Both the position numbers and the translations under genes were made by a program. DNA of 64,000 nt from Amycolatopsis sp. DSM 110486 (lineage in GTDB: Bacteria > Actinomycetota > Actinomycetes > Mycobacteriales > Pseudonocardiaceae): contig NZ_CP080519.1 of the NCBI RefSeq assembly GCF_019468465.1, positions 434,001 to 498,000 on the forward strand. Direction: 5' to 3'. The notes beneath the pieces were generated by a model. The model was not told the origin of the DNA, searched no databases, and worked only from the letters and a program-made list of their open reading frames with translations. Positions 1 through 64,000 of the stretch are shown here, piece by piece; the first letter of the stretch is position 1, and every line of letters begins with the position of its first letter.

Positions 1-110
1 CCGATGTCGATCGACGCGTTCTTCGCGACGCTGGGGTCTTTCCACAGGCCGTGCTGGCCGGGGCCGCCGACGCCGTAGGGGTGCAGGGCGAGGTGGATCT
101 TGCGGGGCAT
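1..110 (-). CDS. Flavin-dependent monooxygenase, NtaA/SnaA/DszA type (N-terminal fragment)
   Basis: Only the first 36 codons lie in the window; the gene runs off the left edge. The reading from ATG (108-110) starts MPRKIHLALHPYGVGG and continues to WKDPSVAKNASID, the usual start of NtaA/SnaA/DszA-type FMN-dependent monooxygenases of the bacterial luciferase superfamily. These two-component enzymes use reduced FMN from a partner reductase to oxidise sulfur, nitrogen or carbon substrates. It lies 22 bp downstream of the ABC transporter ATPase gene on the same strand, so it is probably the last part of that operon, and the importer may supply its substrate. Substrate cannot be judged from this fragment. 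Confidence 0.7.
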   Translation of the reverse strand, partial: MPRKIHLALHPYGVGGPGQHGLWKDPSVAKNASIDI

Positions 111-132
111 GGGAAACGTCCTTCCGTGGTGA

Positions 133-954
133 TCAGGTGTGCAGCAGTGCGCGCAACGCCTCGCGCTCCGCACGGCCGGCCGACGCGGTGTGCAGCGTCG
201 GCGCCGAGCTCACGAGCAGGCGCGTGTACGGGTGGCGCGGGGCGGCGACGACCTCGCGGGCCGTGCCGAGCTCCACGAGCTCGCCGCGGTAGAGCACCGC
301 GACGCGGTCGGCGACCCCGGCGACCGAGCCGAGGTCGTGGGAGATGAACACGAGCGCGACGCCCGCGGCCCGCAGTTCCTTGAGGATCTCCAGGATCTGC
401 ACGCGGTTCGCGGCGTCCAGCGCGCTCACCGGCTCGTCGAGGAACACGAGCTTCGGTTCGGTGATCAGGGCCCGGGCCACCGCGACGCGCTGGCGCTGCC
501 CGCCGGACAGCTCGCCGGGCAGCCGCGTGAGCAGTTCCTCGTCGAGCCGGACCCGCTCGAGGTAGGTGCGGGCCCGCGCCAGCGCCTCGGCCCGGGGCAC
601 GCCGCGCACCAGCAGCGGTTCGATCAGCGAGTCCGCTGTGGACAGTTCGGGATCGAGGCTGCGCAACGGGTCCTGGAACACGTACTGCACCACGCCGCGC
701 CGGCGCAGCGCCCGCCACTGCCGGGCGCCGTAGCCGGTGACGTCCGTGCCGTCGAGCACGATCCGTCCCGCCGACGGGCGCACCAGCCCCAGCACCGTGC
801 GGGCCAGCGTCGACTTGCCCGACCCGGTCTCGCCGATGACCCCGACGATCTCGCCGGGAGCGACCGTCAGCGAAGCACCGGCCAGTGCGCGCCGGCGCCG
901 CCGTCGGTGTCCGTAGTGGACTTCCAGGTCCGTGACCTCGAGGACGTCGGTCAT
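133..954 (-). CDS. ABC transporter ATP-binding protein, DppF/OppF type
   Basis: 273-aa cytoplasmic ATPase of a peptide/opine/nickel-type importer. Visible are Walker A (GETGSGKST), the Q-loop (VFQDP), the signature LSGGQRQRVAVARAL, Walker B (LVFLDEP) and the H-loop (ISHDL). The C-terminus has the RHPYTRLL stretch typical of the oligopeptide-type ATPase extension. The start ATG (952-954) overlaps the stop of the upstream ATPase gene as ATGA, so the pair is translationally coupled. An open frame extends further upstream but is only the shadow of the neighbouring ATPase. It pairs with the DppD-like protein to power the two permeases encoded upstream. Confidence 0.92.
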   Translation of the reverse strand: MTDVLEVTDLEVHYGHRRRRRRALAGASLTVAPGEIVGVIGETGSGKSTLARTVLGLVRPSAGRIVLDGTDVTGYGARQWRALRRRGVVQYVFQDPLRSLDPELSTADSLIEPLLVRGVPRAEALARARTYLERVRLDEELLTRLPGELSGGQRQRVAVARALITEPKLVFLDEPVSALDAANRVQILEILKELRAAGVALVFISHDLGSVAGVADRVAVLYRGELVELGTAREVVAAPRHPYTRLLVSSAPTLHTASAGRAEREALRALLHT

Positions 955-1844
955 CCCCGGACCTCGCTGCCGGCCAGGAACCGGTCGAGCCCGTACTGCT
1001 CGTGCTCGCCGATGAGCAGCTTCGTGTACTCGTGCCGTGGGTGGTGCAGTACGCGGCGGGTCGGGCCCTGCTCGACGATCTCGCCGTCGCGCATGACCAG
1101 CACCTCGTCGCACAGCTGCGCGACCACCGCGAGGTCGTGGGAGACGACGAGCAGGGCGAGCCCCGAGCTTTCCCGCAGGTCGGCCAGCAGGTCGAGGATC
1201 TCCGCCTGCACCGTCACGTCGAGCGCGGTGGTCGCCTCGTCGGCGATGAGCACCTGCGGCTCGGCGGCGATCGCGGCCGCGATCAGCACTCGCTGCAACA
1301 TCCCGCCGGACAGCTCGTACGGGTACTGCGTGTACACGAGCTCCGGGTCGCGCAAGTGCACCGCCGCCAGCAGCTCGATCGCCCGCCGCCGGGCCGCGCG
1401 CCGCCGGTGGCCGAGCTTCACCCGCAGCACCTCGGCGACCTGCGCGCCGACCGGGATCGACGGGTTCAGATACGACGCGGGGTCCTGGAACACCGCGCTG
1501 ATCGTCGAGCCCCGCAGCGCGGTGAGCTCGGGCGTCGACAGTTCGGCCAGGTCGTGGCCCGCGACGTGGATGCTGCCGCCGGCCACGGTGAACCCCGGCG
1601 GGAGGATGCCCAGCACGGCCCGGCACGTGAGCGTCTTGCCGCTGCCCGACTCGCCGACGAGGCCGACGGTCCTGCCCGGTGTGAGCTCCAGGCTCACCCC
1701 CTTCACGACCTCGCGCCCGCCGGTTTCGTGCCCGTCGGTTTCGTGCCCAGTGGCTTCGTGGCGGATGCGCACGTCGCGCACGGCGAGCACGGGCCCGGCG
1801 ACCCCGCTCGCGGCGGGCGCGGCGCTTTCGGTGAGGGCGGTCAT
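951..1844 (-). CDS. ABC transporter ATP-binding protein, DppD/OppD type
   Basis: 297-aa ATPase partner of the DppF-like protein. Walker A is GESGSGKT, the signature is LSGGMLQRVLIAAAIA, Walker B is VLIADEATTALD and the H-loop is VSHDLAVV. The N-terminal 25 residues are Ala/Pro-rich, followed by a repeated THETDG-like stretch (ATGHETDGHETGG), a small low-complexity insertion near residues 33-45. Start ATG at 1844 overlaps the stop of the permease gene (ATGA). Role: ATP hydrolysis for uptake of oligopeptides, nickel chelates or similar solutes; the specificity lies in the binding protein and is unknown. Confidence 0.92.
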   Translation of the reverse strand: MTALTESAAPAASGVAGPVLAVRDVRIRHEATGHETDGHETGGREVVKGVSLELTPGRTVGLVGESGSGKTLTCRAVLGILPPGFTVAGGSIHVAGHDLAELSTPELTALRGSTISAVFQDPASYLNPSIPVGAQVAEVLRVKLGHRRRAARRRAIELLAAVHLRDPELVYTQYPYELSGGMLQRVLIAAAIAAEPQVLIADEATTALDVTVQAEILDLLADLRESSGLALLVVSHDLAVVAQLCDEVLVMRDGEIVEQGPTRRVLHHPRHEYTKLLIGEHEQYGLDRFLAGSEVRG

Positions 1845-2698
1845 GCCGTACCTCCGGCTGCGACTCGGCGGGTGGTGGCCCGGGTGTGCGCCGCCGCGCC
1901 CGACACGTCGCGGATCGCGTCGGCGAGCAGGTTGGCGGCCCACACCGTGGCCGTGATCAGGAGCGCGGGCGCGACCGGCGCCCACGGTTGGTAGCTGAGG
2001 TACCCGAGGTCCGAGGCCAGCAGGCCGCCCCAGGTCGGCGCGGGCGGCTGCACGCCGATGCCGAGGAACGTCAAGCTGGAGACGATGACGAACCCGACCC
2101 CGACCGTCTGGGCCAGCGCCACCGCGATCGGCGGCAGCACCTTGACCCACACGTGCCGGCGCACGATCCAGCCGAGCGAAGCACCGGAGATCAGCGCCGC
2201 CTCGACGTACTGCGACCGCGCCACGGCGAGCGTCGCGGCCCGCGACACCCGGTAGAACAAGGGCGACACCAGCGCGCCCGTCACCACCATCGCCTGCGTG
2301 ATCCCGTTGCCCAGCAACGCGGTCACCGCGACCGCGAACAACAGGAACGGCAGCGCGACGAGCGTGTCGGCCAAACGCAGCGTGGCCCATTCGAAGGCGC
2401 GCCCGAGGTAGACCGACAAGATGCCGGGCACGGTGCCCGCCACCAGCGCCACCGAGGCGACCTCCAGCGAGGCGAGCACGCTGACCCGCGAGCCGGCCAG
2501 CAGCCGGCTGAACACGTCGCGCCCGAGGTTGTCGGTGCCCAGCCAGTGGCCCGCGGACGGGCCGGCCAGCGTGGTGCCGCTCGCGGCCAGCGGGTCCTGC
2601 GGCGCGAGCAGCGGGCCGAGGATCGCGAGCAGCGCGACCACGACGAGGATCGTCAGCGCGATGCGCCCCGTGCGGAGCGCGAGGATCCGTCCCAGCAC
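1841..2698 (-). CDS. ABC transporter permease, DppC type
   Basis: 285-aa inner-membrane permease with about six transmembrane segments. The first is near residues 14-32 (LTILVVVALLAILGPLLAP), followed by the LGTDNLGRDVFSRLL motif that is characteristic of DppC/OppC proteins. The EAA-type cytoplasmic loop is near residues 170-195 (EAALISGASLGWIVRRHV). It forms the translocation channel with the DppB-like permease encoded immediately upstream (one base between stop and start). ATG at 2698 is chosen because it abuts that stop. Confidence 0.92.
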   Translation of the reverse strand: MLGRILALRTGRIALTILVVVALLAILGPLLAPQDPLAASGTTLAGPSAGHWLGTDNLGRDVFSRLLAGSRVSVLASLEVASVALVAGTVPGILSVYLGRAFEWATLRLADTLVALPFLLFAVAVTALLGNGITQAMVVTGALVSPLFYRVSRAATLAVARSQYVEAALISGASLGWIVRRHVWVKVLPPIAVALAQTVGVGFVIVSSLTFLGIGVQPPAPTWGGLLASDLGYLSYQPWAPVAPALLITATVWAANLLADAIRDVSGAAAHTRATTRRVAAGGTA

Positions 2699-2699
2699 G

Positions 2700-3692
2700 T
2701 CACACCCCCCGCTGCGAGGCCGGCGTCACGCGCCCGAGGACGACGTTGACCAGCAGGTTGAAGGTCACGACCAGTGCGATCGACACCACGAGCACGCCCT
2801 GCACCGCGGGCACGTCTCCGCTCTGGGCCGAGTCGTTGGCGAAGCGGCCGAAGCCCTGCAGCCCGAAGATCCACTCGGTGACCACCGACGCGCCGACGAG
2901 CGCGGGGAACTTGAGCCCGAGCGTGGCCAGCGCCGGCCCGATCCCGTTGCGCAGCACGTGCCCGAAGAAGACCCGCCGGGGCGAGAGGCCGCGCACGACC
3001 GCGCCGATGACGTAGTTCTCCTCGTACGCGCTGACGAGGCCGGTGCGCAGCTGGCGCGCGACGTCGGCCATGACGTCGAAGCTGAGCGCGAGCGCGGGCA
3101 GGGTGATGTGCACGAGCCACGGGCCGACACCGTCGGTGACGGGCGCGTACCCGGCCGACGGGAACAGCCCCAGCCCGACCGCGAACACCGCCACCAGCAC
3201 GATGCCGACCACGAACGCCGGCAGCACGGACACCGTCGTGACGAACCCCGTCACCGCGCGGTCGGCCCAGGTGCCCCGGCGCAACGCGGCCAGCGTGCCG
3301 AGCGCGAACCCGGCCACCACGCCGACCACCAGCCCGAACACCGCCACCGACAGGCTCACGCCGAGGCCGAGGCCGATCAGCGTCGAGATGTCGGCGCCGT
3401 TGACCCAGCTCGTGCCGAGGTCGCCGTGCAGGACCGCGGTGAACCAATGCCAGTACTGCACCAGGAACGGCCGGTCGAGGCCCCACTGGCTCTCGATGTT
3501 GGCGATCGCCTGCGGGGTCGCGTCCTCGCCCAGCTGGATGCGGGCCGGGGACAGTCCGCTCAGCGCCCGCAGCGCGAACGTCACGAAGGTGGCCGCGAAG
3601 AACACCGGAACGAAGATCGCGACCGAGCGGGCCAGCGTGCCCGGCAGGCGGCGCAGCGCGGCCGGGAGGAGCAGCCGGGTCTCAGCGGCCAC
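2700..3692 (-). CDS. ABC transporter permease, DppB type
   Basis: 330-aa permease of the DppB/OppB family with about six membrane segments. The DppB signature region is present: a large periplasmic loop after the first helix containing WGLDRPFLVQYWHW, then GDLGTSW. The EAA-like loop YVIGAVVRGLSPRRVFFGHVL is the ATPase contact. The start is GTG (3690-3692), which overlaps the end of the binding-protein gene by 11 bp, so translation is probably coupled. Operon order is binding protein, DppB, DppC, DppD, DppF, monooxygenase. Confidence 0.92.
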   Translation of the reverse strand: MAAETRLLLPAALRRLPGTLARSVAIFVPVFFAATFVTFALRALSGLSPARIQLGEDATPQAIANIESQWGLDRPFLVQYWHWFTAVLHGDLGTSWVNGADISTLIGLGLGVSLSVAVFGLVVGVVAGFALGTLAALRRGTWADRAVTGFVTTVSVLPAFVVGIVLVAVFAVGLGLFPSAGYAPVTDGVGPWLVHITLPALALSFDVMADVARQLRTGLVSAYEENYVIGAVVRGLSPRRVFFGHVLRNGIGPALATLGLKFPALVGASVVTEWIFGLQGFGRFANDSAQSGDVPAVQGVLVVSIALVVTFNLLVNVVLGRVTPASQRGV

Positions 3693-5208
3693 TGATGGTC
3701 ACCCCCGTCCAGTCGAGGTGCGCCGGGTTCTTCGGCAGAGCGGAGATCGTCTTGCTCTTCGCGATCAGGTTCGGCGAGGAGTAGGTGAACACCAGCGCCC
3801 GGCTCGCCAGCCCGGCGCGGGTGGCCGCCTGCAGGACCTGGGCGTAGTCCGCTGCGTCCAACGGCGTGCGCCGGACCTTCGCCACGGCGTCCTCGAAGCC
3901 CACGGGCTCGTAGGGGCTGGAGAGGTTGAGCGGGCCGTGGGGTCCGAAGTGGGCAGTCAGCGTCTGCACCGCGGAATCGCGCCCGGTGGTGCTGTAGAGC
4001 GAAAGCGTGAGGTTCTTGGCGAAGAACGGTGTGGCCCAGTTCTTGTCGATCTTGATGTTCGTGGTGATGCCCACCGCGGCGAGCTGCGACTGCACGATCT
4101 CGGCGTCGGGCTGGGAGTCCGGCACGACGAGGTCGAGCTTGATGTCACCCGGTTTGTACCCGGCGCCGGCGAGCAGCTGCCTCGACTTGGCCGGGTCGTA
4201 GGGGTACTGGTCCTTCGACCGCGGATCGTAGGCGACGTAGCCCTCGGGGAAGGGCTGGTCGGTCGCCTCGCCGTAGCCGAAGGTGAGCTTGTCGACGAAC
4301 TCCTTGCGGTTGACCGCGTACCGCACGGCATCGACCACTTGCGGGTTGTCGAACGGCGCCTTGTTCACGTTGAGGCTGATGTTGGCGGCGTTGAACCCGG
4401 GCTGCACGAACACGTCGAGACCGGCCTTTTTCGCGGCGTCCGCCTGGCTGGGGTCGATGTCGGCGAAGTTGTAGACCCCGGTCTGCAGCCCGGAAACGAC
4501 CGTCGACGCGTCGGGCGCCGAGGTCAGTTCGACGTTGTCGATGTGGATGTTCGCGGCGTCCCAGTAGTCCGGGTTCTTCTTCAGCACGGCTTTCGTGCCG
4601 GGGACGACCTGCGTGACGGTGAACGGCCCGGCGCCGACCGGGTTCTGGTCGAGCTTCTTCGGGTCCTGCGCGGCCTTCGGGCTCGCGACCTGCAGCACGC
4701 GTTCGCCGAGCAGCTGCGGGATCTGGTAGTCGACCTGCGAGAGGTGGATGACGACGTCGAGGCCGTCGGCGGTGACGGACTCGATGGACGTGAGATCACC
4801 GAACAAAGCGGAGTTCTTCTGGTTCTTGGCCCGTTCGATCGCGGCCTTCACGGCAGCGGCGTCGAGCGGGGTGCCGTCGGAGAACTTCAGGCCCTGGCGC
4901 AGGTGGAAGGTGACCTGGTCGCCGGCCGCGTTGTACTCCCAGCTCTTCGCGAGGTCGGGCACCGCGTTGCCCTTCTCATCGGTGCGGGTGAGCGACGCGT
5001 AAACCAGCGCCAGCTCGCGGAACTGGGCGCCGCTGCCTCCGACCACCGGGTCCCAGTGCGTCGGGAAGTACGAGGAGGCCCAGCGCAGCGTGCCTCCGGC
5101 GGAGGCCGCGGCGCCGGCGCCGCACGCGGTGAGCCCACCACCGAGGACGGCCGCGAGGGCGAGGGTGAGTGCGGTGCCGCGCAGGCGGCGCGTGGTGCGT
5201 GGGGACAT
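3682..5208 (-). CDS. ABC transporter substrate-binding protein, family 5 (DppA/OppA/NikA type)
   Basis: 508-aa lipoprotein. The N-terminus has a Tat/Sec-like basic start (MSPRTTRRLRG), a hydrophobic core and a lipobox LTAC near residues 25-28, so the mature protein is anchored outside the membrane. The body shows family 5 features: KSWEYNAAGDQVTFHLRQGLKFSDG near residue 90 and NPVGAGPFTV near 200. It captures the solute for the importer encoded downstream. Family 5 proteins bind peptides, nickel complexes, opines or glycosides; nothing here decides between them. The LysR gene is divergent across a 312-bp gap, suggesting inducible expression. Confidence 0.92.
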   Translation of the reverse strand: MSPRTTRRLRGTALTLALAAVLGGGLTACGAGAAASAGGTLRWASSYFPTHWDPVVGGSGAQFRELALVYASLTRTDEKGNAVPDLAKSWEYNAAGDQVTFHLRQGLKFSDGTPLDAAAVKAAIERAKNQKNSALFGDLTSIESVTADGLDVVIHLSQVDYQIPQLLGERVLQVASPKAAQDPKKLDQNPVGAGPFTVTQVVPGTKAVLKKNPDYWDAANIHIDNVELTSAPDASTVVSGLQTGVYNFADIDPSQADAAKKAGLDVFVQPGFNAANISLNVNKAPFDNPQVVDAVRYAVNRKEFVDKLTFGYGEATDQPFPEGYVAYDPRSKDQYPYDPAKSRQLLAGAGYKPGDIKLDLVVPDSQPDAEIVQSQLAAVGITTNIKIDKNWATPFFAKNLTLSLYSTTGRDSAVQTLTAHFGPHGPLNLSSPYEPVGFEDAVAKVRRTPLDAADYAQVLQAATRAGLASRALVFTYSSPNLIAKSKTISALPKNPAHLDWTGVTISGR

Positions 5209-5520
5209 GGGGAATCTTCCTGTGCTCGGGGGACAACGCGTATTCCGGCGTCCACAGTGGACTGACCGGTTCTGGGCAGGGGAAAGGGACGCACCTCAGG
5301 GGCGCCGGGGAAAGCGCGAGTGCTCGCCTCAGCGAGGACAGATCGCGGTGCCGCAGCGGGCGTTGTCCAGCCAGCGACAGCAGGTGAGCAGCACGCTCGG
5401 CGCGTCGGCGGACCGGTTCATGACAGCGAGCATGACCCGTTGTGCCGCGCGCTGTCCAACGACGTTTCACGATGCGGATTCATCACGATTCGCGATGGTT
5501 CGCGAGGTAGGTTCCGACTC
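5209..5520. promoter_or_regulatory. Divergent control region between ABC importer operon and lysR
   Basis: 312-bp gap with no credible gene. It should hold both divergent promoters. Close to the lysR start there are two direct copies of TTCGCGA (5489-5495 and 5499-5505), each containing the palindrome TCGCGA, preceded by CACGA at 5484-5488. Such dyads are candidates for autoregulatory LysR binding. A palindrome GTCCACAGTGGAC lies at 5250-5262. No sure -10/-35 pair can be assigned by eye. Confidence 0.4.
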
Positions 5521-6387
5521 ATGGAGCAGGTTCTGGACATCGTGCCGCTGCGCAGCTTCGTCGCGGTCGCCGACCGCGGCGGGTTCCAGCGCGCGGCCAC
5601 GCACCTCCACCTCAGCCAGGCCGCGGTGAGCCAGCACGTGCGCCGGCTCGAAGCCGCCACCGGCCGGCAGCTCGTCGAACGCAGCGGCCGCCGGTCACGC
5701 TTCACCGCCGACGGCGACCTGCTGCTCGGCCACGCCCGCCGGATCCTCGGGGTGCACGACGAAGCGCTGCGCGCGTTCGACGTCGCGGACGACGAGACCG
5801 TGGTGATCGGGTCGACGGAACACGCCGCCGCCCAGCTCCTGCCCCGCCTGACGGCCGTGCTCGGCACCGCGCTGCCCGGCCACCGCGTGCGCTACCGCCT
5901 CGACCGCGGCACCGCCCTGCGCGACGCGCTCGGCACCGGGCGCATCGACCTCGCCCTCCTGCTGGGCGCCACCGACGACCCGCGCGCCGAACCCGTCGGC
6001 GAGCTCGACCTGACCTGGTACTGCGCACCCGGCTGGACCCGCCCTGACGGGCCCGTGCCGCTCGTCGCGTTCGACAACCCTTGTGCACTGCGGACTCGCG
6101 CGCTGGAAACCCTGTCCGCGTACGGGATCCCTGCTTCTATCGGTGCCGAAGCCAACCAGCTCGCCGGCGTCCACGCGGCCGCCGCGGCCGGCCAGGGCGT
6201 CGCCCTCCTCGCGACCCTCGGCACCACCCCCGAGGGCCTCGTCGAATGCGACGACCTCCCCCCGCCCGAACCGCTCCCCCTCGCCTGCTGGCGCCGCCAC
6301 GGCCTCGACTCCGCCGTGTCCGGCCACGCCGTCGGCTCCCTGCGCCGCCTGCTCACCACCAACCACCCCCTCGCCCGAGGAGCCTGA
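5521..6387 (+). CDS. LysR-family transcriptional regulator
   Basis: 288-aa LysR-type regulator. The N-terminal winged helix-turn-helix occupies about residues 5-65 (LRSFVAVADRGGFQRAATHLHLSQAAVSQHVRRLE), followed by a short effector-binding domain from about residue 90. The frame is open further upstream, but the HTH begins properly from ATG 5521, which has GAGGTAGG upstream. It is divergent from the family 5 importer operon and abuts a cupin gene, so it probably controls both in response to the transported compound. Confidence 0.9.
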   Translation: MEQVLDIVPLRSFVAVADRGGFQRAATHLHLSQAAVSQHVRRLEAATGRQLVERSGRRSRFTADGDLLLGHARRILGVHDEALRAFDVADDETVVIGSTEHAAAQLLPRLTAVLGTALPGHRVRYRLDRGTALRDALGTGRIDLALLLGATDDPRAEPVGELDLTWYCAPGWTRPDGPVPLVAFDNPCALRTRALETLSAYGIPASIGAEANQLAGVHAAAAAGQGVALLATLGTTPEGLVECDDLPPPEPLPLACWRRHGLDSAVSGHAVGSLRRLLTTNHPLARGA

Positions 6388-6915
6388 ATGTCCGTCCTGC
6401 ACGTCCCCGCCGGCTCCGGCGACGGCAAGTTCGTCCGCACCCCCAGCGGCGCCCTCGTGCCCGCCGAGATCGACCCGTTCCACCGCGCGCTGAGGCACGT
6501 CGCCCCCAGCGGCCTCCTCGGCCGGACCACACAAACCCCGGGCATGAAACGCCTCGAAGCCATCAGCGGCAAGACGGTGGGCGCGCAGTCGCTGTGGATG
6601 GGCCAGACGCACGTTCCCGCGTCCACCGCGTCGGCCAACCATCACCACGGCGCGTCGGAGACCGCCATTTACATCGTGTCGGGAAATCCGACGTTCGTGT
6701 TCCTGGATGTCGACGGGGACGAGCCCGTGGAACGGCCCATCGAGACCGGGCCGGGTGACTACGTCTTCGTGCCGCCGTTTGTGCCGCATCGGGAGGAGAA
6801 CCCGGATCCCGAGAACGAAGCCGTCGTGGTGATCGCCCGGACGACCCAGGAGGCGATCGTGGTGAACCTGGATGAGCTCGACTGGTCACAGGTCCGCGTC
6901 GGAGAACCACACTGA
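6388..6915 (+). CDS. Cupin domain protein
   Basis: 175-aa single-domain cupin. Motif 1 is near residues 89-105 (NHHHGASETAIYIVSG), with the HxH-x-E metal-ligand pattern; motif 2 is near 130-145 (GDYVFVPPFVPHREEN). The ATG follows the lysR stop directly with no gap, so the two genes are co-transcribed. Cupins of this kind are often metal-dependent isomerases, dioxygenases or small-molecule binders; no specific reaction can be assigned. Context suggests a role with the LysR-controlled importer and monooxygenase. Confidence 0.85.
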   Translation: MSVLHVPAGSGDGKFVRTPSGALVPAEIDPFHRALRHVAPSGLLGRTTQTPGMKRLEAISGKTVGAQSLWMGQTHVPASTASANHHHGASETAIYIVSGNPTFVFLDVDGDEPVERPIETGPGDYVFVPPFVPHREENPDPENEAVVVIARTTQEAIVVNLDELDWSQVRVGEPH

Positions 6916-7213
6916 CAGCGCGAAGAGTTCAGTCTCCATCCGCGCCCGCGAGCCGCGACTCGAGGCGACGGCGCAGCGTGCCGAGGTGCCCCCTCAACCG
7001 GTCCGGGGTCCTTCTGCTCGGCTCCAGCATCCTCACGCTCGCCACGGACGACACGCGGGCCCCGTGTTGGAGATCATCGTGGCGGTCGCGAGGGCGGCGC
7101 TGATCAGCTTCGCGGTGGCAGGTCTGGTGAAGCCGCAGCTCAGGGGCCGCTGACGAAGAAGTACTGACCACCGCCAAGAAGCCGTCGGCACACCACGTTT
7201 CACCGGCTTCCCG
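6916..7213. other. Intergenic stretch with no recognisable gene
   Basis: 298 bp between the cupin gene and the convergent tetR gene. A short open frame at 7063-7153 (VLEIIVAVARAALISFAVAGL) and a minus-strand stretch near 6950-7050 rich in Arg/Leu look coding-like, but neither has a ribosome binding site or family I can recognise. They may be decayed gene remnants. Confidence 0.3.
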
Positions 7214-7822
7214 TCAAGCAGCCAGCTCCCCCCGTGCGCCGAGGAGTGCCAGGCAGTTGGCCCACATCGCGTCCAGGCGCCGGAGGTCGTTGTAGAGCTT
7301 GACGAACATGATCTGCCCCTCCAGCTGCGCGACGATCGACCGCGCGGCCTCCCGGGTGTCTGCGACGTGCGCGTCACCGTGTTGTTGCGCCTCGGCGACG
7401 ACCTTGTGGACCAGATCCACCTGCGCCTCGAAGATCTCCTGCAGCCGCAGGCGAATCGCTTCGGTCTGGTTGCTCAGCTCCAACGTGAGATTGCCGAAGA
7501 GACAACCCGAGACTGTGCCGCAGCTGCGCTGGCCGGCCTGCAGGGTGTTCCCCGTCGCTTCGAAGAGGCGGTGCAGCCGGTCGAGCGGACCGTCCTTGGT
7601 CACCAGGATCTCCGACCAGACCGCGAGCTGCCCGGCCCACTGCTGCTCGACAACGGCGAGCGCGAGGGCCTCTTTGGACTCGAAGAAGTAGTAGAAACTG
7701 CCTTTCACCACACCCGCGGCCTTGCACACGTCGGCGACTCCCATTCCCGCGTAGCCGCGCGATTCGAGCAGCGCCTGAGCGGAAGCCAGGATCTTCTCCC
7801 TGGCATCACTGGTCCGTCCCAT
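7214..7822 (-). CDS. TetR-family transcriptional regulator
   Basis: 202-aa TetR repressor. HTH near residues 8-55 (ILASAQALLESRGYAGMGVADVCKAAG, then GSFYYFFESKEALA). The C-terminal part has a conserved CGTVSGCLFGNLTLELS stretch (residues about 100-116) known from the TetR_C_16-like group that often controls reductase/dehydrogenase genes. It is divergent from the SnoaL-like gene, and the intervening DNA holds an operator (7962-7976) that recurs in front of the SDR gene at 9312-9326. The likely regulon is therefore these two genes and perhaps itself. Cys residues near 101 and 107 might sense electrophiles; this is inference. Confidence 0.9.
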   Translation of the reverse strand: MGRTSDAREKILASAQALLESRGYAGMGVADVCKAAGVVKGSFYYFFESKEALALAVVEQQWAGQLAVWSEILVTKDGPLDRLHRLFEATGNTLQAGQRSCGTVSGCLFGNLTLELSNQTEAIRLRLQEIFEAQVDLVHKVVAEAQQHGDAHVADTREAARSIVAQLEGQIMFVKLYNDLRRLDAMWANCLALLGARGELAA

Positions 7823-7904
7823 GAGAAAAGCCTACGCCGCCAAGACTTCCCGAGCCAGGAAACCGTTCCGCGGGCCACGAATTCGCCGTGGGAGCCTGCG
7901 CCTA

Positions 7905-7980
7905 GGTGGTGAGTGGTTTTACCTCCTGGCGATGAAGCCGCCGTCGGGGTATTCCTGAAGGTGGACAACCGGTCTACTAC
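7905..7980 (+). promoter_or_regulatory. Promoter/operator of the SnoaL-like gene, TetR-type operator
   Basis: A 76-bp block duplicated (inverted in the window, same orientation relative to its gene) at 9308-9383. Conserved parts are GGTGGTGAGTGGTTTT (7905-7920), a 41-bp spacer of equal length in both copies, and the operator TGGACAACCGGTCTA (7962-7976), followed by CTAC. Its arms form the pattern TAGAC-N5-GTCTA with one mismatch. The spacer itself is weakly conserved, which suggests that spacing matters. Confidence 0.65.
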
Positions 7981-8004
7981 TTGAGCGAATCTGCCGAGGT
8001 CAAG

Positions 8005-8373
8005 ATGGACTACCAAGCGGTCATCACCCGGGTTCTCGACGCCTGGAAGGACGGCGTCGACTCGCACCGGCCCGATCGAGTCGCGAGCTGCTTCACCGAA
8101 GACGCCCTGTTCCAGGGTGCGCACCCTGGCTATTCCCTCGGCCGGAAAGGTGTCGAGGAGTACTACGCGGAACAGCCCGTCGGATTGACGGTTCGTTATG
8201 AGATCAGGGAAATCCGGCCCCTCACCCAGGACGTGCTTTCCGCCTACGTCGATCCGGTGTTCACCCGCCCGGACGGCACGGAGCTTCGATTTCACCTGAC
8301 CGTGATTCTGCTCCAGCAGGCCGAAGGCGACTGGTTGATCAGCCACTACCACGTGTCCAAGATCGTGGAATGA
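8005..8373 (+). CDS. SnoaL-like / SgcJ-EcaC-type small protein (NTF2 fold)
   Basis: 122-aa NTF2-like protein. The sequence VLDAWKDGVDSHRPDRVASCFTED near the start and the closing DWLISHYHVSKIVE are typical of SgcJ/EcaC-type proteins. These are small ligand-binding or isomerase-like proteins found near oxidoreductases. A TTG start at 7981 is possible (8 extra codons), but that would put the start at the operator; ATG 8005 has GAGGT just upstream. The strong hairpin at 8398-8433 ends the transcript. Co-regulated with the SDR by the TetR protein; exact function unknown. Confidence 0.75.
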   Translation: MDYQAVITRVLDAWKDGVDSHRPDRVASCFTEDALFQGAHPGYSLGRKGVEEYYAEQPVGLTVRYEIREIRPLTQDVLSAYVDPVFTRPDGTELRFHLTVILLQQAEGDWLISHYHVSKIVE

Positions 8374-8397
8374 CCGTCGCGATCTCCGTCTGACATC

Positions 8398-8433
8398 CAG
8401 CGGCCCCGGCGTCGAAAGACACCGGGGCCGCTG
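8398..8433 (+). terminator. Terminator of the SnoaL-like gene
   Basis: 16-bp stem (CAGCGGCCCCGGCGTC / GACACCGGGGCCGCTG, one G-T pair) closed by a GAAA tetraloop, 24 bp after the stop codon. There is no strong T-run, as is common in high-GC actinobacteria. Confidence 0.7.
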
Positions 8434-8521
8434 AGGCGTCTCGGAAATACATCTGATTCCGCGGCCCACAGTCCGGTTCCTCGGATCAGTCCCCCGTGGA
8501 TTCGATCCGAAGTGGACGGCG

Positions 8522-8569
8522 CCGCCCCGGGGCCGCGGACGGTGGGTGTCCGTGGCCCCGGGGTGGCGG
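8522..8569 (-). terminator. Terminator of the SDR gene
   Basis: Long GC-rich inverted repeat (CCGCCCCGGGGCC...GGCCCCGGGGTGGCGG) with a short GGTGGGT loop, immediately downstream of the SDR stop codon on the minus strand. Confidence 0.65.
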
Positions 8570-8575
8570 GGTGTG

Positions 8576-9292
8576 TCAGTGGCCGGCGCTCTGGCCGCCG
8601 TTGACGTTGAGGATCTCGCCGGTGACGAACGTGGCGTTTTCCAGGTACAGCACGCCTTCGACGATGTCACTGACCTCGCCCATGCGGCCCAGCGGGTGCA
8701 GGCCGGCGCGCTCGGCGTAGGTCTCGGGCGGGTTCAGCGCGGTCTTGTGGATCCCCGGGGCGACCGCGTTGACGCGGATCCCGCGCCCGGCGTATTCCAC
8801 GGCCAGCGACTTCGTCGCCGCCTGCAGGCCGCCCTTCGTCAGCATCGACACCGACGCCGGCACAATCGACACCGGGTGGTCCACGAAACTGGTCGTGATC
8901 TGCACGATGTGCCCGCTACCCTGTTCGAGCATGTGCGGAAGCACCTTGCTGGTGATATTGAACCAGCCGGCCAAGTTCACCGACACGACCCACTGGAAAT
9001 CCTCAGCGGTGAACTCGGTGAACGGCTTCGCCGCGAACACGCCCGCGTTGTTGATCAAGGTGTCGATCCGGCCGAACCGCTCGATCGCCGCGGCCACCAC
9101 CCGGTCCGACGTCGCCGGGTCGGTGATGTCACCCGCCACCGGCACCACGCCGGCGTCACCGGACTCCTCGACCGAGCGCGCCGTGGCGACCACCGCGTAA
9201 CCCAGCTTGCGGTACCCCTCCACGATCCCCGCGCCGAACCCCTGCGACGCGCCGGTGACCACGGCCACCTTCTGCCCGCTGTTGCTGCTCAT
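8576..9292 (-). CDS. Short-chain dehydrogenase/reductase with altered active site
   Basis: 238-aa SDR with a Rossmann fold: TGASQGFGAG near residues 11-20, the NNAG motif, and IRVNAVAPG near residue 175. The active-site segment is odd. Where classical SDRs have YxxxK, this protein reads SMLTK, so the catalytic tyrosine appears replaced by serine while the lysine is kept. ATG 9292 is preferred over GTG 9307 because GAGGACGG lies just before it and the longer version would run into the operator. The promoter is a copy of the SnoaL-like gene's promoter. Likely NAD(P)H-dependent carbonyl reductase family; the activity is uncertain given the missing Tyr. Confidence 0.85.
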   Translation of the reverse strand: MSSNSGQKVAVVTGASQGFGAGIVEGYRKLGYAVVATARSVEESGDAGVVPVAGDITDPATSDRVVAAAIERFGRIDTLINNAGVFAAKPFTEFTAEDFQWVVSVNLAGWFNITSKVLPHMLEQGSGHIVQITTSFVDHPVSIVPASVSMLTKGGLQAATKSLAVEYAGRGIRVNAVAPGIHKTALNPPETYAERAGLHPLGRMGEVSDIVEGVLYLENATFVTGEILNVNGGQSAGH

Positions 9293-9307
9293 CGTTTCCG
9301 TCCTCAC

Positions 9308-9383
9308 GTAGTAGACCGGTTGTCTACAACCAGGACTACGCCGCCTGGGCAGGCGCTGCTAGAAGACAAAACCACCCACCACC
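9308..9383 (-). promoter_or_regulatory. Promoter/operator of the SDR gene, TetR-type operator
   Basis: The operator GTAGACCGGTTGTCTAC (9311-9327) is a palindrome with 6-bp arms around 5 bp. Read toward the SDR gene, it is preceded at the same distance as in the 7905-7980 copy by GGTGGTGGGTGGTTTT (9368-9383). The pair defines a two-site TetR regulon. Confidence 0.65.
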
Positions 9384-9421
9384 AAGACGGAAACTCCCAC
9401 CGCAGAAGGAGCGCAGCAGCC

Positions 9422-9456
9422 GGCCGGCGACCCGGACCCAGTCCGGGTGGCCGGCC
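9422..9456 (-). terminator. Terminator of the DUF1269 gene
   Basis: Inverted repeat GGCCGGCGACCCGGA / TCCGGGTGGCCGGCC (one mismatch) with a 5-bp loop, just downstream of the DUF1269 stop codon on the minus strand. Confidence 0.65.
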
Positions 9457-9470
9457 CGTGTGGACGGTCG

Positions 9471-9989
9471 TTACTCCTTGCCCTTCGCCGCGGAGGCCGC
9501 CGACGTCACCTGCTCGGCGCTTTCGCCATCGACCGTCTCCTTTGTGACCTTCGCGGCGTGCAGCAGGGCCTTGTCGACCTCGATGACCCAGCGTTCCTCG
9601 AACAGCGCGACGATGCCCGAGCTGTCCGGTGGCAGCGTGTCCTCCACCTCGGCCTTGATCTCCTTCTTCTCCGCGTGCGACAGCAGCCCGCCGACGCCAC
9701 CGCCGAGCCCGGCGCCCACGAGCGCACCGGCGAGCAGGGACGGCGGGAAGATCAGGCCGACGACCGCCCCGCCGACGGCGCCCCACGTGGCGCCCTTGCG
9801 GGTGGTGTGGAAGTCGTCGTCGACGTGGATCTTGCCGTCGCCGCGGCGGCTGACGAGGATCAGGCCCTTGACCTTGATCACGTCCTCGTGGGCCAGCTGT
9901 TTGATCGCGGCCCAGTCACCGCGGGCCGCGTCGGGGTCCGAATAGGCGGCGATGTACAGGTCGACGGGCGCGTCCTTGTTCGAGGCCAT
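9471..9989 (-). CDS. DUF1269-type membrane-associated protein
   Basis: 172 aa. Residues about 65-95 form a Gly/Ala-rich hydrophobic stretch (GAVGGAVVGLIFPPSLLAGALVGAGLGGG broken into two short helices), the hallmark of DUF1269/glycine-zipper proteins. The N-terminus (YIAAYSDPDAARGDW) and the charged C-terminal part (VEDTLPPDSSGIVALFEERW) also match that family. ATG 9989 has GGAGGAG seven bases upstream; an upstream extension is not needed. Often linked to stress or envelope functions, but the biochemical role is unknown. Confidence 0.85.
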   Translation of the reverse strand: MASNKDAPVDLYIAAYSDPDAARGDWAAIKQLAHEDVIKVKGLILVSRRGDGKIHVDDDFHTTRKGATWGAVGGAVVGLIFPPSLLAGALVGAGLGGGVGGLLSHAEKKEIKAEVEDTLPPDSSGIVALFEERWVIEVDKALLHAAKVTKETVDGESAEQVTSAASAAKGKE

Positions 9990-10067
9990 GGCCGGTCTCC
10001 TCCCGAGCGTCTCGGCGCGAGCATGCCGTCCCCCGGCGGCCCGGCACCTCACCCGCGCCGGGTGGGG

Positions 10068-11360
10068 TCAGGAGGGCGCCGGCGAAACCGGTTTCGCCTC
10101 CCGTTCTTCGGCGGCGTAGGCCTCGGCTTCGGCGTTCGCGCGGTAGTCGGCGGTCTCGCGTTGCAGCCGCCGGCGCACCGCGGGCTGCTGCGCCAGCGCG
10201 ATCGCGAAGACGGTCAGCAGCACCCAGATCGCGACGCAGCTCAGCACGATCGCGATCGCCGGCAGCACGACCGCGCCCAGCCGCTCCGTCAGCGCCCGCG
10301 CGGCGAGCACGCGCCAGAGCAGCATGAAGTTGACGAGGTACCCGACCGCGGACGCCACGCCGAGCGCGATCAGGAACTGCTTGAGAGTGCCCGTTTTGCG
10401 CCGCTTCAACAGAGGTTCGTCGCGGTTCGGCAGCACGATCGAGAGCACATTGCCCACGCCGAGCCACAGCAGGATGAAACACACCACCAGCGTGCACGCG
10501 CGTGCGAACGCCCCGAACTCCCCGGCGCGCCAGGCCAGCAGGGCGCTGAGTGCGAAGCCGACCGGCGCGACGATGCACACGAGCGCCAGATTCTTGATCA
10601 CCAGCAAGTGCCACAGGCGCGACCCGGTGTCCAGCGCCGCCCGCACGCGCATGGCGTCGAAGCTCATCGCGTTGACGCAGACGGCACCGCCCATCACGTA
10701 CGAGATCGTCCACAACCCCAGGTACGGCAGCCATTTCTGGTCCTGGTCCCACCGGAACAGCCGCAGGTACCCCAGGTACAGCAGGCCCAGGCCGAACGCG
10801 ACCCCCAGCGCCTTGACGGATTTGCGCGGCTTGCGGGTGAGCACGTACCGGATCTCCCCGGCGAGCCCGTGCGCGAGCGCCGGGCCGTGGCGGCTCACGG
10901 CGTTGCTGCCGTGCAACGGCACGTGCCCGTCGGCGGCCACCGCACCCGGCTCGTCCTCCCCCGCCCGGATGCGCGCCAGCCGCGCCTCCAGCACGGCCCG
11001 CGCCGCGTCGGTCAACGCCATCCGCGCGATCGCGACGGCGGCCACCCCGTCGCGCTCAGCCTGCGCCGCGTCTTCGTGTGTCACAGTCTCGTGTGTCACG
11101 GTCGGGTGCGCCACGGCCTCCGCGCGGTCTTCCTGCGGCTCGGCGTCGACGTGGGTCTGCCGCAGCCGCGCCCATTCCGGCGACAGCCGGGCGGGATCGA
11201 CGTCGCGGTGCATCTCCCGCCGCTGCTCTTCCGAGGCCGCGCGCGCCTTGCCGATCATGCGGCGCACGTCGTCCTCGTCCTTCCACTTCGCGGCCATCGC
11301 GTTCTTCTCGGCCGCCGCCGCGCGCTGGACCAGCTCCACGAGATCGTCGACCGCTGCCAT
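10068..11360 (-). CDS. Multi-pass membrane protein of unknown function
   Basis: 430 aa. The first about 170 residues are soluble, charged and probably partly helical (KARAASEEQRREMHRDVDP). Residues about 180-405 hold around six hydrophobic helices, including LGVAFGLGLLYLGYLRLF and AVVLPAIAIVLSCVAIWVLL. The C-terminal tail is rich in Glu/Ala/Arg. I do not recognise the family. It is divergent from the CotH-like gene across an 82-bp gap, so the two may share control. Confidence 0.75.
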   Translation of the reverse strand: MAAVDDLVELVQRAAAAEKNAMAAKWKDEDDVRRMIGKARAASEEQRREMHRDVDPARLSPEWARLRQTHVDAEPQEDRAEAVAHPTVTHETVTHEDAAQAERDGVAAVAIARMALTDAARAVLEARLARIRAGEDEPGAVAADGHVPLHGSNAVSRHGPALAHGLAGEIRYVLTRKPRKSVKALGVAFGLGLLYLGYLRLFRWDQDQKWLPYLGLWTISYVMGGAVCVNAMSFDAMRVRAALDTGSRLWHLLVIKNLALVCIVAPVGFALSALLAWRAGEFGAFARACTLVVCFILLWLGVGNVLSIVLPNRDEPLLKRRKTGTLKQFLIALGVASAVGYLVNFMLLWRVLAARALTERLGAVVLPAIAIVLSCVAIWVLLTVFAIALAQQPAVRRRLQRETADYRANAEAEAYAAEEREAKPVSPAPS

Positions 11361-11442
11361 ACCCCAATCGTAGGAGCGGCGAACAGGGCAGTACAGAGGC
11401 GCTTTTCCAGCCGTACACTGGACCGATCGCGGAGGTGGGACG

Positions 11443-13095
11443 ATGAGCGCACAGGAACAGCAGGCACTGGATTCCCTTTACGAGATCGACAATGTCCTCA
11501 CGATCGACATCGTGATGCCCCAAGCCGACTGGGACGCCGTGCGCACCGAAGAGCCGGCCGGCGGCCGCTGCAACTTCGACTGGACCGGCGGCAGCCGATT
11601 CACCTGGCGAAAGGCCACCTCGGTCGAAATTTCCGGCACGAAATTCCCCGCCCGGACGTCATTTCCCGACGTCGGCATCAAGAAGAAGTCGTTCTGCGGT
11701 TCGTTCAGCAACGACAAACCGTGTCTGCACATCGACATCGGGAAGTTCCGCGACGCCAACAAGCCCTTGATCACCGCCCTCATCGGGTCCCGGTACCTGA
11801 CGCTCAACAACTCCGTGCAGGATTCCGCTTTCGTGCGGCAGCCGCTCGACTACAAGCTGTTCGAGCTCGCCGGGCTGCCGCATTCCCGCTGCAATTTCGC
11901 GCGCGTCCGCGTGAACGGCACCCTCGTCGGCCAGGGAACCGGCGCCCTCGGCCCCGGCGTCTTCGTGAACGCCGAACCGATCATGCCCCGCTACATCGAG
12001 CGCAATTTCGGGAACATGAAAGGGAATCTCTACGAGCTGGAACACAAGGACGACTTCACCGACGCGCGGTTCGACTTCATCGGCGTGGAGGACCTTTCGG
12101 AGTTCGACAACAAAGCCGACCTGCGCCTGGCCATCGACCACCTCGCCGCCCACGGGCTGAGCGGGGCCGCCGAGGTGTTCGACCTCGACCAGTTCGTCAA
12201 GCTCTACGCGATGGAGTTCTTCCTCAAGCACTGGGACGGCTACACGGGCAACACGAACAACACCTACGCCTACAACGACGTCGAGGCCGTCGCCGCACCC
12301 GGTCTGGGCAACGTGAAGTTCAAGCTCATCCCGTGGGGCGTCGACCAGACCTTCCAGCCCACGCGGCACTTCACGGTGCGCACCAGCGGGCTGCTGGCCA
12401 AGCTCGTCCACAACGACGCCGGCCGCCGCGCCCAGCTGATGGACCAGATCCGCACCTACCGCGACACGGTCTTCGGCCGCAAAACCCAGCAGGAAGTGCT
12501 GACCCCGCTCCTCGAACGCATGGGCGTCGTCCTGACGAGCCTGGGCGTGCCCGACATGCCGGCCCAGCTCATCTCCGTCCGCAAGCAACTGCGCCTCGCC
12601 ACCTCCGCCGGCTACCTCTGCGCGGGCCTGCCCGGCCCCGACGGCGCCTACGTCCGCGAAGACTCGACCAACGAGTGCCTCCACGCGAGCACCGAACCCG
12701 TCCCCGCCGCGCCCGGCGCGCCACCGAACTTCGAGGTCGTCCACCGCCCCCGCCCGGCCGACGTCGAAGACGCCGACCTGTGGTCCTTCGGCCCCCTCGG
12801 CGCCGGCACCTCGCCGGCCGCCAAAGCCACCGGCCGCCTCCTCCACGCGAGCGCCACGACCACACCCCTGGGCCACCAGCTGCTCTACACGTGCGCCGCC
12901 GACAACTCCAACCACGCCGACGAGTTCACCCTCACCCCGATCGACCCGGTCGCCAACCCGACCAGCTTCAGCGGCTTCTTCACGCTCACCAGCGTCCGCA
13001 CCGGCCAGGGCGTGACCTTCGGCGCCGATCCGACGCCGGGCGGGAGTCCGAGGGTGTACCAGGATCCGGCACTGTCGAGGTTGTACTTCACCTGA
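11443..13095 (+). CDS. CotH kinase-like protein
   Basis: 550 aa, no signal peptide. The CotH fold is visible: IVMPQADWDAV near residue 22 (the usual N-terminal strand), FARVRVNGTLVGQG near 155, YELEHKDDF near 200, then HWDGYTGNTNN near 265 and IPWGVDQTF near 300. The last two carry the Asp/Asn residues that bind metal-ATP in CotH protein kinases. The C-terminal ~120 residues form a separate domain of unknown kind. ATG 11443 has GGAGGTGG just upstream. CotH proteins phosphorylate surface proteins in spore formers; in actinobacteria their targets are mostly unknown. Confidence 0.82.
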   Translation: MSAQEQQALDSLYEIDNVLTIDIVMPQADWDAVRTEEPAGGRCNFDWTGGSRFTWRKATSVEISGTKFPARTSFPDVGIKKKSFCGSFSNDKPCLHIDIGKFRDANKPLITALIGSRYLTLNNSVQDSAFVRQPLDYKLFELAGLPHSRCNFARVRVNGTLVGQGTGALGPGVFVNAEPIMPRYIERNFGNMKGNLYELEHKDDFTDARFDFIGVEDLSEFDNKADLRLAIDHLAAHGLSGAAEVFDLDQFVKLYAMEFFLKHWDGYTGNTNNTYAYNDVEAVAAPGLGNVKFKLIPWGVDQTFQPTRHFTVRTSGLLAKLVHNDAGRRAQLMDQIRTYRDTVFGRKTQQEVLTPLLERMGVVLTSLGVPDMPAQLISVRKQLRLATSAGYLCAGLPGPDGAYVREDSTNECLHASTEPVPAAPGAPPNFEVVHRPRPADVEDADLWSFGPLGAGTSPAAKATGRLLHASATTTPLGHQLLYTCAADNSNHADEFTLTPIDPVANPTSFSGFFTLTSVRTGQGVTFGADPTPGGSPRVYQDPALSRLYFT

Positions 13096-13594
13096 GCGGG
13101 GCTTCACGACTGACCAGCCCTCAGACATTTGGTGCGCGCGTGGCTCATCACCCGCTGGCGGCATCCACCACAACACGTAAGCCGGCTGTTGACCGGCCGC
13201 GCGGGTTGCCCGCAGTTTGCCCGAATGGCGTTGTCGTAGCCGACCAAAGTGTTGGCCGCACCGTCCATGTGATGGTGAGCCATTTTCTGGCGAGATCGTT
13301 CCATGCCCGGGGGGTGCCCAGCTACCGGAGGTGCCTGCGCCGTTCGTCAGCATCATCATGGAAGCGGACTGGGCGCGTCGATCGCCATGACGCCGCATGG
13401 CACGAGCATCCCGATGGGGCTGGTCCTGGCGCCCGCGGGCAAGGCCGTCGCCCAGAACAACGGGCTCGCCGGCGGTCACCCGGGGCAACAGCGGGCTGGA
13501 CCTCGTTTCGCGGCAGAGCCCCGTCGCCTCGCTCCTCGCTTCCGGCCCGATATCATCCACAATGGACGAACTCGGGTCTTCCTTGGAGCCCGGG
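13096..13594. other. Gene-poor stretch upstream of a truncated gene
   Basis: About 500 bp without a supported gene. Codon-like GC bias is weaker than in the neighbours, and several AT-richer patches (for example 13240-13290) occur. The short frames on both strands lack ribosome binding sites and recognisable families. It probably contains a deletion junction, since the next coding segment begins in the middle of a protein. Confidence 0.35.
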
Positions 13595-14088
13595 CAGAAC
13601 TGGCTGTGGCCCGCGACCTGCGCGAAGCCAAGATCACGCCGGATGCGGCAGAATCCGTCTACGGGATCGTCCTGGCCGGCGGCACGGTGGACGAAGCCGC
13701 GACGACCGCCGAACGCGCTCGGCGGCGCGACACCCGGCGCGACCGCTCCCAGGCGCCGGCCTCGCTCGGCAAGACCGACCTGACCAGCGCGCGCCGCCTC
13801 GACGACAACCTCGTCGAGCCTGTCGACGGCGGCCTGGCCTGCGGCCACTGCGGCGACCGCCTCAGCACCGCCGCCGGCGACCCGGCGGTCGCGGTCCACG
13901 AAGGACCACCGTCGGACGCCGGGCCGCAGATCATCGCGGACGCCGCCGACTACGTCGACGCCCGCGTGGTGTTCCGCCAGTACTGCTGCCTGTCGTGCTG
14001 GACGGCCCTGTACTCGGGCGTCGTCCCGGCGGACCACCCGCACACGCTGACGGCACTCGGTCACCGGACCGCGACACCGGCCGGCTGA
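13595..14088 (+). pseudogene. Truncated hydantoinase B-type tail joined to acetone-carboxylase-gamma-like domain
   Basis: The frame begins inside a protein. LREAKITPDAAESVYGIVL and TVDEAATTAERAR match the very C-terminus of hydantoinase B/oxoprolinase or acetone carboxylase large subunits. It runs straight into a zinc-ribbon-like segment (GGLACGHCGDRLS, later RQYCCLSCWTAL) resembling the small acetone carboxylase gamma-type subunit. In intact loci these are two genes. The frame is open upstream to 13303, but that part resembles nothing. I interpret it as the 3' remnant of a lost carboxylase/hydantoinase locus; a functional short protein cannot be excluded. Confidence 0.55.
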
Positions 14089-14112
14089 GTTCCGCGGTCA
14101 GCGTCAGCGAAG

Positions 14113-14138
14113 AAGCCCAGGCCCCTCGGCCTGGGCTT
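14113..14138. terminator. Strong hairpin terminator next to tRNA-like fragment
   Basis: Stem AAGCCCAGGCC / GGCCTGGGCTT with a 4-base loop and T-rich flank (TCTTGCTT). It can serve the upstream truncated gene. Its sequence and setting resemble the terminator at 53424-53456. Confidence 0.75.
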
Positions 14139-14140
14139 CT

Positions 14141-14172
14141 TGCTTGCCGCCGGACTCGAACCAGGAGCCCTC
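14141..14172 (-). repeat. tRNA 3'-end-like fragment (T-arm), copy A
   Basis: On the minus strand the sequence contains GGTTCGAGTCC, the conserved T-arm core of tRNAs, followed by GGCGGCAAGC and the hairpin at 14113-14138. D-arm and anticodon arm are absent, so this is not a complete tRNA gene. A related copy in the same orientation lies at 53457-53486. tRNA 3' ends are classic integration sites, hence a possible att scar. Confidence 0.45.
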
Positions 14173-14232
14173 CTGCTGTTCATGCCGGGTTCACGACCAC
14201 GGCCGGACGGGGTCACCACCGGCCGCAAGAGT

Positions 14233-14267
14233 GGGCGGGGTCTGTTCCGGTAAGAAAGGACCCGCCC
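14233..14267 (+). promoter_or_regulatory. Possible hairpin over the ribosome binding site of the glycosidase gene
   Basis: GGGCGGGGTC (14233-14242) can pair with GACCCGCCC (14259-14267, one bulged G), ending directly at the ATG at 14268. The loop holds most of the AAGAAAGGA ribosome binding site. Such a structure would lower translation unless melted. Confidence 0.35.
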
Positions 14268-15488
14268 ATGAGACTGCGCAGATCGCTGGTGGCGCTGACG
14301 CTGACCGCCGCTGCCACGACGGCGCTGCCGACGTCGGCGTTCGCGGACACGGCCCTCGACGTGACCGGCAGCGAACAGGTCGCTCCCGGCGTTCGCCTCG
14401 AGACCTTCACGACCGCTTCGGCGAGTGCCGCGACCATCCAGGGTGAGCTGCTGACCGTCGACCTGCGCAACCCGCGCGTCTCGGTGGACCTGCTGCACCC
14501 GCAGTCGGTGGCGCAGGCCGCGACGGTGTCGCAGATGGCGAACGCCCAGGGAGCGGTGGCCGGCGTCAACGGCGACTTCTTCAACAACACCGAGGCCCAG
14601 CACCCCGGCGTCGCCTTCACCGACTCCTCCGACGGCCCCGAGATCGCCGATCGGCGCGTCCTCAAGGCCGCCGTCCCGAACGGGCAGCGGTTCGGGCCCG
14701 GGATGCCGCCCGGAGTCACGACGGAGGCTGTGCTCGGCGTCGGCGTCGACCGGGTGGCGCGCCTGGGCTCGGCGCACCTGGAGGGCAGCGTCCGTATCAA
14801 GTCGGCCACGTACTCGCTCGGCGGGCTGAACCAGTACGCGATCCCCGTCGGCGGCATCGGCGCCTACACCAGCGCGTGGGGCGCGACCTCCCGCGCCCGC
14901 TCGGTCTGCGGCACCGACACCAACCGGGGCGCCGCGTGCAGCACGGACACCACCGAGGTGACGCTCGATCACGACCGGGTCGTCTCGGTCGGCGACACCG
15001 CCGGCGCCGGCGCCATCGCGCGGGACGAGACGGTGCTGGTCGGGCGCGAAGCCGGCGCGAACGCGCTGCGGACACTCAAGGTCGGCCAGCACGTCAACGT
15101 GCATTACACCCTGTCGACCGGGCGCGGCATCCCGTTCAGCTTCGCGATCGGCGGCTTCCCGATCCTCCGCGACGGCACCGTGGTCCCCGGCCAGGACGCC
15201 AAGACCGCCGCGGTCCGCACCGGCGCGGGCTTCAGCGCCGACGGCCACACGCTGTTCCTCGTCGCGGTGCAGGCGAAACCCGGCACCAGCGGCGGCATGA
15301 CCACCCCCGAGGTCGCCCAGCTCCTGCAGCAAACCGGCGCCGCCAACGCCGTGAACCTCGACGGCGGCGGCTCGACCTCACTCGTGGCTCGCGACCTTGG
15401 CGCTCACACCGTGACGGTGCGCAACCACCCGACCGACGCCGCGGGCGAGCGCTCGGTCGCCAACGGGATCGGGGTCTTCGTCCGCTGA
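14268..15488 (+). CDS. Secreted phosphodiester glycosidase family protein
   Basis: 406 aa with a clear signal peptide (MRLRRSLVALTLTAAATTALPT, cut near AFA-DTA). The mature part shows the NAGPA/phosphodiester glycosidase fold: TVDLRNPRVSVDLLHP, GAVAGVNGDFFNN near residue 97, SFAIGGFPIL near 290 and the conserved AVNLDGGGSTSLV near 365. These enzymes release N-acetylglucosamine-1-phosphodiesters or cleave related exopolysaccharide and wall links. The ATG has AGAAAGGA upstream. A hairpin after the stop (15493-15522) ends the transcript. Confidence 0.88.
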   Translation: MRLRRSLVALTLTAAATTALPTSAFADTALDVTGSEQVAPGVRLETFTTASASAATIQGELLTVDLRNPRVSVDLLHPQSVAQAATVSQMANAQGAVAGVNGDFFNNTEAQHPGVAFTDSSDGPEIADRRVLKAAVPNGQRFGPGMPPGVTTEAVLGVGVDRVARLGSAHLEGSVRIKSATYSLGGLNQYAIPVGGIGAYTSAWGATSRARSVCGTDTNRGAACSTDTTEVTLDHDRVVSVGDTAGAGAIARDETVLVGREAGANALRTLKVGQHVNVHYTLSTGRGIPFSFAIGGFPILRDGTVVPGQDAKTAAVRTGAGFSADGHTLFLVAVQAKPGTSGGMTTPEVAQLLQQTGAANAVNLDGGGSTSLVARDLGAHTVTVRNHPTDAAGERSVANGIGVFVR

Positions 15489-15492
15489 GGAC

Positions 15493-15522
15493 CGTCAGGA
15501 CGTGGCCGGCCCCGTCCTGACG
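15493..15522 (+). terminator. Terminator of the phosphodiester glycosidase gene
   Basis: Perfect 10-bp inverted repeat CGTCAGGACG / CGTCCTGACG with a 10-bp loop, beginning five bases after the stop codon. A second small hairpin (GTGGAAG / CTTCCAC) follows near 15530-15556. Confidence 0.6.
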
Positions 15523-15724
15523 TCGTCGCCGTGGAAGCCGGCTCCTCCGCCTTCCACGGCGACGAGCTGCACACGCTTCGCCGATCTGTGGGTTCTCGAG
15601 CTGCGCTCGTCACACGGGGCGAGGATTGTGACGATGGGCACAGCCACCGATGTCGGAACCACGGCACCGGCTCCGTCCCAGGGACACGAGCGGCCACGAG
15701 GGCCGCGCGACACGGGAGGCAACC

Positions 15725-16162
15725 ATGACGATCCGCCGATTCGACCACACCGGCTTCGTGGTCGAGGACCTCGCGGCCGCCGTCGCGTTCTTCGTCGAAC
15801 TGGGGATGGAGCTGGAGGGCGAGACCAAGGTCGAGGGCGAATGGGTGAACCAGCTCGTCGGGCTGGACGACGTCCGGGCGGACCTCGCCTTCCTGCGGGC
15901 CCCGGACGGCCACGGCCGGATCGAGCTGTCGGCGTTCCGCTCGCCGGTGTCGACCGCCCCCGCGCCGAGCGCGCCGGTGAACGTCCCGGGCATCCCTCGC
16001 CTCACCTTCGTCATCGACTCCGTCGACGACACCCTCGAACGCCTGCGCGCCCACGGGGCCGAGCTCGTGGGCGAGGTCGCGCGGTACGAGGACTACTGCC
16101 GGTACTGCTACGTCCGCGGCCCTGCGGGCGTGATCATCGGGCTGGTCGAGGAGCTCGGCTGA
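15725..16162 (+). CDS. VOC-family (glyoxalase-like) protein
   Basis: 145 aa. The VOC fold is seen in FDHTGFVVEDLAAAVAFF at the start and the C-terminal YCYVRGPAGVIIGLVEEL, with two beta-alpha-beta-beta-beta units; candidate metal ligands are the early His and late Glu. ATG 15725 has GGGAGGC upstream, so the longer open frame to 15650 is not used. VOC proteins include glyoxalases, extradiol dioxygenases and resistance proteins. No neighbour suggests a pathway. Confidence 0.85.
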   Translation: MTIRRFDHTGFVVEDLAAAVAFFVELGMELEGETKVEGEWVNQLVGLDDVRADLAFLRAPDGHGRIELSAFRSPVSTAPAPSAPVNVPGIPRLTFVIDSVDDTLERLRAHGAELVGEVARYEDYCRYCYVRGPAGVIIGLVEELG

Positions 16163-16281
16163 GGCACCACGATTCCGCGAGCGCAAGCCGGTGTCGCCGC
16201 TGACGCTGCCGGGGGTGTTGCCGGATACGTTGCACAGCCCGAAACCATGGGGCGAGAACGCATCCCTCTCCCTCGCGCGGC

Positions 16282-16701
16282 TCAGCGCGCACCGAGCAGC
16301 GCCGCGATCCTCGGCGCCTCAGCGGTCTTGAACCGCACCTCGACGTGACCGGAGCGATCGGCGTGAAAGGTGGCGGGTTCGTACCCCCACACCAGCCGCC
16401 GTTCCTCCGTCCGGACCGTGACGCCGAAGGGCCGGCCCTCGCGCAGCGGCACGTCGATGTGCTTGCCCGTCTGCTCACCGCTGGTGAGCCACACCAACAA
16501 CCGCCGCCGCGTCACCGCGAGGGCGCCCGCCGCGGCGTCGACGGCGCCGAACCGCCACACCCCCGGCGCGCGATAGCCGCGATAACGCACCGATCCGGTG
16601 AGCCCCTCCGCCAGGCACACGACGCCCTCACCCCGCAGCTCCGCACGCATCGGCTCGGGCAGCCGGCCCGATCCCAGCACGGCGCGCGCGAAGAAGTTCA
16701 C
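16282..16701 (-). CDS. Small protein with PH-like beta-rich fold, unknown function
   Basis: 139 aa, no signal peptide or membrane segment. The pattern of short beta strands with a C-terminal amphipathic helix (HVEVRFKTAEAPRIAALL) suggests a PH-like or related beta domain; GVWRFGAVDAAAGALAVTRRRLLVW fits the Bacterial PH type. No catalytic motif is visible. It stands alone between convergent and tandem neighbours. Confidence 0.7.
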   Translation of the reverse strand: MNFFARAVLGSGRLPEPMRAELRGEGVVCLAEGLTGSVRYRGYRAPGVWRFGAVDAAAGALAVTRRRLLVWLTSGEQTGKHIDVPLREGRPFGVTVRTEERRLVWGYEPATFHADRSGHVEVRFKTAEAPRIAALLGAR

Positions 16702-16883
16702 GCTCTCACCCTAAGCGCGCCCCCCGCGCCCGCGAGGGCACTTTCACCGCCCCGCGCGCGCCCTCATTGCGCATTCCGGCCGGTGGGTACGCGCAGCGGC
16801 TGGGCCGGCCCGTCCGGGGTCCTCGAACTGTGTTACGTGCCGGCCGACAAATAAGGCCGGTCACGGCGGGGGTCTCGGCGAAC

Positions 16884-17663
16884 CTACACTTCTTTGCCCT
16901 TTTCCCGCGAAGCCTGCACGCGCGCGATCCGCTGGGAAGTCCGGCGAAGGTGCTTGGCCATGATCTCGCGCGCCTTTTCCGCGTCCCGCGCGGCGATGGC
17001 CTCCACGAACTCGCGGTGTTCGCTGGTGCCCCGGTGGCCCATTAGCGGCGCGGCCACCTGGGCCTCGCGCAGGGACATCAGCAGCGGACCGTGGAACGAG
17101 TGCACCAGCATTTCGATGGCGGCGTTGTGGGTGCACTGCGCCACGCGGACGTGAAACGCGGCCGACATCTCCATGCTGTACTCGCCGCGTTTCAGAGCGG
17201 CTTGGTGCTCGCGGGTCAACTCGCGTAGGTCCTCGACGTCCTTTTCGGTCGCCCGCTCGATCACCGCGTCGATGATGCCGAGCTCCACTACCTGCCGGGC
17301 CTCGATGACTTCCGGCGCTGTCATCGGCGAGAGGTTCACGAGGTCGGCGAGGTTCGCACTGAGCTTCGTCGACGAGGGCGTCGTGACGAACGCGCCGCCG
17401 CGCGCGCCGACCCGGATCGCGACCAGGCCGGCGGCTTCCAGTACGCGTAGCGCCTCGCGGACGGTGACCCGGCTGACGCCCATCTGCTCGCACAGGGCGC
17501 GCTCGCTCGGCAGGCGATCGCCGGGACGCAGTTTGTCGGCGCGGATGAGCGAGCGGATCTGCTCGACGATGACTTCCGACATCCGGCTCGACGACACGAC
17601 GTCGAACAGTCCGCTGTCCGCCCGCGGAGCAGCCGCGGATCCACCCCGCCCTGCTGGTTCCAT
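16884..17663 (-). CDS. GntR-family regulator, FadR/FCD subfamily (paralog 1)
   Basis: 259 aa. The winged HTH is at residues about 30-100 (IVEQIRSLIRADKLRPGDRLPSERAL, then GVSRVTVREALRVLEAAGLV). An FCD ligand-binding domain follows, with its helical Asp/His ligand set (FHVRVAQCTHN, then HGPLLMSLREA and HREFVEAI). Highly similar to the regulator at 41495-42229: the HTH blocks and the HGPLLMSLREA segment are almost identical. It is divergent from the class II aldolase operon, with an operator in the gap. It is one of two candidates to bind the recurring cluster palindrome and to sense an aromatic acid or pathway intermediate. Confidence 0.92.
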   Translation of the reverse strand: MEPAGRGGSAAAPRADSGLFDVVSSSRMSEVIVEQIRSLIRADKLRPGDRLPSERALCEQMGVSRVTVREALRVLEAAGLVAIRVGARGGAFVTTPSSTKLSANLADLVNLSPMTAPEVIEARQVVELGIIDAVIERATEKDVEDLRELTREHQAALKRGEYSMEMSAAFHVRVAQCTHNAAIEMLVHSFHGPLLMSLREAQVAAPLMGHRGTSEHREFVEAIAARDAEKAREIMAKHLRRTSQRIARVQASREKGKEV

Positions 17664-17721
17664 GCGCCGATCCTCTCACAGGAACACCGAAACCCCCGCT
17701 GTCGCGGCGCCCGACCAAGGG

Positions 17722-17786
17722 TTGACCCGCCGCTGGAGGGCGCCTTATGGTCATATCGTCGTTCGGACTAACCAATAGACCAGACC
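17722..17786 (+). promoter_or_regulatory. Promoter and GntR-type operator of the aldolase operon
   Basis: TTGACC (17722-17727) and TATGGT (17746-17751) form a possible -35/-10 pair with an 18-bp spacer. TTATGGTCATATCG overlaps the -10, and the cluster palindrome TTCGGACTAACCAAT lies at 17762-17776, with a further half site AGACCAG just after it. Confidence 0.6.
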
Positions 17787-17808
17787 TTCGGAACAAACAG
17801 GAGGCGCC

Positions 17809-18516
17809 GTGAGGGAGTCCGTCGCGCTCGCCTGCCGGGTGCTCGCCGCGACCGGCCTCGTCGAGCACGTGCTCGGCCACATCAGCGTCCGCACGTCGCC
17901 GGACGAGCTGCTGGTGCGCTGCCGTGGCCCGGAGGAAGCCGGCCTCCGCTACACGACGGCGGAGGACATCCGGCCGGTGCCGCTGCACGGCACGCCCGAA
18001 ACCGGCGAGTGGAGCGTGCCCAACGAGCTCCCGATCCACACCGAGGTGCTGCGGCGCCACCCCGAGGCGACGGCCGTGGTCCACGCGCACCCACCCGCCG
18101 TGGTCACCATGGCGCTCGCCGGGCTGCCGTGGCTGCCGCTGTTCGGCGCCTACGACATCCCCGCCGCGCGGCTGGCCGCAGACGGCATCCCCGTGTGGCC
18201 GCGCTCGGTGCTGGTGAACGACCACGACCTCGCCGGGCAGATGGCCGACGCGCTCGGCGACCGGCCGGTCCTGGTCCTCAGTGGACACGGGCTGGTCAGC
18301 GTCGCCGGCGGCGACCCCGAGACCGCGGTGGCCCAGGCCGTGTTGCAGGCCATCGCCGTCGACACGCTCGCCCGGCACACCCTCGCCGTCGCCCACGCCG
18401 GCGGGAAACCGGTGGCGATCCCCGACGAGGACCTCGCGCTCCTGCCCGATCTGGGCGGGGCGTTCAACGTCACGACCCTGTGGCGGCACGTGGTGCGGCG
18501 CACCGAGAACCCCTGA
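17809..18516 (+). CDS. Class II aldolase/adducin family protein
   Basis: 235 aa. Zinc-binding pattern of class II aldolases: VVHAHPPAVVTMAL near residues 85-98 (HxH) and a third histidine in LVLSGHGLVSV near 157. The early GHISVRTSPDELLVRCRG is also typical. GTG start with GGAGGC upstream. Members cleave or decarboxylate small hydroxy-acids and sugar phosphates; in this catabolic regulon a retro-aldol or decarboxylation step is plausible, but the substrate is not known. First gene of an operon with a cupin, methyltransferase and Ni/Co permease. Confidence 0.88.
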   Translation: MRESVALACRVLAATGLVEHVLGHISVRTSPDELLVRCRGPEEAGLRYTTAEDIRPVPLHGTPETGEWSVPNELPIHTEVLRRHPEATAVVHAHPPAVVTMALAGLPWLPLFGAYDIPAARLAADGIPVWPRSVLVNDHDLAGQMADALGDRPVLVLSGHGLVSVAGGDPETAVAQAVLQAIAVDTLARHTLAVAHAGGKPVAIPDEDLALLPDLGGAFNVTTLWRHVVRRTENP

Positions 18517-18548
18517 AGTCCCCCGCGAGTACGACAAGGAGAGCAGCA

Positions 18549-19124
18549 GTGCGTGACGAGTACCTGAAGGGCGTCCTGGCCAGCGAGAAGAAGAACCTCG
18601 ATTCCTCGGAGATCGCGGCCCGCGACGAGTTCAACCGGCAGCACCCGCCGAACAAGGGCCTGGTCGTGGAGGACGACCTGAGGAAGATGGAGCTGCCGGC
18701 CCGGCCGTGGCGCAACAACCGAGGCCACTACTTCGACCTCGCCGACTACGAGGTGCTGAGCGCGCACATCTCGGAGCTCAAGCCGGGCAACAACTCCGTG
18801 CGCCACCGCCACACCACCGAGGCCTACCTCTACGTGGTCAAGGGACACGGTTTCTCGCTCGTCAACTACGACGACGAGCCGATCGAGGTCGTCGAATGGC
18901 AGGAGGGCACGCTGTTCGCGCCGCCTCGGTGGGCGTGGCACCAGCACTTCAACCTCGACGGCAATGACACCGCGCGCTACCTCGCGATCCAGGACACGGG
19001 ACTGCTGCGCACGATGCGCCTGCACAACATTGAGCGCCACGGCGTGCAGCTCTCCCCCGACGAGGGCAAGCAGCTCCTCGACGCGGCCGTCGAGGCCGGC
19101 ACCACGCACGGCGCCCGCAAGTAA
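18549..19124 (+). CDS. Cupin protein
   Basis: 191 aa. Metal-ligand motif RHRHTTEAYLYVVKGHG near residues 84-100 and WAWHQHFN near 125-132, so the four cupin ligands (two His, Glu, His) are present. It has an N-terminal helical extension of about 50 residues. GTG start with AAGGAG seven bases upstream. Related to the cupin half of gentisate-1,2-dioxygenase-like and pirin-like proteins. A terminator hairpin follows (19133-19173). Likely a metalloenzyme or binding protein of the aromatic pathway. Confidence 0.85.
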   Translation: MRDEYLKGVLASEKKNLDSSEIAARDEFNRQHPPNKGLVVEDDLRKMELPARPWRNNRGHYFDLADYEVLSAHISELKPGNNSVRHRHTTEAYLYVVKGHGFSLVNYDDEPIEVVEWQEGTLFAPPRWAWHQHFNLDGNDTARYLAIQDTGLLRTMRLHNIERHGVQLSPDEGKQLLDAAVEAGTTHGARK

Positions 19125-19132
19125 GCGATTCC

Positions 19133-19173
19133 CTCGGCCGTGCTCCCGCACCCGAGGCGGGAGCACGGCCGAG
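19133..19173 (+). terminator. Hairpin between cupin and methyltransferase genes
   Basis: Perfect 17-bp stem CTCGGCCGTGCTCCCGC / GCGGGAGCACGGCCGAG around a 7-base loop. No T-run; it may attenuate rather than stop transcription into the methyltransferase gene. Confidence 0.65.
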
Positions 19174-19205
19174 CCACGAACCCATCCGACCTGTGAGGAG
19201 TGCCC

Positions 19206-19877
19206 GTGCCCGAAGGAACACCCGTGTCCGAATGGCTGGACCCGACCGTCGCGACGTCGTGGCTGGAACAGGACAGCCTCGTCGGATTCCTCGTGCTGCC
19301 CCGGCGAATCGCCGCCACGCTGGTGGCGGGCGACCGGCCGCGGACGAAACTGGTGGCCGACATCGGCAGCGGCCCCGGTGACTTCCTGGAGGTCCTGCTC
19401 GATCTCTTCCCCGGCGCGCACGGCATCTGGACCGACGTCTCCACCGTGATGGAAGACGCCGCCCGCGCGCGACTCGCCCGCTTCTCCGACCGCGTTTCCT
19501 ACCAGCTCACCGACATGACGGACCTCGCGGAACTGCCCGGTGACCTCGACGTGGTGATGACCTCGCGGGCCAGCCACCACCTGAACCCGGCGCAGCTGGC
19601 GCGGTTCTACACCGAAGCGGCCGAGCACCTGGCGCCCGGCGGCTGGCTGCTGAACCTCGACCACATCGGGCCCGGGCCGGTGTGGGACGCGCGGCTGCGC
19701 GCAGCCCGCAAGCAGCTCATCCCGCCTTCCGACAAGGCCGGTGCCCACAAGCACAACGACGCGCTGCCCTCGGTGAACGACCACCTCGAAGGGCTCGCGA
19801 AGGCCGGGTTCGGCGACGTCGAGATGCCCTGGCGCGGCCTGTACACCTGCCTGCTGGCGGCTCGTCGTGACGGTTGA
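19206..19877 (+). CDS. SAM-dependent class I methyltransferase
   Basis: 223 aa. SAM-binding motif I is VADIGSGPGDFLEV near residues 48-61; the acidic residue ending strand 2 is in IWTDVS near 77. The post-motif LAPGGWLLNLDHIGPG is also typical. GTG 19206 sits five bases after GAGGAG; GTG 19200 would overlap that site. The stop overlaps the next start (permease) by 11 bp. O- or N-methylation of a pathway-related small molecule is possible; no substrate evidence. Confidence 0.85.
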   Translation: MPEGTPVSEWLDPTVATSWLEQDSLVGFLVLPRRIAATLVAGDRPRTKLVADIGSGPGDFLEVLLDLFPGAHGIWTDVSTVMEDAARARLARFSDRVSYQLTDMTDLAELPGDLDVVMTSRASHHLNPAQLARFYTEAAEHLAPGGWLLNLDHIGPGPVWDARLRAARKQLIPPSDKAGAHKHNDALPSVNDHLEGLAKAGFGDVEMPWRGLYTCLLAARRDG

Positions 19878-20982
19878 CGGATCCCACCGGCTCGCCCGCG
19901 TCCGCGTCGCGCTCAGCGGCCGCGAATGGGCGTCGCTGGGCGGCATGGCCACTGTCGTCCTGCTGCTGAACCTCGTCGGCTGGGGGGTGCTCGGCCTCGT
20001 GGTGGCCCCGGAGCACCACGCGCTGGCCGGCGGCGGGTTCTTCGGCGTCGGGCTCGGCGTCACGGCGTTCACGCTGGGCCTGCGCCACGCGTTCGACGCC
20101 GACCACATCGCCGCCATCGACAACACCACCCGCAAGCTGATGGCCGAGGGGGGCCGGCCGCTGTCGGTCGGGTTCTGGTTCTCGCTCGGTCATTCGACCG
20201 TCGTGTTCGGACTGTGCCTGCTGCTCTCGATCGGTGTGCGCGCGCTCGCCGGATCGGTCACGGACGACTCGTCGGCGCTGCACCGGGTGACGGGCCTGAT
20301 CGGCACGTCGGTATCGGGGGTGTTCCTCTATATCATCGGGATCGTCAACCTGGTCGTGCTGTTCGGCATTCTGCGAGTGTTCCGCGAGATGCGCCACGGC
20401 CGGTTCAGCGAAGCCGAGCTCGAGGAGCACCTCGCGCGGCGCGGCGTGCTGAACCGGCTGCTGTCCGGCCTGACGAAGGCGGTCCGCAAGCCCTGGCACA
20501 TCTACCCGGTGGGTGTCCTCTTCGGACTCGGGTTCGACACCGCCACCGAGGTGGGCCTGCTCGTGCTGGCGGCGGGCGCGGCCACTTTCGCCCTGCCCTG
20601 GTACGCCATCCTCGTGCTGCCGGTGCTGTTCGCGGCGGGGATGACGCTGTTCGACACCGCCGACGGCTGCTTCATGAACTTCGCCTACGGGTGGGCGTTC
20701 GCGAAGCCGGTGCGCAAGGTCTTCTACAACCTCACCGTGACCGCGCTTTCGGTGGCTGTCGCGCTCGTCATCGGGACGATCGAGCTGCTGTCGATCCTCG
20801 CCGACCGGCTCGGGATCGTCTCGGGCCCGCTGGCCGCGATCGCCGACCTCGACCTGAACAACGTCGGCTTCGCGATCGCCGGGTTGTTCGTCGCGACCTG
20901 GCTCGTCGCCGTGCTCGTCTGGCGGGTCGGCCGGATCGAGGAGAAGTGGTCGGCCCACCTCTCCGTCGACCCCGACCGTTAG
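19867..20982 (+). CDS. Nickel/cobalt permease, HoxN/NixA (NiCoT) family
   Basis: 371-aa integral membrane protein with about eight helices. The NiCoT signature RHAFDADHI is in helix 2 near residues 73-81. Further family motifs are FSLGHSTVVF, LGFDTATEVGLL and LFDTADGCFMNFAYGWAF. It imports Ni2+ or Co2+. GTG start overlaps the methyltransferase stop. No urease or hydrogenase genes are nearby, so the metal may be needed by a cupin or another metalloenzyme of this cluster. It converges with the NAD(P)-binding gene and shares stop-codon bases with it. Confidence 0.93.
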   Translation: MTVDGSHRLARVRVALSGREWASLGGMATVVLLLNLVGWGVLGLVVAPEHHALAGGGFFGVGLGVTAFTLGLRHAFDADHIAAIDNTTRKLMAEGGRPLSVGFWFSLGHSTVVFGLCLLLSIGVRALAGSVTDDSSALHRVTGLIGTSVSGVFLYIIGIVNLVVLFGILRVFREMRHGRFSEAELEEHLARRGVLNRLLSGLTKAVRKPWHIYPVGVLFGLGFDTATEVGLLVLAAGAATFALPWYAILVLPVLFAAGMTLFDTADGCFMNFAYGWAFAKPVRKVFYNLTVTALSVAVALVIGTIELLSILADRLGIVSGPLAAIADLDLNNVGFAIAGLFVATWLVAVLVWRVGRIEEKWSAHLSVDPDR

Positions 20983-21794
20983 GCGGGCGGCCCGCCGAAC
21001 AGCTCCGCCACGCCCGCGACGGTGATGCCCTCCATCACCTCGCGCGCGGTGTGCGCCACCGGCAGGTCCTGGCCCACGCCGTCGGCCATGCGGAACGCAT
21101 TGGCCAGATCCTTGCGGTACCAGGTGAAGCGCATCAGTTCGAGCTGCGCGAGCGTGGCGCTCGCGGCCACTCCGTCGAGCAAGGCCCGGCGCAGCTTCGC
21201 CGGCTCGACGCCGAGGCTGCGACCGAGCCGCATCGCCTCGACGATCGCCGTGATCTGGCCCCAGTGACACAGGTTGTTCACCGTCTTGCCGACCTGGCCG
21301 GAGCCGAGCGGACCGAGGTGGTGCACCGCTTTCGTCCACGGCTGCAGCGCCGGGCGCACCCGGTCCAGCACAGCTTCTTCCCCGCCGACCAGCAGGACGA
21401 TCTCGCCGTTCTCCGCTCCGCGGACACCGCCGGTGAGCGCCGCGTCCAGGACGGCCACTCCGGCGCCTTCGGCCTCGGCCTCGACGCGGTGCGAGGTCTC
21501 GGGCGTCACCGAACTGCAGATCAGCAACGCGGAGCCAGGCTTCGCCGTGGTCAGCACGGCCGCCGACACCTCGAGCACGTCCTCATCAGACGGAACGATC
21601 ACGAGCACCACGTCGCAACCGCCGAGCCCGGCCGCGGACCCGGCCGCCCTCGCGCCCGCGCCGACCAGTTCGTCCACTGTGGAGCGATTGCGGTCGAATA
21701 CAACCGTGTCCCAGCCGGCGCCGGCGAGGTGCCGCGCGATCGGCGCGCCCATCGCACCCAGCCCGGCCACGCCAACGCTTCCGTGATCCGACAT
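20979..21794 (-). CDS. NAD(P)-dependent beta-hydroxyacid dehydrogenase (3-hydroxyisobutyrate dehydrogenase-like)
   Basis: 271 aa. N-terminal Rossmann motif GVAGLGAMGAPIARHLAGAG. The mid-protein substrate motif GLGSGQVGKTVNNL near residue 165 contains the catalytic lysine, and the C-terminal helical domain is present. ATG 21794 with GGAAGG upstream is chosen over an upstream in-frame ATG at 21872, which lies in the terminator region. It oxidises a beta-hydroxy acid or reduces a semialdehyde. It lies 105 bp downstream of the bicupin gene on the same strand, but a terminator separates them. Confidence 0.88.
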   Translation of the reverse strand: MSDHGSVGVAGLGAMGAPIARHLAGAGWDTVVFDRNRSTVDELVGAGARAAGSAAGLGGCDVVLVIVPSDEDVLEVSAAVLTTAKPGSALLICSSVTPETSHRVEAEAEGAGVAVLDAALTGGVRGAENGEIVLLVGGEEAVLDRVRPALQPWTKAVHHLGPLGSGQVGKTVNNLCHWGQITAIVEAMRLGRSLGVEPAKLRRALLDGVAASATLAQLELMRFTWYRKDLANAFRMADGVGQDLPVAHTAREVMEGITVAGVAELFGGPPA

Positions 21795-21845
21795 CAGTAC
21801 CTTCCTCCCCGCCGACGGGGCCGCACCCCGCGGCAGTCGAAGCGA

Positions 21846-21886
21846 AAGGGGCCTGCCTCGCGATGAATCCACGAGACAGGCCCCTT
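21846..21886 (-). terminator. Terminator of the bicupin gene
   Basis: Stem AAGGGGCCTGCCTCG / CGAGACAGGCCCCTT (one mismatch) with an 11-base loop, just downstream of the bicupin stop codon on the minus strand. Confidence 0.7.
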
Positions 21887-21899
21887 CTTCACGGACGCC

Positions 21900-22925
21900 T
21901 CAGACGGCGCTGGCGGCTTCGGCCAGTTCGCCGGTGTACTCCGGAGCGTTTTCGAAGTAGTGCACCTTGTCGTAGCCGATGTGCTTGAACATGCGGTTCT
22001 GCGCGGACAGCAAGCGCAACGGAGTGCCGTCTGCGGCGTAGTGCACGGCGATCGTGTTCTGCGGAACGTAGAGCGTGTCGCCCTTCGTGATCTCGTGCCG
22101 GGTCGGCGTCTTCGCGACTCGCGCGTAGTACTTCTCCGCGATCTCCTCCTGGACCTCCCAGTGCAGCGAATAGCCGGAGCCATCGAGCACATAGAGGACC
22201 TCGTCGGCCATCTTCCAGTGCTTGCCCGAGCGGCTGCCGGCCGGGATGTCGAGCTCGAAGACATCGACGGAGAACTGACGCAGGTCCGTCCGCTCGGGAC
22301 TGTTGAGCACGCGGACGCGGCCCATCGGGGTCGTTTCCCAGACCGTGTCCTCCTGCCGCACGACCTTCTTGCGCTCCAGCACACCGTCGGTCCAGATCCG
22401 CGACCAGTCCTCGCGCTCACCGAACTCGTCCGGCCGCTCGATCGGACCGCCGCGGCCCTGCTGCAGCAGACCCAGGAACATCCACGTGCACTTGGCCTTC
22501 ATCACCAGCGCGACGGCTTTTTCGTCGTAGGGGTTGTAGTGCCGGTGCACCGAGTCGGTGTGCACGAAGACCAGTTCCCCGGCCTTCCAGTCGTAACGCT
22601 GGTCGTCGTGGATCTCGTAGCCGGCACCTTCGAGGATGTAGAAGGACGCCTCGTTCTGGTGTCCGTGTCCCCGGTTGGAGCTGTGCGGCGGCAGTTCGAC
22701 GAAATGCACCTGCAACGTCTGGGTCAGGAAGTCCTCGTCCCCCGGCCCGATTCGCCACCACGTGCGGGACTTCTCCGAGTCGCCGGAGTGGCCGACCTTC
22801 GCGTCGTCGACCACCACCGAGTCGTCGCGGACTCGTTCGGCGGCCAGCTGGGCCTGACGGAACTGACCGAGCCCGTAGGTCTCAGAAGTCAAGCCACGTA
22901 CGAACACGCGTCCCTTCTTGCCCAT
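21900..22925 (-). CDS. Bicupin protein
   Basis: 341 aa with two cupin domains. Domain 1 has HGHQNEASFYILEGAG near residues 82-97 and HRHYN near 125. Domain 2 has GKHWKMADEVLYVLDGSG near 225-242 and VPQNTIAVHY near 290. Domain 1 keeps a full metal-ligand set; domain 2 has fewer clear His ligands. ATG 22925 has GAGGA just upstream. The fold is that of ring-cleaving gentisate/salicylate dioxygenases and oxalate decarboxylases. Divergent from a 4,5-dihydroxyphthalate decarboxylase-like gene with a cluster operator between them. Candidate ring-opening or oxidative enzyme. Confidence 0.85.
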   Translation of the reverse strand: MGKKGRVFVRGLTSETYGLGQFRQAQLAAERVRDDSVVVDDAKVGHSGDSEKSRTWWRIGPGDEDFLTQTLQVHFVELPPHSSNRGHGHQNEASFYILEGAGYEIHDDQRYDWKAGELVFVHTDSVHRHYNPYDEKAVALVMKAKCTWMFLGLLQQGRGGPIERPDEFGEREDWSRIWTDGVLERKKVVRQEDTVWETTPMGRVRVLNSPERTDLRQFSVDVFELDIPAGSRSGKHWKMADEVLYVLDGSGYSLHWEVQEEIAEKYYARVAKTPTRHEITKGDTLYVPQNTIAVHYAADGTPLRLLSAQNRMFKHIGYDKVHYFENAPEYTGELAEAASAV

Positions 22926-23021
22926 GCGTTCCTCGCTTTCCCGCGCCTTGGCGCTTTTCGACGGAGGCAGAAGATGTTCCTCCCGGGCGCCCCGCCCGGG
23001 TACGCTCCGAAGTATAGGCCT

Positions 23022-23036
23022 AACTGTCCTACCAAT
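23022..23036. promoter_or_regulatory. GntR-type cluster operator
   Basis: AACTGTCCTACCAAT, a copy of the cluster palindrome (reverse reading ATTGG-TAGGA-CAGTT, right arm imperfect). It lies between the divergent bicupin and decarboxylase-like genes, next to an AT-rich TATAGG (23013-23018). Confidence 0.5.
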
Positions 23037-23064
23037 CCAGAGCCCGACCTTCCGGGAGGCTTCG

Positions 23065-24054
23065 TTGAGCGACGTCCACCTCAGCATCGCGACCACCGAC
23101 TACGACCATTTCCGCGACTTCCGCACCGGCGCCGTGCGCGCCCAGGGCATCGACCACACCTGGTCGATGCTGAGCCACCACGAGATCTTCGCGCGGTTCA
23201 CCGCCAACCGTGAGTGGGACGTGGCCGAGTTGTCCTTCGCCAAGTTCAGCGCCCAGATCACCCGCGACGAGCCGGACATCGTGGGGCTGCCGGTCGTCTG
23301 CTCGCGGCTGTTCCGGTTCGGCTCGTTCTACGTCAACCGCCGCAGCGGCATCCGCTCCGTCGAAGACCTGCGCGGCAAGAAGGTCGGCTCGCCCGAGTGG
23401 GCTCACTCGGCCGCGGTGTACATGCGAGGCTGGCTGCACAACGACATGGGCGTCAAACTCGATGAGATCGAGTGGTACCAGGCCGGCGCGAACGCCCCGG
23501 GCCGCGTCGAGAAGGTGGAGCTGAACCTGCCGCCCGGCGTACGGCTCACCCGCGTGGCCGACCGGTCGCTGTCGGACCTGCTCGCCGCGGGCGATATCGA
23601 CTGCGCGATCATCGCGCGGCCGCCGACGTGCTTCCTCGAAGGCCACCCCGACGTCGTGCGCCTTTTCCCGGACTACCGGGAAAAGGAACAGGAGTACTTC
23701 GGGGACACCGGCATCTGGCCGATCATGCACTTGATCGCGATGCGCCGCCAGGTCCTCGACGAGCACCCGTGGGCCGCTCGCAACCTCTACAACGCCTTCC
23801 TGGAGTCGAAACAACGCAGCGTCGAACGGCTTCTCGACCCCGCCGTCTCGCGCTACCCGCTCCCCTGGCTCGCCACCTACGGCCGCGAGATGCGCGACCT
23901 GTTCGCCGGTGACCCGTTCCCGTTCGGCATCGAACCCAACCGTGCCACGTGGGAACAGCTGCTCACCTACGCAGCCCAGCAGGGCATCGCGCACCGGCTC
24001 GCCACCGCCGACGAGATCTTCCCAGCCGGGATCATGACCGAGGTGGTGGTGTGA
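23065..24054 (+). CDS. 4,5-dihydroxyphthalate decarboxylase-like protein (paralog 1)
   Basis: 329 aa. The start LSIATTDYDHFRDFRTGAV and the later GLPVVCSRLFRFGSFYVN, FGDTGIWPIMHLIAMRR and PFPFGIEPNRATWEQLL match the Pht5-type family, a periplasmic-binding-protein fold. No signal peptide, so it works in the cytoplasm as an enzyme rather than a transport receptor. TTG start (23065) with GGGAGG five bases upstream. Pht5 removes one carboxylate from 4,5-dihydroxyphthalate to give protocatechuate. Two relatives lie at 43570-44556 and 47487-48428, so different substrates are likely. Exact substrate unknown. Confidence 0.85.
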   Translation: MSDVHLSIATTDYDHFRDFRTGAVRAQGIDHTWSMLSHHEIFARFTANREWDVAELSFAKFSAQITRDEPDIVGLPVVCSRLFRFGSFYVNRRSGIRSVEDLRGKKVGSPEWAHSAAVYMRGWLHNDMGVKLDEIEWYQAGANAPGRVEKVELNLPPGVRLTRVADRSLSDLLAAGDIDCAIIARPPTCFLEGHPDVVRLFPDYREKEQEYFGDTGIWPIMHLIAMRRQVLDEHPWAARNLYNAFLESKQRSVERLLDPAVSRYPLPWLATYGREMRDLFAGDPFPFGIEPNRATWEQLLTYAAQQGIAHRLATADEIFPAGIMTEVVV

Positions 24055-24403
24055 ACCCGGTGCGGTAATCCGCCATTCGGCCCTACGGTTTCCGCCGGGC
24101 TTTGGCAGAATGGCTGCCACTTCGACGCAGGGACGCGCCCGCCCGCACTCACCGCGCACGGGCCGTCCCGCGCTGCGCTCACCGTCCGAAGTGGATCCGC
24201 GGGCCGAGGATTTCGATCGGGACCAGCATCGGCATCAACGGTTGACAAATGGTCATACCATAGGTCCATACTGCTCGAACCGAACGGCCCATGGCCTCAG
24301 GCACCGGACCCTCGGCACCCGAAGCTCCGCGACAGTTCCGCACTCACATCGTGGTGAGCCCGCCTTGTTCCCGGCGGCGGTCCGCTCACCGAAGGGAACC
24401 GCA
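24055..24403 (+). promoter_or_regulatory. Long leader and promoter of the iron/spermidine-type ABC operon, with cluster operator
   Basis: 349-bp gap without a gene. TTGACA (24242-24247) is a good -35. The cluster palindrome AATGGTCATACCATA (24248-24262), with a perfect TGGT-CAT-ACCA core, lies directly after it, and a CATACT -10-like box is at 24267. The transcript would then carry a leader of about 125 nt before the ATG at 24404. Small hairpins such as CTCACATCGTGGTGAG occur; no known riboswitch was recognised. Confidence 0.6.
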
Positions 24404-25495
24404 ATGCACAAGAGGCGAAGCACCCGACGGACCGTCTCGGCCGTCCTCGCCGGCGGCCTGGCGTTGACGATGGCCGCCGCGTGCGGCTCCGGCGCGGCCA
24501 GCTCTACCGACGAGGCCCAGACGACGGCCGACCAGCGCAACCCCCAGCAGCTCGCCGAGGTGGCGGCGAGGGAAGGCCAGGTGGTCTGGTACACCACGTT
24601 CGCCGACACCGACGTCGCTCCGATCATCGCGTCGTTCAACAAGGTCTACCCGAAGATCAAGGTCAACGCCCTGCGGCTGAGCGCCGACAAGATCCCGCCC
24701 CGCGTGATCACCGAGCAGCGCGGCGGCAAGTACAACGCCGACGTGGTCTCCGGCGACTCGCCGCAGATCGCCCAGCTGCTGCAGGCGGGCGCGCTGCAGC
24801 CCTACAAACCGGTCGACGCCGCACCGCTGCCCGCCGGGCTCAGCCTGCCCGACGGCTACCAAGGTGTCGTGTACGCCGTCACCACCGTGCTCTCCTGGAA
24901 CCCCCAGGTGCTCACGCAGAAGGGCCTGACCGCACCGAAATCCTGGGAGGACCTCACGAAGCCCCAGTGGCGCGGGCAGTTCTCGATCGACCCCGGCGCG
25001 GTCAACTGGTACGACAGCCTGATCGCGGCGATGGGCCACGACAAGGCACTGGCGTTGCTGAAGGGGCTCGGCGACAACGCGCCGGTGTTCGTCGAGAGCC
25101 ACACCCAGTCGCTGACCAACGTGCAAGCCGGCGAGCCGCTCGCCGCCGCGACCGCCTACGGCTACAAAGCCTCCAGCCTCAAGAAGAAGACGCCGAACAC
25201 CCTGGACTTCGTCAACGGCACACCGCTGCCGGCGTCGCTGAACCTCATCGACGTCGTGAAGAACTCGCCGCACCCCAACGCCGCCCGCCTCTTCGACGAC
25301 TGGATGGTCTCCAAGGCCGGGCAGCAGGAGATCGTCGACGTCACCAACCACACGTCGGTCCGCCCGGACGTCACCAACGACGCGAAGGTGTGGGACGAGA
25401 CGAAGTGGCCGGCCGCGTGGGGGCACCCGAACCTCTCGCAGGCGGACTACAACAACGAGCTCGCGGAAATGAAGTCGGCACTCAAAGCGCCGTGA
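24404..25495 (+). CDS. ABC transporter substrate-binding lipoprotein (Fe3+/AfuA type)
   Basis: 363 aa. Lipoprotein signal: basic start MHKRRSTRRTVSA, hydrophobic core, lipobox AAAC near residue 27. The mature protein begins the AfuA/FbpA-like pattern EGQVVWYTTFADTDVAPII and continues with VITEQRGGKYNADVVSGDS. Family members bind ferric iron, 2-aminoethylphosphonate, polyamines or aromatic acids. In this aromatic regulon an organic acid is as likely as iron. First gene of a five- or six-gene operon (SBP, permease, ATPase, M29-like, MoxR, VWA). Confidence 0.88.
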   Translation: MHKRRSTRRTVSAVLAGGLALTMAAACGSGAASSTDEAQTTADQRNPQQLAEVAAREGQVVWYTTFADTDVAPIIASFNKVYPKIKVNALRLSADKIPPRVITEQRGGKYNADVVSGDSPQIAQLLQAGALQPYKPVDAAPLPAGLSLPDGYQGVVYAVTTVLSWNPQVLTQKGLTAPKSWEDLTKPQWRGQFSIDPGAVNWYDSLIAAMGHDKALALLKGLGDNAPVFVESHTQSLTNVQAGEPLAAATAYGYKASSLKKKTPNTLDFVNGTPLPASLNLIDVVKNSPHPNAARLFDDWMVSKAGQQEIVDVTNHTSVRPDVTNDAKVWDETKWPAAWGHPNLSQADYNNELAEMKSALKAP

Positions 25496-25539
25496 CCCCC
25501 TGACGGCCGTGGCGGACCCCGCCGGCGAAAGGACCCACG

Positions 25540-27321
25540 ATGACCCTGCTGGACACCCGACCCGGCGACCCGGCACCCACCGAGACCGGCCGGTCCGCGA
25601 AGACCTCGCGCCACCGGTCCTGGCGATCCCTGCTGCAGCCGCGCTACCTCACGCTCGCCGTCGCGGCGATCGCGGTGGCCTACCTCGCGCTGGTCCCGGT
25701 CGGCACGATGATCTACGCCAGCTTGCAGACGTCGTTCCTCGGCACCGGCGTTTCGTCATGGACACTGCACAACTACGCCACGACCTTCGCGTCCGACGGG
25801 TTCGGCACGCTGGTGCTCAACTCGTTCCTCTACGCCGGGCTCACGGCGATCGTCTGCACGGTGATCGGGTTCGGGCTCGCGTGGCTGGTCAGCCGGACCA
25901 ACACCCCGTGCAAGACGTTCGCGCAGCTGGCGGCGCTCGTCCCACTGATCGTGCCGGGGATCCTCAACACGGTGGCGTGGGCCCTGCTGCTCTCCCCCGA
26001 ACGCGGGCCGCTCAACGGCGTCCTGCGGTCGGTGGGACTCCCGACATTCAACATCTACTCGATCGCCGGCATGGTGTTCGTGCAGTCCATCCACGTCGCG
26101 CCGGTCGCGTTCCTCATGGGCACGGCGGCGTTCAGCTCGATGGACTCGTCGCTGGAGGAGGCCTCGCTCGCCTCGGGCGCCTCCCCCGTGCGCACCTTCC
26201 GCGTGATCACGCTGCGGATGGCCCGGCCGGCGATCCTGTCGGCCGCGCTGCTGATGTTCATCCAGACCATCTCGACGTTCGAGGTGCCGCAGCTGATCGG
26301 CGTGCCGGGCCACACGTACGTGTTCGTCAGCCGGATCTACAGCGCGCTGCAGGCGTTCCCTGCGGATTACGGCACGGTCGGGGTGATCGGGGTGTTCGTG
26401 CTGGTGATCGCGTCGATCGGGCTGATTCTGTCGCAACGGCTGAGCCGGCGTTCGGCCACGCAGACGATCACCGGCAAGGGGTTCCGCTCGACGGTGCAGG
26501 ACCTGGGCAAGTGGCGCTGGGCCGGACTGGCCGTGTTCATCCTGTTCTTCGTCATCGCGGTCGTGCTGCCGCTGGCGATGCTGATCTGGTCGTCGCTGCT
26601 GCCCGGCTACGAACCGCCTTCGCTGAAAGCGCTGGGAGACCTGGGATTCGGCAACTACGCCCAGATCTTCCGGCAGCCGGCCCTGATCGAGTCGGTGCGC
26701 AACAGCGTCGTCACGGCGGTGAGCTCGGCGGTGATCGTCACCGCGCTCAGCGCCGTGGTCGCCTACCTCACGGTGAAGACGAAGGTGTTCGGCCGCGGGC
26801 TGCTCGACGGGCTGGCGACGGTGCCGATCGCCGTACCCAGCATCGTGATGGGCGTCGGCATCCTCTACTGGTACCTCGCCGCGCCGCTGCCCGTGCACCT
26901 CTACGGCACGCTGACCATCCTGGTCGTCGCGTTCGTGACGATCAGCCTGCCGTACGCGATGCGCTACCTCGTGCCCGGCATGTCGCAGATCAAGGACGAG
27001 CTCGAAGAGGCGGCGACCGCGAGCGGCGCTTCCTGGGCCCAGACGTTCCGGCGGGTGTTCATCCCGCTTCTCATGCCCTCACTGCTGGCCGCGTTCCTGT
27101 ACACGATGATCGTCGCGTTCCGCGAGATCTCCGCGGCGATCTTCCTGTACTCCTCCGGGTCGGAGGTCGTGTCCGTGAGCATCTACGACCTCTATTCCAA
27201 CGGCTCGTACCCGGTGGTCGCCGCGCTCGGAGTGGTGATGGTGCTGTTCCTGACGATCCTCGTCGCCGGTGTCCGGCTGCTCGGGCGCCGCTTCGGGATC
27301 CAGGGCGCGAATCAGAGCTGA
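25540..27321 (+). CDS. ABC transporter two-domain permease (AfuB/FbpB type)
   Basis: 593 aa made of two fused permease halves. The first has its EAA loop at LEEASLASGASPVRTFRVITL (near residues 205-225), the second at LEEAATASGASWAQTFRRVFI (near 488-508). About twelve membrane helices in total. Fusion of two permease domains is the norm in the ferric iron transporter family. It works with the binding protein 44 bp upstream and the ATPase 42 bp downstream. Confidence 0.92.
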   Translation: MTLLDTRPGDPAPTETGRSAKTSRHRSWRSLLQPRYLTLAVAAIAVAYLALVPVGTMIYASLQTSFLGTGVSSWTLHNYATTFASDGFGTLVLNSFLYAGLTAIVCTVIGFGLAWLVSRTNTPCKTFAQLAALVPLIVPGILNTVAWALLLSPERGPLNGVLRSVGLPTFNIYSIAGMVFVQSIHVAPVAFLMGTAAFSSMDSSLEEASLASGASPVRTFRVITLRMARPAILSAALLMFIQTISTFEVPQLIGVPGHTYVFVSRIYSALQAFPADYGTVGVIGVFVLVIASIGLILSQRLSRRSATQTITGKGFRSTVQDLGKWRWAGLAVFILFFVIAVVLPLAMLIWSSLLPGYEPPSLKALGDLGFGNYAQIFRQPALIESVRNSVVTAVSSAVIVTALSAVVAYLTVKTKVFGRGLLDGLATVPIAVPSIVMGVGILYWYLAAPLPVHLYGTLTILVVAFVTISLPYAMRYLVPGMSQIKDELEEAATASGASWAQTFRRVFIPLLMPSLLAAFLYTMIVAFREISAAIFLYSSGSEVVSVSIYDLYSNGSYPVVAALGVVMVLFLTILVAGVRLLGRRFGIQGANQS

Positions 27322-27363
27322 GCACACCCGACAACAACCCCCGCGGGAGAGTGGGATCCGAAG

Positions 27364-28455
27364 ATGATCAGGCTGACCGGACTGACGAAACGATTCCCGG
27401 GCCGGACCGTGGCCGCCAACGCGGTCGACGGGATCGACCTGGAGATCGCCGAGGGCAAGCTGGTGACCCTGCTGGGCCCCAGCGGCTGCGGGAAAACCAC
27501 CACGCTGCGGCTCATCGCCGGGCTGGAACGCGCCGACGCCGGCTCGATCGAGCTCGACGGCAAGGTCGTTTCCGATCCCCGCAACGGGGTGTTCGCCGGC
27601 GCGCACCGCCGGCCGATCGGGATCGTATTCCAGTCGTACGCGATCTGGCCGCACATGTCGGTGGTGCAGAACGTGATGTTTCCCTTGCGGGTCAACAAAC
27701 CCCGGATCCGCGCCGCGGCGGCGCGCAAGAAGGCGCTCGACGCGCTCGACCTCGTGGGCCTGGCCGACTTCGCCGAACGCCCGGCCCCGGCGTTGTCCGG
27801 TGGCCAGCAGCAGCGGGTCGCGCTGGCCCGCGCCCTGGTGCGCGAGCCGAAGGTGCTGCTGCTCGACGAGCCGCTGAGCAACCTCGACGCCGGGCTGCGG
27901 GACCGGATGCGCGACGAGATCCGCGCCGTGCAGCAGCGGCTCGGCATCACCACGGTTTTCGTCACCCACGACCAGGACGAGGCCCTCGCGGTCTCCGACG
28001 ACGTGGTCGTGATGAACAGCGGCTCGATCGTCGAACGCGGCCGGCCGCAGGAGATCTACGCCCGGCCACAGCAGGAGTTCACCGCGCGCTTCCTCGGGGT
28101 CTCCAACACGCTCACCGGCGTCGTCACCGAGGTGCTGGAGACCGGCGTGTGCGTGCAGGTCGGGCCCGGCCGGCTGGTCTGCAGCACCAGCTCCGAGCTG
28201 AGCGCGGGCGACGCGGTCAGCGTGTTCATGCGGCCCGAGAGCTTCGGGTTCTCCCGCAAGCAGCACGACGCCGAAGCGTGGAAAGGCACCGTGGAGTTCA
28301 GCATCTACCACGGCGACTGCTGGGACTACTACGTCCGGCTCGGCGACGACGTGCTGAAGGTCCGCGTTTACAAGGAGAAGGTCGGCCTCGCCCACGGCGA
28401 CCCGATCTTCCTGCAGCCCGAGCCCGAGGACGCGATCGTCCTGCCCGCACACTGA
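27364..28455 (+). CDS. ABC transporter ATP-binding protein (FbpC/PotA type)
   Basis: 363 aa. Walker A GPSGCGKTT near residue 38, Q-loop VFQSYAIWPHM, signature LSGGQQQRVALARAL near 142, Walker B VLLLDEPLSNLD and H-loop VTHDQDEALA. The C-terminal ~120 residues form the TOBE regulatory domain typical of FbpC/PotA/UgpC ATPases. Energises the importer. An overlapping open frame of nearly 1000 codons in this area is a composition artefact. Confidence 0.93.
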   Translation: MIRLTGLTKRFPGRTVAANAVDGIDLEIAEGKLVTLLGPSGCGKTTTLRLIAGLERADAGSIELDGKVVSDPRNGVFAGAHRRPIGIVFQSYAIWPHMSVVQNVMFPLRVNKPRIRAAAARKKALDALDLVGLADFAERPAPALSGGQQQRVALARALVREPKVLLLDEPLSNLDAGLRDRMRDEIRAVQQRLGITTVFVTHDQDEALAVSDDVVVMNSGSIVERGRPQEIYARPQQEFTARFLGVSNTLTGVVTEVLETGVCVQVGPGRLVCSTSSELSAGDAVSVFMRPESFGFSRKQHDAEAWKGTVEFSIYHGDCWDYYVRLGDDVLKVRVYKEKVGLAHGDPIFLQPEPEDAIVLPAH

Positions 28456-28477
28456 CCCGAGAGGAGCACGGCCGCCG

Positions 28478-29947
28478 ATGACCGCCCCGTACCCCCTGTC
28501 CGCGCAGGCTCCCGGTGTCCCCGCTCCGCTGCCGGGGTTCGACTACCCGGCGCCGCGGTTCCCGGGATACCTCCTGCAGGAGCGCACCGACGACCTCGAG
28601 GAGCTGATGCCGCTGGCGCGGGCGCACGTGCGGCGCCGCTACGGCCGGTCCGCGCTCGGCGACGTCCGGCCCGGCGACGAGTTGCTGATCGTCACGTTCC
28701 CGCACCAGCACGAGCTCGTGTTCCAGGCCATCCGCGAGGCGCTGCTGGAGATCGGCGTCGCGAAGGTCGACCGGATCGACGTCACCGACCTCGGCATGGA
28801 GGTGAAGTCCTACAGCGCGGCCGAGGGGTGGCGGGAGATCACCGACCGGCTGCCGCCGATGATCGAAGAGGGCATCGAGTTCAACGTCGCGGCGGCGGCG
28901 CTGAAGCGCTACCTCGACGATCGCCCCGGTTACACCGGCGTCTACGCGGGTGAAGCCGGTCGCTCGCACTGGAAACGCGCCGCCGGCAAGCGGATCCGGA
29001 ACAACTGGGTGTACTCGACCTACGAGGACTTCATCTCCCGCGCCAACGGGATCCCCGACGAGATCTGGCGGACCGTGGACCTCATGGTGGTGGACGCGTT
29101 CCGCGACGCCGCCGAGGTCCGCATCACGAGTCCGGAAGGGACGGACCTCGGCTGGCAGGTGACGCCGCAGCAGGCGGAGCTGTGGCCCAAGGGCGCCTAC
29201 ATCTCGGGGCACATCCTCGGCTCGACGATCCAGGGCATCCGGTTCGGCCACCCGGCGGAGACCTTCCTGCGCGAAGCGAAGACTTTGATGCCCACGCTCA
29301 ACGGCGTGATCGGCGGGACGAGCAACCACACCGGATACTTCCCGCACGCGTCGGTGACCATCGAATCGGGGATGATCACGAAGATCGAGGGCGGCGGCCG
29401 CTACGGCGAGCTGTGGCGCGAAGTCGTGGAACGCTACCGGGACACGCGCTACCCCGGCTTCCCCTATCCGGGCTGGGCGTACTTCAACGACGCGTCGATC
29501 GGCACCAACCCGAAGAGCTACCGCCAGATCGAAACCCTGTGGAACTACAACGACTCCTGGACGAACCTGCCCGAGCGCGCGCAGGCCGGCGTGATCCATT
29601 TCGGCTTCGGCGCCGAGCACTGGGACCAGACCTTCCTCTCCTACGCCAAGGAGAACAAGTTGCCGACGATGCACTTCCCCCACGTGCACAACCTGTTCGC
29701 CACCTACGAGATCCGGCGGCGCAGCACCGGCGAGTGGGTCAAGCTGATCGACAAGGGCCGGATCACGGCGCTCGACTCCGAGCGCGTGGTGCGGCTCGCC
29801 AGCAGCCTCGGCGGCACGCACCACCTGGAGTACGACTGGATTCCCGCGGTGCCGGGCATCAACTACCCCGGGGACTACCACCGGGACTACGCAGCCGATC
29901 CGGTCTCGTGGATCCGCCGCGAGCAGAACGGGGAGTTCGCCCGGTGA
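28478..29947 (+). CDS. M29 aminopeptidase/NicX-like metalloenzyme
   Basis: 489 aa, no signal peptide. The second half resembles M29 aminopeptidases (aminopeptidase T fold): a glycine-rich IEGGGRYGELW, then ASIGTNPKSYRQIE near residue 345, AGVIHFGFGAEHWDQ near 373 and the His-rich MHFPHVHNLFATYEI near 402. It is longer than usual (about 350-410 aa). The fold is shared by NicX, the Fe(II) 2,5-dihydroxypyridine dioxygenase, so it need not be a peptidase. Its stop overlaps the MoxR gene start. In an aromatic regulon lacking a classical ring-cleaving enzyme, a dioxygenase or other lyase role is an attractive inference. Confidence 0.6.
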   Translation: MTAPYPLSAQAPGVPAPLPGFDYPAPRFPGYLLQERTDDLEELMPLARAHVRRRYGRSALGDVRPGDELLIVTFPHQHELVFQAIREALLEIGVAKVDRIDVTDLGMEVKSYSAAEGWREITDRLPPMIEEGIEFNVAAAALKRYLDDRPGYTGVYAGEAGRSHWKRAAGKRIRNNWVYSTYEDFISRANGIPDEIWRTVDLMVVDAFRDAAEVRITSPEGTDLGWQVTPQQAELWPKGAYISGHILGSTIQGIRFGHPAETFLREAKTLMPTLNGVIGGTSNHTGYFPHASVTIESGMITKIEGGGRYGELWREVVERYRDTRYPGFPYPGWAYFNDASIGTNPKSYRQIETLWNYNDSWTNLPERAQAGVIHFGFGAEHWDQTFLSYAKENKLPTMHFPHVHNLFATYEIRRRSTGEWVKLIDKGRITALDSERVVRLASSLGGTHHLEYDWIPAVPGINYPGDYHRDYAADPVSWIRREQNGEFAR

Positions 29948-30750
29948 CCGCGCCGTTCTACCTGCCCGCCGGCGACGAGGTCGACCTCTTCCGCGCGGCC
30001 TACGACCAGCGCATCCCGGTGCTGCTCAAGGGACCCACCGGGTGCGGCAAGACCCGGTTCGTCGAGTACATGGCGTGGGAGATCGCGAAACAGCGCACCG
30101 GGGCGCCGCCGGACGAGCCGCTGGTGACGATCACCTGTCACGACGACCTCACCGCGGCCGACCTCGTCGGCCGGTACCTGCTCTCGGCCGAGGGCACGAC
30201 GTGGCTCGACGGGCCGTTGACGCGGGCCGCGCGCACGGGTGCGATCTGCTACCTCGACGAGGTGGTCGAAGCCCGCAAGGACACGACCGTGGTGCTGCAC
30301 TCGTTGACCGACCACCGACGGATGCTGCCGCTCGAACGGCTCGGCACCACCGTGGCGGCGCACCCGGACTTCCTGCTGGTGGTGTCGTACAACCCGGGCT
30401 ACCAGGTCACGAGCAAGGACCTCAAGCCGAGCACCCGACAGCGGTTCCTCGCCATCGAGTTCGGCTACCCGGACGCCGATCTGGAGGCCGAGATCATCGC
30501 GCACGAAGCGGGCGTGCCCGCGGACGTGGCCGAGGCACTGGCCGCGCTCGGCGCCCGGATCCGCAACCTCGACGCCGCCGATCTCGTCGACGGCCCGAGC
30601 ACCCGCCTGCTCGTCCACGCCGGCGCGCTCATCGGTCGCGGGGTCGCACCGCGGCGCGCGTGCGATCTCGCGCTGGTGCTGGCCACCAGCGACGACCGGG
30701 ACGTGCAGGACGCCGTCCGGCAGGTGACGCACGCCGTGTTCGCGGCATGA
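29944..30750 (+). CDS. MoxR-type AAA+ ATPase (NorQ/CbbQ/NirQ-like)
   Basis: 268 aa. Walker A LLKGPTGCGKTRFVEYMA near residues 27-43, Walker B GAICYLDEVVEA near 100, sensor 1 in VVSYNPGYQ near 145, and the NorQ/CbbQ C-terminal helical lid. GTG start overlaps the preceding stop (GTGA) and its own stop overlaps the VWA gene (ATGA). NorQ and CbbQ ATPases work with a VWA partner to insert metal into, or reactivate, a specific target enzyme. Here the target is probably the M29-like protein or another enzyme of the regulon (inference). Confidence 0.9.
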   Translation: MTAPFYLPAGDEVDLFRAAYDQRIPVLLKGPTGCGKTRFVEYMAWEIAKQRTGAPPDEPLVTITCHDDLTAADLVGRYLLSAEGTTWLDGPLTRAARTGAICYLDEVVEARKDTTVVLHSLTDHRRMLPLERLGTTVAAHPDFLLVVSYNPGYQVTSKDLKPSTRQRFLAIEFGYPDADLEAEIIAHEAGVPADVAEALAALGARIRNLDAADLVDGPSTRLLVHAGALIGRGVAPRRACDLALVLATSDDRDVQDAVRQVTHAVFAA

Positions 30751-32735
30751 CGGCGCTGGCGCCGCTGACCGGCTCACTCTCGCTGTACTACCGGGCGTTG
30801 TGCGGGCGCGGCTGCGAACTGGTGCCCTACGACGACGATGCCGAACTTCGCCAGCGGCCCGACACCGCGACGACCGTGCGGCTCCCGTCGCACGTGCACT
30901 CGGGACCGTCGTGGTACCAGGTGGCGCTGACGCACCGCGCGCTACACCACGAACTCGGGACTTTCGAGCTCGCCCTCGACCGGCCGGAGCCGTTCTTCCG
31001 GCGGCTGCGCCCGGCCGGCCTGAGTGGCGGGCTCGACCGCTTCGCCGGCCTGTTCGGCCGAACGGCGCTCGCGGTCGAGGTGTTCACCGTGCTCGAAGAC
31101 CTGCGCGTGGACACCGCGGCCCTGCGGCTGTTCCCCGGTCTGGCACCGGCCTACGAGCGGGTACGCGACGACGAGCTGGCGACGAGGCCGGACCTCGCCG
31201 AGCTGCCGCCCCGCTCCGCCGCGGCCGAGGCGCTCGTCCGGCTGAGTCTCGGCGCCACCTCGATCCGGCTGCCGCAGCCACTGCATCCGGCAGTCACCCG
31301 AATGGCCGCCGTGGCCAAGGTACTGGCCGACCGAGAGTCCACTGTGGAATCGACGGCCGAGGCGGCGATCCGATGCTACGGCGTGCTGGCGCGGCTGCCC
31401 AACCTCACGCCCGCGGCGGGGCCGGACGAAGATGTCGCGTTCACCGAGTCCGCTGTGGACGACGGGTTCACGCTGCCGGGCCAGGAGTTCCGACTCGAAG
31501 GCGACGAGGTGTTCGACGTCCGGTTCGCGCCCGTGCACTACCGCGACGTGCCCGGTCCCCGGTATCTCGGTTTGTCGGCTTCCGGCATGCCGCTCACCGA
31601 GGCGATCCTGCGGATGACCGGCGAGGAAAGCCAGGCGGCCGACGAGTTCACCCAACGCTCGCTGGCGGCCGAGAGCGGACAGGTCGACGTCACGACGGTC
31701 CAGCGCCCGCCGGAGCCGCTGCCGCACGACCACGGCCCCGACCTGGAAGACCACCACCACGGGGAAACCGGGCCCGTCCACGCGAACGGACGGCACGAGT
31801 TCGCCTACCCGGAGTGGGACCACCGCGCCGGGGAGTACCTGGCCGACTGGTGCCTGGTGCGCGAGAAGCGGCCCCGTTCGGGGCGCAGCGGCCGCGCGCA
31901 CCGCGACGCGCTCAAGCGCAACCGCGCGCTGCTGCCCGCGCTGACCGCGCAGCTGGAACGCATGGCTCCGCTCGGGCGCCGCCGGCGCACGCGGCTGCGC
32001 CACGGCGACGACCTCGACCTCGACGCCTGCGTCGAAGCCATGGCCGACTTACGGACCGGACGGACGCCGGGCGAGGCCGTGTACAGCGCGCTCGAACCGG
32101 TGGCCCGCGAGGTGGCCGTCGCGTTCGCGCTGGACCTCAGCTCGTCGACGGCCGAACGTCTGCCCGAGCGCGACGACGGGATCCGCCGGATCCTCGACCT
32201 GGAGCGGGAATCGGTCGCGTTGCTCCTCGAGGCGGTGGAGCGGGTCGGCGACAGCTACGGCATCTACGGGTTCTCCGGCACCGGCCGCGAGGACGTCGTG
32301 GTTTCGGTCGTGAAGTCCCTCGACGAGCGGCGCACGCCGGCAACCCTGCGGCGGCTCGACGGGCTCGTGCCGCAGCACACCACCCGGATGGGCCCGGCCA
32401 TCCGCCACCTCACCCGCCGGCTCGCCACGCACGGCGCCCCCTCGAAGCTGCTCGTGCTGGTTTCCGACGGTCGTCCGTTCGACCTCGACTACGGGCAGCG
32501 GTACGGCCAGGACGCCGTGCTCGACTACGCGCTCGCCGACACCACCCGCGCGCTCGCCGAAGCCCGGCTCGCCGGCGTCCGCCCGTACCTCATCACCGTC
32601 GACCCGGCCGGCGGCGACTACCTGCGGACGATGTGCGACCCCGACGAGTACCACGTGATCGCCGATCCGCGTGACCTGCCGGTCGCCCTCGCCCGGCTGT
32701 ACGTCACCGCCCGGCGCGCCTGGCCCGTGACGTAG
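30747..32735 (+). CDS. VWA-domain protein (NorD/CbbO-like)
   Basis: 662 aa. The C-terminal von Willebrand factor A domain begins near residue 455 with the MIDAS motif ALDLSSSTAE (DxSxS); the late SDGRPFDLDYG contributes the MIDAS aspartate. The N-terminal ~440 residues are mostly helical, as in NorD and CbbO, with an acidic/His-rich linker near 330-350 (HDHGPDLEDHHHGE). That His cluster could bind metal. Partner of the MoxR ATPase through ATGA coupling. NorD/CbbO act as adaptor between the AAA+ ring and its client. Ends 9 bp before the convergent kinase gene. Confidence 0.88.
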   Translation: MTALAPLTGSLSLYYRALCGRGCELVPYDDDAELRQRPDTATTVRLPSHVHSGPSWYQVALTHRALHHELGTFELALDRPEPFFRRLRPAGLSGGLDRFAGLFGRTALAVEVFTVLEDLRVDTAALRLFPGLAPAYERVRDDELATRPDLAELPPRSAAAEALVRLSLGATSIRLPQPLHPAVTRMAAVAKVLADRESTVESTAEAAIRCYGVLARLPNLTPAAGPDEDVAFTESAVDDGFTLPGQEFRLEGDEVFDVRFAPVHYRDVPGPRYLGLSASGMPLTEAILRMTGEESQAADEFTQRSLAAESGQVDVTTVQRPPEPLPHDHGPDLEDHHHGETGPVHANGRHEFAYPEWDHRAGEYLADWCLVREKRPRSGRSGRAHRDALKRNRALLPALTAQLERMAPLGRRRRTRLRHGDDLDLDACVEAMADLRTGRTPGEAVYSALEPVAREVAVAFALDLSSSTAERLPERDDGIRRILDLERESVALLLEAVERVGDSYGIYGFSGTGREDVVVSVVKSLDERRTPATLRRLDGLVPQHTTRMGPAIRHLTRRLATHGAPSKLLVLVSDGRPFDLDYGQRYGQDAVLDYALADTTRALAEARLAGVRPYLITVDPAGGDYLRTMCDPDEYHVIADPRDLPVALARLYVTARRAWPVT

Positions 32736-32744
32736 AGCCGGGAG

Positions 32745-35051
32745 TCAGTGCGGCCGTGAGAGGTCGCCGGGCCGGAAACCTTCCAGCGTCGAGCTGACGA
32801 GCCCGTCGAACTGGTCCTTGTCCTCACGCGGGTAGACCCAGCGCAACGCGGCCATCGAGGCGGATCCCGTGAACCCGCGTTCGTAGAAGATCTTGCCGTC
32901 GCCCTGGTAGCCGGAAACCGAGTACCGGTCGCCCTCGACCTTCTGGTAGGTCACTCGCCCGCCGCCCGCTTCCACCTCGGCGGCCGCGCCGGCCAGCGCC
33001 TGGGCCGCGGACTGGTTCGAGTTGGCGCCCCACACCGTCAGCGTCGCGTCGACATCGGAGTTGGTGAACGTCATCCCGTCCCCGTTCGCCGGGGCGTACG
33101 GGGTCGCGAGGTAGCTCTCGGAGATCAGCGCGGTGAAACCGAACCGGGGGTTCGTGTACGTGGGCCCCTCCGCAGACTGTCCCGTAGAGGGCACAGAGGA
33201 CGTCGACGGCGTCGGGGAGAGCGAGGGCGAAGCCGGTGGCGGCGAGGCGGGCGCCGGCTTGCCGAGCATCGTCAGGAACTTCGGCTGCATCAGGTCGCCG
33301 ACCTCGGCGTACGGCAAGGTCACGGTCTCCTGCCCGTCCGCCGTGCTGGCGCCGAGTTCATACCACAGGATCTCGAACTGGACCCCGGTCTCGGTGAACC
33401 CGAAGTCGGCGCCCGGCACGTGGTCGCCGCCTGCGGTGCTGTTCGCGGCGTCGATGTCCACCTTCCGGCCCTCCTCGCCGACCCCCGGCTCGCGGCGGAA
33501 CCCGTACTGGGTGTGCGGTTCGAGCCGTTGGGTGAGCGTCTTCATCCCGGCCGCGGTCAGCACTTCGGGCCGGAACACCTCCCGGGGGCCGAGGATCTGC
33601 CCCGTACCGAGGTCGACAGTCGTCGTTTCGGGGAACCGCCAGGTCGGGTGCGACAGCACGGCCGAGTCGAGATCATGCTGGTACCGCACGGAAAGCAGTC
33701 TCGGCGTCTGCAGCAGGATCCGCGCCGTCGTGTGCGCCGCGGCCGTGTCGCCGGCCTCCTGGAACCGGTCGCGATTGCCGGCCACCCCGTCACGAATCGC
33801 CTTCAGCCGCTTGTCGACCGGGGCGCGCAACGCCTCGTTGATCCGTTGCCGGACCGCGGGATCGGGGCCGCCGGACACCTGCGGGAACTGGAGGTCGTAG
33901 GTGACCGGCATGGCCTGGTCCCGCCCCGACGTGGTCTGCAGGCTGACGGTGAGCGCCGCCGCTTGCGCGGGCGGATCGTCGTGGTTGCCGAAAATCGCCA
34001 CTCCCCCGGCGACCAGCGCGCCGACGATCAGCACCGCGGCGGCGATCTTGCCGGCGATCACCGCGGTCGCGCCCACCCCGGTCCCCGTGGCCGGCACCCC
34101 GCCCCCGACCCCACCCCCGACCCCGGCCGCCACGGCGCCGGCGCCGACCGGTGCGGCGGCCGTGCCGGCGGTGGCCAGCAACGCCAAGGGCGTCAACGCC
34201 GTCAACGCGGCGGCCGACGCGGCCAGACGCTTCCAGCCGCGTTTCTCCCAGTTCTTCCCGTAGGCCTTGCGGGCGACGATCTCCAGCTCCGCCACGAAAG
34301 CATCAGCCCGGGCCGGCCGCCACGCCGGATCCTTCGCCATCCCTCGCGCGATCAAGGGGCGCAACGCCTCGGGCACCGCCTCCACGGGCACCGGTGCTGC
34401 TTGGTGCAGCGAGCGCAGCCCTTCGGTCGTGTCCGCCCGGAACGGCACCTGTCCGGTGACGCACTGGTAGAACACGCAGGTCGCCGCGTACACGTCGGTG
34501 GCGGGCACCCCGGGCTGCCCGGACCACTGCTCCGGCGCCATGTACGACGGTGAACCGGCCGTCAGCCCGTTGTGGCCGTCCAAAGTGGCGAGTCCGAAGT
34601 CGACCAGCTTCGACTCGCCTTCGCGGGACACCAGCACGTTTCCCGGTTTGTAGTCCCGGTGGACCACCCCGGCCGCGTGGGCGTCGGCGAGGCCGAGCAG
34701 CGAGCCCTTCAGAATGGCCAGCGCGGACTCGGGGGCCAGCACGTTCTCCGTCGCCAGCAGCGCGCGCAGCGACACACCGGGCACGGCCTCCATGACCAGG
34801 GCGGCGCCGTCCGGCGTCTCCACGAAGTCGAAGAGCCGGACCACGTGCGGGCTCCGCACGCCCGACAACAGCCATGCCTCGCGCCGGAACCCGTCCGCGA
34901 TCCCCGCGTCGGCGAGGTACTCCGCGCGCAGATACTTGATCGCCGCCATCCGCCCCGAGGCCTCGTGCTTGGCCAGCACGACCCGCCCGAAGCCGCCGAT
35001 GCCGAGCACGTCCACCTCGGTGAACCCGGGCACGCGCCAGGTGTCGCTCAT
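32745..35051 (-). CDS. Membrane-anchored Ser/Thr protein kinase with extracellular sensor region
   Basis: 768 aa. Kinase domain residues about 8-270: glycine loop GIGGFGRV, Lys in AAIKYL, HRDYKPGN catalytic loop, DFG, and SPSYMAPEQW. A Gly/Ala-rich juxtamembrane part and a membrane helix (AAAVLIVGALVAGGVAIF near 335-352) follow. The outside part resembles RsiV/DUF3298-type domains (TVTLPYAEVGDLM), then a Pro/Ser linker and a second small domain. No cluster operator lies upstream, so it seems not to belong to the catabolic regulon. Probably a signalling kinase of the PknB group. Confidence 0.9.
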   Translation of the reverse strand: MSDTWRVPGFTEVDVLGIGGFGRVVLAKHEASGRMAAIKYLRAEYLADAGIADGFRREAWLLSGVRSPHVVRLFDFVETPDGAALVMEAVPGVSLRALLATENVLAPESALAILKGSLLGLADAHAAGVVHRDYKPGNVLVSREGESKLVDFGLATLDGHNGLTAGSPSYMAPEQWSGQPGVPATDVYAATCVFYQCVTGQVPFRADTTEGLRSLHQAAPVPVEAVPEALRPLIARGMAKDPAWRPARADAFVAELEIVARKAYGKNWEKRGWKRLAASAAALTALTPLALLATAGTAAAPVGAGAVAAGVGGGVGGGVPATGTGVGATAVIAGKIAAAVLIVGALVAGGVAIFGNHDDPPAQAAALTVSLQTTSGRDQAMPVTYDLQFPQVSGGPDPAVRQRINEALRAPVDKRLKAIRDGVAGNRDRFQEAGDTAAAHTTARILLQTPRLLSVRYQHDLDSAVLSHPTWRFPETTTVDLGTGQILGPREVFRPEVLTAAGMKTLTQRLEPHTQYGFRREPGVGEEGRKVDIDAANSTAGGDHVPGADFGFTETGVQFEILWYELGASTADGQETVTLPYAEVGDLMQPKFLTMLGKPAPASPPPASPSLSPTPSTSSVPSTGQSAEGPTYTNPRFGFTALISESYLATPYAPANGDGMTFTNSDVDATLTVWGANSNQSAAQALAGAAAEVEAGGGRVTYQKVEGDRYSVSGYQGDGKIFYERGFTGSASMAALRWVYPREDKDQFDGLVSSTLEGFRPGDLSRPH

Positions 35052-35207
35052 CCCCGCCGATTTCCCCTCACGGTCACGACCTTCCCTCGCGAATCGCGGA
35101 GGTCATCAGACCACGGCCAGGGGATCCGCACTACCGGAATGTGGCATTTTGTGCGAAGTCGTCACACTCGCGTGGCCGCGGGCCCCGCGCTCCACGTCGG
35201 CCGCAGA

Positions 35208-36452
35208 TCAGGCCTGCGTCGGCTCCTCGGCCCGTGCCGCGGCGTAGGTGCGCACCGGGTTGGCCCGGCCGAAGTGAGCGATGGCGAAGGCCGCGGTCGC
35301 GAGCCCTCCGATCATCAGCGCGAGCACGGGACCGGCCGCCGCCGCGACGCCACCGATCACGGTGTCGCCCAGAGCAGGGCCGCCGCGTGAGGCCATCTGG
35401 TAGATCGCGGAAACCCGCCCGCGCAACGAATCCGGCGTCTCGAGCTGCACCGCCGCCTGCCGGATCGTCGTGGCCATCGCGTCGAACGCGCCGAGCAGCA
35501 GGCAGGCGACCAGCGCGACGACGAGCCCGGCGGACCAGGCGAGCAGGACGGCACTAAGGCCGTACGCGATCGTCGAAGCGAGGAGGACCTTGCCGAGCCG
35601 CTTGCTGCGGGCGACCACCCGGAAGACCGTGTACGTCGCGATGAGAGCTCCCGCCGACGGTGCTGCCGAGAGCAGCCCGTACGCCGTGGCGCCCAGGTGG
35701 AATCGGTCGATCGCCAGCGTGGGCAGGAGGACCCGGTAGGCCGCGAAGACCGTCGCCACCAGGTCGAGCAGCACCATTTGCCACACGATCCGTCTCCCCA
35801 GGACGAACCGGACGCCCTCCACGAACTGCTCGCGCAGCGTGATGTGCTCGCCCGACCCCGGCAGGTGCGGGATCCGGAGCAGCGCCAGGGTGACCATCAG
35901 CAGGAGGTAGGTCACCGCGTCGACGGCGTACATCAGGCCTGGCCCGCTGACGGCGATGAGCACACCGGAGAGCGCGGGGCCGAGGAGCACGGCGAGCTCT
36001 CGGGAAGGGTTGAGCAACGCGAAGGCCTGCGGCAGCTGCGCCCGTGGGACCAGGGCCGGGATCAGGGCTTGGCGGGCGGGCTGGTCGAAACTGGCCGCCG
36101 CGGTGGTGAGCACGACCGAGCCGACCACCTGCACGACGTCGACGTGGCCGGCGAAGCTCGTCGCCGCGAGCGCGAGCGCCACGACCATGGCCACGGCCTG
36201 CGACCACTGGAGGAGCTTGCGCCGGTCCACCCGGTCCGCGTAGACGCCGGCCAGGGGACTGAGCACCACCAGCGCCACGACCTGCGCGGCTCCCACCAGC
36301 CCGGTTTGCGCCACCGAACCGGAGAGCTCGTAGACCTGGTAAAGGTTGGCCGCGATCGTTCCCCGGCTGCCGATCTGCGAGAGGACGACGCCGCCCCAGT
36401 AGAAATCGAAGTCGCGGTTGCGCAGGACCTCGGCGACCTTCATGCCCGCCAT
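35208..36452 (-). CDS. MFS transporter (DHA3-type exporter family)
   Basis: 414 aa, 12 hydrophobic helices. The start VLRNRDFDFYWGGVVLSQIGS and the motif-A-like GVYADRVDRRKLL (near residue 70) are typical of DHA3/EntS-type carriers. ATG 36452 lies close to the promoter/operator with almost no leader, so the mRNA may be leaderless; ATG 36443 is an alternative. Divergent from the bicupin-AAA operon and sharing the 36460-36538 control region. It could export a toxic intermediate or move the substrate; direction is not proven. Confidence 0.85.
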   Translation of the reverse strand: MAGMKVAEVLRNRDFDFYWGGVVLSQIGSRGTIAANLYQVYELSGSVAQTGLVGAAQVVALVVLSPLAGVYADRVDRRKLLQWSQAVAMVVALALAATSFAGHVDVVQVVGSVVLTTAAASFDQPARQALIPALVPRAQLPQAFALLNPSRELAVLLGPALSGVLIAVSGPGLMYAVDAVTYLLLMVTLALLRIPHLPGSGEHITLREQFVEGVRFVLGRRIVWQMVLLDLVATVFAAYRVLLPTLAIDRFHLGATAYGLLSAAPSAGALIATYTVFRVVARSKRLGKVLLASTIAYGLSAVLLAWSAGLVVALVACLLLGAFDAMATTIRQAAVQLETPDSLRGRVSAIYQMASRGGPALGDTVIGGVAAAAGPVLALMIGGLATAAFAIAHFGRANPVRTYAAARAEEPTQA

Positions 36453-36459
36453 AATGCCT

Positions 36460-36474
36460 GATGGTATGACCAAA
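36460..36474 (-). promoter_or_regulatory. GntR-type cluster operator (MFS gene)
   Basis: GATGGTATGACCAAA with a perfect TGGT-ATG-ACCA core, the FadR-type consensus, just upstream of the MFS start codon. Confidence 0.6.
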
Positions 36475-36520
36475 AGTCCACGCTTGCCGCAGGGCCCCCG
36501 GCGGACCACAATGCGAAAGG

Positions 36521-36538
36521 TAAAATGGTCCGGCCAAT
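36521..36538 (+). promoter_or_regulatory. -10 box with overlapping GntR-type operator (bicupin-AAA operon)
   Basis: TAAAAT (36521-36526) is a good -10. The palindrome AATGGTCCGGCCAAT (36524-36538) overlaps it, with perfect AATGG / CCAAT-type arms. The start codon follows 11 bp later. Confidence 0.6.
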
Positions 36539-36549
36539 CTGGAGGCTCG

Positions 36550-37620
36550 GTGTCGACGAAGACCACGACGAAGACCACCCACTATCACCAGCAGAAAGCC
36601 CGGCGGGCGAAGTTCCTCGAAGACTGGCGCGACAACCACCGCACGGTCATCCGCGGTGAGGACGTCAAACTCGAGCAGACCGCGCGAGGCATGCGCACCG
36701 GCGTCTACATGGGTGAGGACGGCGACAATCCGACCCGCTCCATCGACGCCCTCGTGCACGAGGTCGACCACGGCGTCGTCACCACGATCCACCGGCACTC
36801 CTGGGACGCCATGGTGCTCGGCGTCGGCGGCCGGGGCTGGCTCGAGGTCGACGGCGAGCGGGTGACCGTCGCCCCCGGCGACTCGGCCCACATCCCGGCG
36901 TGGGCGTGGCACCGCTCGGGCAACGACGGCGACGAGACGTTCCGCTACCTCACGTTCTCCAGCGAGCCGCTGCTCGCCACGATGGGCATGTCGGTCCTCG
37001 ACGACCGCGGTCACGAGCCGTTCGAGAACCTCCCGGGCCGGCCCGAGTTCAGCGCTCCCGACGTGCAGGGAGACGACGCGTACGCCCGTCGTCTGCGCCG
37101 TCTCGGCAAGGAGCAGCAGAAGCGCCGCAGCGGTCGGCTCCACACCGACTGGGACGAGCTCGAGATGCTCAACACCCCGCGCGGCACCCGCACGACCTTC
37201 CTCCTCGACCGCGCCATCGGGTACCAGGCTTCCGGTATCACGATGGCGATGTTCGAGATCGGCCAGGGCCGCCGGCAGTCGATGCACCGGCACGCCGGCG
37301 AGGCCTGGCTGTACGTGCTCGAAGGCGAGGGCCACTCCTACCTCGGCACCGAACCCGAGGGCGGGGAGAACCACCCGTGGAAGAAGGGCGACCTGATCGT
37401 GGTCGACCACTTCCTGTGGCACCAGCACTTCAACGACTCCGCGGAGAACACCGCGCGGGTCGTGCGCATCCACATGTTCGACAGCCTGCTCGAGACGATG
37501 CGGGCGCTGATGGATCCCGCGGTGCTCTTCGAAGAGCCGCCGGACCACATCCGCGATGCCCAGGCCGGCGACGTCAACACGGTCGTGTGGCCCGCCCTCG
37601 ACCGGCCGTCCTGGCCGTGA
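36550..37620 (+). CDS. Bicupin protein
   Basis: 356 aa, two cupin domains. Domain 1: IHRHSWDAMVLGVGGRGW near residues 82-99 and HIPAWAWHRSGN. Domain 2: MHRHAGEAWLYVLEGEGH near 241-258 and DHFLWHQHFND near 290. Both domains keep His ligands; domain 2 keeps the Glu. The N-terminus is rich in Thr/Lys/His (STKTTTKTTHYHQQK), an unusual stretch. GTG start with GGAGG four bases before. Its stop overlaps the start of a Pch2/TRIP13-like ATPase, so the two are made together. Candidate dioxygenase or metal-dependent decarboxylase. Confidence 0.85.
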   Translation: MSTKTTTKTTHYHQQKARRAKFLEDWRDNHRTVIRGEDVKLEQTARGMRTGVYMGEDGDNPTRSIDALVHEVDHGVVTTIHRHSWDAMVLGVGGRGWLEVDGERVTVAPGDSAHIPAWAWHRSGNDGDETFRYLTFSSEPLLATMGMSVLDDRGHEPFENLPGRPEFSAPDVQGDDAYARRLRRLGKEQQKRRSGRLHTDWDELEMLNTPRGTRTTFLLDRAIGYQASGITMAMFEIGQGRRQSMHRHAGEAWLYVLEGEGHSYLGTEPEGGENHPWKKGDLIVVDHFLWHQHFNDSAENTARVVRIHMFDSLLETMRALMDPAVLFEEPPDHIRDAQAGDVNTVVWPALDRPSWP

Positions 37621-38495
37621 GCGAGCGGACGCTCCCGCCCGGAGTCGTCGGACTGCACGCGCTCCCCTCGGACCACCACGACGGGCCGTGGGACTCGATG
37701 ATCGTGCCGGCGGGCACCAAGGAGAGGCTGCTCGGCACCGCGCTGCTCGTCCTGCGGCAGGGCCGGTTGCTGAGCGGGCTCTCCGGCGCGCCGCACGGCC
37801 TGATCGTGCTGGCCGGCCCTCCGGGTACGGGAAAGACGACGCTCGCGCAGGGGCTCGCGCAGGCCGCCGCACGGAAAATGGCCCCGCGTGGCGCCACGAC
37901 GCTGGTCGAGGTCGACCCGCACGCGTTCCCGAGCGACATGCTCGGCGAAAGCCAGCGGGCCGTCTCGCGGCTGTTCCTCGACACCCTGCCCGAGATCGCC
38001 GCGCGGAGACCCCACACCGTGGTGCTGATCGACGAGGTCGAAGCTCTGGCCGTACGCCGGAGTTCGGCGTCGTTCGAGACCAACCCGGTCGACGTGCACC
38101 GCGCGACGGACGCTGTGCTGTCCGGTCTCGACCAGCTTCGCGCGCAGTGCCCGCACCTGGTTCTCGTGGCCACGACCAACTTCGTCGACGCGGTCGACGA
38201 GGCGGTGCTCTCGCGGGCCGATCTGGTCATGAACACCACGCTGCCCGACGACGAGGTCATCGAGCAGATCGTGGCGTCGTCGCTGGCCGAGCTGGCCGAG
38301 CAGTGGCCCGGCCTGACGCCGCTCGCCCGGGACGCCGATCTCCGCGCGGAGCTGGCCAAAGGCCTGCGGGGTCTCGACGGCCGGCGGGTCCGCAAGTCGA
38401 TCCTCGCCGCGCTCACAGTGCGCACCGAGGTCGCGCTCGACCCGAACCTGCTCACCGCCGACGACCTGCGCCACGCGACGCAGCTCGACGGCTGA
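37617..38495 (+). CDS. Pch2/TRIP13-like AAA+ ATPase
   Basis: 292 aa. Walker A AGPPGTGKTTLAQGLAQ near residues 66-82, then EVDPHAFPSDMLGESQRA (pore-loop region), Walker B VVLIDEVEALAVRR near 136, NPVDVHRATDAVLSGLDQL, sensor 1 VATTNF, VLSRADL and sensor 2 GLDGRRVRKSIL. This order and wording fit Pch2/TRIP13, which unfold HORMA-domain proteins. No HORMA, CD-NTase or effector gene is nearby, so this is not a CBASS locus. GTG overlaps the bicupin stop (GTGA). The N-terminal adaptor-binding part is short. The client is unknown; the coupled bicupin is the first suspect. Confidence 0.8.
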   Translation: MSERTLPPGVVGLHALPSDHHDGPWDSMIVPAGTKERLLGTALLVLRQGRLLSGLSGAPHGLIVLAGPPGTGKTTLAQGLAQAAARKMAPRGATTLVEVDPHAFPSDMLGESQRAVSRLFLDTLPEIAARRPHTVVLIDEVEALAVRRSSASFETNPVDVHRATDAVLSGLDQLRAQCPHLVLVATTNFVDAVDEAVLSRADLVMNTTLPDDEVIEQIVASSLAELAEQWPGLTPLARDADLRAELAKGLRGLDGRRVRKSILAALTVRTEVALDPNLLTADDLRHATQLDG

Positions 38496-38512
38496 CGCCC
38501 TGCGACGGACGA

Positions 38513-38553
38513 ACGCGCGGTGCCGGGTCGACGACCGACCCGGCACCGCGCGT
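38513..38553. terminator. Bidirectional terminator between AAA and ABC importer genes
   Basis: Perfect 18-bp stem ACGCGCGGTGCCGGGTCG with its complement at 38536-38553 and a 5-base loop. It lies between convergent genes and can stop both transcripts. Confidence 0.8.
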
Positions 38554-38567
38554 TTCCCGTGCGCTGT

Positions 38568-39548
38568 CTACTTGCTCCCGAACGCCTTGTCCACAAAGGA
38601 CGAGTCGATCAGCGACGCGAGGTCGACCTTGTCGACCCCGTTCACCGAGCCCTCCAGCGACTGCTGGGACGACTTGAGCTGGTCCACCGTTGCCACCGGG
38701 GGGTCGGTGAGGACCTCGCCGGCGTAGTACTTCCAGGTCGCGTCGAGCGCGCGCTGGTCGGTGACCCCGAGGTGGGCGCCCAGGATCTTCGTCGAATACG
38801 CCTCGTCGGAGCGCTCGCGGTCGAACCCCTTCTTGAGGCCGGCCATGAACTTCCCGACGACGTCCGGGTGGTCCTTGAGGTACTCGGACGTGCTGGAGAT
38901 GCCCACGTTGATGTTGGGGATCTTCTCCTTGGCCATGTCGATCACCATGTGCAGCCCGGCGTCCTCGAACTTGAGGCTGGCCGGCGGGTGCGTGGCGGAG
39001 GCGTCGATGGTCTTGGCCAGCAGCGCGTTGTTGACGTTCGTCACCGAACCCAGCGGCACCAGGTTCACGTCGGTCGGGTTGATGCCCAGCTTCTTCAGCG
39101 CTTGCAGAGTGCCGATGTACTGGGAGCCGCTCTTCGTGGTGTAGCCGATCTTCTTGCCCTTCAGCTGTGCGGCGGTCGGCACGTTCGCGTAGATCTGGTA
39201 CGGAAGCACCGGGGTGAGCGCGGCCAGCACCTTCACGTCACCGCCCGCCGCGGTGCCGGCCACGATCTGGGAACCACCCATCGAGGCGAGCTGCGTCTGG
39301 CCGGCGATGAGCGCCGGGTACCCCTGGTTGCTGTCGAGCTTGATGAGCTTGACGTCGAGCCCTTGCTCCTTGAAGTAGCCGGCTTCCGAAGCGATCCACA
39401 GGGGCAGCTCGTCAGCGACCTCTTCGCTGTAGCTGACGGTGATGACACCGCCGGCTCCGGCGTCCGACGAACCGCCGCAGGCCGTGAGAGACGACGTCGC
39501 GAGCGCCACGGAAATGGCGACGCCGAAGGCGCCAGACTTGAACTTCAT
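38568..39548 (-). CDS. ABC transporter substrate-binding lipoprotein (NitT/TauT/SsuA type)
   Basis: 326 aa. Lipobox LTAC-GGSS near residue 24. The mature start VITVSYSEEVADELPLWIASEAGYFKEQGLDVKLI is classic for NMT1/SsuA/TauA-type receptors. Family ligands include sulfonates, nitrate, thiamine precursors, riboflavin and aromatic acids such as phthalates. Last gene of a minus-strand operon with permease and ATPase. In the aromatic regulon, uptake of an aromatic carboxylate or sulfonate is likely (inference). Confidence 0.9.
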   Translation of the reverse strand: MKFKSGAFGVAISVALATSSLTACGGSSDAGAGGVITVSYSEEVADELPLWIASEAGYFKEQGLDVKLIKLDSNQGYPALIAGQTQLASMGGSQIVAGTAAGGDVKVLAALTPVLPYQIYANVPTAAQLKGKKIGYTTKSGSQYIGTLQALKKLGINPTDVNLVPLGSVTNVNNALLAKTIDASATHPPASLKFEDAGLHMVIDMAKEKIPNINVGISSTSEYLKDHPDVVGKFMAGLKKGFDRERSDEAYSTKILGAHLGVTDQRALDATWKYYAGEVLTDPPVATVDQLKSSQQSLEGSVNGVDKVDLASLIDSSFVDKAFGSK

Positions 39549-39586
39549 TGTTCTGTCCTTCTGGGGATGGGCGGGGACGGGAAACG

Positions 39587-40447
39587 TCAGTCGTTGCTCA
39601 GGCGCCAGGCCGCGTAGTGGTTCTCCACCCGGCGCAGCAGCGCCGTGAGAATCACTCCGGCCGCGGCGAAGATGAACAGGCCGGCGAAGACCGTGGCAGT
39701 CTGGAACTGCTGGCCGGCGGTGTTCATCGTCATGCCGACACCGTGCTGCGCGCCGCTGAGCTCGGCCACGAAGACACCGATCAGCGCCTGGCCCACCGCG
39801 AGCCGCATCCCGCTGGCGATGAAGGGGACGGTGCCGGGCAGGGCCACGGTGCGGAACAGCTGGAGGTCGCTCGCCCCGAAACACCGCGCTACGCGCACGG
39901 TTCCTTGTTCGAGCGACTGGACGCCCTGCGCGGTGTTGATGAGCACCGGGAAAAGCGCCATCAGGAAGACGATCGCGATCTTCGAAGAACTGCCGATGCC
40001 GAGCCAGATGATCAGCAGGGGCGTCAGCGCGATGCGCGGCGTGGCGTAGAGGAAGTTGACGAAGGGGTTGAGCGCCCAGGCGATGCGCTTGTACCAGCCG
40101 ATCAGCAGCCCCACCGGCAGCCCGATCACCACCGCCAGCGCGAGGCCGGCGAGCAGTTCCTGGGCGCTGGTCCACAGGTCGATCCAGATCTGCCCACCTT
40201 GGATCATCGCCCCGAAGGCGTTGATGACGTCGACCGGCCCGGGCAAGATCAGCTGCGGCTGGATCCGCAGCAGCGCGATGATCTCCCAGACGACGAGCAC
40301 GACGACGACGGCGCCGACGCCGAACAGGCGTTGCTCGCTGAGCCACGACGGCAGCCGGCGGCGGGCCGCCTGGCCCGCGCGAGGGCTCCGGCGCGCCGGC
40401 CGGGACTCGATTCGCGAGGCCGGCCTTGGCGAAGAGGTGACGCTCAT
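39587..40447 (-). CDS. ABC transporter permease (SsuC/TauC type)
   Basis: 286 aa, about six helices after a basic Arg-rich N-terminus of 40 residues. The EAA-like loop (RVARCFGASDLQLFRTVALPGTVP) and TPRIALTPLLIIWLGIG are typical. Start ATG overlaps the stop of the ATPase gene (ATGA). Channel of the SsuABC-like importer. Confidence 0.92.
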   Translation of the reverse strand: MSVTSSPRPASRIESRPARRSPRAGQAARRRLPSWLSEQRLFGVGAVVVVLVVWEIIALLRIQPQLILPGPVDVINAFGAMIQGGQIWIDLWTSAQELLAGLALAVVIGLPVGLLIGWYKRIAWALNPFVNFLYATPRIALTPLLIIWLGIGSSSKIAIVFLMALFPVLINTAQGVQSLEQGTVRVARCFGASDLQLFRTVALPGTVPFIASGMRLAVGQALIGVFVAELSGAQHGVGMTMNTAGQQFQTATVFAGLFIFAAAGVILTALLRRVENHYAAWRLSND

Positions 40448-41316
40448 CGGGCTCCCTCCCCGGCACCGGCTTTGGCGCCGTAGAGCACATCGGCGATCTC
40501 GTCCCGCAGCTGCGCGAACTCGCGCGTCCGCCGGATCTCGTGCGACCGCGGGCGAGCCCACGGCACCGTGATCTCCTTGACGATGCGACCGGGCCGCGGG
40601 CTGAACACGCACACCCGGTCCGCGAGGAACGCGGCCTCGGTGATGTCGTGGGTGACGAACAGCGCCGTCACGTCGCGTGCGGCGCAAACCCTGAGCAGTT
40701 CGACCTGGAGCACCTCACGAGTCTGGGCGTCGATCGCGGCGAACGGCTCGTCGAGCAAGAGGATCTCCGGCTCGACCGCGAGCGCGCGGGCAAGGTTGAC
40801 CCTGGCCTGCATGCCACCGGAGAGCTGCGCCGGGTACTGCTGCCCCACGCCGGCGAGTCCGACCAGCTCCAGCAGCTCGTCGGCGCGCTGCTTGGCCGCC
40901 GGCTTCTTGACTTTTTTCGTGAGCTCGAGGCCGTAGCTGACGTTCGCCTGAACGGTCCGCCACGGCAGCAAGTTGGCGTGCTGGAACACCATCGCCCGGT
41001 CGGGCCCCGGACCGGGGATCGGCCGCCCGTCGAGCTCCAGATCGCCCTCGGCGAGCTGGACGAACCCGGCGACCGCGTTGAGCAACGTGGTCTTGCCGCA
41101 GCCGGAAGGCCCGACGAGGCAGACGAAATCCCCCCGCCCCAAGGTCAGGTCGCACTGCTCGACGGCCGTCGTCACCTCTTTCGACCCAGGCTTGGCGTAG
41201 TCGATGGCGACACCCCGGGCCTCGAGGTGTGCGATCCCGCCCGTGGCCCCCACATCGATGTGCGCAGCATCACGGCCTGCCGTTCTGGACAGTGCCGGCT
41301 TGTCTCGGCTCAGCAT
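40444..41316 (-). CDS. ABC transporter ATP-binding protein (SsuB/TauB type)
   Basis: 290 aa. Walker A GPSGCGKTT near residue 66, Q-loop VFQHANLLPW, signature LSGGMQARVNLARAL, Walker B ILLLDEPFAAID, H-loop VTHDITEA. First gene of the importer operon. ATG 41316 has no Shine-Dalgarno sequence upstream (the preceding bases are CTCCCCTCC), so the message may be leaderless; the operator lies about 20-45 bp away. The in-frame TTG at 41361 would start inside the operator. Confidence 0.9.
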   Translation of the reverse strand: MLSRDKPALSRTAGRDAAHIDVGATGGIAHLEARGVAIDYAKPGSKEVTTAVEQCDLTLGRGDFVCLVGPSGCGKTTLLNAVAGFVQLAEGDLELDGRPIPGPGPDRAMVFQHANLLPWRTVQANVSYGLELTKKVKKPAAKQRADELLELVGLAGVGQQYPAQLSGGMQARVNLARALAVEPEILLLDEPFAAIDAQTREVLQVELLRVCAARDVTALFVTHDITEAAFLADRVCVFSPRPGRIVKEITVPWARPRSHEIRRTREFAQLRDEIADVLYGAKAGAGEGAR

Positions 41317-41334
41317 GGAGGGGAGCGTAGGACT

Positions 41335-41366
41335 AATTGTCAGTCCAAAGCAATGGTCCAACTGAG
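41335..41366. promoter_or_regulatory. GntR-type cluster operator (SsuB-like promoter)
   Basis: AATTGTCAGTCCAAA (41335-41349; reverse TTTGG-ACTGA-CAATT) plus a half site CAATGGTCCAAC (41351-41362), just upstream of the importer operon. Confidence 0.5.
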
Positions 41367-41428
41367 TTTTCTGGCCAGGTCGTGACCGGCCGGAGCAGCG
41401 CGGCCGTCCCTGACCAGGGCTAGTGCCG

Positions 41429-41443
41429 TAAGGTCAGACCATT
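41429..41443 (+). promoter_or_regulatory. GntR-type cluster operator (gntR paralog 2)
   Basis: TAAGGTCAGACCATT, reverse reading AATGG-TCTGA-CCTTA, 52 bp upstream of the second gntR gene, suggesting autoregulation. TTGACT (41442-41447) may be its -35. Confidence 0.55.
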
Positions 41444-41494
41444 GACTGTTAAACTACGGTGCATTTCCGGCATCGACCATGACGAGGTGGAGAC

Positions 41495-42229
41495 ATGGCT
41501 GCAACAGGGCGCGGTGCGAAGGACGACCTCTTCAGCCGCGTGAGCACCTCGCGGGTGTCGCAGGTCATCGTGGACCAGATCAAGGTCCTGATCCGCGACG
41601 GTTCTCTCATCCCCGGCGACCGGCTGCCGAGCGAGCGCGATCTGTGCCAGCGCTTCGGCGTGAGCCGGGTGACCGTGCGTGAGGCACTTCGCGTACTGGA
41701 AGCCACCGGACTCGTCACCATCCGGGTCGGCGCCCACGGCGGCGCCTTCCTGACCGCGCCGAGCACGGACCGCGTCGGCGAGGGTCTGGCCGATCTCCTT
41801 TCGATGTCCGTGCTCACAGCCGGCGAGGTGACCGAGGCGCGCAAGATCGTCGAGATCGGCGCCCTCCCCCTGATCGTCGAGCGGGCGACCGACGAGGACA
41901 TCGACGCGCTGTTCAAGCTCGTCGAGGAGGGGCAGACCGCCGTCGACGAGGGCGTGCACGCGGTGGACATCTCGGCGCGGTTCCACATCCGGCTCGCCGA
42001 ATGCGCCCACAACACCGCGCTGACGATGCTGATCCAGAGCTTCCACGGCCCGCTCCTCATGTCCCTGCGGGAGGCCCGCGAGCAGGCCCCCATCATGGGC
42101 GCGCGCGGGACCGGCGAACACCGGGAGCTCGCCGAGGCCATCCGCAACCGCGATCTCGCGGCCGCTCAGCGGGTCATGAGCGAACACATCGCCCGGACCG
42201 CGCAACGCGTGTCGCACGAGGCCGAGTAG
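41495..42229 (+). CDS. GntR-family regulator, FadR/FCD subfamily (paralog 2)
   Basis: 244 aa. wHTH near residues 20-90 (VIVDQIKVLIRDGSLIPGDRLPSERDL, GVSRVTVREALRVLEATGLV) and an FCD effector domain (RFHIRLAECAHN, HGPLLMSLREAREQ). It is plainly paralogous to the regulator at 16884-17663; both read GVSRVTVREALRVLEA and HGPLLMSLREA. The near-identical recognition helices imply the same operator. Together they probably repress the cluster until an aromatic acid or pathway intermediate binds the FCD pocket. Confidence 0.92.
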   Translation: MAATGRGAKDDLFSRVSTSRVSQVIVDQIKVLIRDGSLIPGDRLPSERDLCQRFGVSRVTVREALRVLEATGLVTIRVGAHGGAFLTAPSTDRVGEGLADLLSMSVLTAGEVTEARKIVEIGALPLIVERATDEDIDALFKLVEEGQTAVDEGVHAVDISARFHIRLAECAHNTALTMLIQSFHGPLLMSLREAREQAPIMGARGTGEHRELAEAIRNRDLAAAQRVMSEHIARTAQRVSHEAE

Positions 42230-42296
42230 CACCGGGAAAACCCGCGCCACCCTCGGAAACACCCCTCGCACCGGACGCCGTCTTCCGCTAAGGTCC

Positions 42297-42311
42297 AATG
42301 GACTAGCCAAT
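42297..42311 (+). promoter_or_regulatory. GntR-type cluster operator (ferredoxin reductase gene)
   Basis: AATGG-ACTAG-CCAAT, perfect arms, between a TAAGGT -10-like box (42289-42294) and the GGAGGAG ribosome binding site of the reductase gene. Confidence 0.6.
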
Positions 42312-42320
42312 GGAGGAGTA

Positions 42321-43565
42321 ATGGCGGTGAAGGGAAGCAGCACCCTCGTGGTGGGCGCGAGCCAAGCGGGAGTGGAGCTGGCCGCCTCGCTGCGCAAACT
42401 CGGTGCTTCGGGACCGATTACGTTGCTCGGCGGGGAAAACCGGCTGCCCTACCAGCGGCCCCCGCTCTCCAAGGCGTTCCTCAAGGGGGAACTGCCCGAG
42501 GAGCGGCTGGCACTGCGCGGCCGGGACTTCTACGAGGCTCAGCGGATCGAGCTCGTCCGAGGTGAATGGATCGACGAGATCACCCTCACCGATCCCGAGC
42601 TCGGTGAGGGCTTCGCGGTCACGCGGTCCGGTCGGACGGTGGAGTTCGACCGGCTCGCCCTGGCCACCGGAGGCACGCCACGCCGCCTCCGGATCCCCGG
42701 GAGTGAGCTCGCCGGCGTCCACTACCTGCGCGATGTCGACGACGCGATGGCGCTGCGACACGACCTCGCGGCCGCCCGCGACGTCGTGGTCATCGGCGGG
42801 GGCTTCGTGGGGCTCGAGGCCGCCGCGGCCGCCACCACCGCCGGCCGGAACGTCACCGTGGTCGAAGCGGCCGACCGGTTGCTCGCCCGCGCCGTCGCGC
42901 CGCAGATGTCGGGCTTCTACCTCGCCGCGCACCGGCGGCGCGGCACCGAAATCGTGCTGTCGACCGGCGTGACCGAACTCCTCGGCCGCGACCGGGTGAC
43001 GGGTGTCGGGCTCTCGGACGGCCGCACCATTCCCGCCGACGTCGTGGTCGTCGGGATCGGCCTGGTGCCCCACACCGAACTCGCGGAGCAGATCGGGCTC
43101 GCCTGCGCCGGCGGGATCATGGTCGACGAGTCCGCCCGGACCAGCACCCCCAGTGTGGTCGCCGCGGGCGACTGCACGATCGTCGCGCACCCCGACCACG
43201 GCGCCCTCCGCCTCGAGTCCGTACCCAACGCCATCGCGCAGGCGAAGACGGCGGCCGCGAGCCTGCTCGGCCTGGCCGCTCCCGCGCCCGGGATCCCGTG
43301 GTTCTGGTCCGACCAGGCCGATCTGAAACTGCAGATCGCCGGGATCAGCAGCGGCTACGACGAGACCGTGCTACGGGGCGACCCCGGCAGTGAACGGTTC
43401 TCGCTCTTCTACTATCGCGGCGGGCGCCTCATCGCGATCGACGCCGTCAACGCACCACGCGACTACATGGCCGTGCGCAAGCTGCTCGAGGCCGGCCGCA
43501 CCGTCCCGCAGCACGTCGCGGCCGACACCGAGGTGGCGCTGAAGGAATTCCTGCGCGCGGCTTGA
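42321..43565 (+). CDS. FAD-dependent ferredoxin reductase (Rieske-system electron donor)
   Basis: 414 aa. FAD motif LVVGASQAGVELAASLR at the start, NAD motif VVVIGGGFVGLEAAAAA near residue 155, and the second FAD motif TSTPSVVAAGDC near 275. This is the layout of rhodocoxin/putidaredoxin-type reductases. It passes electrons from NAD(P)H to a [2Fe-2S] ferredoxin. The matching ferredoxin (53011-53337) and oxygenase (51632-52915) are 8-10 kb away but share the same operator, so they probably form one three-component system. Confidence 0.88.
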   Translation: MAVKGSSTLVVGASQAGVELAASLRKLGASGPITLLGGENRLPYQRPPLSKAFLKGELPEERLALRGRDFYEAQRIELVRGEWIDEITLTDPELGEGFAVTRSGRTVEFDRLALATGGTPRRLRIPGSELAGVHYLRDVDDAMALRHDLAAARDVVVIGGGFVGLEAAAAATTAGRNVTVVEAADRLLARAVAPQMSGFYLAAHRRRGTEIVLSTGVTELLGRDRVTGVGLSDGRTIPADVVVVGIGLVPHTELAEQIGLACAGGIMVDESARTSTPSVVAAGDCTIVAHPDHGALRLESVPNAIAQAKTAAASLLGLAAPAPGIPWFWSDQADLKLQIAGISSGYDETVLRGDPGSERFSLFYYRGGRLIAIDAVNAPRDYMAVRKLLEAGRTVPQHVAADTEVALKEFLRAA

Positions 43566-43569
43566 CGAG

Positions 43570-44556
43570 TCAGATGACGAAGGACTCCGTCGACTCCGGC
43601 GCGAACAGTTCTTCCGCGGTGCGCAGGCGAGCCGAGAGCCCCTGCTCGTGGTGGTAGCGGAGGAACACGTCGAGCACGTGCCGGTTGGCGTCCAGCCCGT
43701 AGGACCAGTAGTCGGGGCCGAGCAGGCTCCGCGCGTCCTCCAGGTGCTGGTTGAGCCACGGCTCCATGAACCGCAGTGCCGAGGCATCGTAGATCCGCGC
43801 GTACGCCTCGTTCTTGGCCGCTGTGAACGCTTTCGTCAGGGACTGCGCGACCCACGGGTGCCGCTCGTAGACCTCGCGGCGCAGGGCGACCACGTGCATG
43901 ATCGGGAAAATCCCGGTCTCCGCGTAGTACTCCTTCTCCGCCGCGACAGTGTCGGGGAAGAGCCGGGCGACGCGACCGTCGCCGGCGACGTACGAGCTCG
44001 GGATCCGCGGACTCTGCAGCGCGTCGATCTCGCCGGTGGCCAGCATGTCCGAAAGCGTCCGGCCCGCCGGGATCGACTGGACGTCGAAGCGGGTCGAGAC
44101 GGCACCCTTTTCGATCCGCCCCGGCGTTTCCTGGCCACCGGTGAGGTAGGTGACCGAGTCGAGTGGCACGTCGTACGCGTCGGCGAGGATGCCGCGGATC
44201 CAGACGCCCGCGGTGAGCTGGAACTCGGGCGTGCCGATGCGTTTGCCGACGAGATCGGCCGGTTTCTCGATGCCCGCCGCGGTGTTGATGAAGACGCCGC
44301 CGTGGCGGAACATCCTCGACGTGAACACCGGCAGCGCGACGAACGGCGCCGGGTCGCGGTCGAGCGAGGCGACGTAGGTCGACAGCGACATCTCCGAAGC
44401 GTCGAACTCGCCGTGGCGCAGCATGCGGAAGAACGTCTCCTCGACCGGGAGCCGCAGGTACGTCAGGTCGATGCCGTCGGGCCGGATCGACCCGTCTTCG
44501 AGGGCGCGCGTGCGGTCGTAGTCGCCGCACGCGAATGTCAGGTCCAGTCGGCTCAT
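43570..44556 (-). CDS. 4,5-dihydroxyphthalate decarboxylase-like protein (paralog 2)
   Basis: 328 aa, no signal peptide. LDLTFACGDYDRTRALEDGSI at the start, FVALPVFTSRMFRHGGVFIN near residue 72, YYAETGIFPIMHVVALRREV near 228 and YGLDANRHVLDVFLRYH near the end match the Pht5 family. It has GGAAGGTG upstream and lies 4 bp after the ligJ stop, so it is the last gene of the ADH-ligK-ligJ operon. Probably decarboxylates a hydroxylated aromatic di- or tri-acid feeding the LigJ/LigK pathway. Confidence 0.86.
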   Translation of the reverse strand: MSRLDLTFACGDYDRTRALEDGSIRPDGIDLTYLRLPVEETFFRMLRHGEFDASEMSLSTYVASLDRDPAPFVALPVFTSRMFRHGGVFINTAAGIEKPADLVGKRIGTPEFQLTAGVWIRGILADAYDVPLDSVTYLTGGQETPGRIEKGAVSTRFDVQSIPAGRTLSDMLATGEIDALQSPRIPSSYVAGDGRVARLFPDTVAAEKEYYAETGIFPIMHVVALRREVYERHPWVAQSLTKAFTAAKNEAYARIYDASALRFMEPWLNQHLEDARSLLGPDYWSYGLDANRHVLDVFLRYHHEQGLSARLRTAEELFAPESTESFVI

Positions 44557-44560
44557 CGGG

Positions 44561-45559
44561 TCACCTTCCTGCGGCGGCGAGCCGCCGGTCGAGCCGGGGG
44601 TAGACCCGGCGAGCGTTGTTCTCGTACACCGCCGCCAGGTCCTCGCCGGCGAGCCCGGCGCGGTCGACGTACTGCAACGTGTCGTCCCAGGCGATGCCGG
44701 TTTCCGGGTCCGCCCCGCGCACCGCGCCGAGCATCTCGGACGCGAAGAGCACGTTCTTCGCGGGCAGGACATCGAGCAGCAGGTCGATGCCGGGCTGGTG
44801 GTAGACGCACGTGTCGAAGAAGACGTTCGGCAGGAGCTCGGCCGGGTCGCGCCAGCCGTTGCGCATCGCCAGGCCCCGGTAGCGTCCCCAGTGGTAGGGC
44901 ACCGCTCCCCCGCCGTGCGGGATCACCAGTCGCAGACCGGGAAACCGGTCGAAGAGCTTCGACTCGAGCAGCTGGGTGAAGACGCTGGTGTCGGCGTTGA
45001 GGTAGTGCGCTCCGAGCGTGTGGTGGTTCGCGTTGCACGCCGTCGAGACGTGCACCATCGCGGGCACGTCCAGCTCGGTCAGGACCTCGTAGACACCGAA
45101 CCACGACTCGTCGGTGATCGGCTTGCCCGCCCAGGTGCCGGACGGGTCCGGGTTCAGGTTGACGCCCACGAAACCGAGTTCGCCGACGGTCCGGCGGATC
45201 TCGGCCGTGACGCCGCCGAGATTGCCTTCAGGCGTCTGCGGAAGCTGCGCGACCGGGGCGAAGTGCTCGGGGTAGAGCTCGGCGACGCGGTGGACGAGGT
45301 CGTTGGACGCGCGCGCCCAGGCGTTCGCCACGCCGGCGTCGGGCACGTGGTGTTCCATACCGGATGCTTTGGGAGAGAACAACGTCAGGTCGCCGCCACG
45401 CTCCCGCAGCACACGCAGCTGGTTACCCTCGACGCTCTCGCGCAGCTCGTCGTCGGTCACCGGCGCCAGTGCCGCCCGCTCACCGTCGAGCTGGGCGTCG
45501 CGGAACTGTTTCAACGCCGGCGGGGCTGTCGTGTAGTGACCGTGGATGTCGATGATCAC
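44561..45559 (-). CDS. ligJ: 4-oxalomesaconate hydratase (LigJ-like amidohydrolase)
   Basis: 332 aa, usual length. Very close in wording to LigJ of Sphingobium SYK-6: [12 protein letters not shown] at the start (metal His6 and His8), [61 protein letters not shown] and [14 protein letters not shown], with the metal-site Glu in ASE. Known reaction: hydration of 4-oxalomesaconate to 4-carboxy-4-hydroxy-2-oxoadipate in the protocatechuate 4,5-cleavage and gallate pathways. Coupled by ATGA to ligK. Confidence 0.92.
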
Positions 45560-46266
45560 CGGTCGCGCACCTCCTTGAGGTACGCGTCGTGCTCCACGTA
45601 CCGCAGGCCCTTGCGGGCGAGGCGCTCGCGCATCGAGTTGACGTCAAGGCCCAGCTCTCCCGCCGCGTAGCGGGCCCGCAGGCGCGCTTCCTTGTCCTCC
45701 CGCGCAGCCGACGCCGCGAGGATCTCGTCCGCGTCGGCGCGGCGCACGACCACCACCCCGTCGTCGTCGGCGACGATCACGTCACCCGGCTCGACGAGCC
45801 GGCCACCGCAGACGACGGGGATGTTCACCGAGCCGAGGGTTTCCTTGACCGTGCCCTCGGCGGACACGGCCCGGGACCAGACGGGGAACGGCAGCTCGCG
45901 CAGCTCGGCGATGTCGCGGCAGCCGGCGTCGATGACCAGGCCCCGCACCCCACGCGCCTTGAGCGAGGTCGCCAGCAGCTCGCCGAAGTAGCCCGCGTCC
46001 GACGGCGACGTCGGAGCGACGACGAGCACGTCACCGGGCTGACTCTGCTCCACGGCCACGTGGATCATCCAGTTGTCGCACGGCGCCACGCTCACCGTCA
46101 CCGCCGTGCCCGCCACGTGCGCACCCGGGTAGATCGGGTTCAGCGTGGACGCCATCAGCCCGGTGCGGCCCTGAGCTTCGTGAATGGTCGCGACCCCGAA
46201 CCGGCCCAGGCCGTCACGCGTCTCCGGGCCGGTTCGCGGCGGGTTCGTGACGACGATCCCGCTCAT
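45556..46266 (-). CDS. ligK: 4-carboxy-4-hydroxy-2-oxoadipate aldolase (LigK, RraA fold)
   Basis: 236 aa. [35 protein letters not shown] and [19 protein letters not shown] match the LigK/HMG-aldolase branch of the RraA family. The metal/catalytic Arg-Asp pair is Arg117-Asp118 ([10 protein letters not shown]). Unlike plain RraA it has the ~50-residue C-terminal extension typical of the aldolases ([15 protein letters not shown]). It splits the LigJ product into pyruvate and oxaloacetate. Start overlaps the dehydrogenase stop and stop overlaps the ligJ start. Confidence 0.92.
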
Positions 46267-47408
46267 CGGACGACCGCCCCACCGGCCTGGCCGACCAGCG
46301 AGGGCATCAGGGAGATGTGGATCGCGTCCTCGTCGGTCTCGCCGGCGAGCACGCGGATGGCGTGGTCGACCTGGTCGATGCCGTAGCGGTGGGTCGCCAG
46401 CTTCTCCAGCGGGAAGCGGCGCGAGGCGAGCTGGTCCACGGCGAGCTCGCAGGCGCGGAACGAGTGCCCGCGCGCGGACTTGATCGTGATCGCCTTCTCG
46501 GTGACCTTCTTGACCGGAAAGTCCGGGAACGCGGCCAGCTCACCCTGGATGAGGAGCGTGCCTTCGCGACGCTTGAGGACGTCGACGCCGAGCAGGACCG
46601 GCGCGGTGCCGGCGCGCGAAGTGCAGTCGAGCACGATGTCGACGCCGCGGCCGCCGGTGAGGTCCATGATCTTCTCGCGGGGGTCCTCGGTGACCACGTC
46701 GATGACCTCGTCCGCGCCGAGTTCCTTCGCGAGGTCGAAGCGGTGCTTGTCGCGCGTGGTGCCCGACACCAGGATCTGGGCGGCACCGGCGGTCTTGGCC
46801 GCGACCAGCTGCGCGAGGCCCTGCTGGCCCGGGCCCTGGATCAGCACGGTGTCGGCGTATCCGACGCCGGCGGTGAGCAGCGCCCACTCGATGCCGTTGG
46901 ACAGCGGCATGACCATGCCGGCGAGCTCGGGCGTGACCGTGTCGGGGACCTTGTGCAGCACGGAGTTCCACGGCAGGTACATGTATTCGCTGAACCCGCC
47001 CCACAGCGTGCCGGGGTTTTCCGCGGAGGTGTAGCCGAACCGCCGGCCGTCGGGGTTGGTGCGCCAGTCCGTCGCCTCGCAGTGCCGGTACTCGCCGAGG
47101 CGGCACCAGTCGCAGTTGAAGCAGCCGACGTAGTGCTCGACGAACACCCGATCGCCTTCGGAAAGGCCGTGGCGTCGCTTGAACCGCGCCCCGGCCTGTG
47201 CGATGACGCCGACGTTCTCGTGGCCCATGATCACCCGGCCCTGGATCACCGCGGGCGGATTGGCGTACATCTTCACGTCCGTCCCGCAGATCCCCGCGAC
47301 CTCCACCTGCAGCAGGGCGGAGTCCTCGTCGATCGACGGGAGCCGGAATTCCTGCATCTCCGTCGTGCTCGCCGCGACGCGGACGGCCGCCTGCACAGTC
47401 TGGACCAT
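46263..47408 (-). CDS. Zinc-dependent alcohol dehydrogenase (MDR family)
   Basis: 381 aa. Catalytic zinc residues in [11 protein letters not shown] and GHENVG; the structural zinc site is [15 protein letters not shown], four cysteines near residues 103-117. The NAD(P) motif is in [13 protein letters not shown] (GPGQQG, a variant of GxGxxG). First gene of the operon with ligK, ligJ and a decarboxylase-like gene, under the operator at 47429-47443. It may oxidise an alcohol or dihydrodiol intermediate upstream of ring opening; substrate unknown. Confidence 0.9.
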
Positions 47409-47428
47409 CGAATCTCCCTCGTTGGCAG

Positions 47429-47446
47429 AATGGACAGCCCAATATA
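47429..47446. promoter_or_regulatory. GntR-type cluster operator and -10 box (ADH/ligKJ promoter, divergent decarboxylase-like gene)
   Basis: AATGG-ACAGC-CCAAT (47429-47443) with perfect arms. On the minus strand, TATATT (47441-47446 complement) is a good -10 directly preceding the palindrome. The same TATATTGG arrangement occurs at the ferredoxin promoter (53359-53376). Confidence 0.65.
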
Positions 47447-47486
47447 CCATCAGCGAGGTAGTCCACCAGACGAAGCGAGGAGCCGC

Positions 47487-48428
47487 ATGGCCGAGCACCT
47501 GCTGACCGTGACGCGTACCCAGGGCAACAACCGCGCGCTGACCGACGGCGAGGTCGTCCCTGCCGGGTTTCCCTTGGCGTTCAGGGAAGAACCAGTGCTC
47601 GTCAACGGGTTCCGGCGGATGGTCCGAGAGCTCGCCTACGACGTCTGCGAGATGGCGCTGACGACCTATCTCACCGCGCGTGAGCACGGCGTGGGCTTCA
47701 CCGCGCTCCCCGTCTTCCTGGTCCGCGGGTTCCACCACGGCGCGGTCCTCGTACGGAAGGACTCCGGCATCACCGAGCCTGGGCAGCTGGCCGGGAAACG
47801 CGTCGGCGTCGGCCGCGGCTACACGGTGACCACCGGCGTCTGGGCGCGCGCGATCATGGCGCTCGAACACGGCCTCGATCTCGACTCGGTGACCTGGGTC
47901 CTCAGCGGTGACGAGCACGTGGAGTCCTACCGTCCGCCCGCGAACGTCGAGCCGGCCGGATCCGGGAAGAAGCTCGAGGACATGTTGCTGGCCGGAAAAC
48001 TGGACGCGGTCGTCAACGCCAAAGTGGACTCTCCCGAGGTCGTGCCCCTGATCGCCGAACCGGTCGAGGCAGGGTTCGCCGCGCTGCGCGAACGCGGCTT
48101 CTACCCCATCAACCACCTCGTCGTCGTCAAGGACGAGGTCCTCGACGCGCACCCGGACGTCGCGAAGGCCGTGTTCGACGCGTTCGCCGAGTCCAAGCGC
48201 AACTACGTCGAGCAGCTGCGGGCCGGCGTCGTCGAAACCGCCGACGACCGGATGTACGCGCGGGTGATGGCCGAGACCGGCACCACCGACCCGCTCCCCT
48301 ACGGCATCGAACCCAACCGCGCGATCCTCGAACTCCTGGCCGAACAGGCGGCGGCGCAACACATCCTGACGAAACCGGTGGACGTCGAGTCGATGTTCGC
48401 CCCCGCGACGCGCGAACTGGTGGGCTGA
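47487..48428 (+). CDS. 4,5-dihydroxyphthalate decarboxylase-like protein (paralog 3)
   Basis: 313 aa. FTALPVFLVRGFHHGAVLVRKDSGI, AGKRVGVGRGYTVTTGVWARAIM, RGFYPINHLVVVKDEV and LPYGIEPNRAILELL match the Pht5/PBP-like family, though it is the most divergent of the three. No signal peptide. ATG 47487 follows GAGGAG; the longer open frame upstream crosses the promoter. It leads a two-gene unit with an RpiB-type isomerase three bases downstream. Confidence 0.84.
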   Translation: MAEHLLTVTRTQGNNRALTDGEVVPAGFPLAFREEPVLVNGFRRMVRELAYDVCEMALTTYLTAREHGVGFTALPVFLVRGFHHGAVLVRKDSGITEPGQLAGKRVGVGRGYTVTTGVWARAIMALEHGLDLDSVTWVLSGDEHVESYRPPANVEPAGSGKKLEDMLLAGKLDAVVNAKVDSPEVVPLIAEPVEAGFAALRERGFYPINHLVVVKDEVLDAHPDVAKAVFDAFAESKRNYVEQLRAGVVETADDRMYARVMAETGTTDPLPYGIEPNRAILELLAEQAAAQHILTKPVDVESMFAPATRELVG

Positions 48429-48431
48429 GCC

Positions 48432-48872
48432 ATGCGCATCGCGATCGCCGCCGACCACCACGGCGTGAACCTCAAGCAGCGCCTCACCACCTGGCTCACC
48501 GACCACGGTCACGAGGTGGACGACCGCGGCTCGCACAGCGCGACGGACACCGTCGACTACCCACCGCTGTGCGCCGACGTGAGCCGGCGGGTCGCCGACG
48601 GCCGCGCCGACGCCGGCCTCGTGCTCGGCGGCAGCGGACAGGGCGAAGTCATCGCCTGCAACAAGATCCGCGGCGTGCGCGCGGGACTCGGGCACACCAC
48701 GTTCATGGTGGAGATCTCGCGCGGCAACAACAACGCCAACGTGCTCGTGATCGGCACGAAGGTCATCTCGGACGACGAAGCGGAACGACTGCTCGCACTG
48801 TGGCTGTCGACTCCGTTCAAGGGCGGCCGGCACCAGGACCGGATCGACCAGATCACCGCGCTGGAAGCCTGA
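48432..48872 (+). CDS. RpiB/LacAB-family sugar-phosphate isomerase
   Basis: 146 aa, normal length. IAIAADHHGVNLKQRL at the start (Asp/His substrate residues), ADAGLVLGGSGQGEVIACNKIRGVRAG near residue 58 (RpiB has a Cys or Ser in this G-x-G loop) and NNNANVLVIGTKVI near 98. RpiB interconverts ribose-5-P and ribulose-5-P; relatives isomerise other sugar acids. Its place in an aromatic operon suggests an aldose/ketose- or keto/enol-type isomerisation of a ring-opened acid, which is inference. It overlaps the end of the convergent phosphatase gene by 20 bp. Confidence 0.88.
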   Translation: MRIAIAADHHGVNLKQRLTTWLTDHGHEVDDRGSHSATDTVDYPPLCADVSRRVADGRADAGLVLGGSGQGEVIACNKIRGVRAGLGHTTFMVEISRGNNNANVLVIGTKVISDDEAERLLALWLSTPFKGGRHQDRIDQITALEA

Positions 48873-49434
48873 TTTCCGGCCGGAACGCGACGGCGGTCGG
48901 CACCTCTGCGCCGATCGCGTCGGCCACGTCCAGCCCGCTCACGTGGGCGAGCAGCATGCGCAGCGAGTTGCCGTGCGCGACCACGAGCACTGACCGGCCC
49001 GATTCCAGCAGCGGCAGCAACTCTTCGAGCCAATACGGCCGCAACCGCTCGTGGAGCATCTGGAGGCTCTCGCCGCCGGGAGGCAGACCGGCCGGCGAAC
49101 GCCGCCAGCAGGCGACCGCTTCGGCACCGAACCGCGCCCGCGCGTCGGCCCGCCGAAGTCCTTGCAGCGCACCGTAATGCCGCTCGACGAGAGCCGGGTG
49201 GTACTCGGCCGCGACGGTCGGCGAGAGCCGGCTCCTGACGATCGCGGCGGTGTCTGCGGCGCGGGCCAGCGGCGAGCAGTGCACGATGTCCGGGACCCAG
49301 CCGGCCAGTCCTTCCGCGGCGGCTCGCGCTTCGAGGGCGCCGGCCGGCGTCAGCGGCACGTCGAGGTGCCCGGCGAACAGGTCCCCGGCGTTGGCGGTGC
49401 TCTCACCGTGGCGCAGCAGGACGAGCGGAGTCAC
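48853..49434 (-). CDS. Histidine phosphatase superfamily protein
   Basis: 193 aa. Catalytic motif VLLRHGEST near residues 5-13, ERHYGALQG near 84 (acid/base Glu), and the second catalytic His in VVAHGNSL near 152. GTG start overlaps the stop of the alpha/beta hydrolase (GTGA). Members are phosphoglycerate mutase-like phosphatases acting on sugar phosphates or cofactors. Last gene of the Rieske-PanB-like operon; role there unclear. Confidence 0.88.
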   Translation of the reverse strand: MTPLVLLRHGESTANAGDLFAGHLDVPLTPAGALEARAAAEGLAGWVPDIVHCSPLARAADTAAIVRSRLSPTVAAEYHPALVERHYGALQGLRRADARARFGAEAVACWRRSPAGLPPGGESLQMLHERLRPYWLEELLPLLESGRSVLVVAHGNSLRMLLAHVSGLDVADAIGAEVPTAVAFRPEIRLPAR

Positions 49435-50285
49435 CGGTCGTGCCCGCGGAGGAACTCCAGAACTCGCGCGGGCGCGGTCTCGGCCGTCTGCTCGGAAACC
49501 GGAACGTCCCAGTATTCGTGCACCGGCAGGCACTCCTGGAGGTAGCGCGCGGCCGAAGGGGCGTGCGAGCTGTCCTGCCCCGGCACGATCAACGCGGGCA
49601 CGTCGCAGGTCATCAGGTCCTCCGGCTCCACGCCCGGAACGGTGTCGCGGTCGAAGAGGCCGCGCACGGAGCCGGTCACGAGCAGGTCGTAGCGCGCCGG
49701 GTCGAAGGCCGCGTACGCCTTCGCGAAGGCTTCGTCGCTGCGCAGCGGCGCGGCCCACGGACCCACCCGCGGGTCGGTGCTGAAGCCGGCGGTCGTCGAC
49801 CGGGCCAGGTCGACGACGGCCGGCAGCCCGTGCTCGGCGACGTAGGCGAGGTGCCGCACGAACCGGCGGTGCTGCGCCATCCGGTAGCGGGGCCCGCCGG
49901 CCGGCGAGAACAGGACCATGCTGCGCACGCGTTCCGGTGCCGCGACGGCGAGCGCCGCGGCGGTCGAGCAGCCGACGCAGCCGCCCATGGTGTGCGCCGC
50001 GTCGATGCCGAGGTGGTCGAGCAGCCCGAGCGCCTGGCGGACGTAGACCGGCCACTCCAGCCGCTCGATGCGGCCACCCGAGCGCCCCGATTCACGTCGG
50101 TCGAAGACGACGCAGGTGTATTCGGGAGCGAAGGCGTCGACGAAGCCGAGTTCACGGTAGCGCCCGAAGCCGGTCCAATTGTCCAAACTGGAATCGAAGC
50201 CGCCCGGACTGAACATCAGCAGCGGCGGGCCGTCACCGACGGTCTGGTAACGCGTAGCGATCCCGTCCAGCACGGCCACGGGCAT
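49431..50285 (-). CDS. Alpha/beta hydrolase with cysteine in the nucleophile elbow
   Basis: 284 aa. Oxyanion-side motif MFSPGGFDSS near residue 25 and the fold core VVFDRRESGRSGG are normal. The nucleophile elbow reads TMGGCVGCS (residues 99-107), so Cys103 stands where most relatives have Ser (GxSxG). Dienelactone hydrolases also use Cys. A late catalytic His is probable, but its position is not obvious. In a ring-cleavage setting a C-C or lactone hydrolase is plausible. It lies 11 bp after the PanB-like stop. Confidence 0.82.
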   Translation of the reverse strand: MPVAVLDGIATRYQTVGDGPPLLMFSPGGFDSSLDNWTGFGRYRELGFVDAFAPEYTCVVFDRRESGRSGGRIERLEWPVYVRQALGLLDHLGIDAAHTMGGCVGCSTAAALAVAAPERVRSMVLFSPAGGPRYRMAQHRRFVRHLAYVAEHGLPAVVDLARSTTAGFSTDPRVGPWAAPLRSDEAFAKAYAAFDPARYDLLVTGSVRGLFDRDTVPGVEPEDLMTCDVPALIVPGQDSSHAPSAARYLQECLPVHEYWDVPVSEQTAETAPARVLEFLRGHDR

Positions 50286-50296
50286 GCTCGTACTCC

Positions 50297-51139
50297 TCAG
50301 CTCTGCGGCACCTTGATGCCACCGCGGATCTGCCGGCCGCCCCGGATGTCCGCGGCGCATTCGGTCAGCGCGTCGAACGTGATCCGCGCGACGTTGGCGT
50401 AGGTGTCGATCTCTTTGTCGACGTTGGCGGCGTTGTAGCCGATGGCCGCGGTGGCCATGCGGATGCGCCCGTCGAGCCACGGACCGCCCCCGAACCCACC
50501 GAGTACGGGGATCGACACCGCGTCCACCACCGCCGGCCCCACCACCGGGCCGGAGTTGGTGAAGTTGAGCGCGACGGCTCCCGCCGACTCGAGCCGCTTG
50601 GCCTCCGCGACCAGCTCGTCGAGCATCCCGTCGGGCACCTGCGCGACGCTGGCCGCCGAGTATTCGATGCCGTACTTCAGGGCCGTCTGCGGCGTGATCC
50701 CGAACTGCGCGAAGACCGGAATGCCCGCCCTGGTCACCGCCTCGACCGCTTCCGGGAAGTCGGCGGCCCCGTCGAGCTTCACCAGGTCGACGCCCGCCTC
50801 CTTGACCAGCCTGATCGACGCGTCGACCGCACTGGCCGCGCCCTGCTGCAGCGGGCCGAACGGGAAGTCGCAGCTGAGCAGCGCTCGCCGGACTCCCCGC
50901 CGAGCCGCCTTCGCGACGACGAGCACCTCGTCGAAGGTGATCTCGAGCGGATGCGGCTGCCCCCAGAGGTTGACCCCGACGGTGTCGCCAACCGAGACGA
51001 TGTCCACGCCGACCCGGTCGGCGATGCGCGCCATCTGGTAATCCCAGGCGACGATGCAGACGCTCTTCTCGCCACGCGCCTTCATCGCCTGCAGAGCCGG
51101 GATGGTGACCTTGCCGGCCGGATCGCTCTGGGGGCTCAT
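50297..51139 (-). CDS. PanB-like protein (ketopantoate hydroxymethyltransferase fold) with altered active site
   Basis: 280 aa. The order of motifs follows PanB: IVSVGDTVGVNLWG (Asp52), LLSCDFPFGP (Asp91), LVKLDGAADFPE (Asp123 where PanB has Glu), FAQFGITPQTA (Gln145 where PanB has His) and ALNFTNSGPV (Asn192 where PanB has its catalytic Glu). The metal Asp pair is kept but the catalytic set is changed, so normal ketopantoate synthesis is unlikely. It belongs to the PEP-mutase/isocitrate-lyase superfamily, so a C-C bond lyase or aldolase role in the pathway is inferred. Start overlaps the preceding stop (ATGA). Confidence 0.82.
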   Translation of the reverse strand: MSPQSDPAGKVTIPALQAMKARGEKSVCIVAWDYQMARIADRVGVDIVSVGDTVGVNLWGQPHPLEITFDEVLVVAKAARRGVRRALLSCDFPFGPLQQGAASAVDASIRLVKEAGVDLVKLDGAADFPEAVEAVTRAGIPVFAQFGITPQTALKYGIEYSAASVAQVPDGMLDELVAEAKRLESAGAVALNFTNSGPVVGPAVVDAVSIPVLGGFGGGPWLDGRIRMATAAIGYNAANVDKEIDTYANVARITFDALTECAADIRGGRQIRGGIKVPQS

Positions 51140-51615
51140 GCGCGCGTCGCTTTCAGCAGTTCCAACAGATCGTCCTCTTCGGCGGGCACCAAGAGGATCC
51201 GGGCGTGCGGACGCAGCGAGAACAGTGCCTCGTTCGCGACTCCGTCGGAGGTCACGACCAGGCCGGCCGTCATGATCCCGCGCACCGTGCAGGCCGCACC
51301 GATGGTGGCCGCCGCCTCCGCGTTCTCACCGGTGGTCGAAACCAGCACGACGGTGTTGCTGTCGCGCAGCTCATCGGTGAGCGCCACCCGGTCGCCGGTC
51401 ATGGTGACCAGCTCGTCACCGGCGCCGGAAGCCGAGTAGAACCGCGCCTGAGCCCACTCCTCGGCGGCCGCTCGCCCGACGATGTCCTTCGCCGCTTCGT
51501 CCAGCGCCACCACCCGCGTGTTGCGGGCGGCGGACAACGGGTAGTCGATCCGGAAAGCCGCTTCCTCGGCGGTCGCCGCGCGGGCACAACTGCTGACCAA
51601 GCCACGTTGCAACAC
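51136..51615 (-). CDS. Unknown protein between Rieske and PanB-like genes
   Basis: 159 aa, not recognised. The sequence alternates strands and helices in a Rossmann-like manner (NTRVVALDEAAKDIV, SNTVVLVSTTGENAEAA, IMTAGLVVTSDG, ARILLVPAEEDDLLELL). No cofactor motif or membrane segment. GTG 51615 with GAGGA six bases upstream is preferred to an upstream ATG inside the Rieske gene. It lies 16 bp from the Rieske stop and overlaps the PanB-like start, so it may be a subunit or helper of the PanB-like enzyme. Confidence 0.7.
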   Translation of the reverse strand: MLQRGLVSSCARAATAEEAAFRIDYPLSAARNTRVVALDEAAKDIVGRAAAEEWAQARFYSASGAGDELVTMTGDRVALTDELRDSNTVVLVSTTGENAEAAATIGAACTVRGIMTAGLVVTSDGVANEALFSLRPHARILLVPAEEDDLLELLKATRA

Positions 51616-51631
51616 TGCGTTCCTCGCCGTC

Positions 51632-52915
51632 TCAGACCGTGGTCTGCCGCACGCCCGGCTTGGCGACCATCGCCTCGCCGATGCCGTCCACAAAGGACTG
51701 GTCGGCGGGCAGCACGACCGCGACCGAGCGCACCTTCTGGTCCTGGGCCCGGTTGCCTGCCGGCTCGACCCCGTCCTCGGCCAGCGCGAGCGCGGCCTTG
51801 CGCAGCTTCTGGCGCGCCTTGATGATGCCCGCGTCGGTGGCGACGAGCCGCTCCTTGGTCCGGTCGACGATCGGCCCCATCGACTCCTGAAGCGACGAGT
51901 CCTGCAGCGCGATGCCCTTGATGCCGGAGTAGGTCTCGCCGCGCCGCTGCGCGTCGCGGTCCATGAGGTAGTCGTTGTCCTTGTTCGCGAGCGGCCGGTA
52001 GTTCTCGTCGTTCGCGCTGTGCACGCCCAGACCTGCCCGCATGGCCGACACCTCTTCGCTGTCGAGCTGGCGGGTCGGGTGGTAGTCGAAGCTCCAGGCC
52101 CAGCAGTTCTCGTCGTCGATCGGCACCCAGAAGTGGCCGTGCATCGGGTGGTCGGCGCGCGGCGGGACCATGGTGAAGTTCGGCAGCACCCACGGCGTCA
52201 CGCGCCAGTAGTAGTGCCCTTCCTCCGCGCTGCGGCGAGCGGCGATGAGCAGGCCGCCCTCGTAGTCGACGACCTCGAAGAACGGCTTCAGGTCCGCGCG
52301 GTTGTAGGCGTTTCCCTTGGAGCCCTTGAAGAGCGGGTCGCTGTCGAGGCTGCCGGAGTGCAGGAAGGTGACGTGGCTGGAGTCGATGCCGCCTTCGAGC
52401 GCCTGCAGCCAGTTGCACTCCTGAAAGCGCTTCGACGTGAAGGCCTGCCCCTCCGGAACGGTCACGAACTCCCACTCCGGCAGCGGCGGCTGCGTCTCCG
52501 GATCACCGAAGTAGGCCCACAGCACGTCGCCGCGCTTGACCATCGGGTAGGACTTGAGCTTGACGTTGGCGCAGAAGTTGCTGGTCTCGGGCTCGCTCGG
52601 AACCTCGATCGCCTGACCGGTGTAGTCGTACTTCCAGCCGTGGTACGGGCAGCGCAGGCCGCCGGCCTCGTTGCGGCCGAACCAGAGCGAGACGCCGCGG
52701 TGCGCGCAGAACTCGTCCATCAGGCCGTAGCGGCCCTCCGAGTCGCGGAAGGCGATCAGCCGCTCCGAAAGGATCTTGACCCGCACCGGCGGGCAGTCGT
52801 CGGCGGGCAGCTCCTCGGCCAGCAGAACGGGCTGCCAGAAGCGCCGGAACAGGGCGCCCATCTTGGTGCCCGGCCCGGTCTGCGTCAGCAGTTCGTTGAT
52901 CTCTGTTCGGAGCAC
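51632..52915 (-). CDS. Rieske aromatic ring-hydroxylating oxygenase (phthalate 4,5-dioxygenase-like)
   Basis: 427 aa. The start INELLTQTGPGTKMGALFRR is characteristic of the phthalate 4,5-dioxygenase/Pht3 group. Rieske [2Fe-2S] ligands are Cys70, His72, Cys89 and His92 (CAHRG and CPYHGW). The mononuclear iron site is in GGIDSSHVTFLH (Asp178, His181, His186). It hydroxylates a carboxylated aromatic using electrons from the ferredoxin encoded next to it. GTG 52915 with AAAGGA upstream. First gene of the operon with the unknown protein, PanB-like, hydrolase and phosphatase genes. Confidence 0.93.
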   Translation of the reverse strand: MLRTEINELLTQTGPGTKMGALFRRFWQPVLLAEELPADDCPPVRVKILSERLIAFRDSEGRYGLMDEFCAHRGVSLWFGRNEAGGLRCPYHGWKYDYTGQAIEVPSEPETSNFCANVKLKSYPMVKRGDVLWAYFGDPETQPPLPEWEFVTVPEGQAFTSKRFQECNWLQALEGGIDSSHVTFLHSGSLDSDPLFKGSKGNAYNRADLKPFFEVVDYEGGLLIAARRSAEEGHYYWRVTPWVLPNFTMVPPRADHPMHGHFWVPIDDENCWAWSFDYHPTRQLDSEEVSAMRAGLGVHSANDENYRPLANKDNDYLMDRDAQRRGETYSGIKGIALQDSSLQESMGPIVDRTKERLVATDAGIIKARQKLRKAALALAEDGVEPAGNRAQDQKVRSVAVVLPADQSFVDGIGEAMVAKPGVRQTTV

Positions 52916-52949
52916 GCTGAAGTCCTTTCGCACCGGCGATCGCGAAGCC

Positions 52950-52978
52950 GTTATAGGATTGAATATCAGACCATTGAA
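52950..52978 (-). promoter_or_regulatory. Rieske promoter with GntR-type operator
   Basis: On the minus strand, TTCAAT (52973-52978) and TATAAC (52950-52955) are separated by exactly 17 bp. The operator GAATATCAGACCATT (52961-52975; reverse AATGG-TCTGA-TATTC) lies in the spacer, an ideal place for repression. Confidence 0.7.
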
Positions 52979-53010
52979 CCACTGGCAATGGCGAGTTCTC
53001 CGCGCCGAGG

Positions 53011-53337
53011 TCAGACGACCTGCTCTCCGGGCACGTCGACGGTGAGCCCGTCGAGCCGCGGCGTCACCTCGATCTGGCACGAGAGGCGGCTCCCGGCCCG
53101 CCGGTCGCCGATCGCGAGGTCGAGGAGGTCGTCCTCCATGTCACCGACTTCGCCGACCTGATCCAGATACTCCTCGCGCACCCATACGTGGCAGGTGCCG
53201 CACGAAAGGCAGCCCCCGCACTCGCCGATGATCCCCGGCACCCCCGCGCGCACGGCCGCGCTCATGACGCTCTCCCCCACGGAGGCGTCGACCGCCCGCT
53301 CCTCGCCGGCGTCGTCGACGTACACGACCTTCGGCAT
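53011..53337 (-). CDS. [2Fe-2S] ferredoxin (plant/putidaredoxin type)
   Basis: 108 aa. Cluster ligands Cys40, Cys46, Cys49 and Cys87 in the pattern C-x5-C-x2-C...C (GECGGCLSCGTCHVW, then RLSCQ). An additional Cys43 lies inside the ligand loop, which is uncommon. It carries electrons from the FAD reductase (42321-43565) to the Rieske oxygenase encoded just downstream. It has its own promoter and operator at 53359-53376. Longer upstream reading is not used; ATG 53337 abuts normal spacing. Confidence 0.92.
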   Translation of the reverse strand: MPKVVYVDDAGEERAVDASVGESVMSAAVRAGVPGIIGECGGCLSCGTCHVWVREEYLDQVGEVGDMEDDLLDLAIGDRRAGSRLSCQIEVTPRLDGLTVDVPGEQVV

Positions 53338-53358
53338 GTCCACTCCTAGCCGCTGACT

Positions 53359-53398
53359 AATGGACTTACCAATATACCGGTTGATCCCGGGGGCGCAA
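53359..53398 (-). promoter_or_regulatory. Ferredoxin promoter with GntR-type operator
   Basis: On the minus strand: TTGCGC (53393-53398), 16 bp, TATATT (53371-53376), then the palindrome AATGGACTTACCAAT (53359-53373; reverse ATTGG-TAAGT-CCATT). Same arrangement as at 47429-47446. Confidence 0.7.
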
Positions 53399-53423
53399 GA
53401 CGCCAGGAGAGCCACAGACAACC

Positions 53424-53456
53424 AAAAAAGCCCAAGTCGGTGACTTGGGCTTTTTT
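53424..53456. terminator. Strong bidirectional terminator next to tRNA-like fragment
   Basis: Perfect 15-bp stem AAAAAAGCCCAAGTC / GACTTGGGCTTTTTT with a GGT loop; the A/T runs make it intrinsic in both directions. Confidence 0.9.
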
Positions 53457-53486
53457 GCTCTCCGCCAGGACTCGAACCGGGAACCC
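53457..53486 (-). repeat. tRNA 3'-end-like fragment (T-arm), copy B
   Basis: The minus strand reads GGTTCCCGGTTCGAGTCCTGG then CGGAGAGC: a T-arm with CCGGTTCGAGTCC plus acceptor-like end, but the rest of a tRNA is missing because the hydrolase coding sequence ends at 53490. By eye about 80 percent identical over 40 bp to 14131-14170, same orientation. Confidence 0.45.
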
Positions 53487-53489
53487 CAG

Positions 53490-54095
53490 TCAAGCGCCGA
53501 CTTCGCTTGGGCCGACAGCCGGGGAGCCTGCCGGTTCGGCGAGCCGGTGAAACACCTCGGCGAGCTTCTCCGGCTGAGACAGGAGGCTTTCCGCAACCAG
53601 CTGGTCAACCGCTTCGCGGACGACCTCGGGCGCGCAGGCACCGAACAGGACCTTGGGTGCATGCTCCGCCGGCAACGTGTACACGCCCTTGCCGAAGTCC
53701 CGGCGCTGGTACCGCGCGGCCAGCGACGACCGGAACTCCGGCCGCGCGGTGAGGTCGGCCAGGATTTGGCCGTCTCCCGGCACGAACGCGCACAGGAACA
53801 CCAGCCGCGCGATCCGGTCGGGCACCTGCTCCGCGACCTGGGCGACGGTCAGCCCGCCCATGCTGTGCCCGACCAGCACCACCGGCCGAGCGGCCGCCTC
53901 GACGCGTTCCCGCACCGTCGCGACGCAATCGTCGAGCGTCACGGTCTCGATCGCCTGGCCGCCGTCACGGCCGGGCAGGTTCACCGCGTCCACGGTGTGC
54001 CCCGCCGCCTCGAGCAGCGGGACGATCTTCTCCCAGCACGAGGCCTGGTACCAAGCTCCGTGCACGAGCACGAAATGCGCTCCGGCGTTCTTCAC
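53490..54095 (-). CDS. Alpha/beta hydrolase (salicylate esterase/EstC-like)
   Basis: 201 aa. HFVLVHGAWYQASCWEKIVPLLEAAGH at the start and the nucleophile elbow LVGHSMGGL (Ser78) are typical of the small methyl-salicylate-esterase-like alpha/beta hydrolases. Slightly short for the group (usually about 230), the C-terminus ending in a Pro/Ser-rich stretch right at the tRNA-like fragment; a late catalytic His is in PAEHAPKVLFG. GTG start with GAGGAGG upstream. The 3' end may have been rearranged at the putative att scar. Confidence 0.82.
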   Translation of the reverse strand: MKNAGAHFVLVHGAWYQASCWEKIVPLLEAAGHTVDAVNLPGRDGGQAIETVTLDDCVATVRERVEAAARPVVLVGHSMGGLTVAQVAEQVPDRIARLVFLCAFVPGDGQILADLTARPEFRSSLAARYQRRDFGKGVYTLPAEHAPKVLFGACAPEVVREAVDQLVAESLLSQPEKLAEVFHRLAEPAGSPAVGPSEVGA

Positions 54096-54175
54096 GTTCC
54101 TCCTCGTCTCGCCGCGTTCGCCGTCGAAACCGGCGACCCGGTCCGGCTCCTCAGGTGAAGCCGGACCGGTTCTCC

Positions 54176-54830
54176 TCAGTCCACCACCGCGGGTTCGGGC
54201 ACTCCGGGCCGGAGCTCTCCGGCGGCCAGCCGGGCGGCGACGCGCGCCGCGTCGCGGCCAGGGCGGATGAAGACGATGGCGAGGACGCCCGAGATCACCA
54301 GGAGCACCGCCAGGATCAGCCACGAGGTCTGCAGGCCCGACACCTCGCACTGGGCCGAGGCGATCCGGCCGGTGAGCGCCGGGGCGATCACGCCGGCCAG
54401 CGAGTACACCGCGCCATACGCGCCGAGGACACCGGCGCGCTGGGTGATCGGCGTGATCTCGGCACACACCGTTTGCGACACCGCGAAGATCACCACCGCC
54501 AGCACACTGAGGCAGCTGAACACCAGCTTCCCCACCACGCCCGGAACGAGCACGAACGCCGCTGCCGAGGCGCCCGAGACGAGGAGGCACACGCCGGAAA
54601 CCGTGCCCCGCACGTGCCGGGTCGACACGCCGCGGCGGATCATCGCCTTCATGAGCGCGCCGAGTCCGATGTAGACCACGACGATCGCGAAGCCCTGCTT
54701 CACCGCGATGAACGCGCTCGCCTGCCCCAGCGAGAGGCCCAGCGAGTCTTGCAGGTACAGCGGCGCGAACGCCGCGTCCTGCCGCGGCGCCGGCCGCTCG
54801 GCGGCCGAACACGTCGAGATCAGCGCCGCC
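54176..54830 (-). pseudogene. Truncated MFS transporter (C-terminal half)
   Basis: Only about six helices are left, from FAPLYLQDSLGLSLGQA to a charged C-terminal tail. Full MFS carriers of this kind have about 430 aa and twelve helices. The upstream frame is open to 54964 but is unrelated Ser/Ala-rich sequence, with no first-half helices. The 5' half has therefore been deleted. It lies between the hydrolase gene and a DUF899 gene near the possible cluster boundary. Confidence 0.7.
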
Positions 54831-54926
54831 GCGGCGGCGCTGATCTCGGACGAGCTGTGAACCACTGGCTTGCCGAAGCCGTCAAGGGGGCTGCGAGCCG
54901 CTTTTACGTCCCCACGGGTGACCGGT

Positions 54927-55694
54927 CTAGTACTGCAGCGAGGGGTAGGCGGCCAGGTCCCCACGGCCTTCCGGAGTCAGGTCGAGCGCGCCGAAGATCG
55001 GCGAGATCGCGTCCACGGCGCTGGAATCGCCGCGGGCGAAGACCTGCTCGCTCGTCCACCGGTGGTGAATGCCGTCCTCGTCCTTGGTGAACACGTGCAG
55101 AAGCGGGATCTGCACGCCGTCCGGGGTTTCCGCGTGGTAGTCGCGGTTGAAGGTGTTGTTCTTCGACGACACCGCGCGGATGGTGCGCCAGTGGCGTTCC
55201 CGGGCGTAGGCGCCGAGCCGATCGGCGTCGGCCTTGGCCACGACCACGAGGTTGACCCGCTCGGCGAGGTGGAAGGCCGCACCCTCGAGCCCGTCCACGA
55301 TCGAGGTGCACGACGGGCACGGCTGTTCGACCAGCGGCAGTTCGGCGGTCTTGCCCTCCGCCGCTCCCGCTCGCGGGTCGTCCGCCCAGCGCGGGAACAT
55401 CATGTTGTAGACGACCAGTGTGTTCCGGTCCGGCTCGAACAGCTCCGAGAACCTCACCGGAGCACCGTCCACTCCGGACTCGAAGACGTAATTCTCGGCG
55501 ATGGTTCCGCCCACCGGCAGCGAACGGCGCTGTGCCGAGACCTGCTCGGCCAGCAGCTTGAGCTGCGCCTCGGATTCCAGCAGCCGATCCCGCGCCTCGC
55601 GGTATTCGCTCGACTCACCAGGGAATCGGACGCCCGCGTCGCGAAGGATCTCCGACCACTTCTTCATGTCACGCGGACCGCCCACGAGGGCCAT
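54927..55694 (-). CDS. DUF899 family thioredoxin-like protein
   Basis: 255 aa. Thioredoxin-like core with EQPCPSCTSIVDGL near residues 122-135 in the position of the CxxC active site, FPRWADDPR near 101 and HWRTIRAVSSKNNTFNRDY near 172, all typical of DUF899. Function in the family is unclear, possibly redox or detoxification. Divergent from the HxlR gene; the gap contains a perfect inverted repeat that probably serves both. Confidence 0.88.
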   Translation of the reverse strand: MALVGGPRDMKKWSEILRDAGVRFPGESSEYREARDRLLESEAQLKLLAEQVSAQRRSLPVGGTIAENYVFESGVDGAPVRFSELFEPDRNTLVVYNMMFPRWADDPRAGAAEGKTAELPLVEQPCPSCTSIVDGLEGAAFHLAERVNLVVVAKADADRLGAYARERHWRTIRAVSSKNNTFNRDYHAETPDGVQIPLLHVFTKDEDGIHHRWTSEQVFARGDSSAVDAISPIFGALDLTPEGRGDLAAYPSLQY

Positions 55695-55748
55695 GACTGC
55701 CGTCCTTTCCGTGGCTCCACGCCCGCTCCACAGGCGCGTCGCCGAGAT

Positions 55749-55810
55749 AGTTCGTTGACCAGACTCTCTGGGGCCATTAGAGCACGACGAGATGGTTCGG
55801 TCAACGAACT
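55749..55810. promoter_or_regulatory. HxlR-type operator pair
   Basis: Perfect 12-bp inverted repeat AGTTCGTTGACC (55749-55760) and GGTCAACGAACT (55799-55810), separated by 38 bp, between the divergent DUF899 and hxlR genes. Two half or full sites on the same face would allow one regulator to control both genes. Confidence 0.7.
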
Positions 55811-55830
55811 CTCCCTGCTAGCATGAACGT

Positions 55831-56349
55831 ATGGCCCTCCCCAAGTACTACGCGGCTCAGCAGTGCTCCCTGGCGCGCAGCCTCGAGATCGTCGGCGAAC
55901 GCTGGACGCTGCTGATCGTGCGCGACGCCTTTTTCGGGGTGCGCCGCTTCGGAGATTTCCTGGCCCACCTGGGCATGTCTCGCGCCGTGCTGACCGAGCG
56001 CCTCGAAGGCCTGCTCGAGACCGGCGTACTGGCGGAGACGCCCGGCAGCCACGGTTACCGCGAATACGTCCTGACCGGCAAAGGGGTGGACCTGTGGCCG
56101 GTCGTCCGCGACTTGCTCGCCTGGGGCAACGAGCACTGCTCGGAGAACGGCCCGCGCCGGGTGTTCCGGCACGTGCCGGATTCCGGACTCCTCGCGCCGG
56201 ACGGGTCGTGCACGGCGTGCGGCCGCACGGTCGCCCCAGCCGACCTCGTCGTCCTTCCCGGCCCCGGCTACGACGATCACGCCGACGACTTCGTCAGCGA
56301 AGCGCTCTCCGAAGCGCACCGCTTGCTGGAGCCCCTCCGCACTCGGTGA
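55831..56349 (+). CDS. HxlR-family transcriptional regulator
   Basis: 172 aa. Typical winged-HTH opening CSLARSLEIVGERWTLLIVRDAFFGVRRFGDF, then GMSRAVLTERLEGLLETGVL. The C-terminal extension holds CTACGRTV (two Cys), which may sense redox or bind metal. Divergent from the thioredoxin-like DUF899 gene, which fits redox or electrophile sensing by HxlR/HypR-type proteins. Its 3' end overlaps the convergent GNAT gene by 56 bp. Confidence 0.9.
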   Translation: MALPKYYAAQQCSLARSLEIVGERWTLLIVRDAFFGVRRFGDFLAHLGMSRAVLTERLEGLLETGVLAETPGSHGYREYVLTGKGVDLWPVVRDLLAWGNEHCSENGPRRVFRHVPDSGLLAPDGSCTACGRTVAPADLVVLPGPGYDDHADDFVSEALSEAHRLLEPLRTR

Positions 56350-57064
56350 TTCCGGCCGCACATTCGCACGGCCCGCCGGAGGTGACCCGGCCCGGCAACC
56401 GGGTCTCCAGGTCGAAGACGGCGTCGTCGTGGTCGGACGTCGCCGGGTCGAGGATCCAGATGTTGTTGTCGTAGGGGTGGAAGCCGAGGGAGGCCCAGAT
56501 TCTGCGGGCGCGGCAGGGCACCCGGCCGCGGGTGTTCACGGACGGCGCCACGGCGATCAGGCGGGGCTCGGCACACAGCCATTGCAGCAGCCGGCTCGTG
56601 AGGAGCCTGCCGACGCCGCCGGAACCGCGCCACGCCGGCGCGAGCACCACGTGTCCGATGAGGACGACGTGGCTGCCCGACGCCGTGATCGACCCGTCGA
56701 GCGCTTCGGAGAGCCGGCCGTACCCTGAACCGTCCGGCTCGCCGAAGAGCACGCCGAACGCGGTGAAGCCGCGGTGGGAGCCCAGTTCGCCGACGACGTC
56801 GCCCGCGTTCTGGAGGTCGACGAGGAGCCCGCCTGCTTCGAAGAACGTGCCTGTCACGCTGCCGTCGGCCGCACGGCACTCCGACAGGAACGCCCCCTCG
56901 GCATCAGCCCGGTCCGCCAACGCGATCGTCACGCTCGCCTCGCCCGACCACACCGCCACACCGGAGCTGCTCAACGTGTCACCGGTCAGGGACGTGGTCG
57001 TGCCGACGGTCATCCGCGCGCGGCCGAGCAGATCGGCGAGGCCGGGCGGTGAGCTCGGGGTCAC
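56294..57064 (-). CDS. GNAT-family N-acetyltransferase
   Basis: 256 aa. Acetyl-CoA binding segment VVLAPAWRGSGGVGRLLTSRLLQWL near residues 140-164 (R-x-x-G-x-G-like loop), followed by the late GFHPYD strand-turn. The N-terminal part has no obvious family. GTG 57064 overlaps the stop of the LLM gene, so it is the third gene of the SRPBCC-LLM-GNAT operon. Substrate unknown. Confidence 0.75.
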   Translation of the reverse strand: MTPSSPPGLADLLGRARMTVGTTTSLTGDTLSSSGVAVWSGEASVTIALADRADAEGAFLSECRAADGSVTGTFFEAGGLLVDLQNAGDVVGELGSHRGFTAFGVLFGEPDGSGYGRLSEALDGSITASGSHVVLIGHVVLAPAWRGSGGVGRLLTSRLLQWLCAEPRLIAVAPSVNTRGRVPCRARRIWASLGFHPYDNNIWILDPATSDHDDAVFDLETRLPGRVTSGGPCECAAGITECGGAPASGALRRALR

Positions 57065-58104
57065 GAGAGGTTGCGGGCGAGGTCGATGGCCCGGCCGAGA
57101 TTGTCCAGCTTCTCCGCAACGGTCGCGCCCGCCGGATAGAACCGCACAGTCGTGATACCGCGGTCCCGCCAGGCGGTGAGCCGCTCCCGCACCATGTGCT
57201 CGGTGCCGATCAGCGTGGTCGAGAAGATCATGTCGTCGGTGATCAGGGCGGTGGCATCCGCGTGCCGCCCCGCCTGCCAGAGCTCCCGGACCTCGGCTGC
57301 GATTTCCGACCAGCCTTGACGGCTGTACGCGCTGTTGTAGAAGTTCGTGGTGGCCGAGCCCATGCCGCCGAGGCTGAAGGCGAGATCCTTCTTGCGCGTC
57401 GCGGCGACTGCGGCGAGCTGTCCTTCGTCCTCGACGAAGTGCACCTCGGCTCCCTGGCAGAGATCGATTTCGGCGAGCGTCCGCCCTCCGCGCGCAGCCC
57501 CGGCGCTCAGCGCGTCGAGGTAGGCGGAAGCACCTTCGGGCACGAAGCTGCTGCCCAGCCAGCCGTCCGCGATCTCACCGGCCAGCTCCAGCATCTTCGG
57601 CATCAACGCTGCGACGTAGATCGGAATGTCCGGGTTCGCCGGCAGCGAGGTGCGCATCGGAACCCCCTCGCCGCCTGCACGCGGCACGGAAAAGACTTCT
57701 CCGCTGTGCTTGATCTTGACGCCGGCGAACACCTGCCGGACGATGTCGATCGTTTCCCGCATCCGGCGCAGCGGCCGGTCGAACGGCACCCCGTGCATGC
57801 CCTCCACGACCTGCGGGCCCGAGCTTCCCAGGCCGAGCACGAACCGGCCGCCGGACAGGTCCGCGAGCGTCATCGCCGTCATCGCGATGAGCGTCGGGGT
57901 GCGCGTCGCCAGCTGGATCGTGCCGCTGCCGAGGGTCATGCGGTTGGTCCGCGCCGCCAGGTACCCGAGCGGCGAGGGCGCGTCCGAACCCCAGGCCTCC
58001 GAGATCCAGCAGACGTCGAGGCCGAGCTTTTCCGCCTCCACGGCCAGCGTGACGTTGTCCTGCCACGAACCGACCAGCGCTTCGATCGTCGTCGCCGTGC
58101 GCAT
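57061..58104 (-). CDS. LLM-class (F420-dependent type) oxidoreductase
   Basis: 347 aa. AEKLGLDVCWISEAWGSDAPSPLGYLAART near the start, GSGTIQLATRTPTLIAMTAMTLADLSGGRFVLGLGSSGP near residue 65-103 (split motifs) and IPIYVAALMPKMLELAGEIADGWL near 165 are typical of F420-dependent luciferase-like oxidoreductases. No FMN/F420 experiment can be read from sequence, but an F420 reductase gene lies 5 kb away. Stop overlaps GNAT start; start overlaps SRPBCC stop. Confidence 0.87.
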   Translation of the reverse strand: MRTATTIEALVGSWQDNVTLAVEAEKLGLDVCWISEAWGSDAPSPLGYLAARTNRMTLGSGTIQLATRTPTLIAMTAMTLADLSGGRFVLGLGSSGPQVVEGMHGVPFDRPLRRMRETIDIVRQVFAGVKIKHSGEVFSVPRAGGEGVPMRTSLPANPDIPIYVAALMPKMLELAGEIADGWLGSSFVPEGASAYLDALSAGAARGGRTLAEIDLCQGAEVHFVEDEGQLAAVAATRKKDLAFSLGGMGSATTNFYNSAYSRQGWSEIAAEVRELWQAGRHADATALITDDMIFSTTLIGTEHMVRERLTAWRDRGITTVRFYPAGATVAEKLDNLGRAIDLARNLS

Positions 58105-58607
58105 CAGCGCGCTCCCTCCGCCAGCTCCTTGATGAGGCGCAGGTTCGACTCCAGCCCGGCCTGGAATTCCCCGATCCGGTTGGCGACGATCTTCTCCTCC
58201 TTGTGCGGCAGACGGTCGATCGCGTGGTTGAGGCCGGATCGGCCCGGGCCCATCTGCCCCCACTGGCTCAGCTCGGTGCCCACCGCGCACGGTTCGACGG
58301 AGAAACCCCAGACCGACGACGGTCGCACGTCCTGGCCGGCGTTGACCTCCCACGTGAACGCGGAGTTCGGCTTGAACTCGATCACCGTCGAAGTCGATTC
58401 CCACTCGCCCAGCGCTTCGTGGAAGCTGCGCCCGCGGAACCTCGTGCCGACGCCGGGTTCGCCCGCACCGTCGAGCCAGGTCACTTCCAGCAGCTCTTCA
58501 CTGAGTTTCACCATCAGGTGGATGTCGCTGACAAGAGCCCAGACCGCTTCGGTGGTGGCGTTGATTTGGACAGTGGCCCGGGCAGTCGGAAGATCGGCAT
58601 ACATCAT
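58104..58607 (-). CDS. SRPBCC-family (polyketide cyclase/START-like) protein
   Basis: 167 aa. ARATVQINATTEAVWALVSDIHLMVKLSEELLEVTWLDG at the start and GVGTRFRGRS are classic for SRPBCC lipid/aromatic-binding proteins. C-terminal helix VANRIGEFQAGLESNLRLIKELAEG. First gene of the operon; a 17-bp palindrome lies 31 bp upstream. It may bind the substrate of the LLM enzyme. Substrate unknown. Confidence 0.87.
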   Translation of the reverse strand: MMYADLPTARATVQINATTEAVWALVSDIHLMVKLSEELLEVTWLDGAGEPGVGTRFRGRSFHEALGEWESTSTVIEFKPNSAFTWEVNAGQDVRPSSVWGFSVEPCAVGTELSQWGQMGPGRSGLNHAIDRLPHKEEKIVANRIGEFQAGLESNLRLIKELAEGAR

Positions 58608-58637
58608 CGGAGCCGCTCCTTGATCGAATTGTCAATG

Positions 58638-58654
58638 AGTTCTATTATAGAACT
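58638..58654 (-). promoter_or_regulatory. Perfect palindrome upstream of the SRPBCC operon
   Basis: AGTTCTAT-T-ATAGAACT, 8-bp arms around one base, in an AT-rich patch that also gives -10-like boxes. Probably the operator of the second HxlR protein, whose gene is the next one upstream. Confidence 0.6.
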
Positions 58655-58735
58655 TACAAGCTGCGTCCACAATGCAGCGAAACCCGCCGAGTTTCTGCGA
58701 CTTCTCTTCGCTCGTACCAATCCGCTCCACAAAAA

Positions 58736-58768
58736 GGGCCCGCCATCGCGTGTCGCGATGGCGGGCCC
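58736..58768 (-). terminator. Terminator of the second hxlR gene
   Basis: Perfect 15-bp stem GGGCCCGCCATCGCG / CGCGATGGCGGGCCC with a TGT loop and a TTTTT tail on the minus strand. Confidence 0.85.
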
Positions 58769-58795
58769 CGGGCCGGGGTTCGTGGTGAGCCCGGA

Positions 58796-59278
58796 TCAGG
58801 AGGCGAATCGCCTCCCCTTCTGCCGGACGTACGGGGCATCGCGCCCTTCGACGGTCCGCCCGGTGAACGGCTCGCCGCAGTGCGAGCACGTCTCGACCGC
58901 GTGGGCGTCGTGGCCGCACGTGGTGTGGTGCAGCAGCACCGGGGGCCCGTCGGGGCCGGTCGCCCACGCATCGCCCCAGTTCAGCAGCGCCATGATGATC
59001 GGGAACAGGTCCTTGCCCTTGCGGGTGAGGTGGTACTCGTACCGAGGCGGGTTCTCCTGGTACGCCCGCTTCTCGACCACGCCGTTGCGGATCAGTCCTT
59101 CGAGGCGCTCGGTGAGGATGTTCCGGGAGATGCCCAGATCTTCCTGCAGCTCCTCGAACCGGTTGTGCCCTTTGAACCCGAACAGGTCGCGGACGATGAG
59201 CAACGTCCACCACTCGCCGACGACCTCGAGCGTCTGGGCGATCGAACAGTCGAAATCAGCAAAGCTCTTCCTGCGCAT
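58796..59278 (-). CDS. HxlR-family transcriptional regulator
   Basis: 160 aa. CSIAQTLEVVGEWWTLLIVRDLFGFKGHNRFEEL and GISRNILTERLEGLIRNGVVEKR form the wHTH. The C-terminal part has CGHDAHAVETCSHCGEPF, a four-Cys/His cluster suggesting zinc binding or redox sensing. Same strand as the SRPBCC operon downstream, with a terminator between. Likely represses that operon through the palindrome at 58638-58654. Confidence 0.9.
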   Translation of the reverse strand: MRRKSFADFDCSIAQTLEVVGEWWTLLIVRDLFGFKGHNRFEELQEDLGISRNILTERLEGLIRNGVVEKRAYQENPPRYEYHLTRKGKDLFPIIMALLNWGDAWATGPDGPPVLLHHTTCGHDAHAVETCSHCGEPFTGRTVEGRDAPYVRQKGRRFAS

Positions 59279-59448
59279 GATGCAACTATACCTCGGACGA
59301 GACCAGTACTGAAGGGTGTAAAAATCGCTGTGCTCGGGGCGTGAATGCGTGCACTGTCAGCGCTTCCGCCGCCCGTGGCCCACAGGTGCTCACGGATGAG
59401 CATTCGATCAAAGAACTGTCGCTCCCGAGCTTTCGCGGGAATTCATGA

Positions 59449-60849
59449 TCAGCCCGAGCCGTAGCCCGCCGACGGTGCCGGGACCTCCCGGCCCGGGTCA
59501 CCGGCTTTTGTGGTCCGAGCATCACCCTGACCCGACCACGAAGGCCGCAGGGCGAGCAACGCCCCGATCGTGATGAAGCCCATCACGATCACGTAGCCGG
59601 CCACCGAAGCCGAGGTCCCGGTGGACGCCAGCAGCGAGGTCATGACGAGTGGTGCGAATCCGCCGCCGACGACGTTCGACAACTGGTACCCGAGCGAAGC
59701 GCCGCTGTAGCGCACCGCCACCGGGAACAGTTCCGAGAACAGCGCCGCGGTCGGTCCGTACATCACGCCGTTGATGAACATCGCGACAGCGATCGCGACA
59801 CCCACGACCGGCGGCGAGGCGGAGTCGAGCAGCGCGAAATAGGGGAAAGCCCAGAGGATCGTCCCGACCGCGCCGACGAGGAACACCGGGCGCCGGCCAA
59901 CCCGGTCGCTCAGCCTCGACGCGATCACGATCGACACGGCCATCGCGGCGGCGCCGATCATGATCGACACCAGCATCGTGTTCCGGGAGATCTTCAGAGC
60001 CTGTGTGGCGTAGGCCAGCGTGCCGGTCGTGTAGACGTAGAACGACCCGCCCACGACCAGGAAAACGCCGATGGTGACGACGATGCGCCGGGGATGTTCC
60101 CTGATCACCTGCAGCACCGGTGACCGGTGCGCTTCACCGCGTCGCTTCGCCGCACGGCGGAAGGCGGGCGTGTCGTCGATCCTCATCTGCACCAGCAGCG
60201 CCACGACGACGAGCGCGCCGCCGAGGAGGAAGGGAACCCGCCAGCCCCAGGCGAAGAAGGCGTCCGCGCTGGTGGCACCCGCGGCCACGAAGAACGCGGC
60301 GCTGGACACGATCAGCCCGAGCGGCAGCCCGAGCTGGGCCCATGCTCCGTAGGCGCCGCGCTTTCCGCGTGGTGCGTACTCGGTGGCGAGCAGGACCGCG
60401 CCACCCCATTGGCCGCCGAGCGCCAGCCCCTGGCAGATCCGCAGGACGAGCAGGGCCGCCGGCGCGGCGATGCCGATCGCGGCGAACCCGGGAAGCAAGC
60501 CGATGGCGAAGGTCGCCGCCGCCATCAGCGCCAGCGCGATGACCAGCGCCTTCTTGCGGCCGTGCCGGTCGCCGAGGTGGCCGAACAGTGCGCCGCCCAC
60601 CGGGCGCGCCACGAACCCCACCGCGATCGTCGCGAACGAGGACAGCGTCGCCGCCAGCGGGCTGAACGACGCGCTGAAGAAGACCCGCGGGAAGACGAGC
60701 GCCGCCGCGGTGGTGTACAGGAAGAAGTCGTACCACTCGGTCGATTGGCCGAGCAGGGTCGCGATCCGCACTCGTCTCAGCTCGGCGGGACTGATCGCCG
60801 GTTCGTCCGGCGGGGAGCCCGAGGGAAAGCGGGCGTTGTTCGAGTTCAA
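59449..60849 (-). CDS. MFS transporter, MHS family
   Basis: 466 aa, twelve helices. STEWYDFFLYTTAAALVFPRVFF near residue 35 and the motif A GHLGDRHGRKKALV near 89 are typical of the metabolite:H+ symporter family (ShiA, ProP, KgtP), which import organic and aromatic acids. TTG start (60849) has GGAGG six bases before and overlaps the ligase stop as TTGA. Coupling to an acyl-CoA ligase suggests import followed by activation of an organic acid. Confidence 0.9.
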   Translation of the reverse strand: MNSNNARFPSGSPPDEPAISPAELRRVRIATLLGQSTEWYDFFLYTTAAALVFPRVFFSASFSPLAATLSSFATIAVGFVARPVGGALFGHLGDRHGRKKALVIALALMAAATFAIGLLPGFAAIGIAAPAALLVLRICQGLALGGQWGGAVLLATEYAPRGKRGAYGAWAQLGLPLGLIVSSAAFFVAAGATSADAFFAWGWRVPFLLGGALVVVALLVQMRIDDTPAFRRAAKRRGEAHRSPVLQVIREHPRRIVVTIGVFLVVGGSFYVYTTGTLAYATQALKISRNTMLVSIMIGAAAMAVSIVIASRLSDRVGRRPVFLVGAVGTILWAFPYFALLDSASPPVVGVAIAVAMFINGVMYGPTAALFSELFPVAVRYSGASLGYQLSNVVGGGFAPLVMTSLLASTGTSASVAGYVIVMGFITIGALLALRPSWSGQGDARTTKAGDPGREVPAPSAGYGSG

Positions 60850-62537
60850 GACAGGCCTCCGGTTGTTTGTTGACGCGCGGTCGCGATCGGTTCGGCGCCC
60901 CGGAACGGCGCCGGGGCGGGGCCCGGCACGTGCTCGATCCGCAACTCCCCCGATGCCGCGACTGCGCGAAGTCGCTTCTTGTCGATCTTGCCGACGCTGG
61001 TGCGGGGCAGCGTTTCCGCCAGTACCCACCGTTCGGGCAACCACCAACGGGGCACCGACGCCGCCAGGTGGCCCCGCAGATCGGCCATCGACGCGGTGGC
61101 GGTCTCGCACAGGACGACGACCGCGAGCGGACGTTCCTCCCAGCGCGGGTCGGGCACGCCGATCACCGCGGACTCGACCACGTCCGGGTGCGCGTCGAGC
61201 TGGTTCTCCAGCGCCACCGAGGAAATCCACTCGCCTCCGGACTTGACGACATCCTTCGACCGGTCGGTGATCCGGAAATACCCGCGGCGATCAAGCGCAC
61301 CGAGGTCGCCGGTGCGCAGCCAGCCGTCGGCGCTGAAGCGGTCCTCACTCGTGCCGCCGACGTACGACCCGGTGACCCACGGCCCGCGCATCTCCAGTTC
61401 GCCGACAGACTCGCCGTCGCGAGGGAGGACGTTGCCGAACTCGTCCACGGCGCGCATCTCGACGCCGGGCAGCAACCGGCCTGACCAGTCGCGCCAAGGC
61501 TTCGCGGGATCGGCCAGGTCACGCGCCGCCGGGAGCGAAATCCCGCCCCACGGGCTGACCTCGGTCATCCCCCAGCCCTGGAAGAGATGCGTGCCGTGCA
61601 CCCGCTCGTAGTAGTCGATGAGAGCGGGAGCCACCGACGAGCCGGCGCACACGATGGAGTCCAAAGAGGACAGGTCCACCGGGTGCGCTTCCGCGTAGAC
61701 CTTGACCTGTGCCCAGATGAGCGGAATCGAAACCGCCAGTGTCGGCTTCGCCGCGGCGGTCAGCGCCGTGATCGCCGCGGCACTCACGTCCCGGCCCGGG
61801 AGCACGATCCCCGCGCCGGTGAGCAGGGCCGCGTGAGGCAAGCCCCAGCCGTTGACGTGGAACATCGGGGTGATCTGCAGGATCCGGTCCCGGTCGGAAA
61901 GTGCGAACGCGGCGCCGGAGCTGATGGCGAGCGCGTGCAGCCAGATCGAGCGGTGGCTGTAGACGACGCCCTTCGGCAGTCCCGTCGTCCCGGTCGTGTA
62001 GCAGACCGCGGCCGGCGCGCGCTCGTCCAGCTCGGGCCAGCTGTCGGGGGCCGTGACGCTCGCGAGAAGGTCGCGGTAACCCACTTGTTCTCCCCGATCC
62101 TCGCCGACCACGACCAGCGTGTGCACCGAGGGAAGCTGCGGGAGCAACGCGGTGAGACGGGGCAACAGATCGTCGTCCACGATGATCACGCCGTCCTCGG
62201 CGTCACCGATCACGTAGACGAGCTGCTCGTCCGAAAGGCGCGAGTTGATCAGGTGTAGGACGGCACCCATCGCCGGCACGCCGTAGAAGGCTTCGAGATG
62301 GGGCTGGTGGTTGCAACAGAAGGTGCCGACCCGGTCGCCGGGCCGAACGCCGAGGCCGCGCAGAGCGGTTGCCAGCCGGGCCGCGTTCCCGGCGACGGTA
62401 CTGAAGTCCGTTTCCCGGACCACCCGCCCCGCGGAGCCGCTGACGACCGGGCTGTCGGGGTGTACGTCATTGCCGTGACGCAGCATGGCCGCCATGGTCA
62501 GCGGGAAATCCTGCATCGTGCTCATGAGCTCGCTCAT
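60846..62537 (-). CDS. AMP-forming acyl-CoA synthetase
   Basis: 563 aa. ATP loop CYTTGTTGLPKGVVYSH near residues 185-201, QGWGMTEVSP near 325, the hinge YFRITDRSKDVVKSGGEWISS near 425-445 and the catalytic Lys in PRTSVGKIDKKRL near 518. Forms acyl-CoA from a fatty or aromatic acid via acyl-adenylate. ATG 62537 is chosen (others at 62525 and GTG 62588 are possible). Coupled to the MHS transporter gene. Substrate not determinable. Confidence 0.9.
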   Translation of the reverse strand: MSELMSTMQDFPLTMAAMLRHGNDVHPDSPVVSGSAGRVVRETDFSTVAGNAARLATALRGLGVRPGDRVGTFCCNHQPHLEAFYGVPAMGAVLHLINSRLSDEQLVYVIGDAEDGVIIVDDDLLPRLTALLPQLPSVHTLVVVGEDRGEQVGYRDLLASVTAPDSWPELDERAPAAVCYTTGTTGLPKGVVYSHRSIWLHALAISSGAAFALSDRDRILQITPMFHVNGWGLPHAALLTGAGIVLPGRDVSAAAITALTAAAKPTLAVSIPLIWAQVKVYAEAHPVDLSSLDSIVCAGSSVAPALIDYYERVHGTHLFQGWGMTEVSPWGGISLPAARDLADPAKPWRDWSGRLLPGVEMRAVDEFGNVLPRDGESVGELEMRGPWVTGSYVGGTSEDRFSADGWLRTGDLGALDRRGYFRITDRSKDVVKSGGEWISSVALENQLDAHPDVVESAVIGVPDPRWEERPLAVVVLCETATASMADLRGHLAASVPRWWLPERWVLAETLPRTSVGKIDKKRLRAVAASGELRIEHVPGPAPAPFRGAEPIATARQQTTGGLS

Positions 62538-62631
62538 GGCCCGAGTACCTCCACTTCGTTGTGCGAGGTTGGGGTTCGGCTGTGCCACCTGTGCCGCAGC
62601 CGAGTTGTCCTGGTGTGCCGGCGCGGCCGGC

Positions 62632-63330
62632 TCAGGCGATGTCCACGTCCTGGTCCATCTCGGGGAGGTTGACCCCGACCAGCCGTACCCCGGCCTGGGT
62701 GCGGTACCGCTTGTTGACGCTGATCAACGTGGCGGTGAGGGGCTCGAGCTGACGGGCCAGCCGCAGCGGGCCGGCGACGACTCCGGGCTTGCCCGTGACG
62801 GCGGCGCACAGTTCGCCCGCGACGTCGAGCGCGTGCTCGTCGTCGCCGACCATCAGCACGTCCTCGTCCGTGAGGTCCTCCTTGGCGCTCCACAGCGTCA
62901 CCGCGGACAGGTGGTGGAACGCGCCCACCACCCGGGCCGCCGGCACGAGCAGCTGCAGCTCCTCCGCGGCACTGCCGTCCGGTACGTCCAGCCCGAACGG
63001 GCCGCGCCGATCGAAGCCGAGCGGGTTGCAGCAGCTGACGATGACTTTGCCGGCCAGGGAACCGGCGAGCGACCGCACCAGGTCGGCGTGACCGCGGTAC
63101 GGGACGGCGAGGATGACGACCTGCGAACCCGCCGCCGCTTCCCGGTTTTCCGCCCACGTAACGGGTTCCGTGCCCGAGAGCCGCTCGTTGACCGCCCGGG
63201 CGCCCTGCTCGGCGCGCGCCACGTCACGCGAACCGATCACCACCCGGCGACCCGACCGCGCCAGCCGGTAGGCGAGTCCTCTGCCCTGCGGTCCGGTGCC
63301 ACCGATGATGGCGATGCGCTCTTCTTCCAC
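62632..63330 (-). CDS. NADPH:F420 reductase-like protein (Fno/NpdG)
   Basis: 232 aa. RIAIIGGTGPQGRGLAYRLARSGRRVVIGSRD at the start (two half motifs, GGTGPQG and SR), AVPYRGHADLV near 90 and NPLGFD near 115 match the F420H2:NADP+ oxidoreductase family. It transfers hydride between NADPH and cofactor F420, supplying F420H2 to LLM-type enzymes such as those at 57061-58104 and 63361-64000. GTG start with AGGAGG upstream. Confidence 0.87.
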   Translation of the reverse strand: MEEERIAIIGGTGPQGRGLAYRLARSGRRVVIGSRDVARAEQGARAVNERLSGTEPVTWAENREAAAGSQVVILAVPYRGHADLVRSLAGSLAGKVIVSCCNPLGFDRRGPFGLDVPDGSAAEELQLLVPAARVVGAFHHLSAVTLWSAKEDLTDEDVLMVGDDEHALDVAGELCAAVTGKPGVVAGPLRLARQLEPLTATLISVNKRYRTQAGVRLVGVNLPEMDQDVDIA

Positions 63331-63360
63331 CCGTTCCTCCTGTTGGCTCTGAACCGGCGA

Positions 63361-64000
63361 TCACAGATCTGCGATCGCGGGGATGACGCTGTCGCCGATC
63401 CGGCGCATGGAATCGAGAATCAGCCCGTGATCGCCGACGATGTGGCGAACCAGTACCGTTTCGAATCCGATCTTGCGGTAGAACCCCAGTCGTTTCACGA
63501 CGGTTTCCGCCGACCCGACGAGTGAGGTGTCCCGTTCGCGGCCGAATCCGCGATATCCGGCCGCCACGACCGGTTCGACCGCCTCCCACGCCTTCTCGTC
63601 CGTTTCCGCGACGAAGATGTCGCGGCGCAGGACCGCCTTGGGCACGCGGCCGTGTTCCGAACAGAGCCGGCTGTAGAGCTCGAGCTGTTTCTCCAGTTCC
63701 TCCGGCGGCGTTCCGGGGGCCGTTTCCCAGGCGTCGCCGAGCCGTCCCGCCCGTTCGACGGCCTTGCCCGCCATGGCCGCCACCCAGATTTCCGCCGGGG
63801 TGCTCGGGATCGGGTTGATCTGCAGGTCGTCGAACTGGAAGAACTCGCCGTCGTGGCTGAACCGCTCCCCGGCCAGGAGCCGGCGGACGACAGTGATGAA
63901 CTCTTCGCTGCGCCGGCCGCGGGAACCCTTGGCGATCTTGAACCCGTCGAACTGCTCGCTCACGTCACCGTTGCCGACGATCAGCGTCAGCGGTTCCGGC
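63361..64000 (-). CDS. LLM-class oxidoreductase (C-terminal part; runs off the right edge)
   Basis: At least 213 codons; the frame is open to the window edge and continues in frame beyond a possible GTG at 63963 (PEPLTLIVGNGD precedes it). RRSEEFITVVRRLLAGERFSHDGEFFQFDDLQINPIP and IWVAAMAGKAVERAGRLGDAWE are typical of luciferase-like F420/FMN oxidoreductases. It lies 30 bp upstream of the F420 reductase gene on the same strand, so they form one operon. Confidence 0.85.
   Translation of the reverse strand, partial: PEPLTLIVGNGDVSEQFDGFKIAKGSRGRRSEEFITVVRRLLAGERFSHDGEFFQFDDLQINPIPSTPAEIWVAAMAGKAVERAGRLGDAWETAPGTPPEELEKQLELYSRLCSEHGRVPKAVLRRDIFVAETDEKAWEAVEPVVAAGYRGFGRERDTSLVGSAETVVKRLGFYRKIGFETVLVRHIVGDHGLILDSMRRIGDSVIPAIADL

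Follow-up and report, generated by a model that had tools for sequence, protein, structure and literature searches.

One probable FadR-type operator motif and two FCD-domain GntR paralogues in a 36-kb, probably catabolic block of Amycolatopsis sp. DSM 110486

Does a palindromic element that recurs between the genes of a 36-kb catabolic block join its scattered operons into one regulated system, and which proteins would read it? We addressed this question in the window, the whole 64,000-nucleotide stretch of DNA analysed here, and put the probability at roughly 85% that eleven such elements are operators of both local FCD-type GntR proteins, which would repress one regulon that an aromatic acid releases. 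The block encodes:

16884..17597, minus strand: GntR1, FCD-domain (FadR-subfamily) regulator; Pfam GntR and FCD
17809..18516, plus strand: 3,4-dihydroxyphthalate decarboxylase-like enzyme, PhtC (NCBIfam NF053537, 309.5 bits, cutoff 200)
20979..22925, minus strand: cupin dioxygenase-like gene and 3-hydroxyisobutyrate-dehydrogenase-like gene
24404..32735, plus strand: ABC transporter, NicX/M29-fold protein, CbbQ-type AAA protein, VWA protein
35208..38495: MFS gene (minus strand), cupin gentisate-dioxygenase-like and AAA genes (plus strand)
38568..41253, minus strand: NMT1-type ABC transporter
41495..42229, plus strand: GntR2, FCD-domain regulator; Pfam GntR and FCD
42321..43565, plus strand: Rieske-system ferredoxin reductase (the top NCBIfam models do not reach their cutoffs)
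43570..47408, minus strand: solute-binding-protein (SBP)-like gene, LigJ-like 4-oxalomesaconate hydratase, LigK aldolase, alcohol dehydrogenase (ADH)
48853..52933, minus strand: Rieske oxygenase (nearest solved structure: isophthalate dioxygenase), PanB-like protein, hydrolases
53011..53337, minus strand: 2Fe-2S ferredoxin

Judged by sequence similarity, a phthalate-type ring-hydroxylating oxygenase, its ferredoxin and its reductase are all encoded. The nearest solved relative of the Rieske oxygenase is IPDO from Comamonas testosteroni KF1 (9INA; 437.7 bits, residues 8-416); compared with IPDO, as covered by the sections of PMC12445078 used here, the block has its ferredoxin encoded separately, along with a BphA4-like reductase, and its substrate is putative. 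The LigJ relative was recognised with E 9.7e-119 and LigK with 335.6 bits (TIGR02798, cutoff 304.5). The block probably degrades phthalate-like aromatic acids. Among 79 further genomes from the genus, 2 contain it (16883-53413), and its ends coincide with those of the regulon; direct repeats of at least 14 nt, as an insertion footprint would leave, were found within neither block end region, each searched separately.

The initial annotation had listed the element at eleven coordinates, and we found it at all of them, every one intergenic by codon-usage gene models, which assign 5.1% of 17745-53376 to intergenic DNA. The cores are given below with their conservation in two relatives, G046 and G078; model R1 was trained without window DNA, solely on actinobacterial loci encoding related GntR proteins.

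17762..17776, plus strand: operator core in the gap between GntR1 (minus) and the 3,4-dihydroxyphthalate-decarboxylase-like gene (plus); 19.4 bits; kept in G046 and G078
17746..17760, plus strand: partial second core beside 17762, previously unlisted, found by model R1 too; 15.4 bits; 15.4 bits in G046, below 13 in G078
23022..23036, plus strand: operator core in the gap between the cupin dioxygenase-like gene (minus) and a putative SBP gene (plus); 14.0 bits; 23/23 scored positions the same in both relatives
24248..24262, plus strand: operator core upstream of the ABC-transporter/NicX-like/CbbQ/VWA operon; 27.1 bits; TTGACA and CATACT on either side
36460..36474, plus strand: operator core upstream of the MFS gene (minus); 25.7 bits; conserved
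36524..36538, plus strand: operator core 11 bp upstream of the cupin dioxygenase-like gene at 36550 (plus); 14.5 bits; 13.7 bits in G078, below 13 in the main copy of G046, 17.8 in its second copy
41335..41349, plus strand: operator core upstream of the ABC transporter operon 41253-38568 (minus); 21.1 bits; 23/23 positions the same in both relatives
41429..41443, plus strand: operator core upstream of GntR2 (plus); 19.5 bits
42297..42311, plus strand: operator core upstream of the ferredoxin reductase gene at 42321 (plus); 16.8 bits; 20/23 positions retained in either relative, where the scores rise (18.4, 18.0)
47429..47443, plus strand: operator core in the gap between the ADH-LigK-LigJ operon (minus) and SBP/RpiB genes (plus); 20.8 bits; 23/23 positions the same in both relatives
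52961..52975, plus strand: operator core upstream of the Rieske oxygenase operon (minus); 20.3 bits; 23/23 positions the same in both relatives
53359..53373, plus strand: operator core upstream of the ferredoxin gene (minus); 30.3 bits, the window maximum; ranked first by model R1 in the whole-genome search

The palindrome itself stood, while the consensus first proposed for it proved too strict: ATTGG-N5-CCAWT has no match on the plus strand of the window and four genome-wide, all on the minus strand inside the window, and the core TGGTnnnACCA is exact at only two of the eleven sites (24250, 36462), with a third exact copy, at 43305 within a gene, missing from the earlier list. The element is looser in its arms and, once the outer half-sites are counted, spans some 25 bp. 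Its corrected consensus in the source genome is AATGG[AT]CNNNCCA[AT]T (four exact matches in 10.98 Mb, all in the window) and across relatives nGGnnTAATGGTnnnACCATTAnnCCn; the family consensus ATGGTnnnACCAT agrees with the palindromic TKGT-N3-ACMA operator of the FadR subfamily. At most sites an outer half-site, GG located 8 bp further out, accompanies the core on one or both sides; it is weaker than the core, with a single sharp position (GG at -4/-3). We rejected the ideas that this outer box always lies beside the weaker inner half (31/81) and that it is determined by which way the gene downstream is read (15 vs 11, p 0.56). The distances between paired sites (64, 94, 158 bp and others; 26 distinct values) were tested for helical phasing, with R 0.35 at a period of 10.25; phasing is not claimed, because the nominal p was 0.04 after 21 periods had been tried.

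With filters off and E<=10, model R1 returned all eleven sites in the window, the single further match being a partial site at 17742-17756; the whole-genome search, which is lossy and scored 148 first-look candidates only, had three places that passed E<=10, each of them inside the window. The family matrix, 25 bp long and likewise built without window DNA (23 positions scored in relatives), gave ten window matches of at least 15 bits, namely nine of the eleven sites and the partial site 17746, the weak sites 36524 and 23022 reaching 14.5 and 14.0 bits. At the same threshold there was one match in 120 kb of flanks and none in 1.2 Mb of random DNA from the source genome, sampled as 60 stretches of 20 kb, where the best score was 14.9 bits; at 13 bits or more the counts were 12 in the window, 1 in the flanks and 4 in the random DNA. 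Hits at random frequency across the genome, named beforehand as the outcome that would count against a regulon, were therefore not seen, either in the 1.2 Mb of random DNA or in the whole-genome pattern and model searches. The embedded kinase gene lacks a site as proposed, with no match of at least 6 bits between core starts 24256 and 36460. One site per operon held for 13 of 14 transcription units, divided by strand and gaps, and a methyltransferase/NicO pair (19224-20982) could be an additional unit without a site.

The view of the operons as one regulated GntR system is supported beyond this genome, since the motif tracks the GntR subfamily across actinobacteria and the sites lie before homologues of the same genes. 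Related loci occur in Streptomyces, Nonomuraea, Nocardioides, Phytohabitans and others, and 52 of 56 have a site of at least 13 bits upstream of gntR, while 4 do not. Their sites were gathered with the window matrix, which gave 156 matches of at least 16 bits in the 56 loci against a mean of 1.03 and a maximum of 7 for 30 permuted matrices; at a loose threshold of 9 bits, one permuted matrix equalled the real one (308 vs 306). Strong sites were intergenic in 216 of 218 cases, chiefly before homologues of block genes. The one search independent of the window matrix, a de novo dyad search upstream of the 56 gntR homologues, recovered the same motif, with GGTA-TGAC in 40 of 56 against a background mean of 1.25. 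In both relatives the sites were better conserved than the DNA beside them (Fisher p 5.9e-7 for G078, 0.003 for G046, from non-independent positions and with overlapping flanks at adjacent sites). Motif, placement, conservation of block and sites and the phylogenetic tie to the GntR subfamily are all read directly from sequence, and the same operator accompanies the same kind of regulator in many soil actinobacteria.

Two FCD-type GntR paralogues are present as annotated; they are 57% identical, and their recognition helices are not just near-identical, as previously described, but identical. Both contain a GntR wHTH (PF00392; 70.4 bits for GntR1, 69 for GntR2, cutoff 27) and a C-terminal FCD domain (PF07729; 74.8 and 81.7 bits, cutoff 24.3). 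A seven-helix effector domain characterises the FadR type and a six-helix one the VanR type; seven helices are predicted after residue 90 in the regulator structure model (mean pLDDT 79.5, pTM 0.57), a candidate for the seven-helix type, and the predicted fold of GntR2 resembles LldR-type and NanR structures. The recognition helix SRVT[VI]R is retained in 58 of 59 GntRs, the remaining one having P for T.

It is possible, if unlikely, that the block houses two separate regulons, with GntR1 acting on the left module only, GntR2 on the right only, and fine sequence differences keeping them apart. The paralogues do fall into different subclades, GntR1 into one found mostly with left-module genes and GntR2 into one found mostly with right-module genes, and operator position 1 differs between the loci of subclade 1 (A 0.38/T 0.43) and subclade 2 (A 0.73). 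However, the other core positions are alike in both subclade motifs, a single matrix scores both modules, and the recognition helices are the same. Two modules meet in the block that in other loci are found mostly beside GntRs of separate subclades, the left with PhtC, cupins and MFS (mostly GntR1-type) and the right with the Rieske system, LigJ and LigK (mostly GntR2-type). Both modules would use one operator code, and therefore GntR1 and GntR2 probably share all of the sites, which makes the block a natural case of two regulator paralogues and their modules seemingly merged on one operator. A quite doubtful elaboration is a two-key lock, in which paralogous repressors with different ligands would share the same four-half-site operators and the block would open only when both ligands are present. 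This scheme would draw on a combined FadR-like (inverted) and NanR-like (8-bp direct) geometry and on merged modules that already shared an operator code.

For the preferred reading, repression of one regulon by both GntR proteins, we propose that the inverted repeat at the centre (TGG.. / ..CCA, arms three bases apart) is recognised by a GntR dimer, with the outer half-site (GG, 8 bp further out) probably contributing to binding. As the sites lie at or just downstream of likely promoters, bound GntR would most likely repress the two regulator genes themselves together with the genes for the transporters, for the Rieske oxygenase system and for ring cleavage. Release of the repressor would come from an aromatic acid, either the substrate or an intermediate, that occupies the FCD pocket close to three conserved histidines. 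Binding, repression, the inducer and cross-binding are what we infer here. Some FadR-type proteins activate certain promoters, and with such activators known, the GntR proteins might activate, or activate and repress, from these operators; we consider this improbable, since the sites lie near start codons or across putative -10 boxes (judged by eye), which suits repression.

Very improbable is a main reader other than the local pair, that is, another FCD GntR of the source genome. FCD paralogues are numerous there (65 matches to GntR2 at E<=0.001), and certain gntR genes of genus mates have a similar motif, ACTGGTCAGACCAGT; against this, the next paralogue in the genome is only 33% identical, and 56 loci outside the genus associate the motif with the GntR1/GntR2 subfamily. 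More distant FCD GntRs have matches at their loci too (10 of at least 14 bits by the window matrix, spread over 9 of 29 loci), and the core is consequently not unique to this subfamily. Chance likeness among promoters that are A+T-rich while the genome is G+C-rich has next to no probability: weak matches elsewhere are mostly intergenic too (5 of 7 in the random set at 11 bits or more), but the contrast between none and ten matches at 15 bits already contradicts it, as do the permuted matrices and conservation tests.

It is well supported that the operator regulon is a new example of a familiar type of gene control, the FadR-subfamily regulon. In the sections used here, the survey of Suvorova et al. 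2015 (PMC4494728) describes TKGT-N3-ACMA palindromes for FadR-subfamily GntRs and, for 13 groups, weaker extra half-sites 7-12 nt from the site centre; those sections do not contain the GntR1/GntR2 subfamily or its regulon. Common to both are the GntR and FCD domains and a palindrome whose GT and AC stand 3 nt apart, whereas the outer box of the window operators is confined to its one sharp position. The sites are suited to testing the role of extra half-sites beside GntR operators, which section 17 of that survey leaves to experiment. NanR of E. coli reads three direct GGTATA repeats, according to the portion of PMC8012715 considered. It is the top NCBIfam model for both regulators, yet below its cutoff (118.4 and 116 bits, cutoff 260), it is the best PDB sequence match of GntR2, and the half-sites resemble GGTATA. 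In contrast to NanR, the half-sites of the window core face each other as an inverted pair, each side has no more than one outer box, no third repeat is present at -12/-11, the outer GG occurs at one offset only, and the block is without sialic acid genes. Phthalate, terephthalate and isophthalate genes are regulated by OphR, TphR and IphR (in the part of PMC8222616 used); the compound class is the same, but those are IclR-type proteins with other operators, and the regulators of the block are GntR/FCD proteins. An actinobacterial route, very likely one for the degradation of phthalate-type aromatic acids, is herein given a proposed regulator, operator code and list of targets.

The regulon, taken initially to be limited to 36 kb, is defined by its motif but probably not confined to the block, because a site is also found before a distant solute-binding-protein gene. 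This site, C1:8837850, is 8.4 Mb distant; the gene that follows it encodes a 74-77% paralogue of the SBP in the block, the promoter layout is as at 24248 (by eye), and the operator thereby connects a distant transporter protein gene with the pathway. A broken SBP copy (C1:8478150-8478625) has no operator of at least 8 bits within its 9-kb stretch. Of twelve sites with one mismatch in the remainder of the genome, L105 (18.4 bits) was retained and eleven were dropped, eight with 4.9-12.2 bits and three without a score above 2 bits. Nor do we claim C1:1314160 (15.2 bits, within a gene), C1:9037756 (14.8 bits), C1:9044459 (14.2 bits, upstream of a different FCD gntR) or C1:10143435 (18.6 bits, intergenic, no pathway link seen). 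The last of these also forms a long hairpin.

Sequence comparison suggests that a conserved set of GntR operators defines the putative phthalate-type catabolic block (16883–53413), and the initial annotation, which had read eleven sites as one GntR regulon, holds up in its essentials: the operator set that marks the block is genuine and conserved. Its consensus could not be upheld, and the regulon is probably not confined to 36 kb in view of a site at C1:8837850 (C1 being the contig that carries the window). All eleven sites are present at 17762, 23022, 24248, 36460, 36524, 41335, 41429, 42297, 47429, 52961 and 53359, and according to codon-usage gene models 11 of 11 are intergenic in a region with an intergenic share of 5.1%. 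The consensus first given, ATTGG-N5-CCAWT, proved over-strict, with no + strand match in the window; on the − strand it has four matches in the 10.98-Mb genome, all inside the window. AATGG[AT]CNNNCCA[AT]T likewise matches exactly four times in this genome, each time within the window, and with one mismatch 13 times, once inside the window. All eleven window sites carry G at position −3; on the + strand this G and an intact CCA arm accompany each other in every site, regardless of gene direction. The Ser/Thr protein kinase gene between both modules (32745–35051) carries no operator, as had been claimed. A likely two-way terminator (53423–53457), consisting of a perfect inverted repeat of 16 nt, a 3-nt loop and A/T runs, lies just past the block on its right side.

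Two FCD-domain GntR paralogues are encoded in the block:

16884–17597 (−): GntR1
41495–42229 (+): GntR2

They share 57% identity, and their recognition helices, described before as near-identical, are fully identical. A protein with 87% identity to GntR2 carries the label Amycolatopsis carbonis. Binding of the GntR proteins to the operators is putative, as are the inducer, the sign of the regulatory effect and the overlap of both regulators. SRVT[VI]R is conserved in 58 of 59 family members, the remaining one having P for T, as are GntR2 residues H164, H209 and H231 (59, 59 and 58 of 59) and S160 (59/59). The three histidines may constitute a metal or ligand site; a zinc site is described for Atu1419, another FCD protein, in PMC7797058. 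The predicted GntR2 fold (mean pLDDT 79.5, pTM 0.57) resembles those of FCD regulators, among them NanR and CGL2915 of Corynebacterium.

To separate the motif from chance, we used 56 loci of at most 20.7 kb each, taken from named actinobacterial records and encoding relatives of GntR1/GntR2. At ≥16 bits the window matrix yielded 156 matches, compared to a mean of 1.03 and a maximum of 7 for 30 column-permuted matrices, while at 9 bits one permuted matrix equalled the real one (308 vs. 306). Related sites were gathered via the window matrix, which calls for caution; exempt from this is a dyad search upstream of the 56 gntR homologues, which was blind to the window. It returned GGTA-TGAC in 40/56 (background mean 1.25), TGGT-N1-TGAC in 34/56 and the direct repeat TGGT-N4-TGGT in 20/56 (background 0). 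A site of at least 13 bits lies within 400 bp upstream of gntR in 52 of the 56 loci, and none was found there in L058, L059, L072 and L078. A sequence-only model, trained on both orientations of 75 related sites out of a non-redundant set of 96, recovered 11/11 window sites plus a partial site at 17742–17756, with no further window matches (filters off, E≤10). With a 25-bp matrix derived from 113 non-redundant related sites, ten matches of ≥15 bits were obtained in the window (nine of the eleven sites and 17746), none in 60 randomly drawn 20-kb segments of its own genome and one in 120 kb of immediate flanks; at 13 bits, the counts were 12, 4 and 1. In this 1.2-Mb sample, the refuting condition set earlier (hits at random frequency across the genome) did not arise.

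Among the 12 one-mismatch sites elsewhere in the genome, only C1:8837850 exceeds 13 bits (18.4). It lies ~90 bp before a gene with 74–77% identity to the solute-binding protein of the block (24404–25495), and by eye its TTGACA-operator-CATACT layout is the same as at 24248; the neighbours of this gene match no window transporter gene. This site was not predicted by the earlier finding, and we consider it a good sign of a functional motif. A high score by itself is no proof, given that the intergenic site C1:10143435–10143459 reaches 18.6 bits, is unlinked to the block and shows no visible tie of its surrounding genes to the pathway. This site is itself a long near-perfect palindrome. A degenerate, fragmented third copy of the solute-binding-protein gene (C1:8478150–8478625) is without operator.

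Within the genus, a GntR at E≤1e-60 is encoded in 3 of 80 genomes, own genome included, and in all three the GntR1-like and GntR2-like genes are 24.6 kb apart. The block aligns to genome G046 in a single piece (94%) and to G078 in four main pieces (88–91%), with all block genes from GntR1 through ferredoxin present in both; the kinase is matched partially by tblastn within the collinear alignment (417 and 421 of 768 residues). None of the window's flanking genes was found beside the block there (~2.3–2.7 kb left, 11 kb right); the flanking genes gave only matches of 28–36%, two of which fall on the ABC gene of the block itself. The ends of the regulon and of the collinear block coincide. A second partial copy in G046 comprises the right module from the MFS gene onward with eight sites, and the kinase gene was not found in 40 kb around it. 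Sites are more conserved than their flanks in G078 (264/276 vs. 860/1008 positions, p 5.9e-7) and G046 (269/276 vs. 935/1008, p 0.003). In these counts the partial site 17746 is part of the core, neighbouring sites share some of their flanks, and single positions are not statistically independent.

A 60-member GntR tree places GntR1 and GntR2 in separate groups of 26 and 17 rows (supports 89/89 and 99/95). Loci of the GntR1 group (n=25) encode PhtC (14), cupinGDO1 (14), cupinGDO2 (13), AAA37 (13) and MFS35 (14), those of the GntR2 group (n=15) LigJ (9), ADH46 (9), LigK (8) and PanB (6), and 16 loci belong to neither. The split is not strict, with LigK, LigJ or ADH46 also in 6 or 7 of the 25 and PhtC in 3 of the 15. 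Both groups occur within one locus of Asanoa iriomotensis and, in the pairs L039/L067 and L057/L069, in loci from the same record source (one strain or MAG each). Owing to this mixing, the operator code is probably older than the present gene arrangement. Sites of ≥14 bits in related loci lie outside genes in 216 of 218 cases (19% of that DNA is so classed, with 30-bp margins). Of 332 downstream gene assignments, 316 have a BLAST match to window proteins (E≤1e-10, some of low identity), nearly all from the block, and 16 have none.

The family consensus is GGnnTAATGGTnnnACCATTAnnCC, obtained from 203 distinct related sites and also from 75 aligned sites. Its outer GG lies outside the matrix used for site selection; in 97 non-redundant sites GG at −4/−3 occurs 50 times left and 29 times right, compared to 2–17 at 12 other offsets. 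Extra half-sites flanking GntR palindromes are already known in general, as stated in PMC4494728, and the operator is therefore a clear example rather than a new principle. NanR differs in recognizing three direct GGTATA repeats, as given in PMC8012715, the third of which is missing here. Where related sites have a single outer box, it is more often 5′ than 3′ with respect to the gntR strand (38 vs. 17 in 97 related sites, p 0.006), a bias for which gene direction does not account. On plasmid 2 of Arthrobacter sp. FB24, a more distant GntR relative (46%) is accompanied by three sites >21 bits, located near its gntR, an oxygenase set and a gene for a class II aldolase. Loci of FCD GntRs at even greater distance gave 10 window-matrix matches of ≥14 bits (9 of 29 loci), several reading ACTGGTCAGACCAGT, so that the core motif has a wider distribution in the FCD family. 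In the same genus, a different group of FCD GntRs (L025–L027, L029, L030, L033) has a similar yet distinct palindrome, ACTGGTCAGACCAGT, near gntR.

NCBIfam classes PhtC as 3,4-dihydroxyphthalate decarboxylase (309.5 bits, cutoff 200). A LigJ-like 4-oxalomesaconate hydratase (9.7e-119) and LigK (335.6 bits, cutoff 304.5) would supply the lower part of the pathway, which yields pyruvate and oxaloacetate. The nearest solved relative of the Rieske oxygenase is 9INA, isophthalate dioxygenase of Comamonas testosteroni KF1 according to PMC12445078. Regulators of phthalate-isomer genes named in PMC8222616 are of the IclR family, in contrast to the GntR/FCD regulators of the block. Among the titles and starts of abstracts listed in PMC on GntR, NanR, phthalate/dihydroxyphthalate and aldolase (for the last, 10 of 502), a library with few subscription papers, this regulon was not found. 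One further product is:

within 28478–32735: 489-aa protein, M29 aminopeptidase / 2,5-dihydroxypyridine dioxygenase NicX fold, model pLDDT 91

Its model matches 7cn3 (Foldseek 6e-10); sequence searches of Pfam, NCBIfam and the PDB gave nothing at E≤0.001. The gene is followed by CbbQ-type AAA and VWA protein genes, and homologues of all three occur in L035 and L078; the AAA/VWA proteins are a candidate activator pair for a dioxygenase-like enzyme. At 36550–38495, an AAA ATPase gene directly follows a gentisate-dioxygenase-like cupin gene, each being present in 13 of 25 GntR1-group loci.
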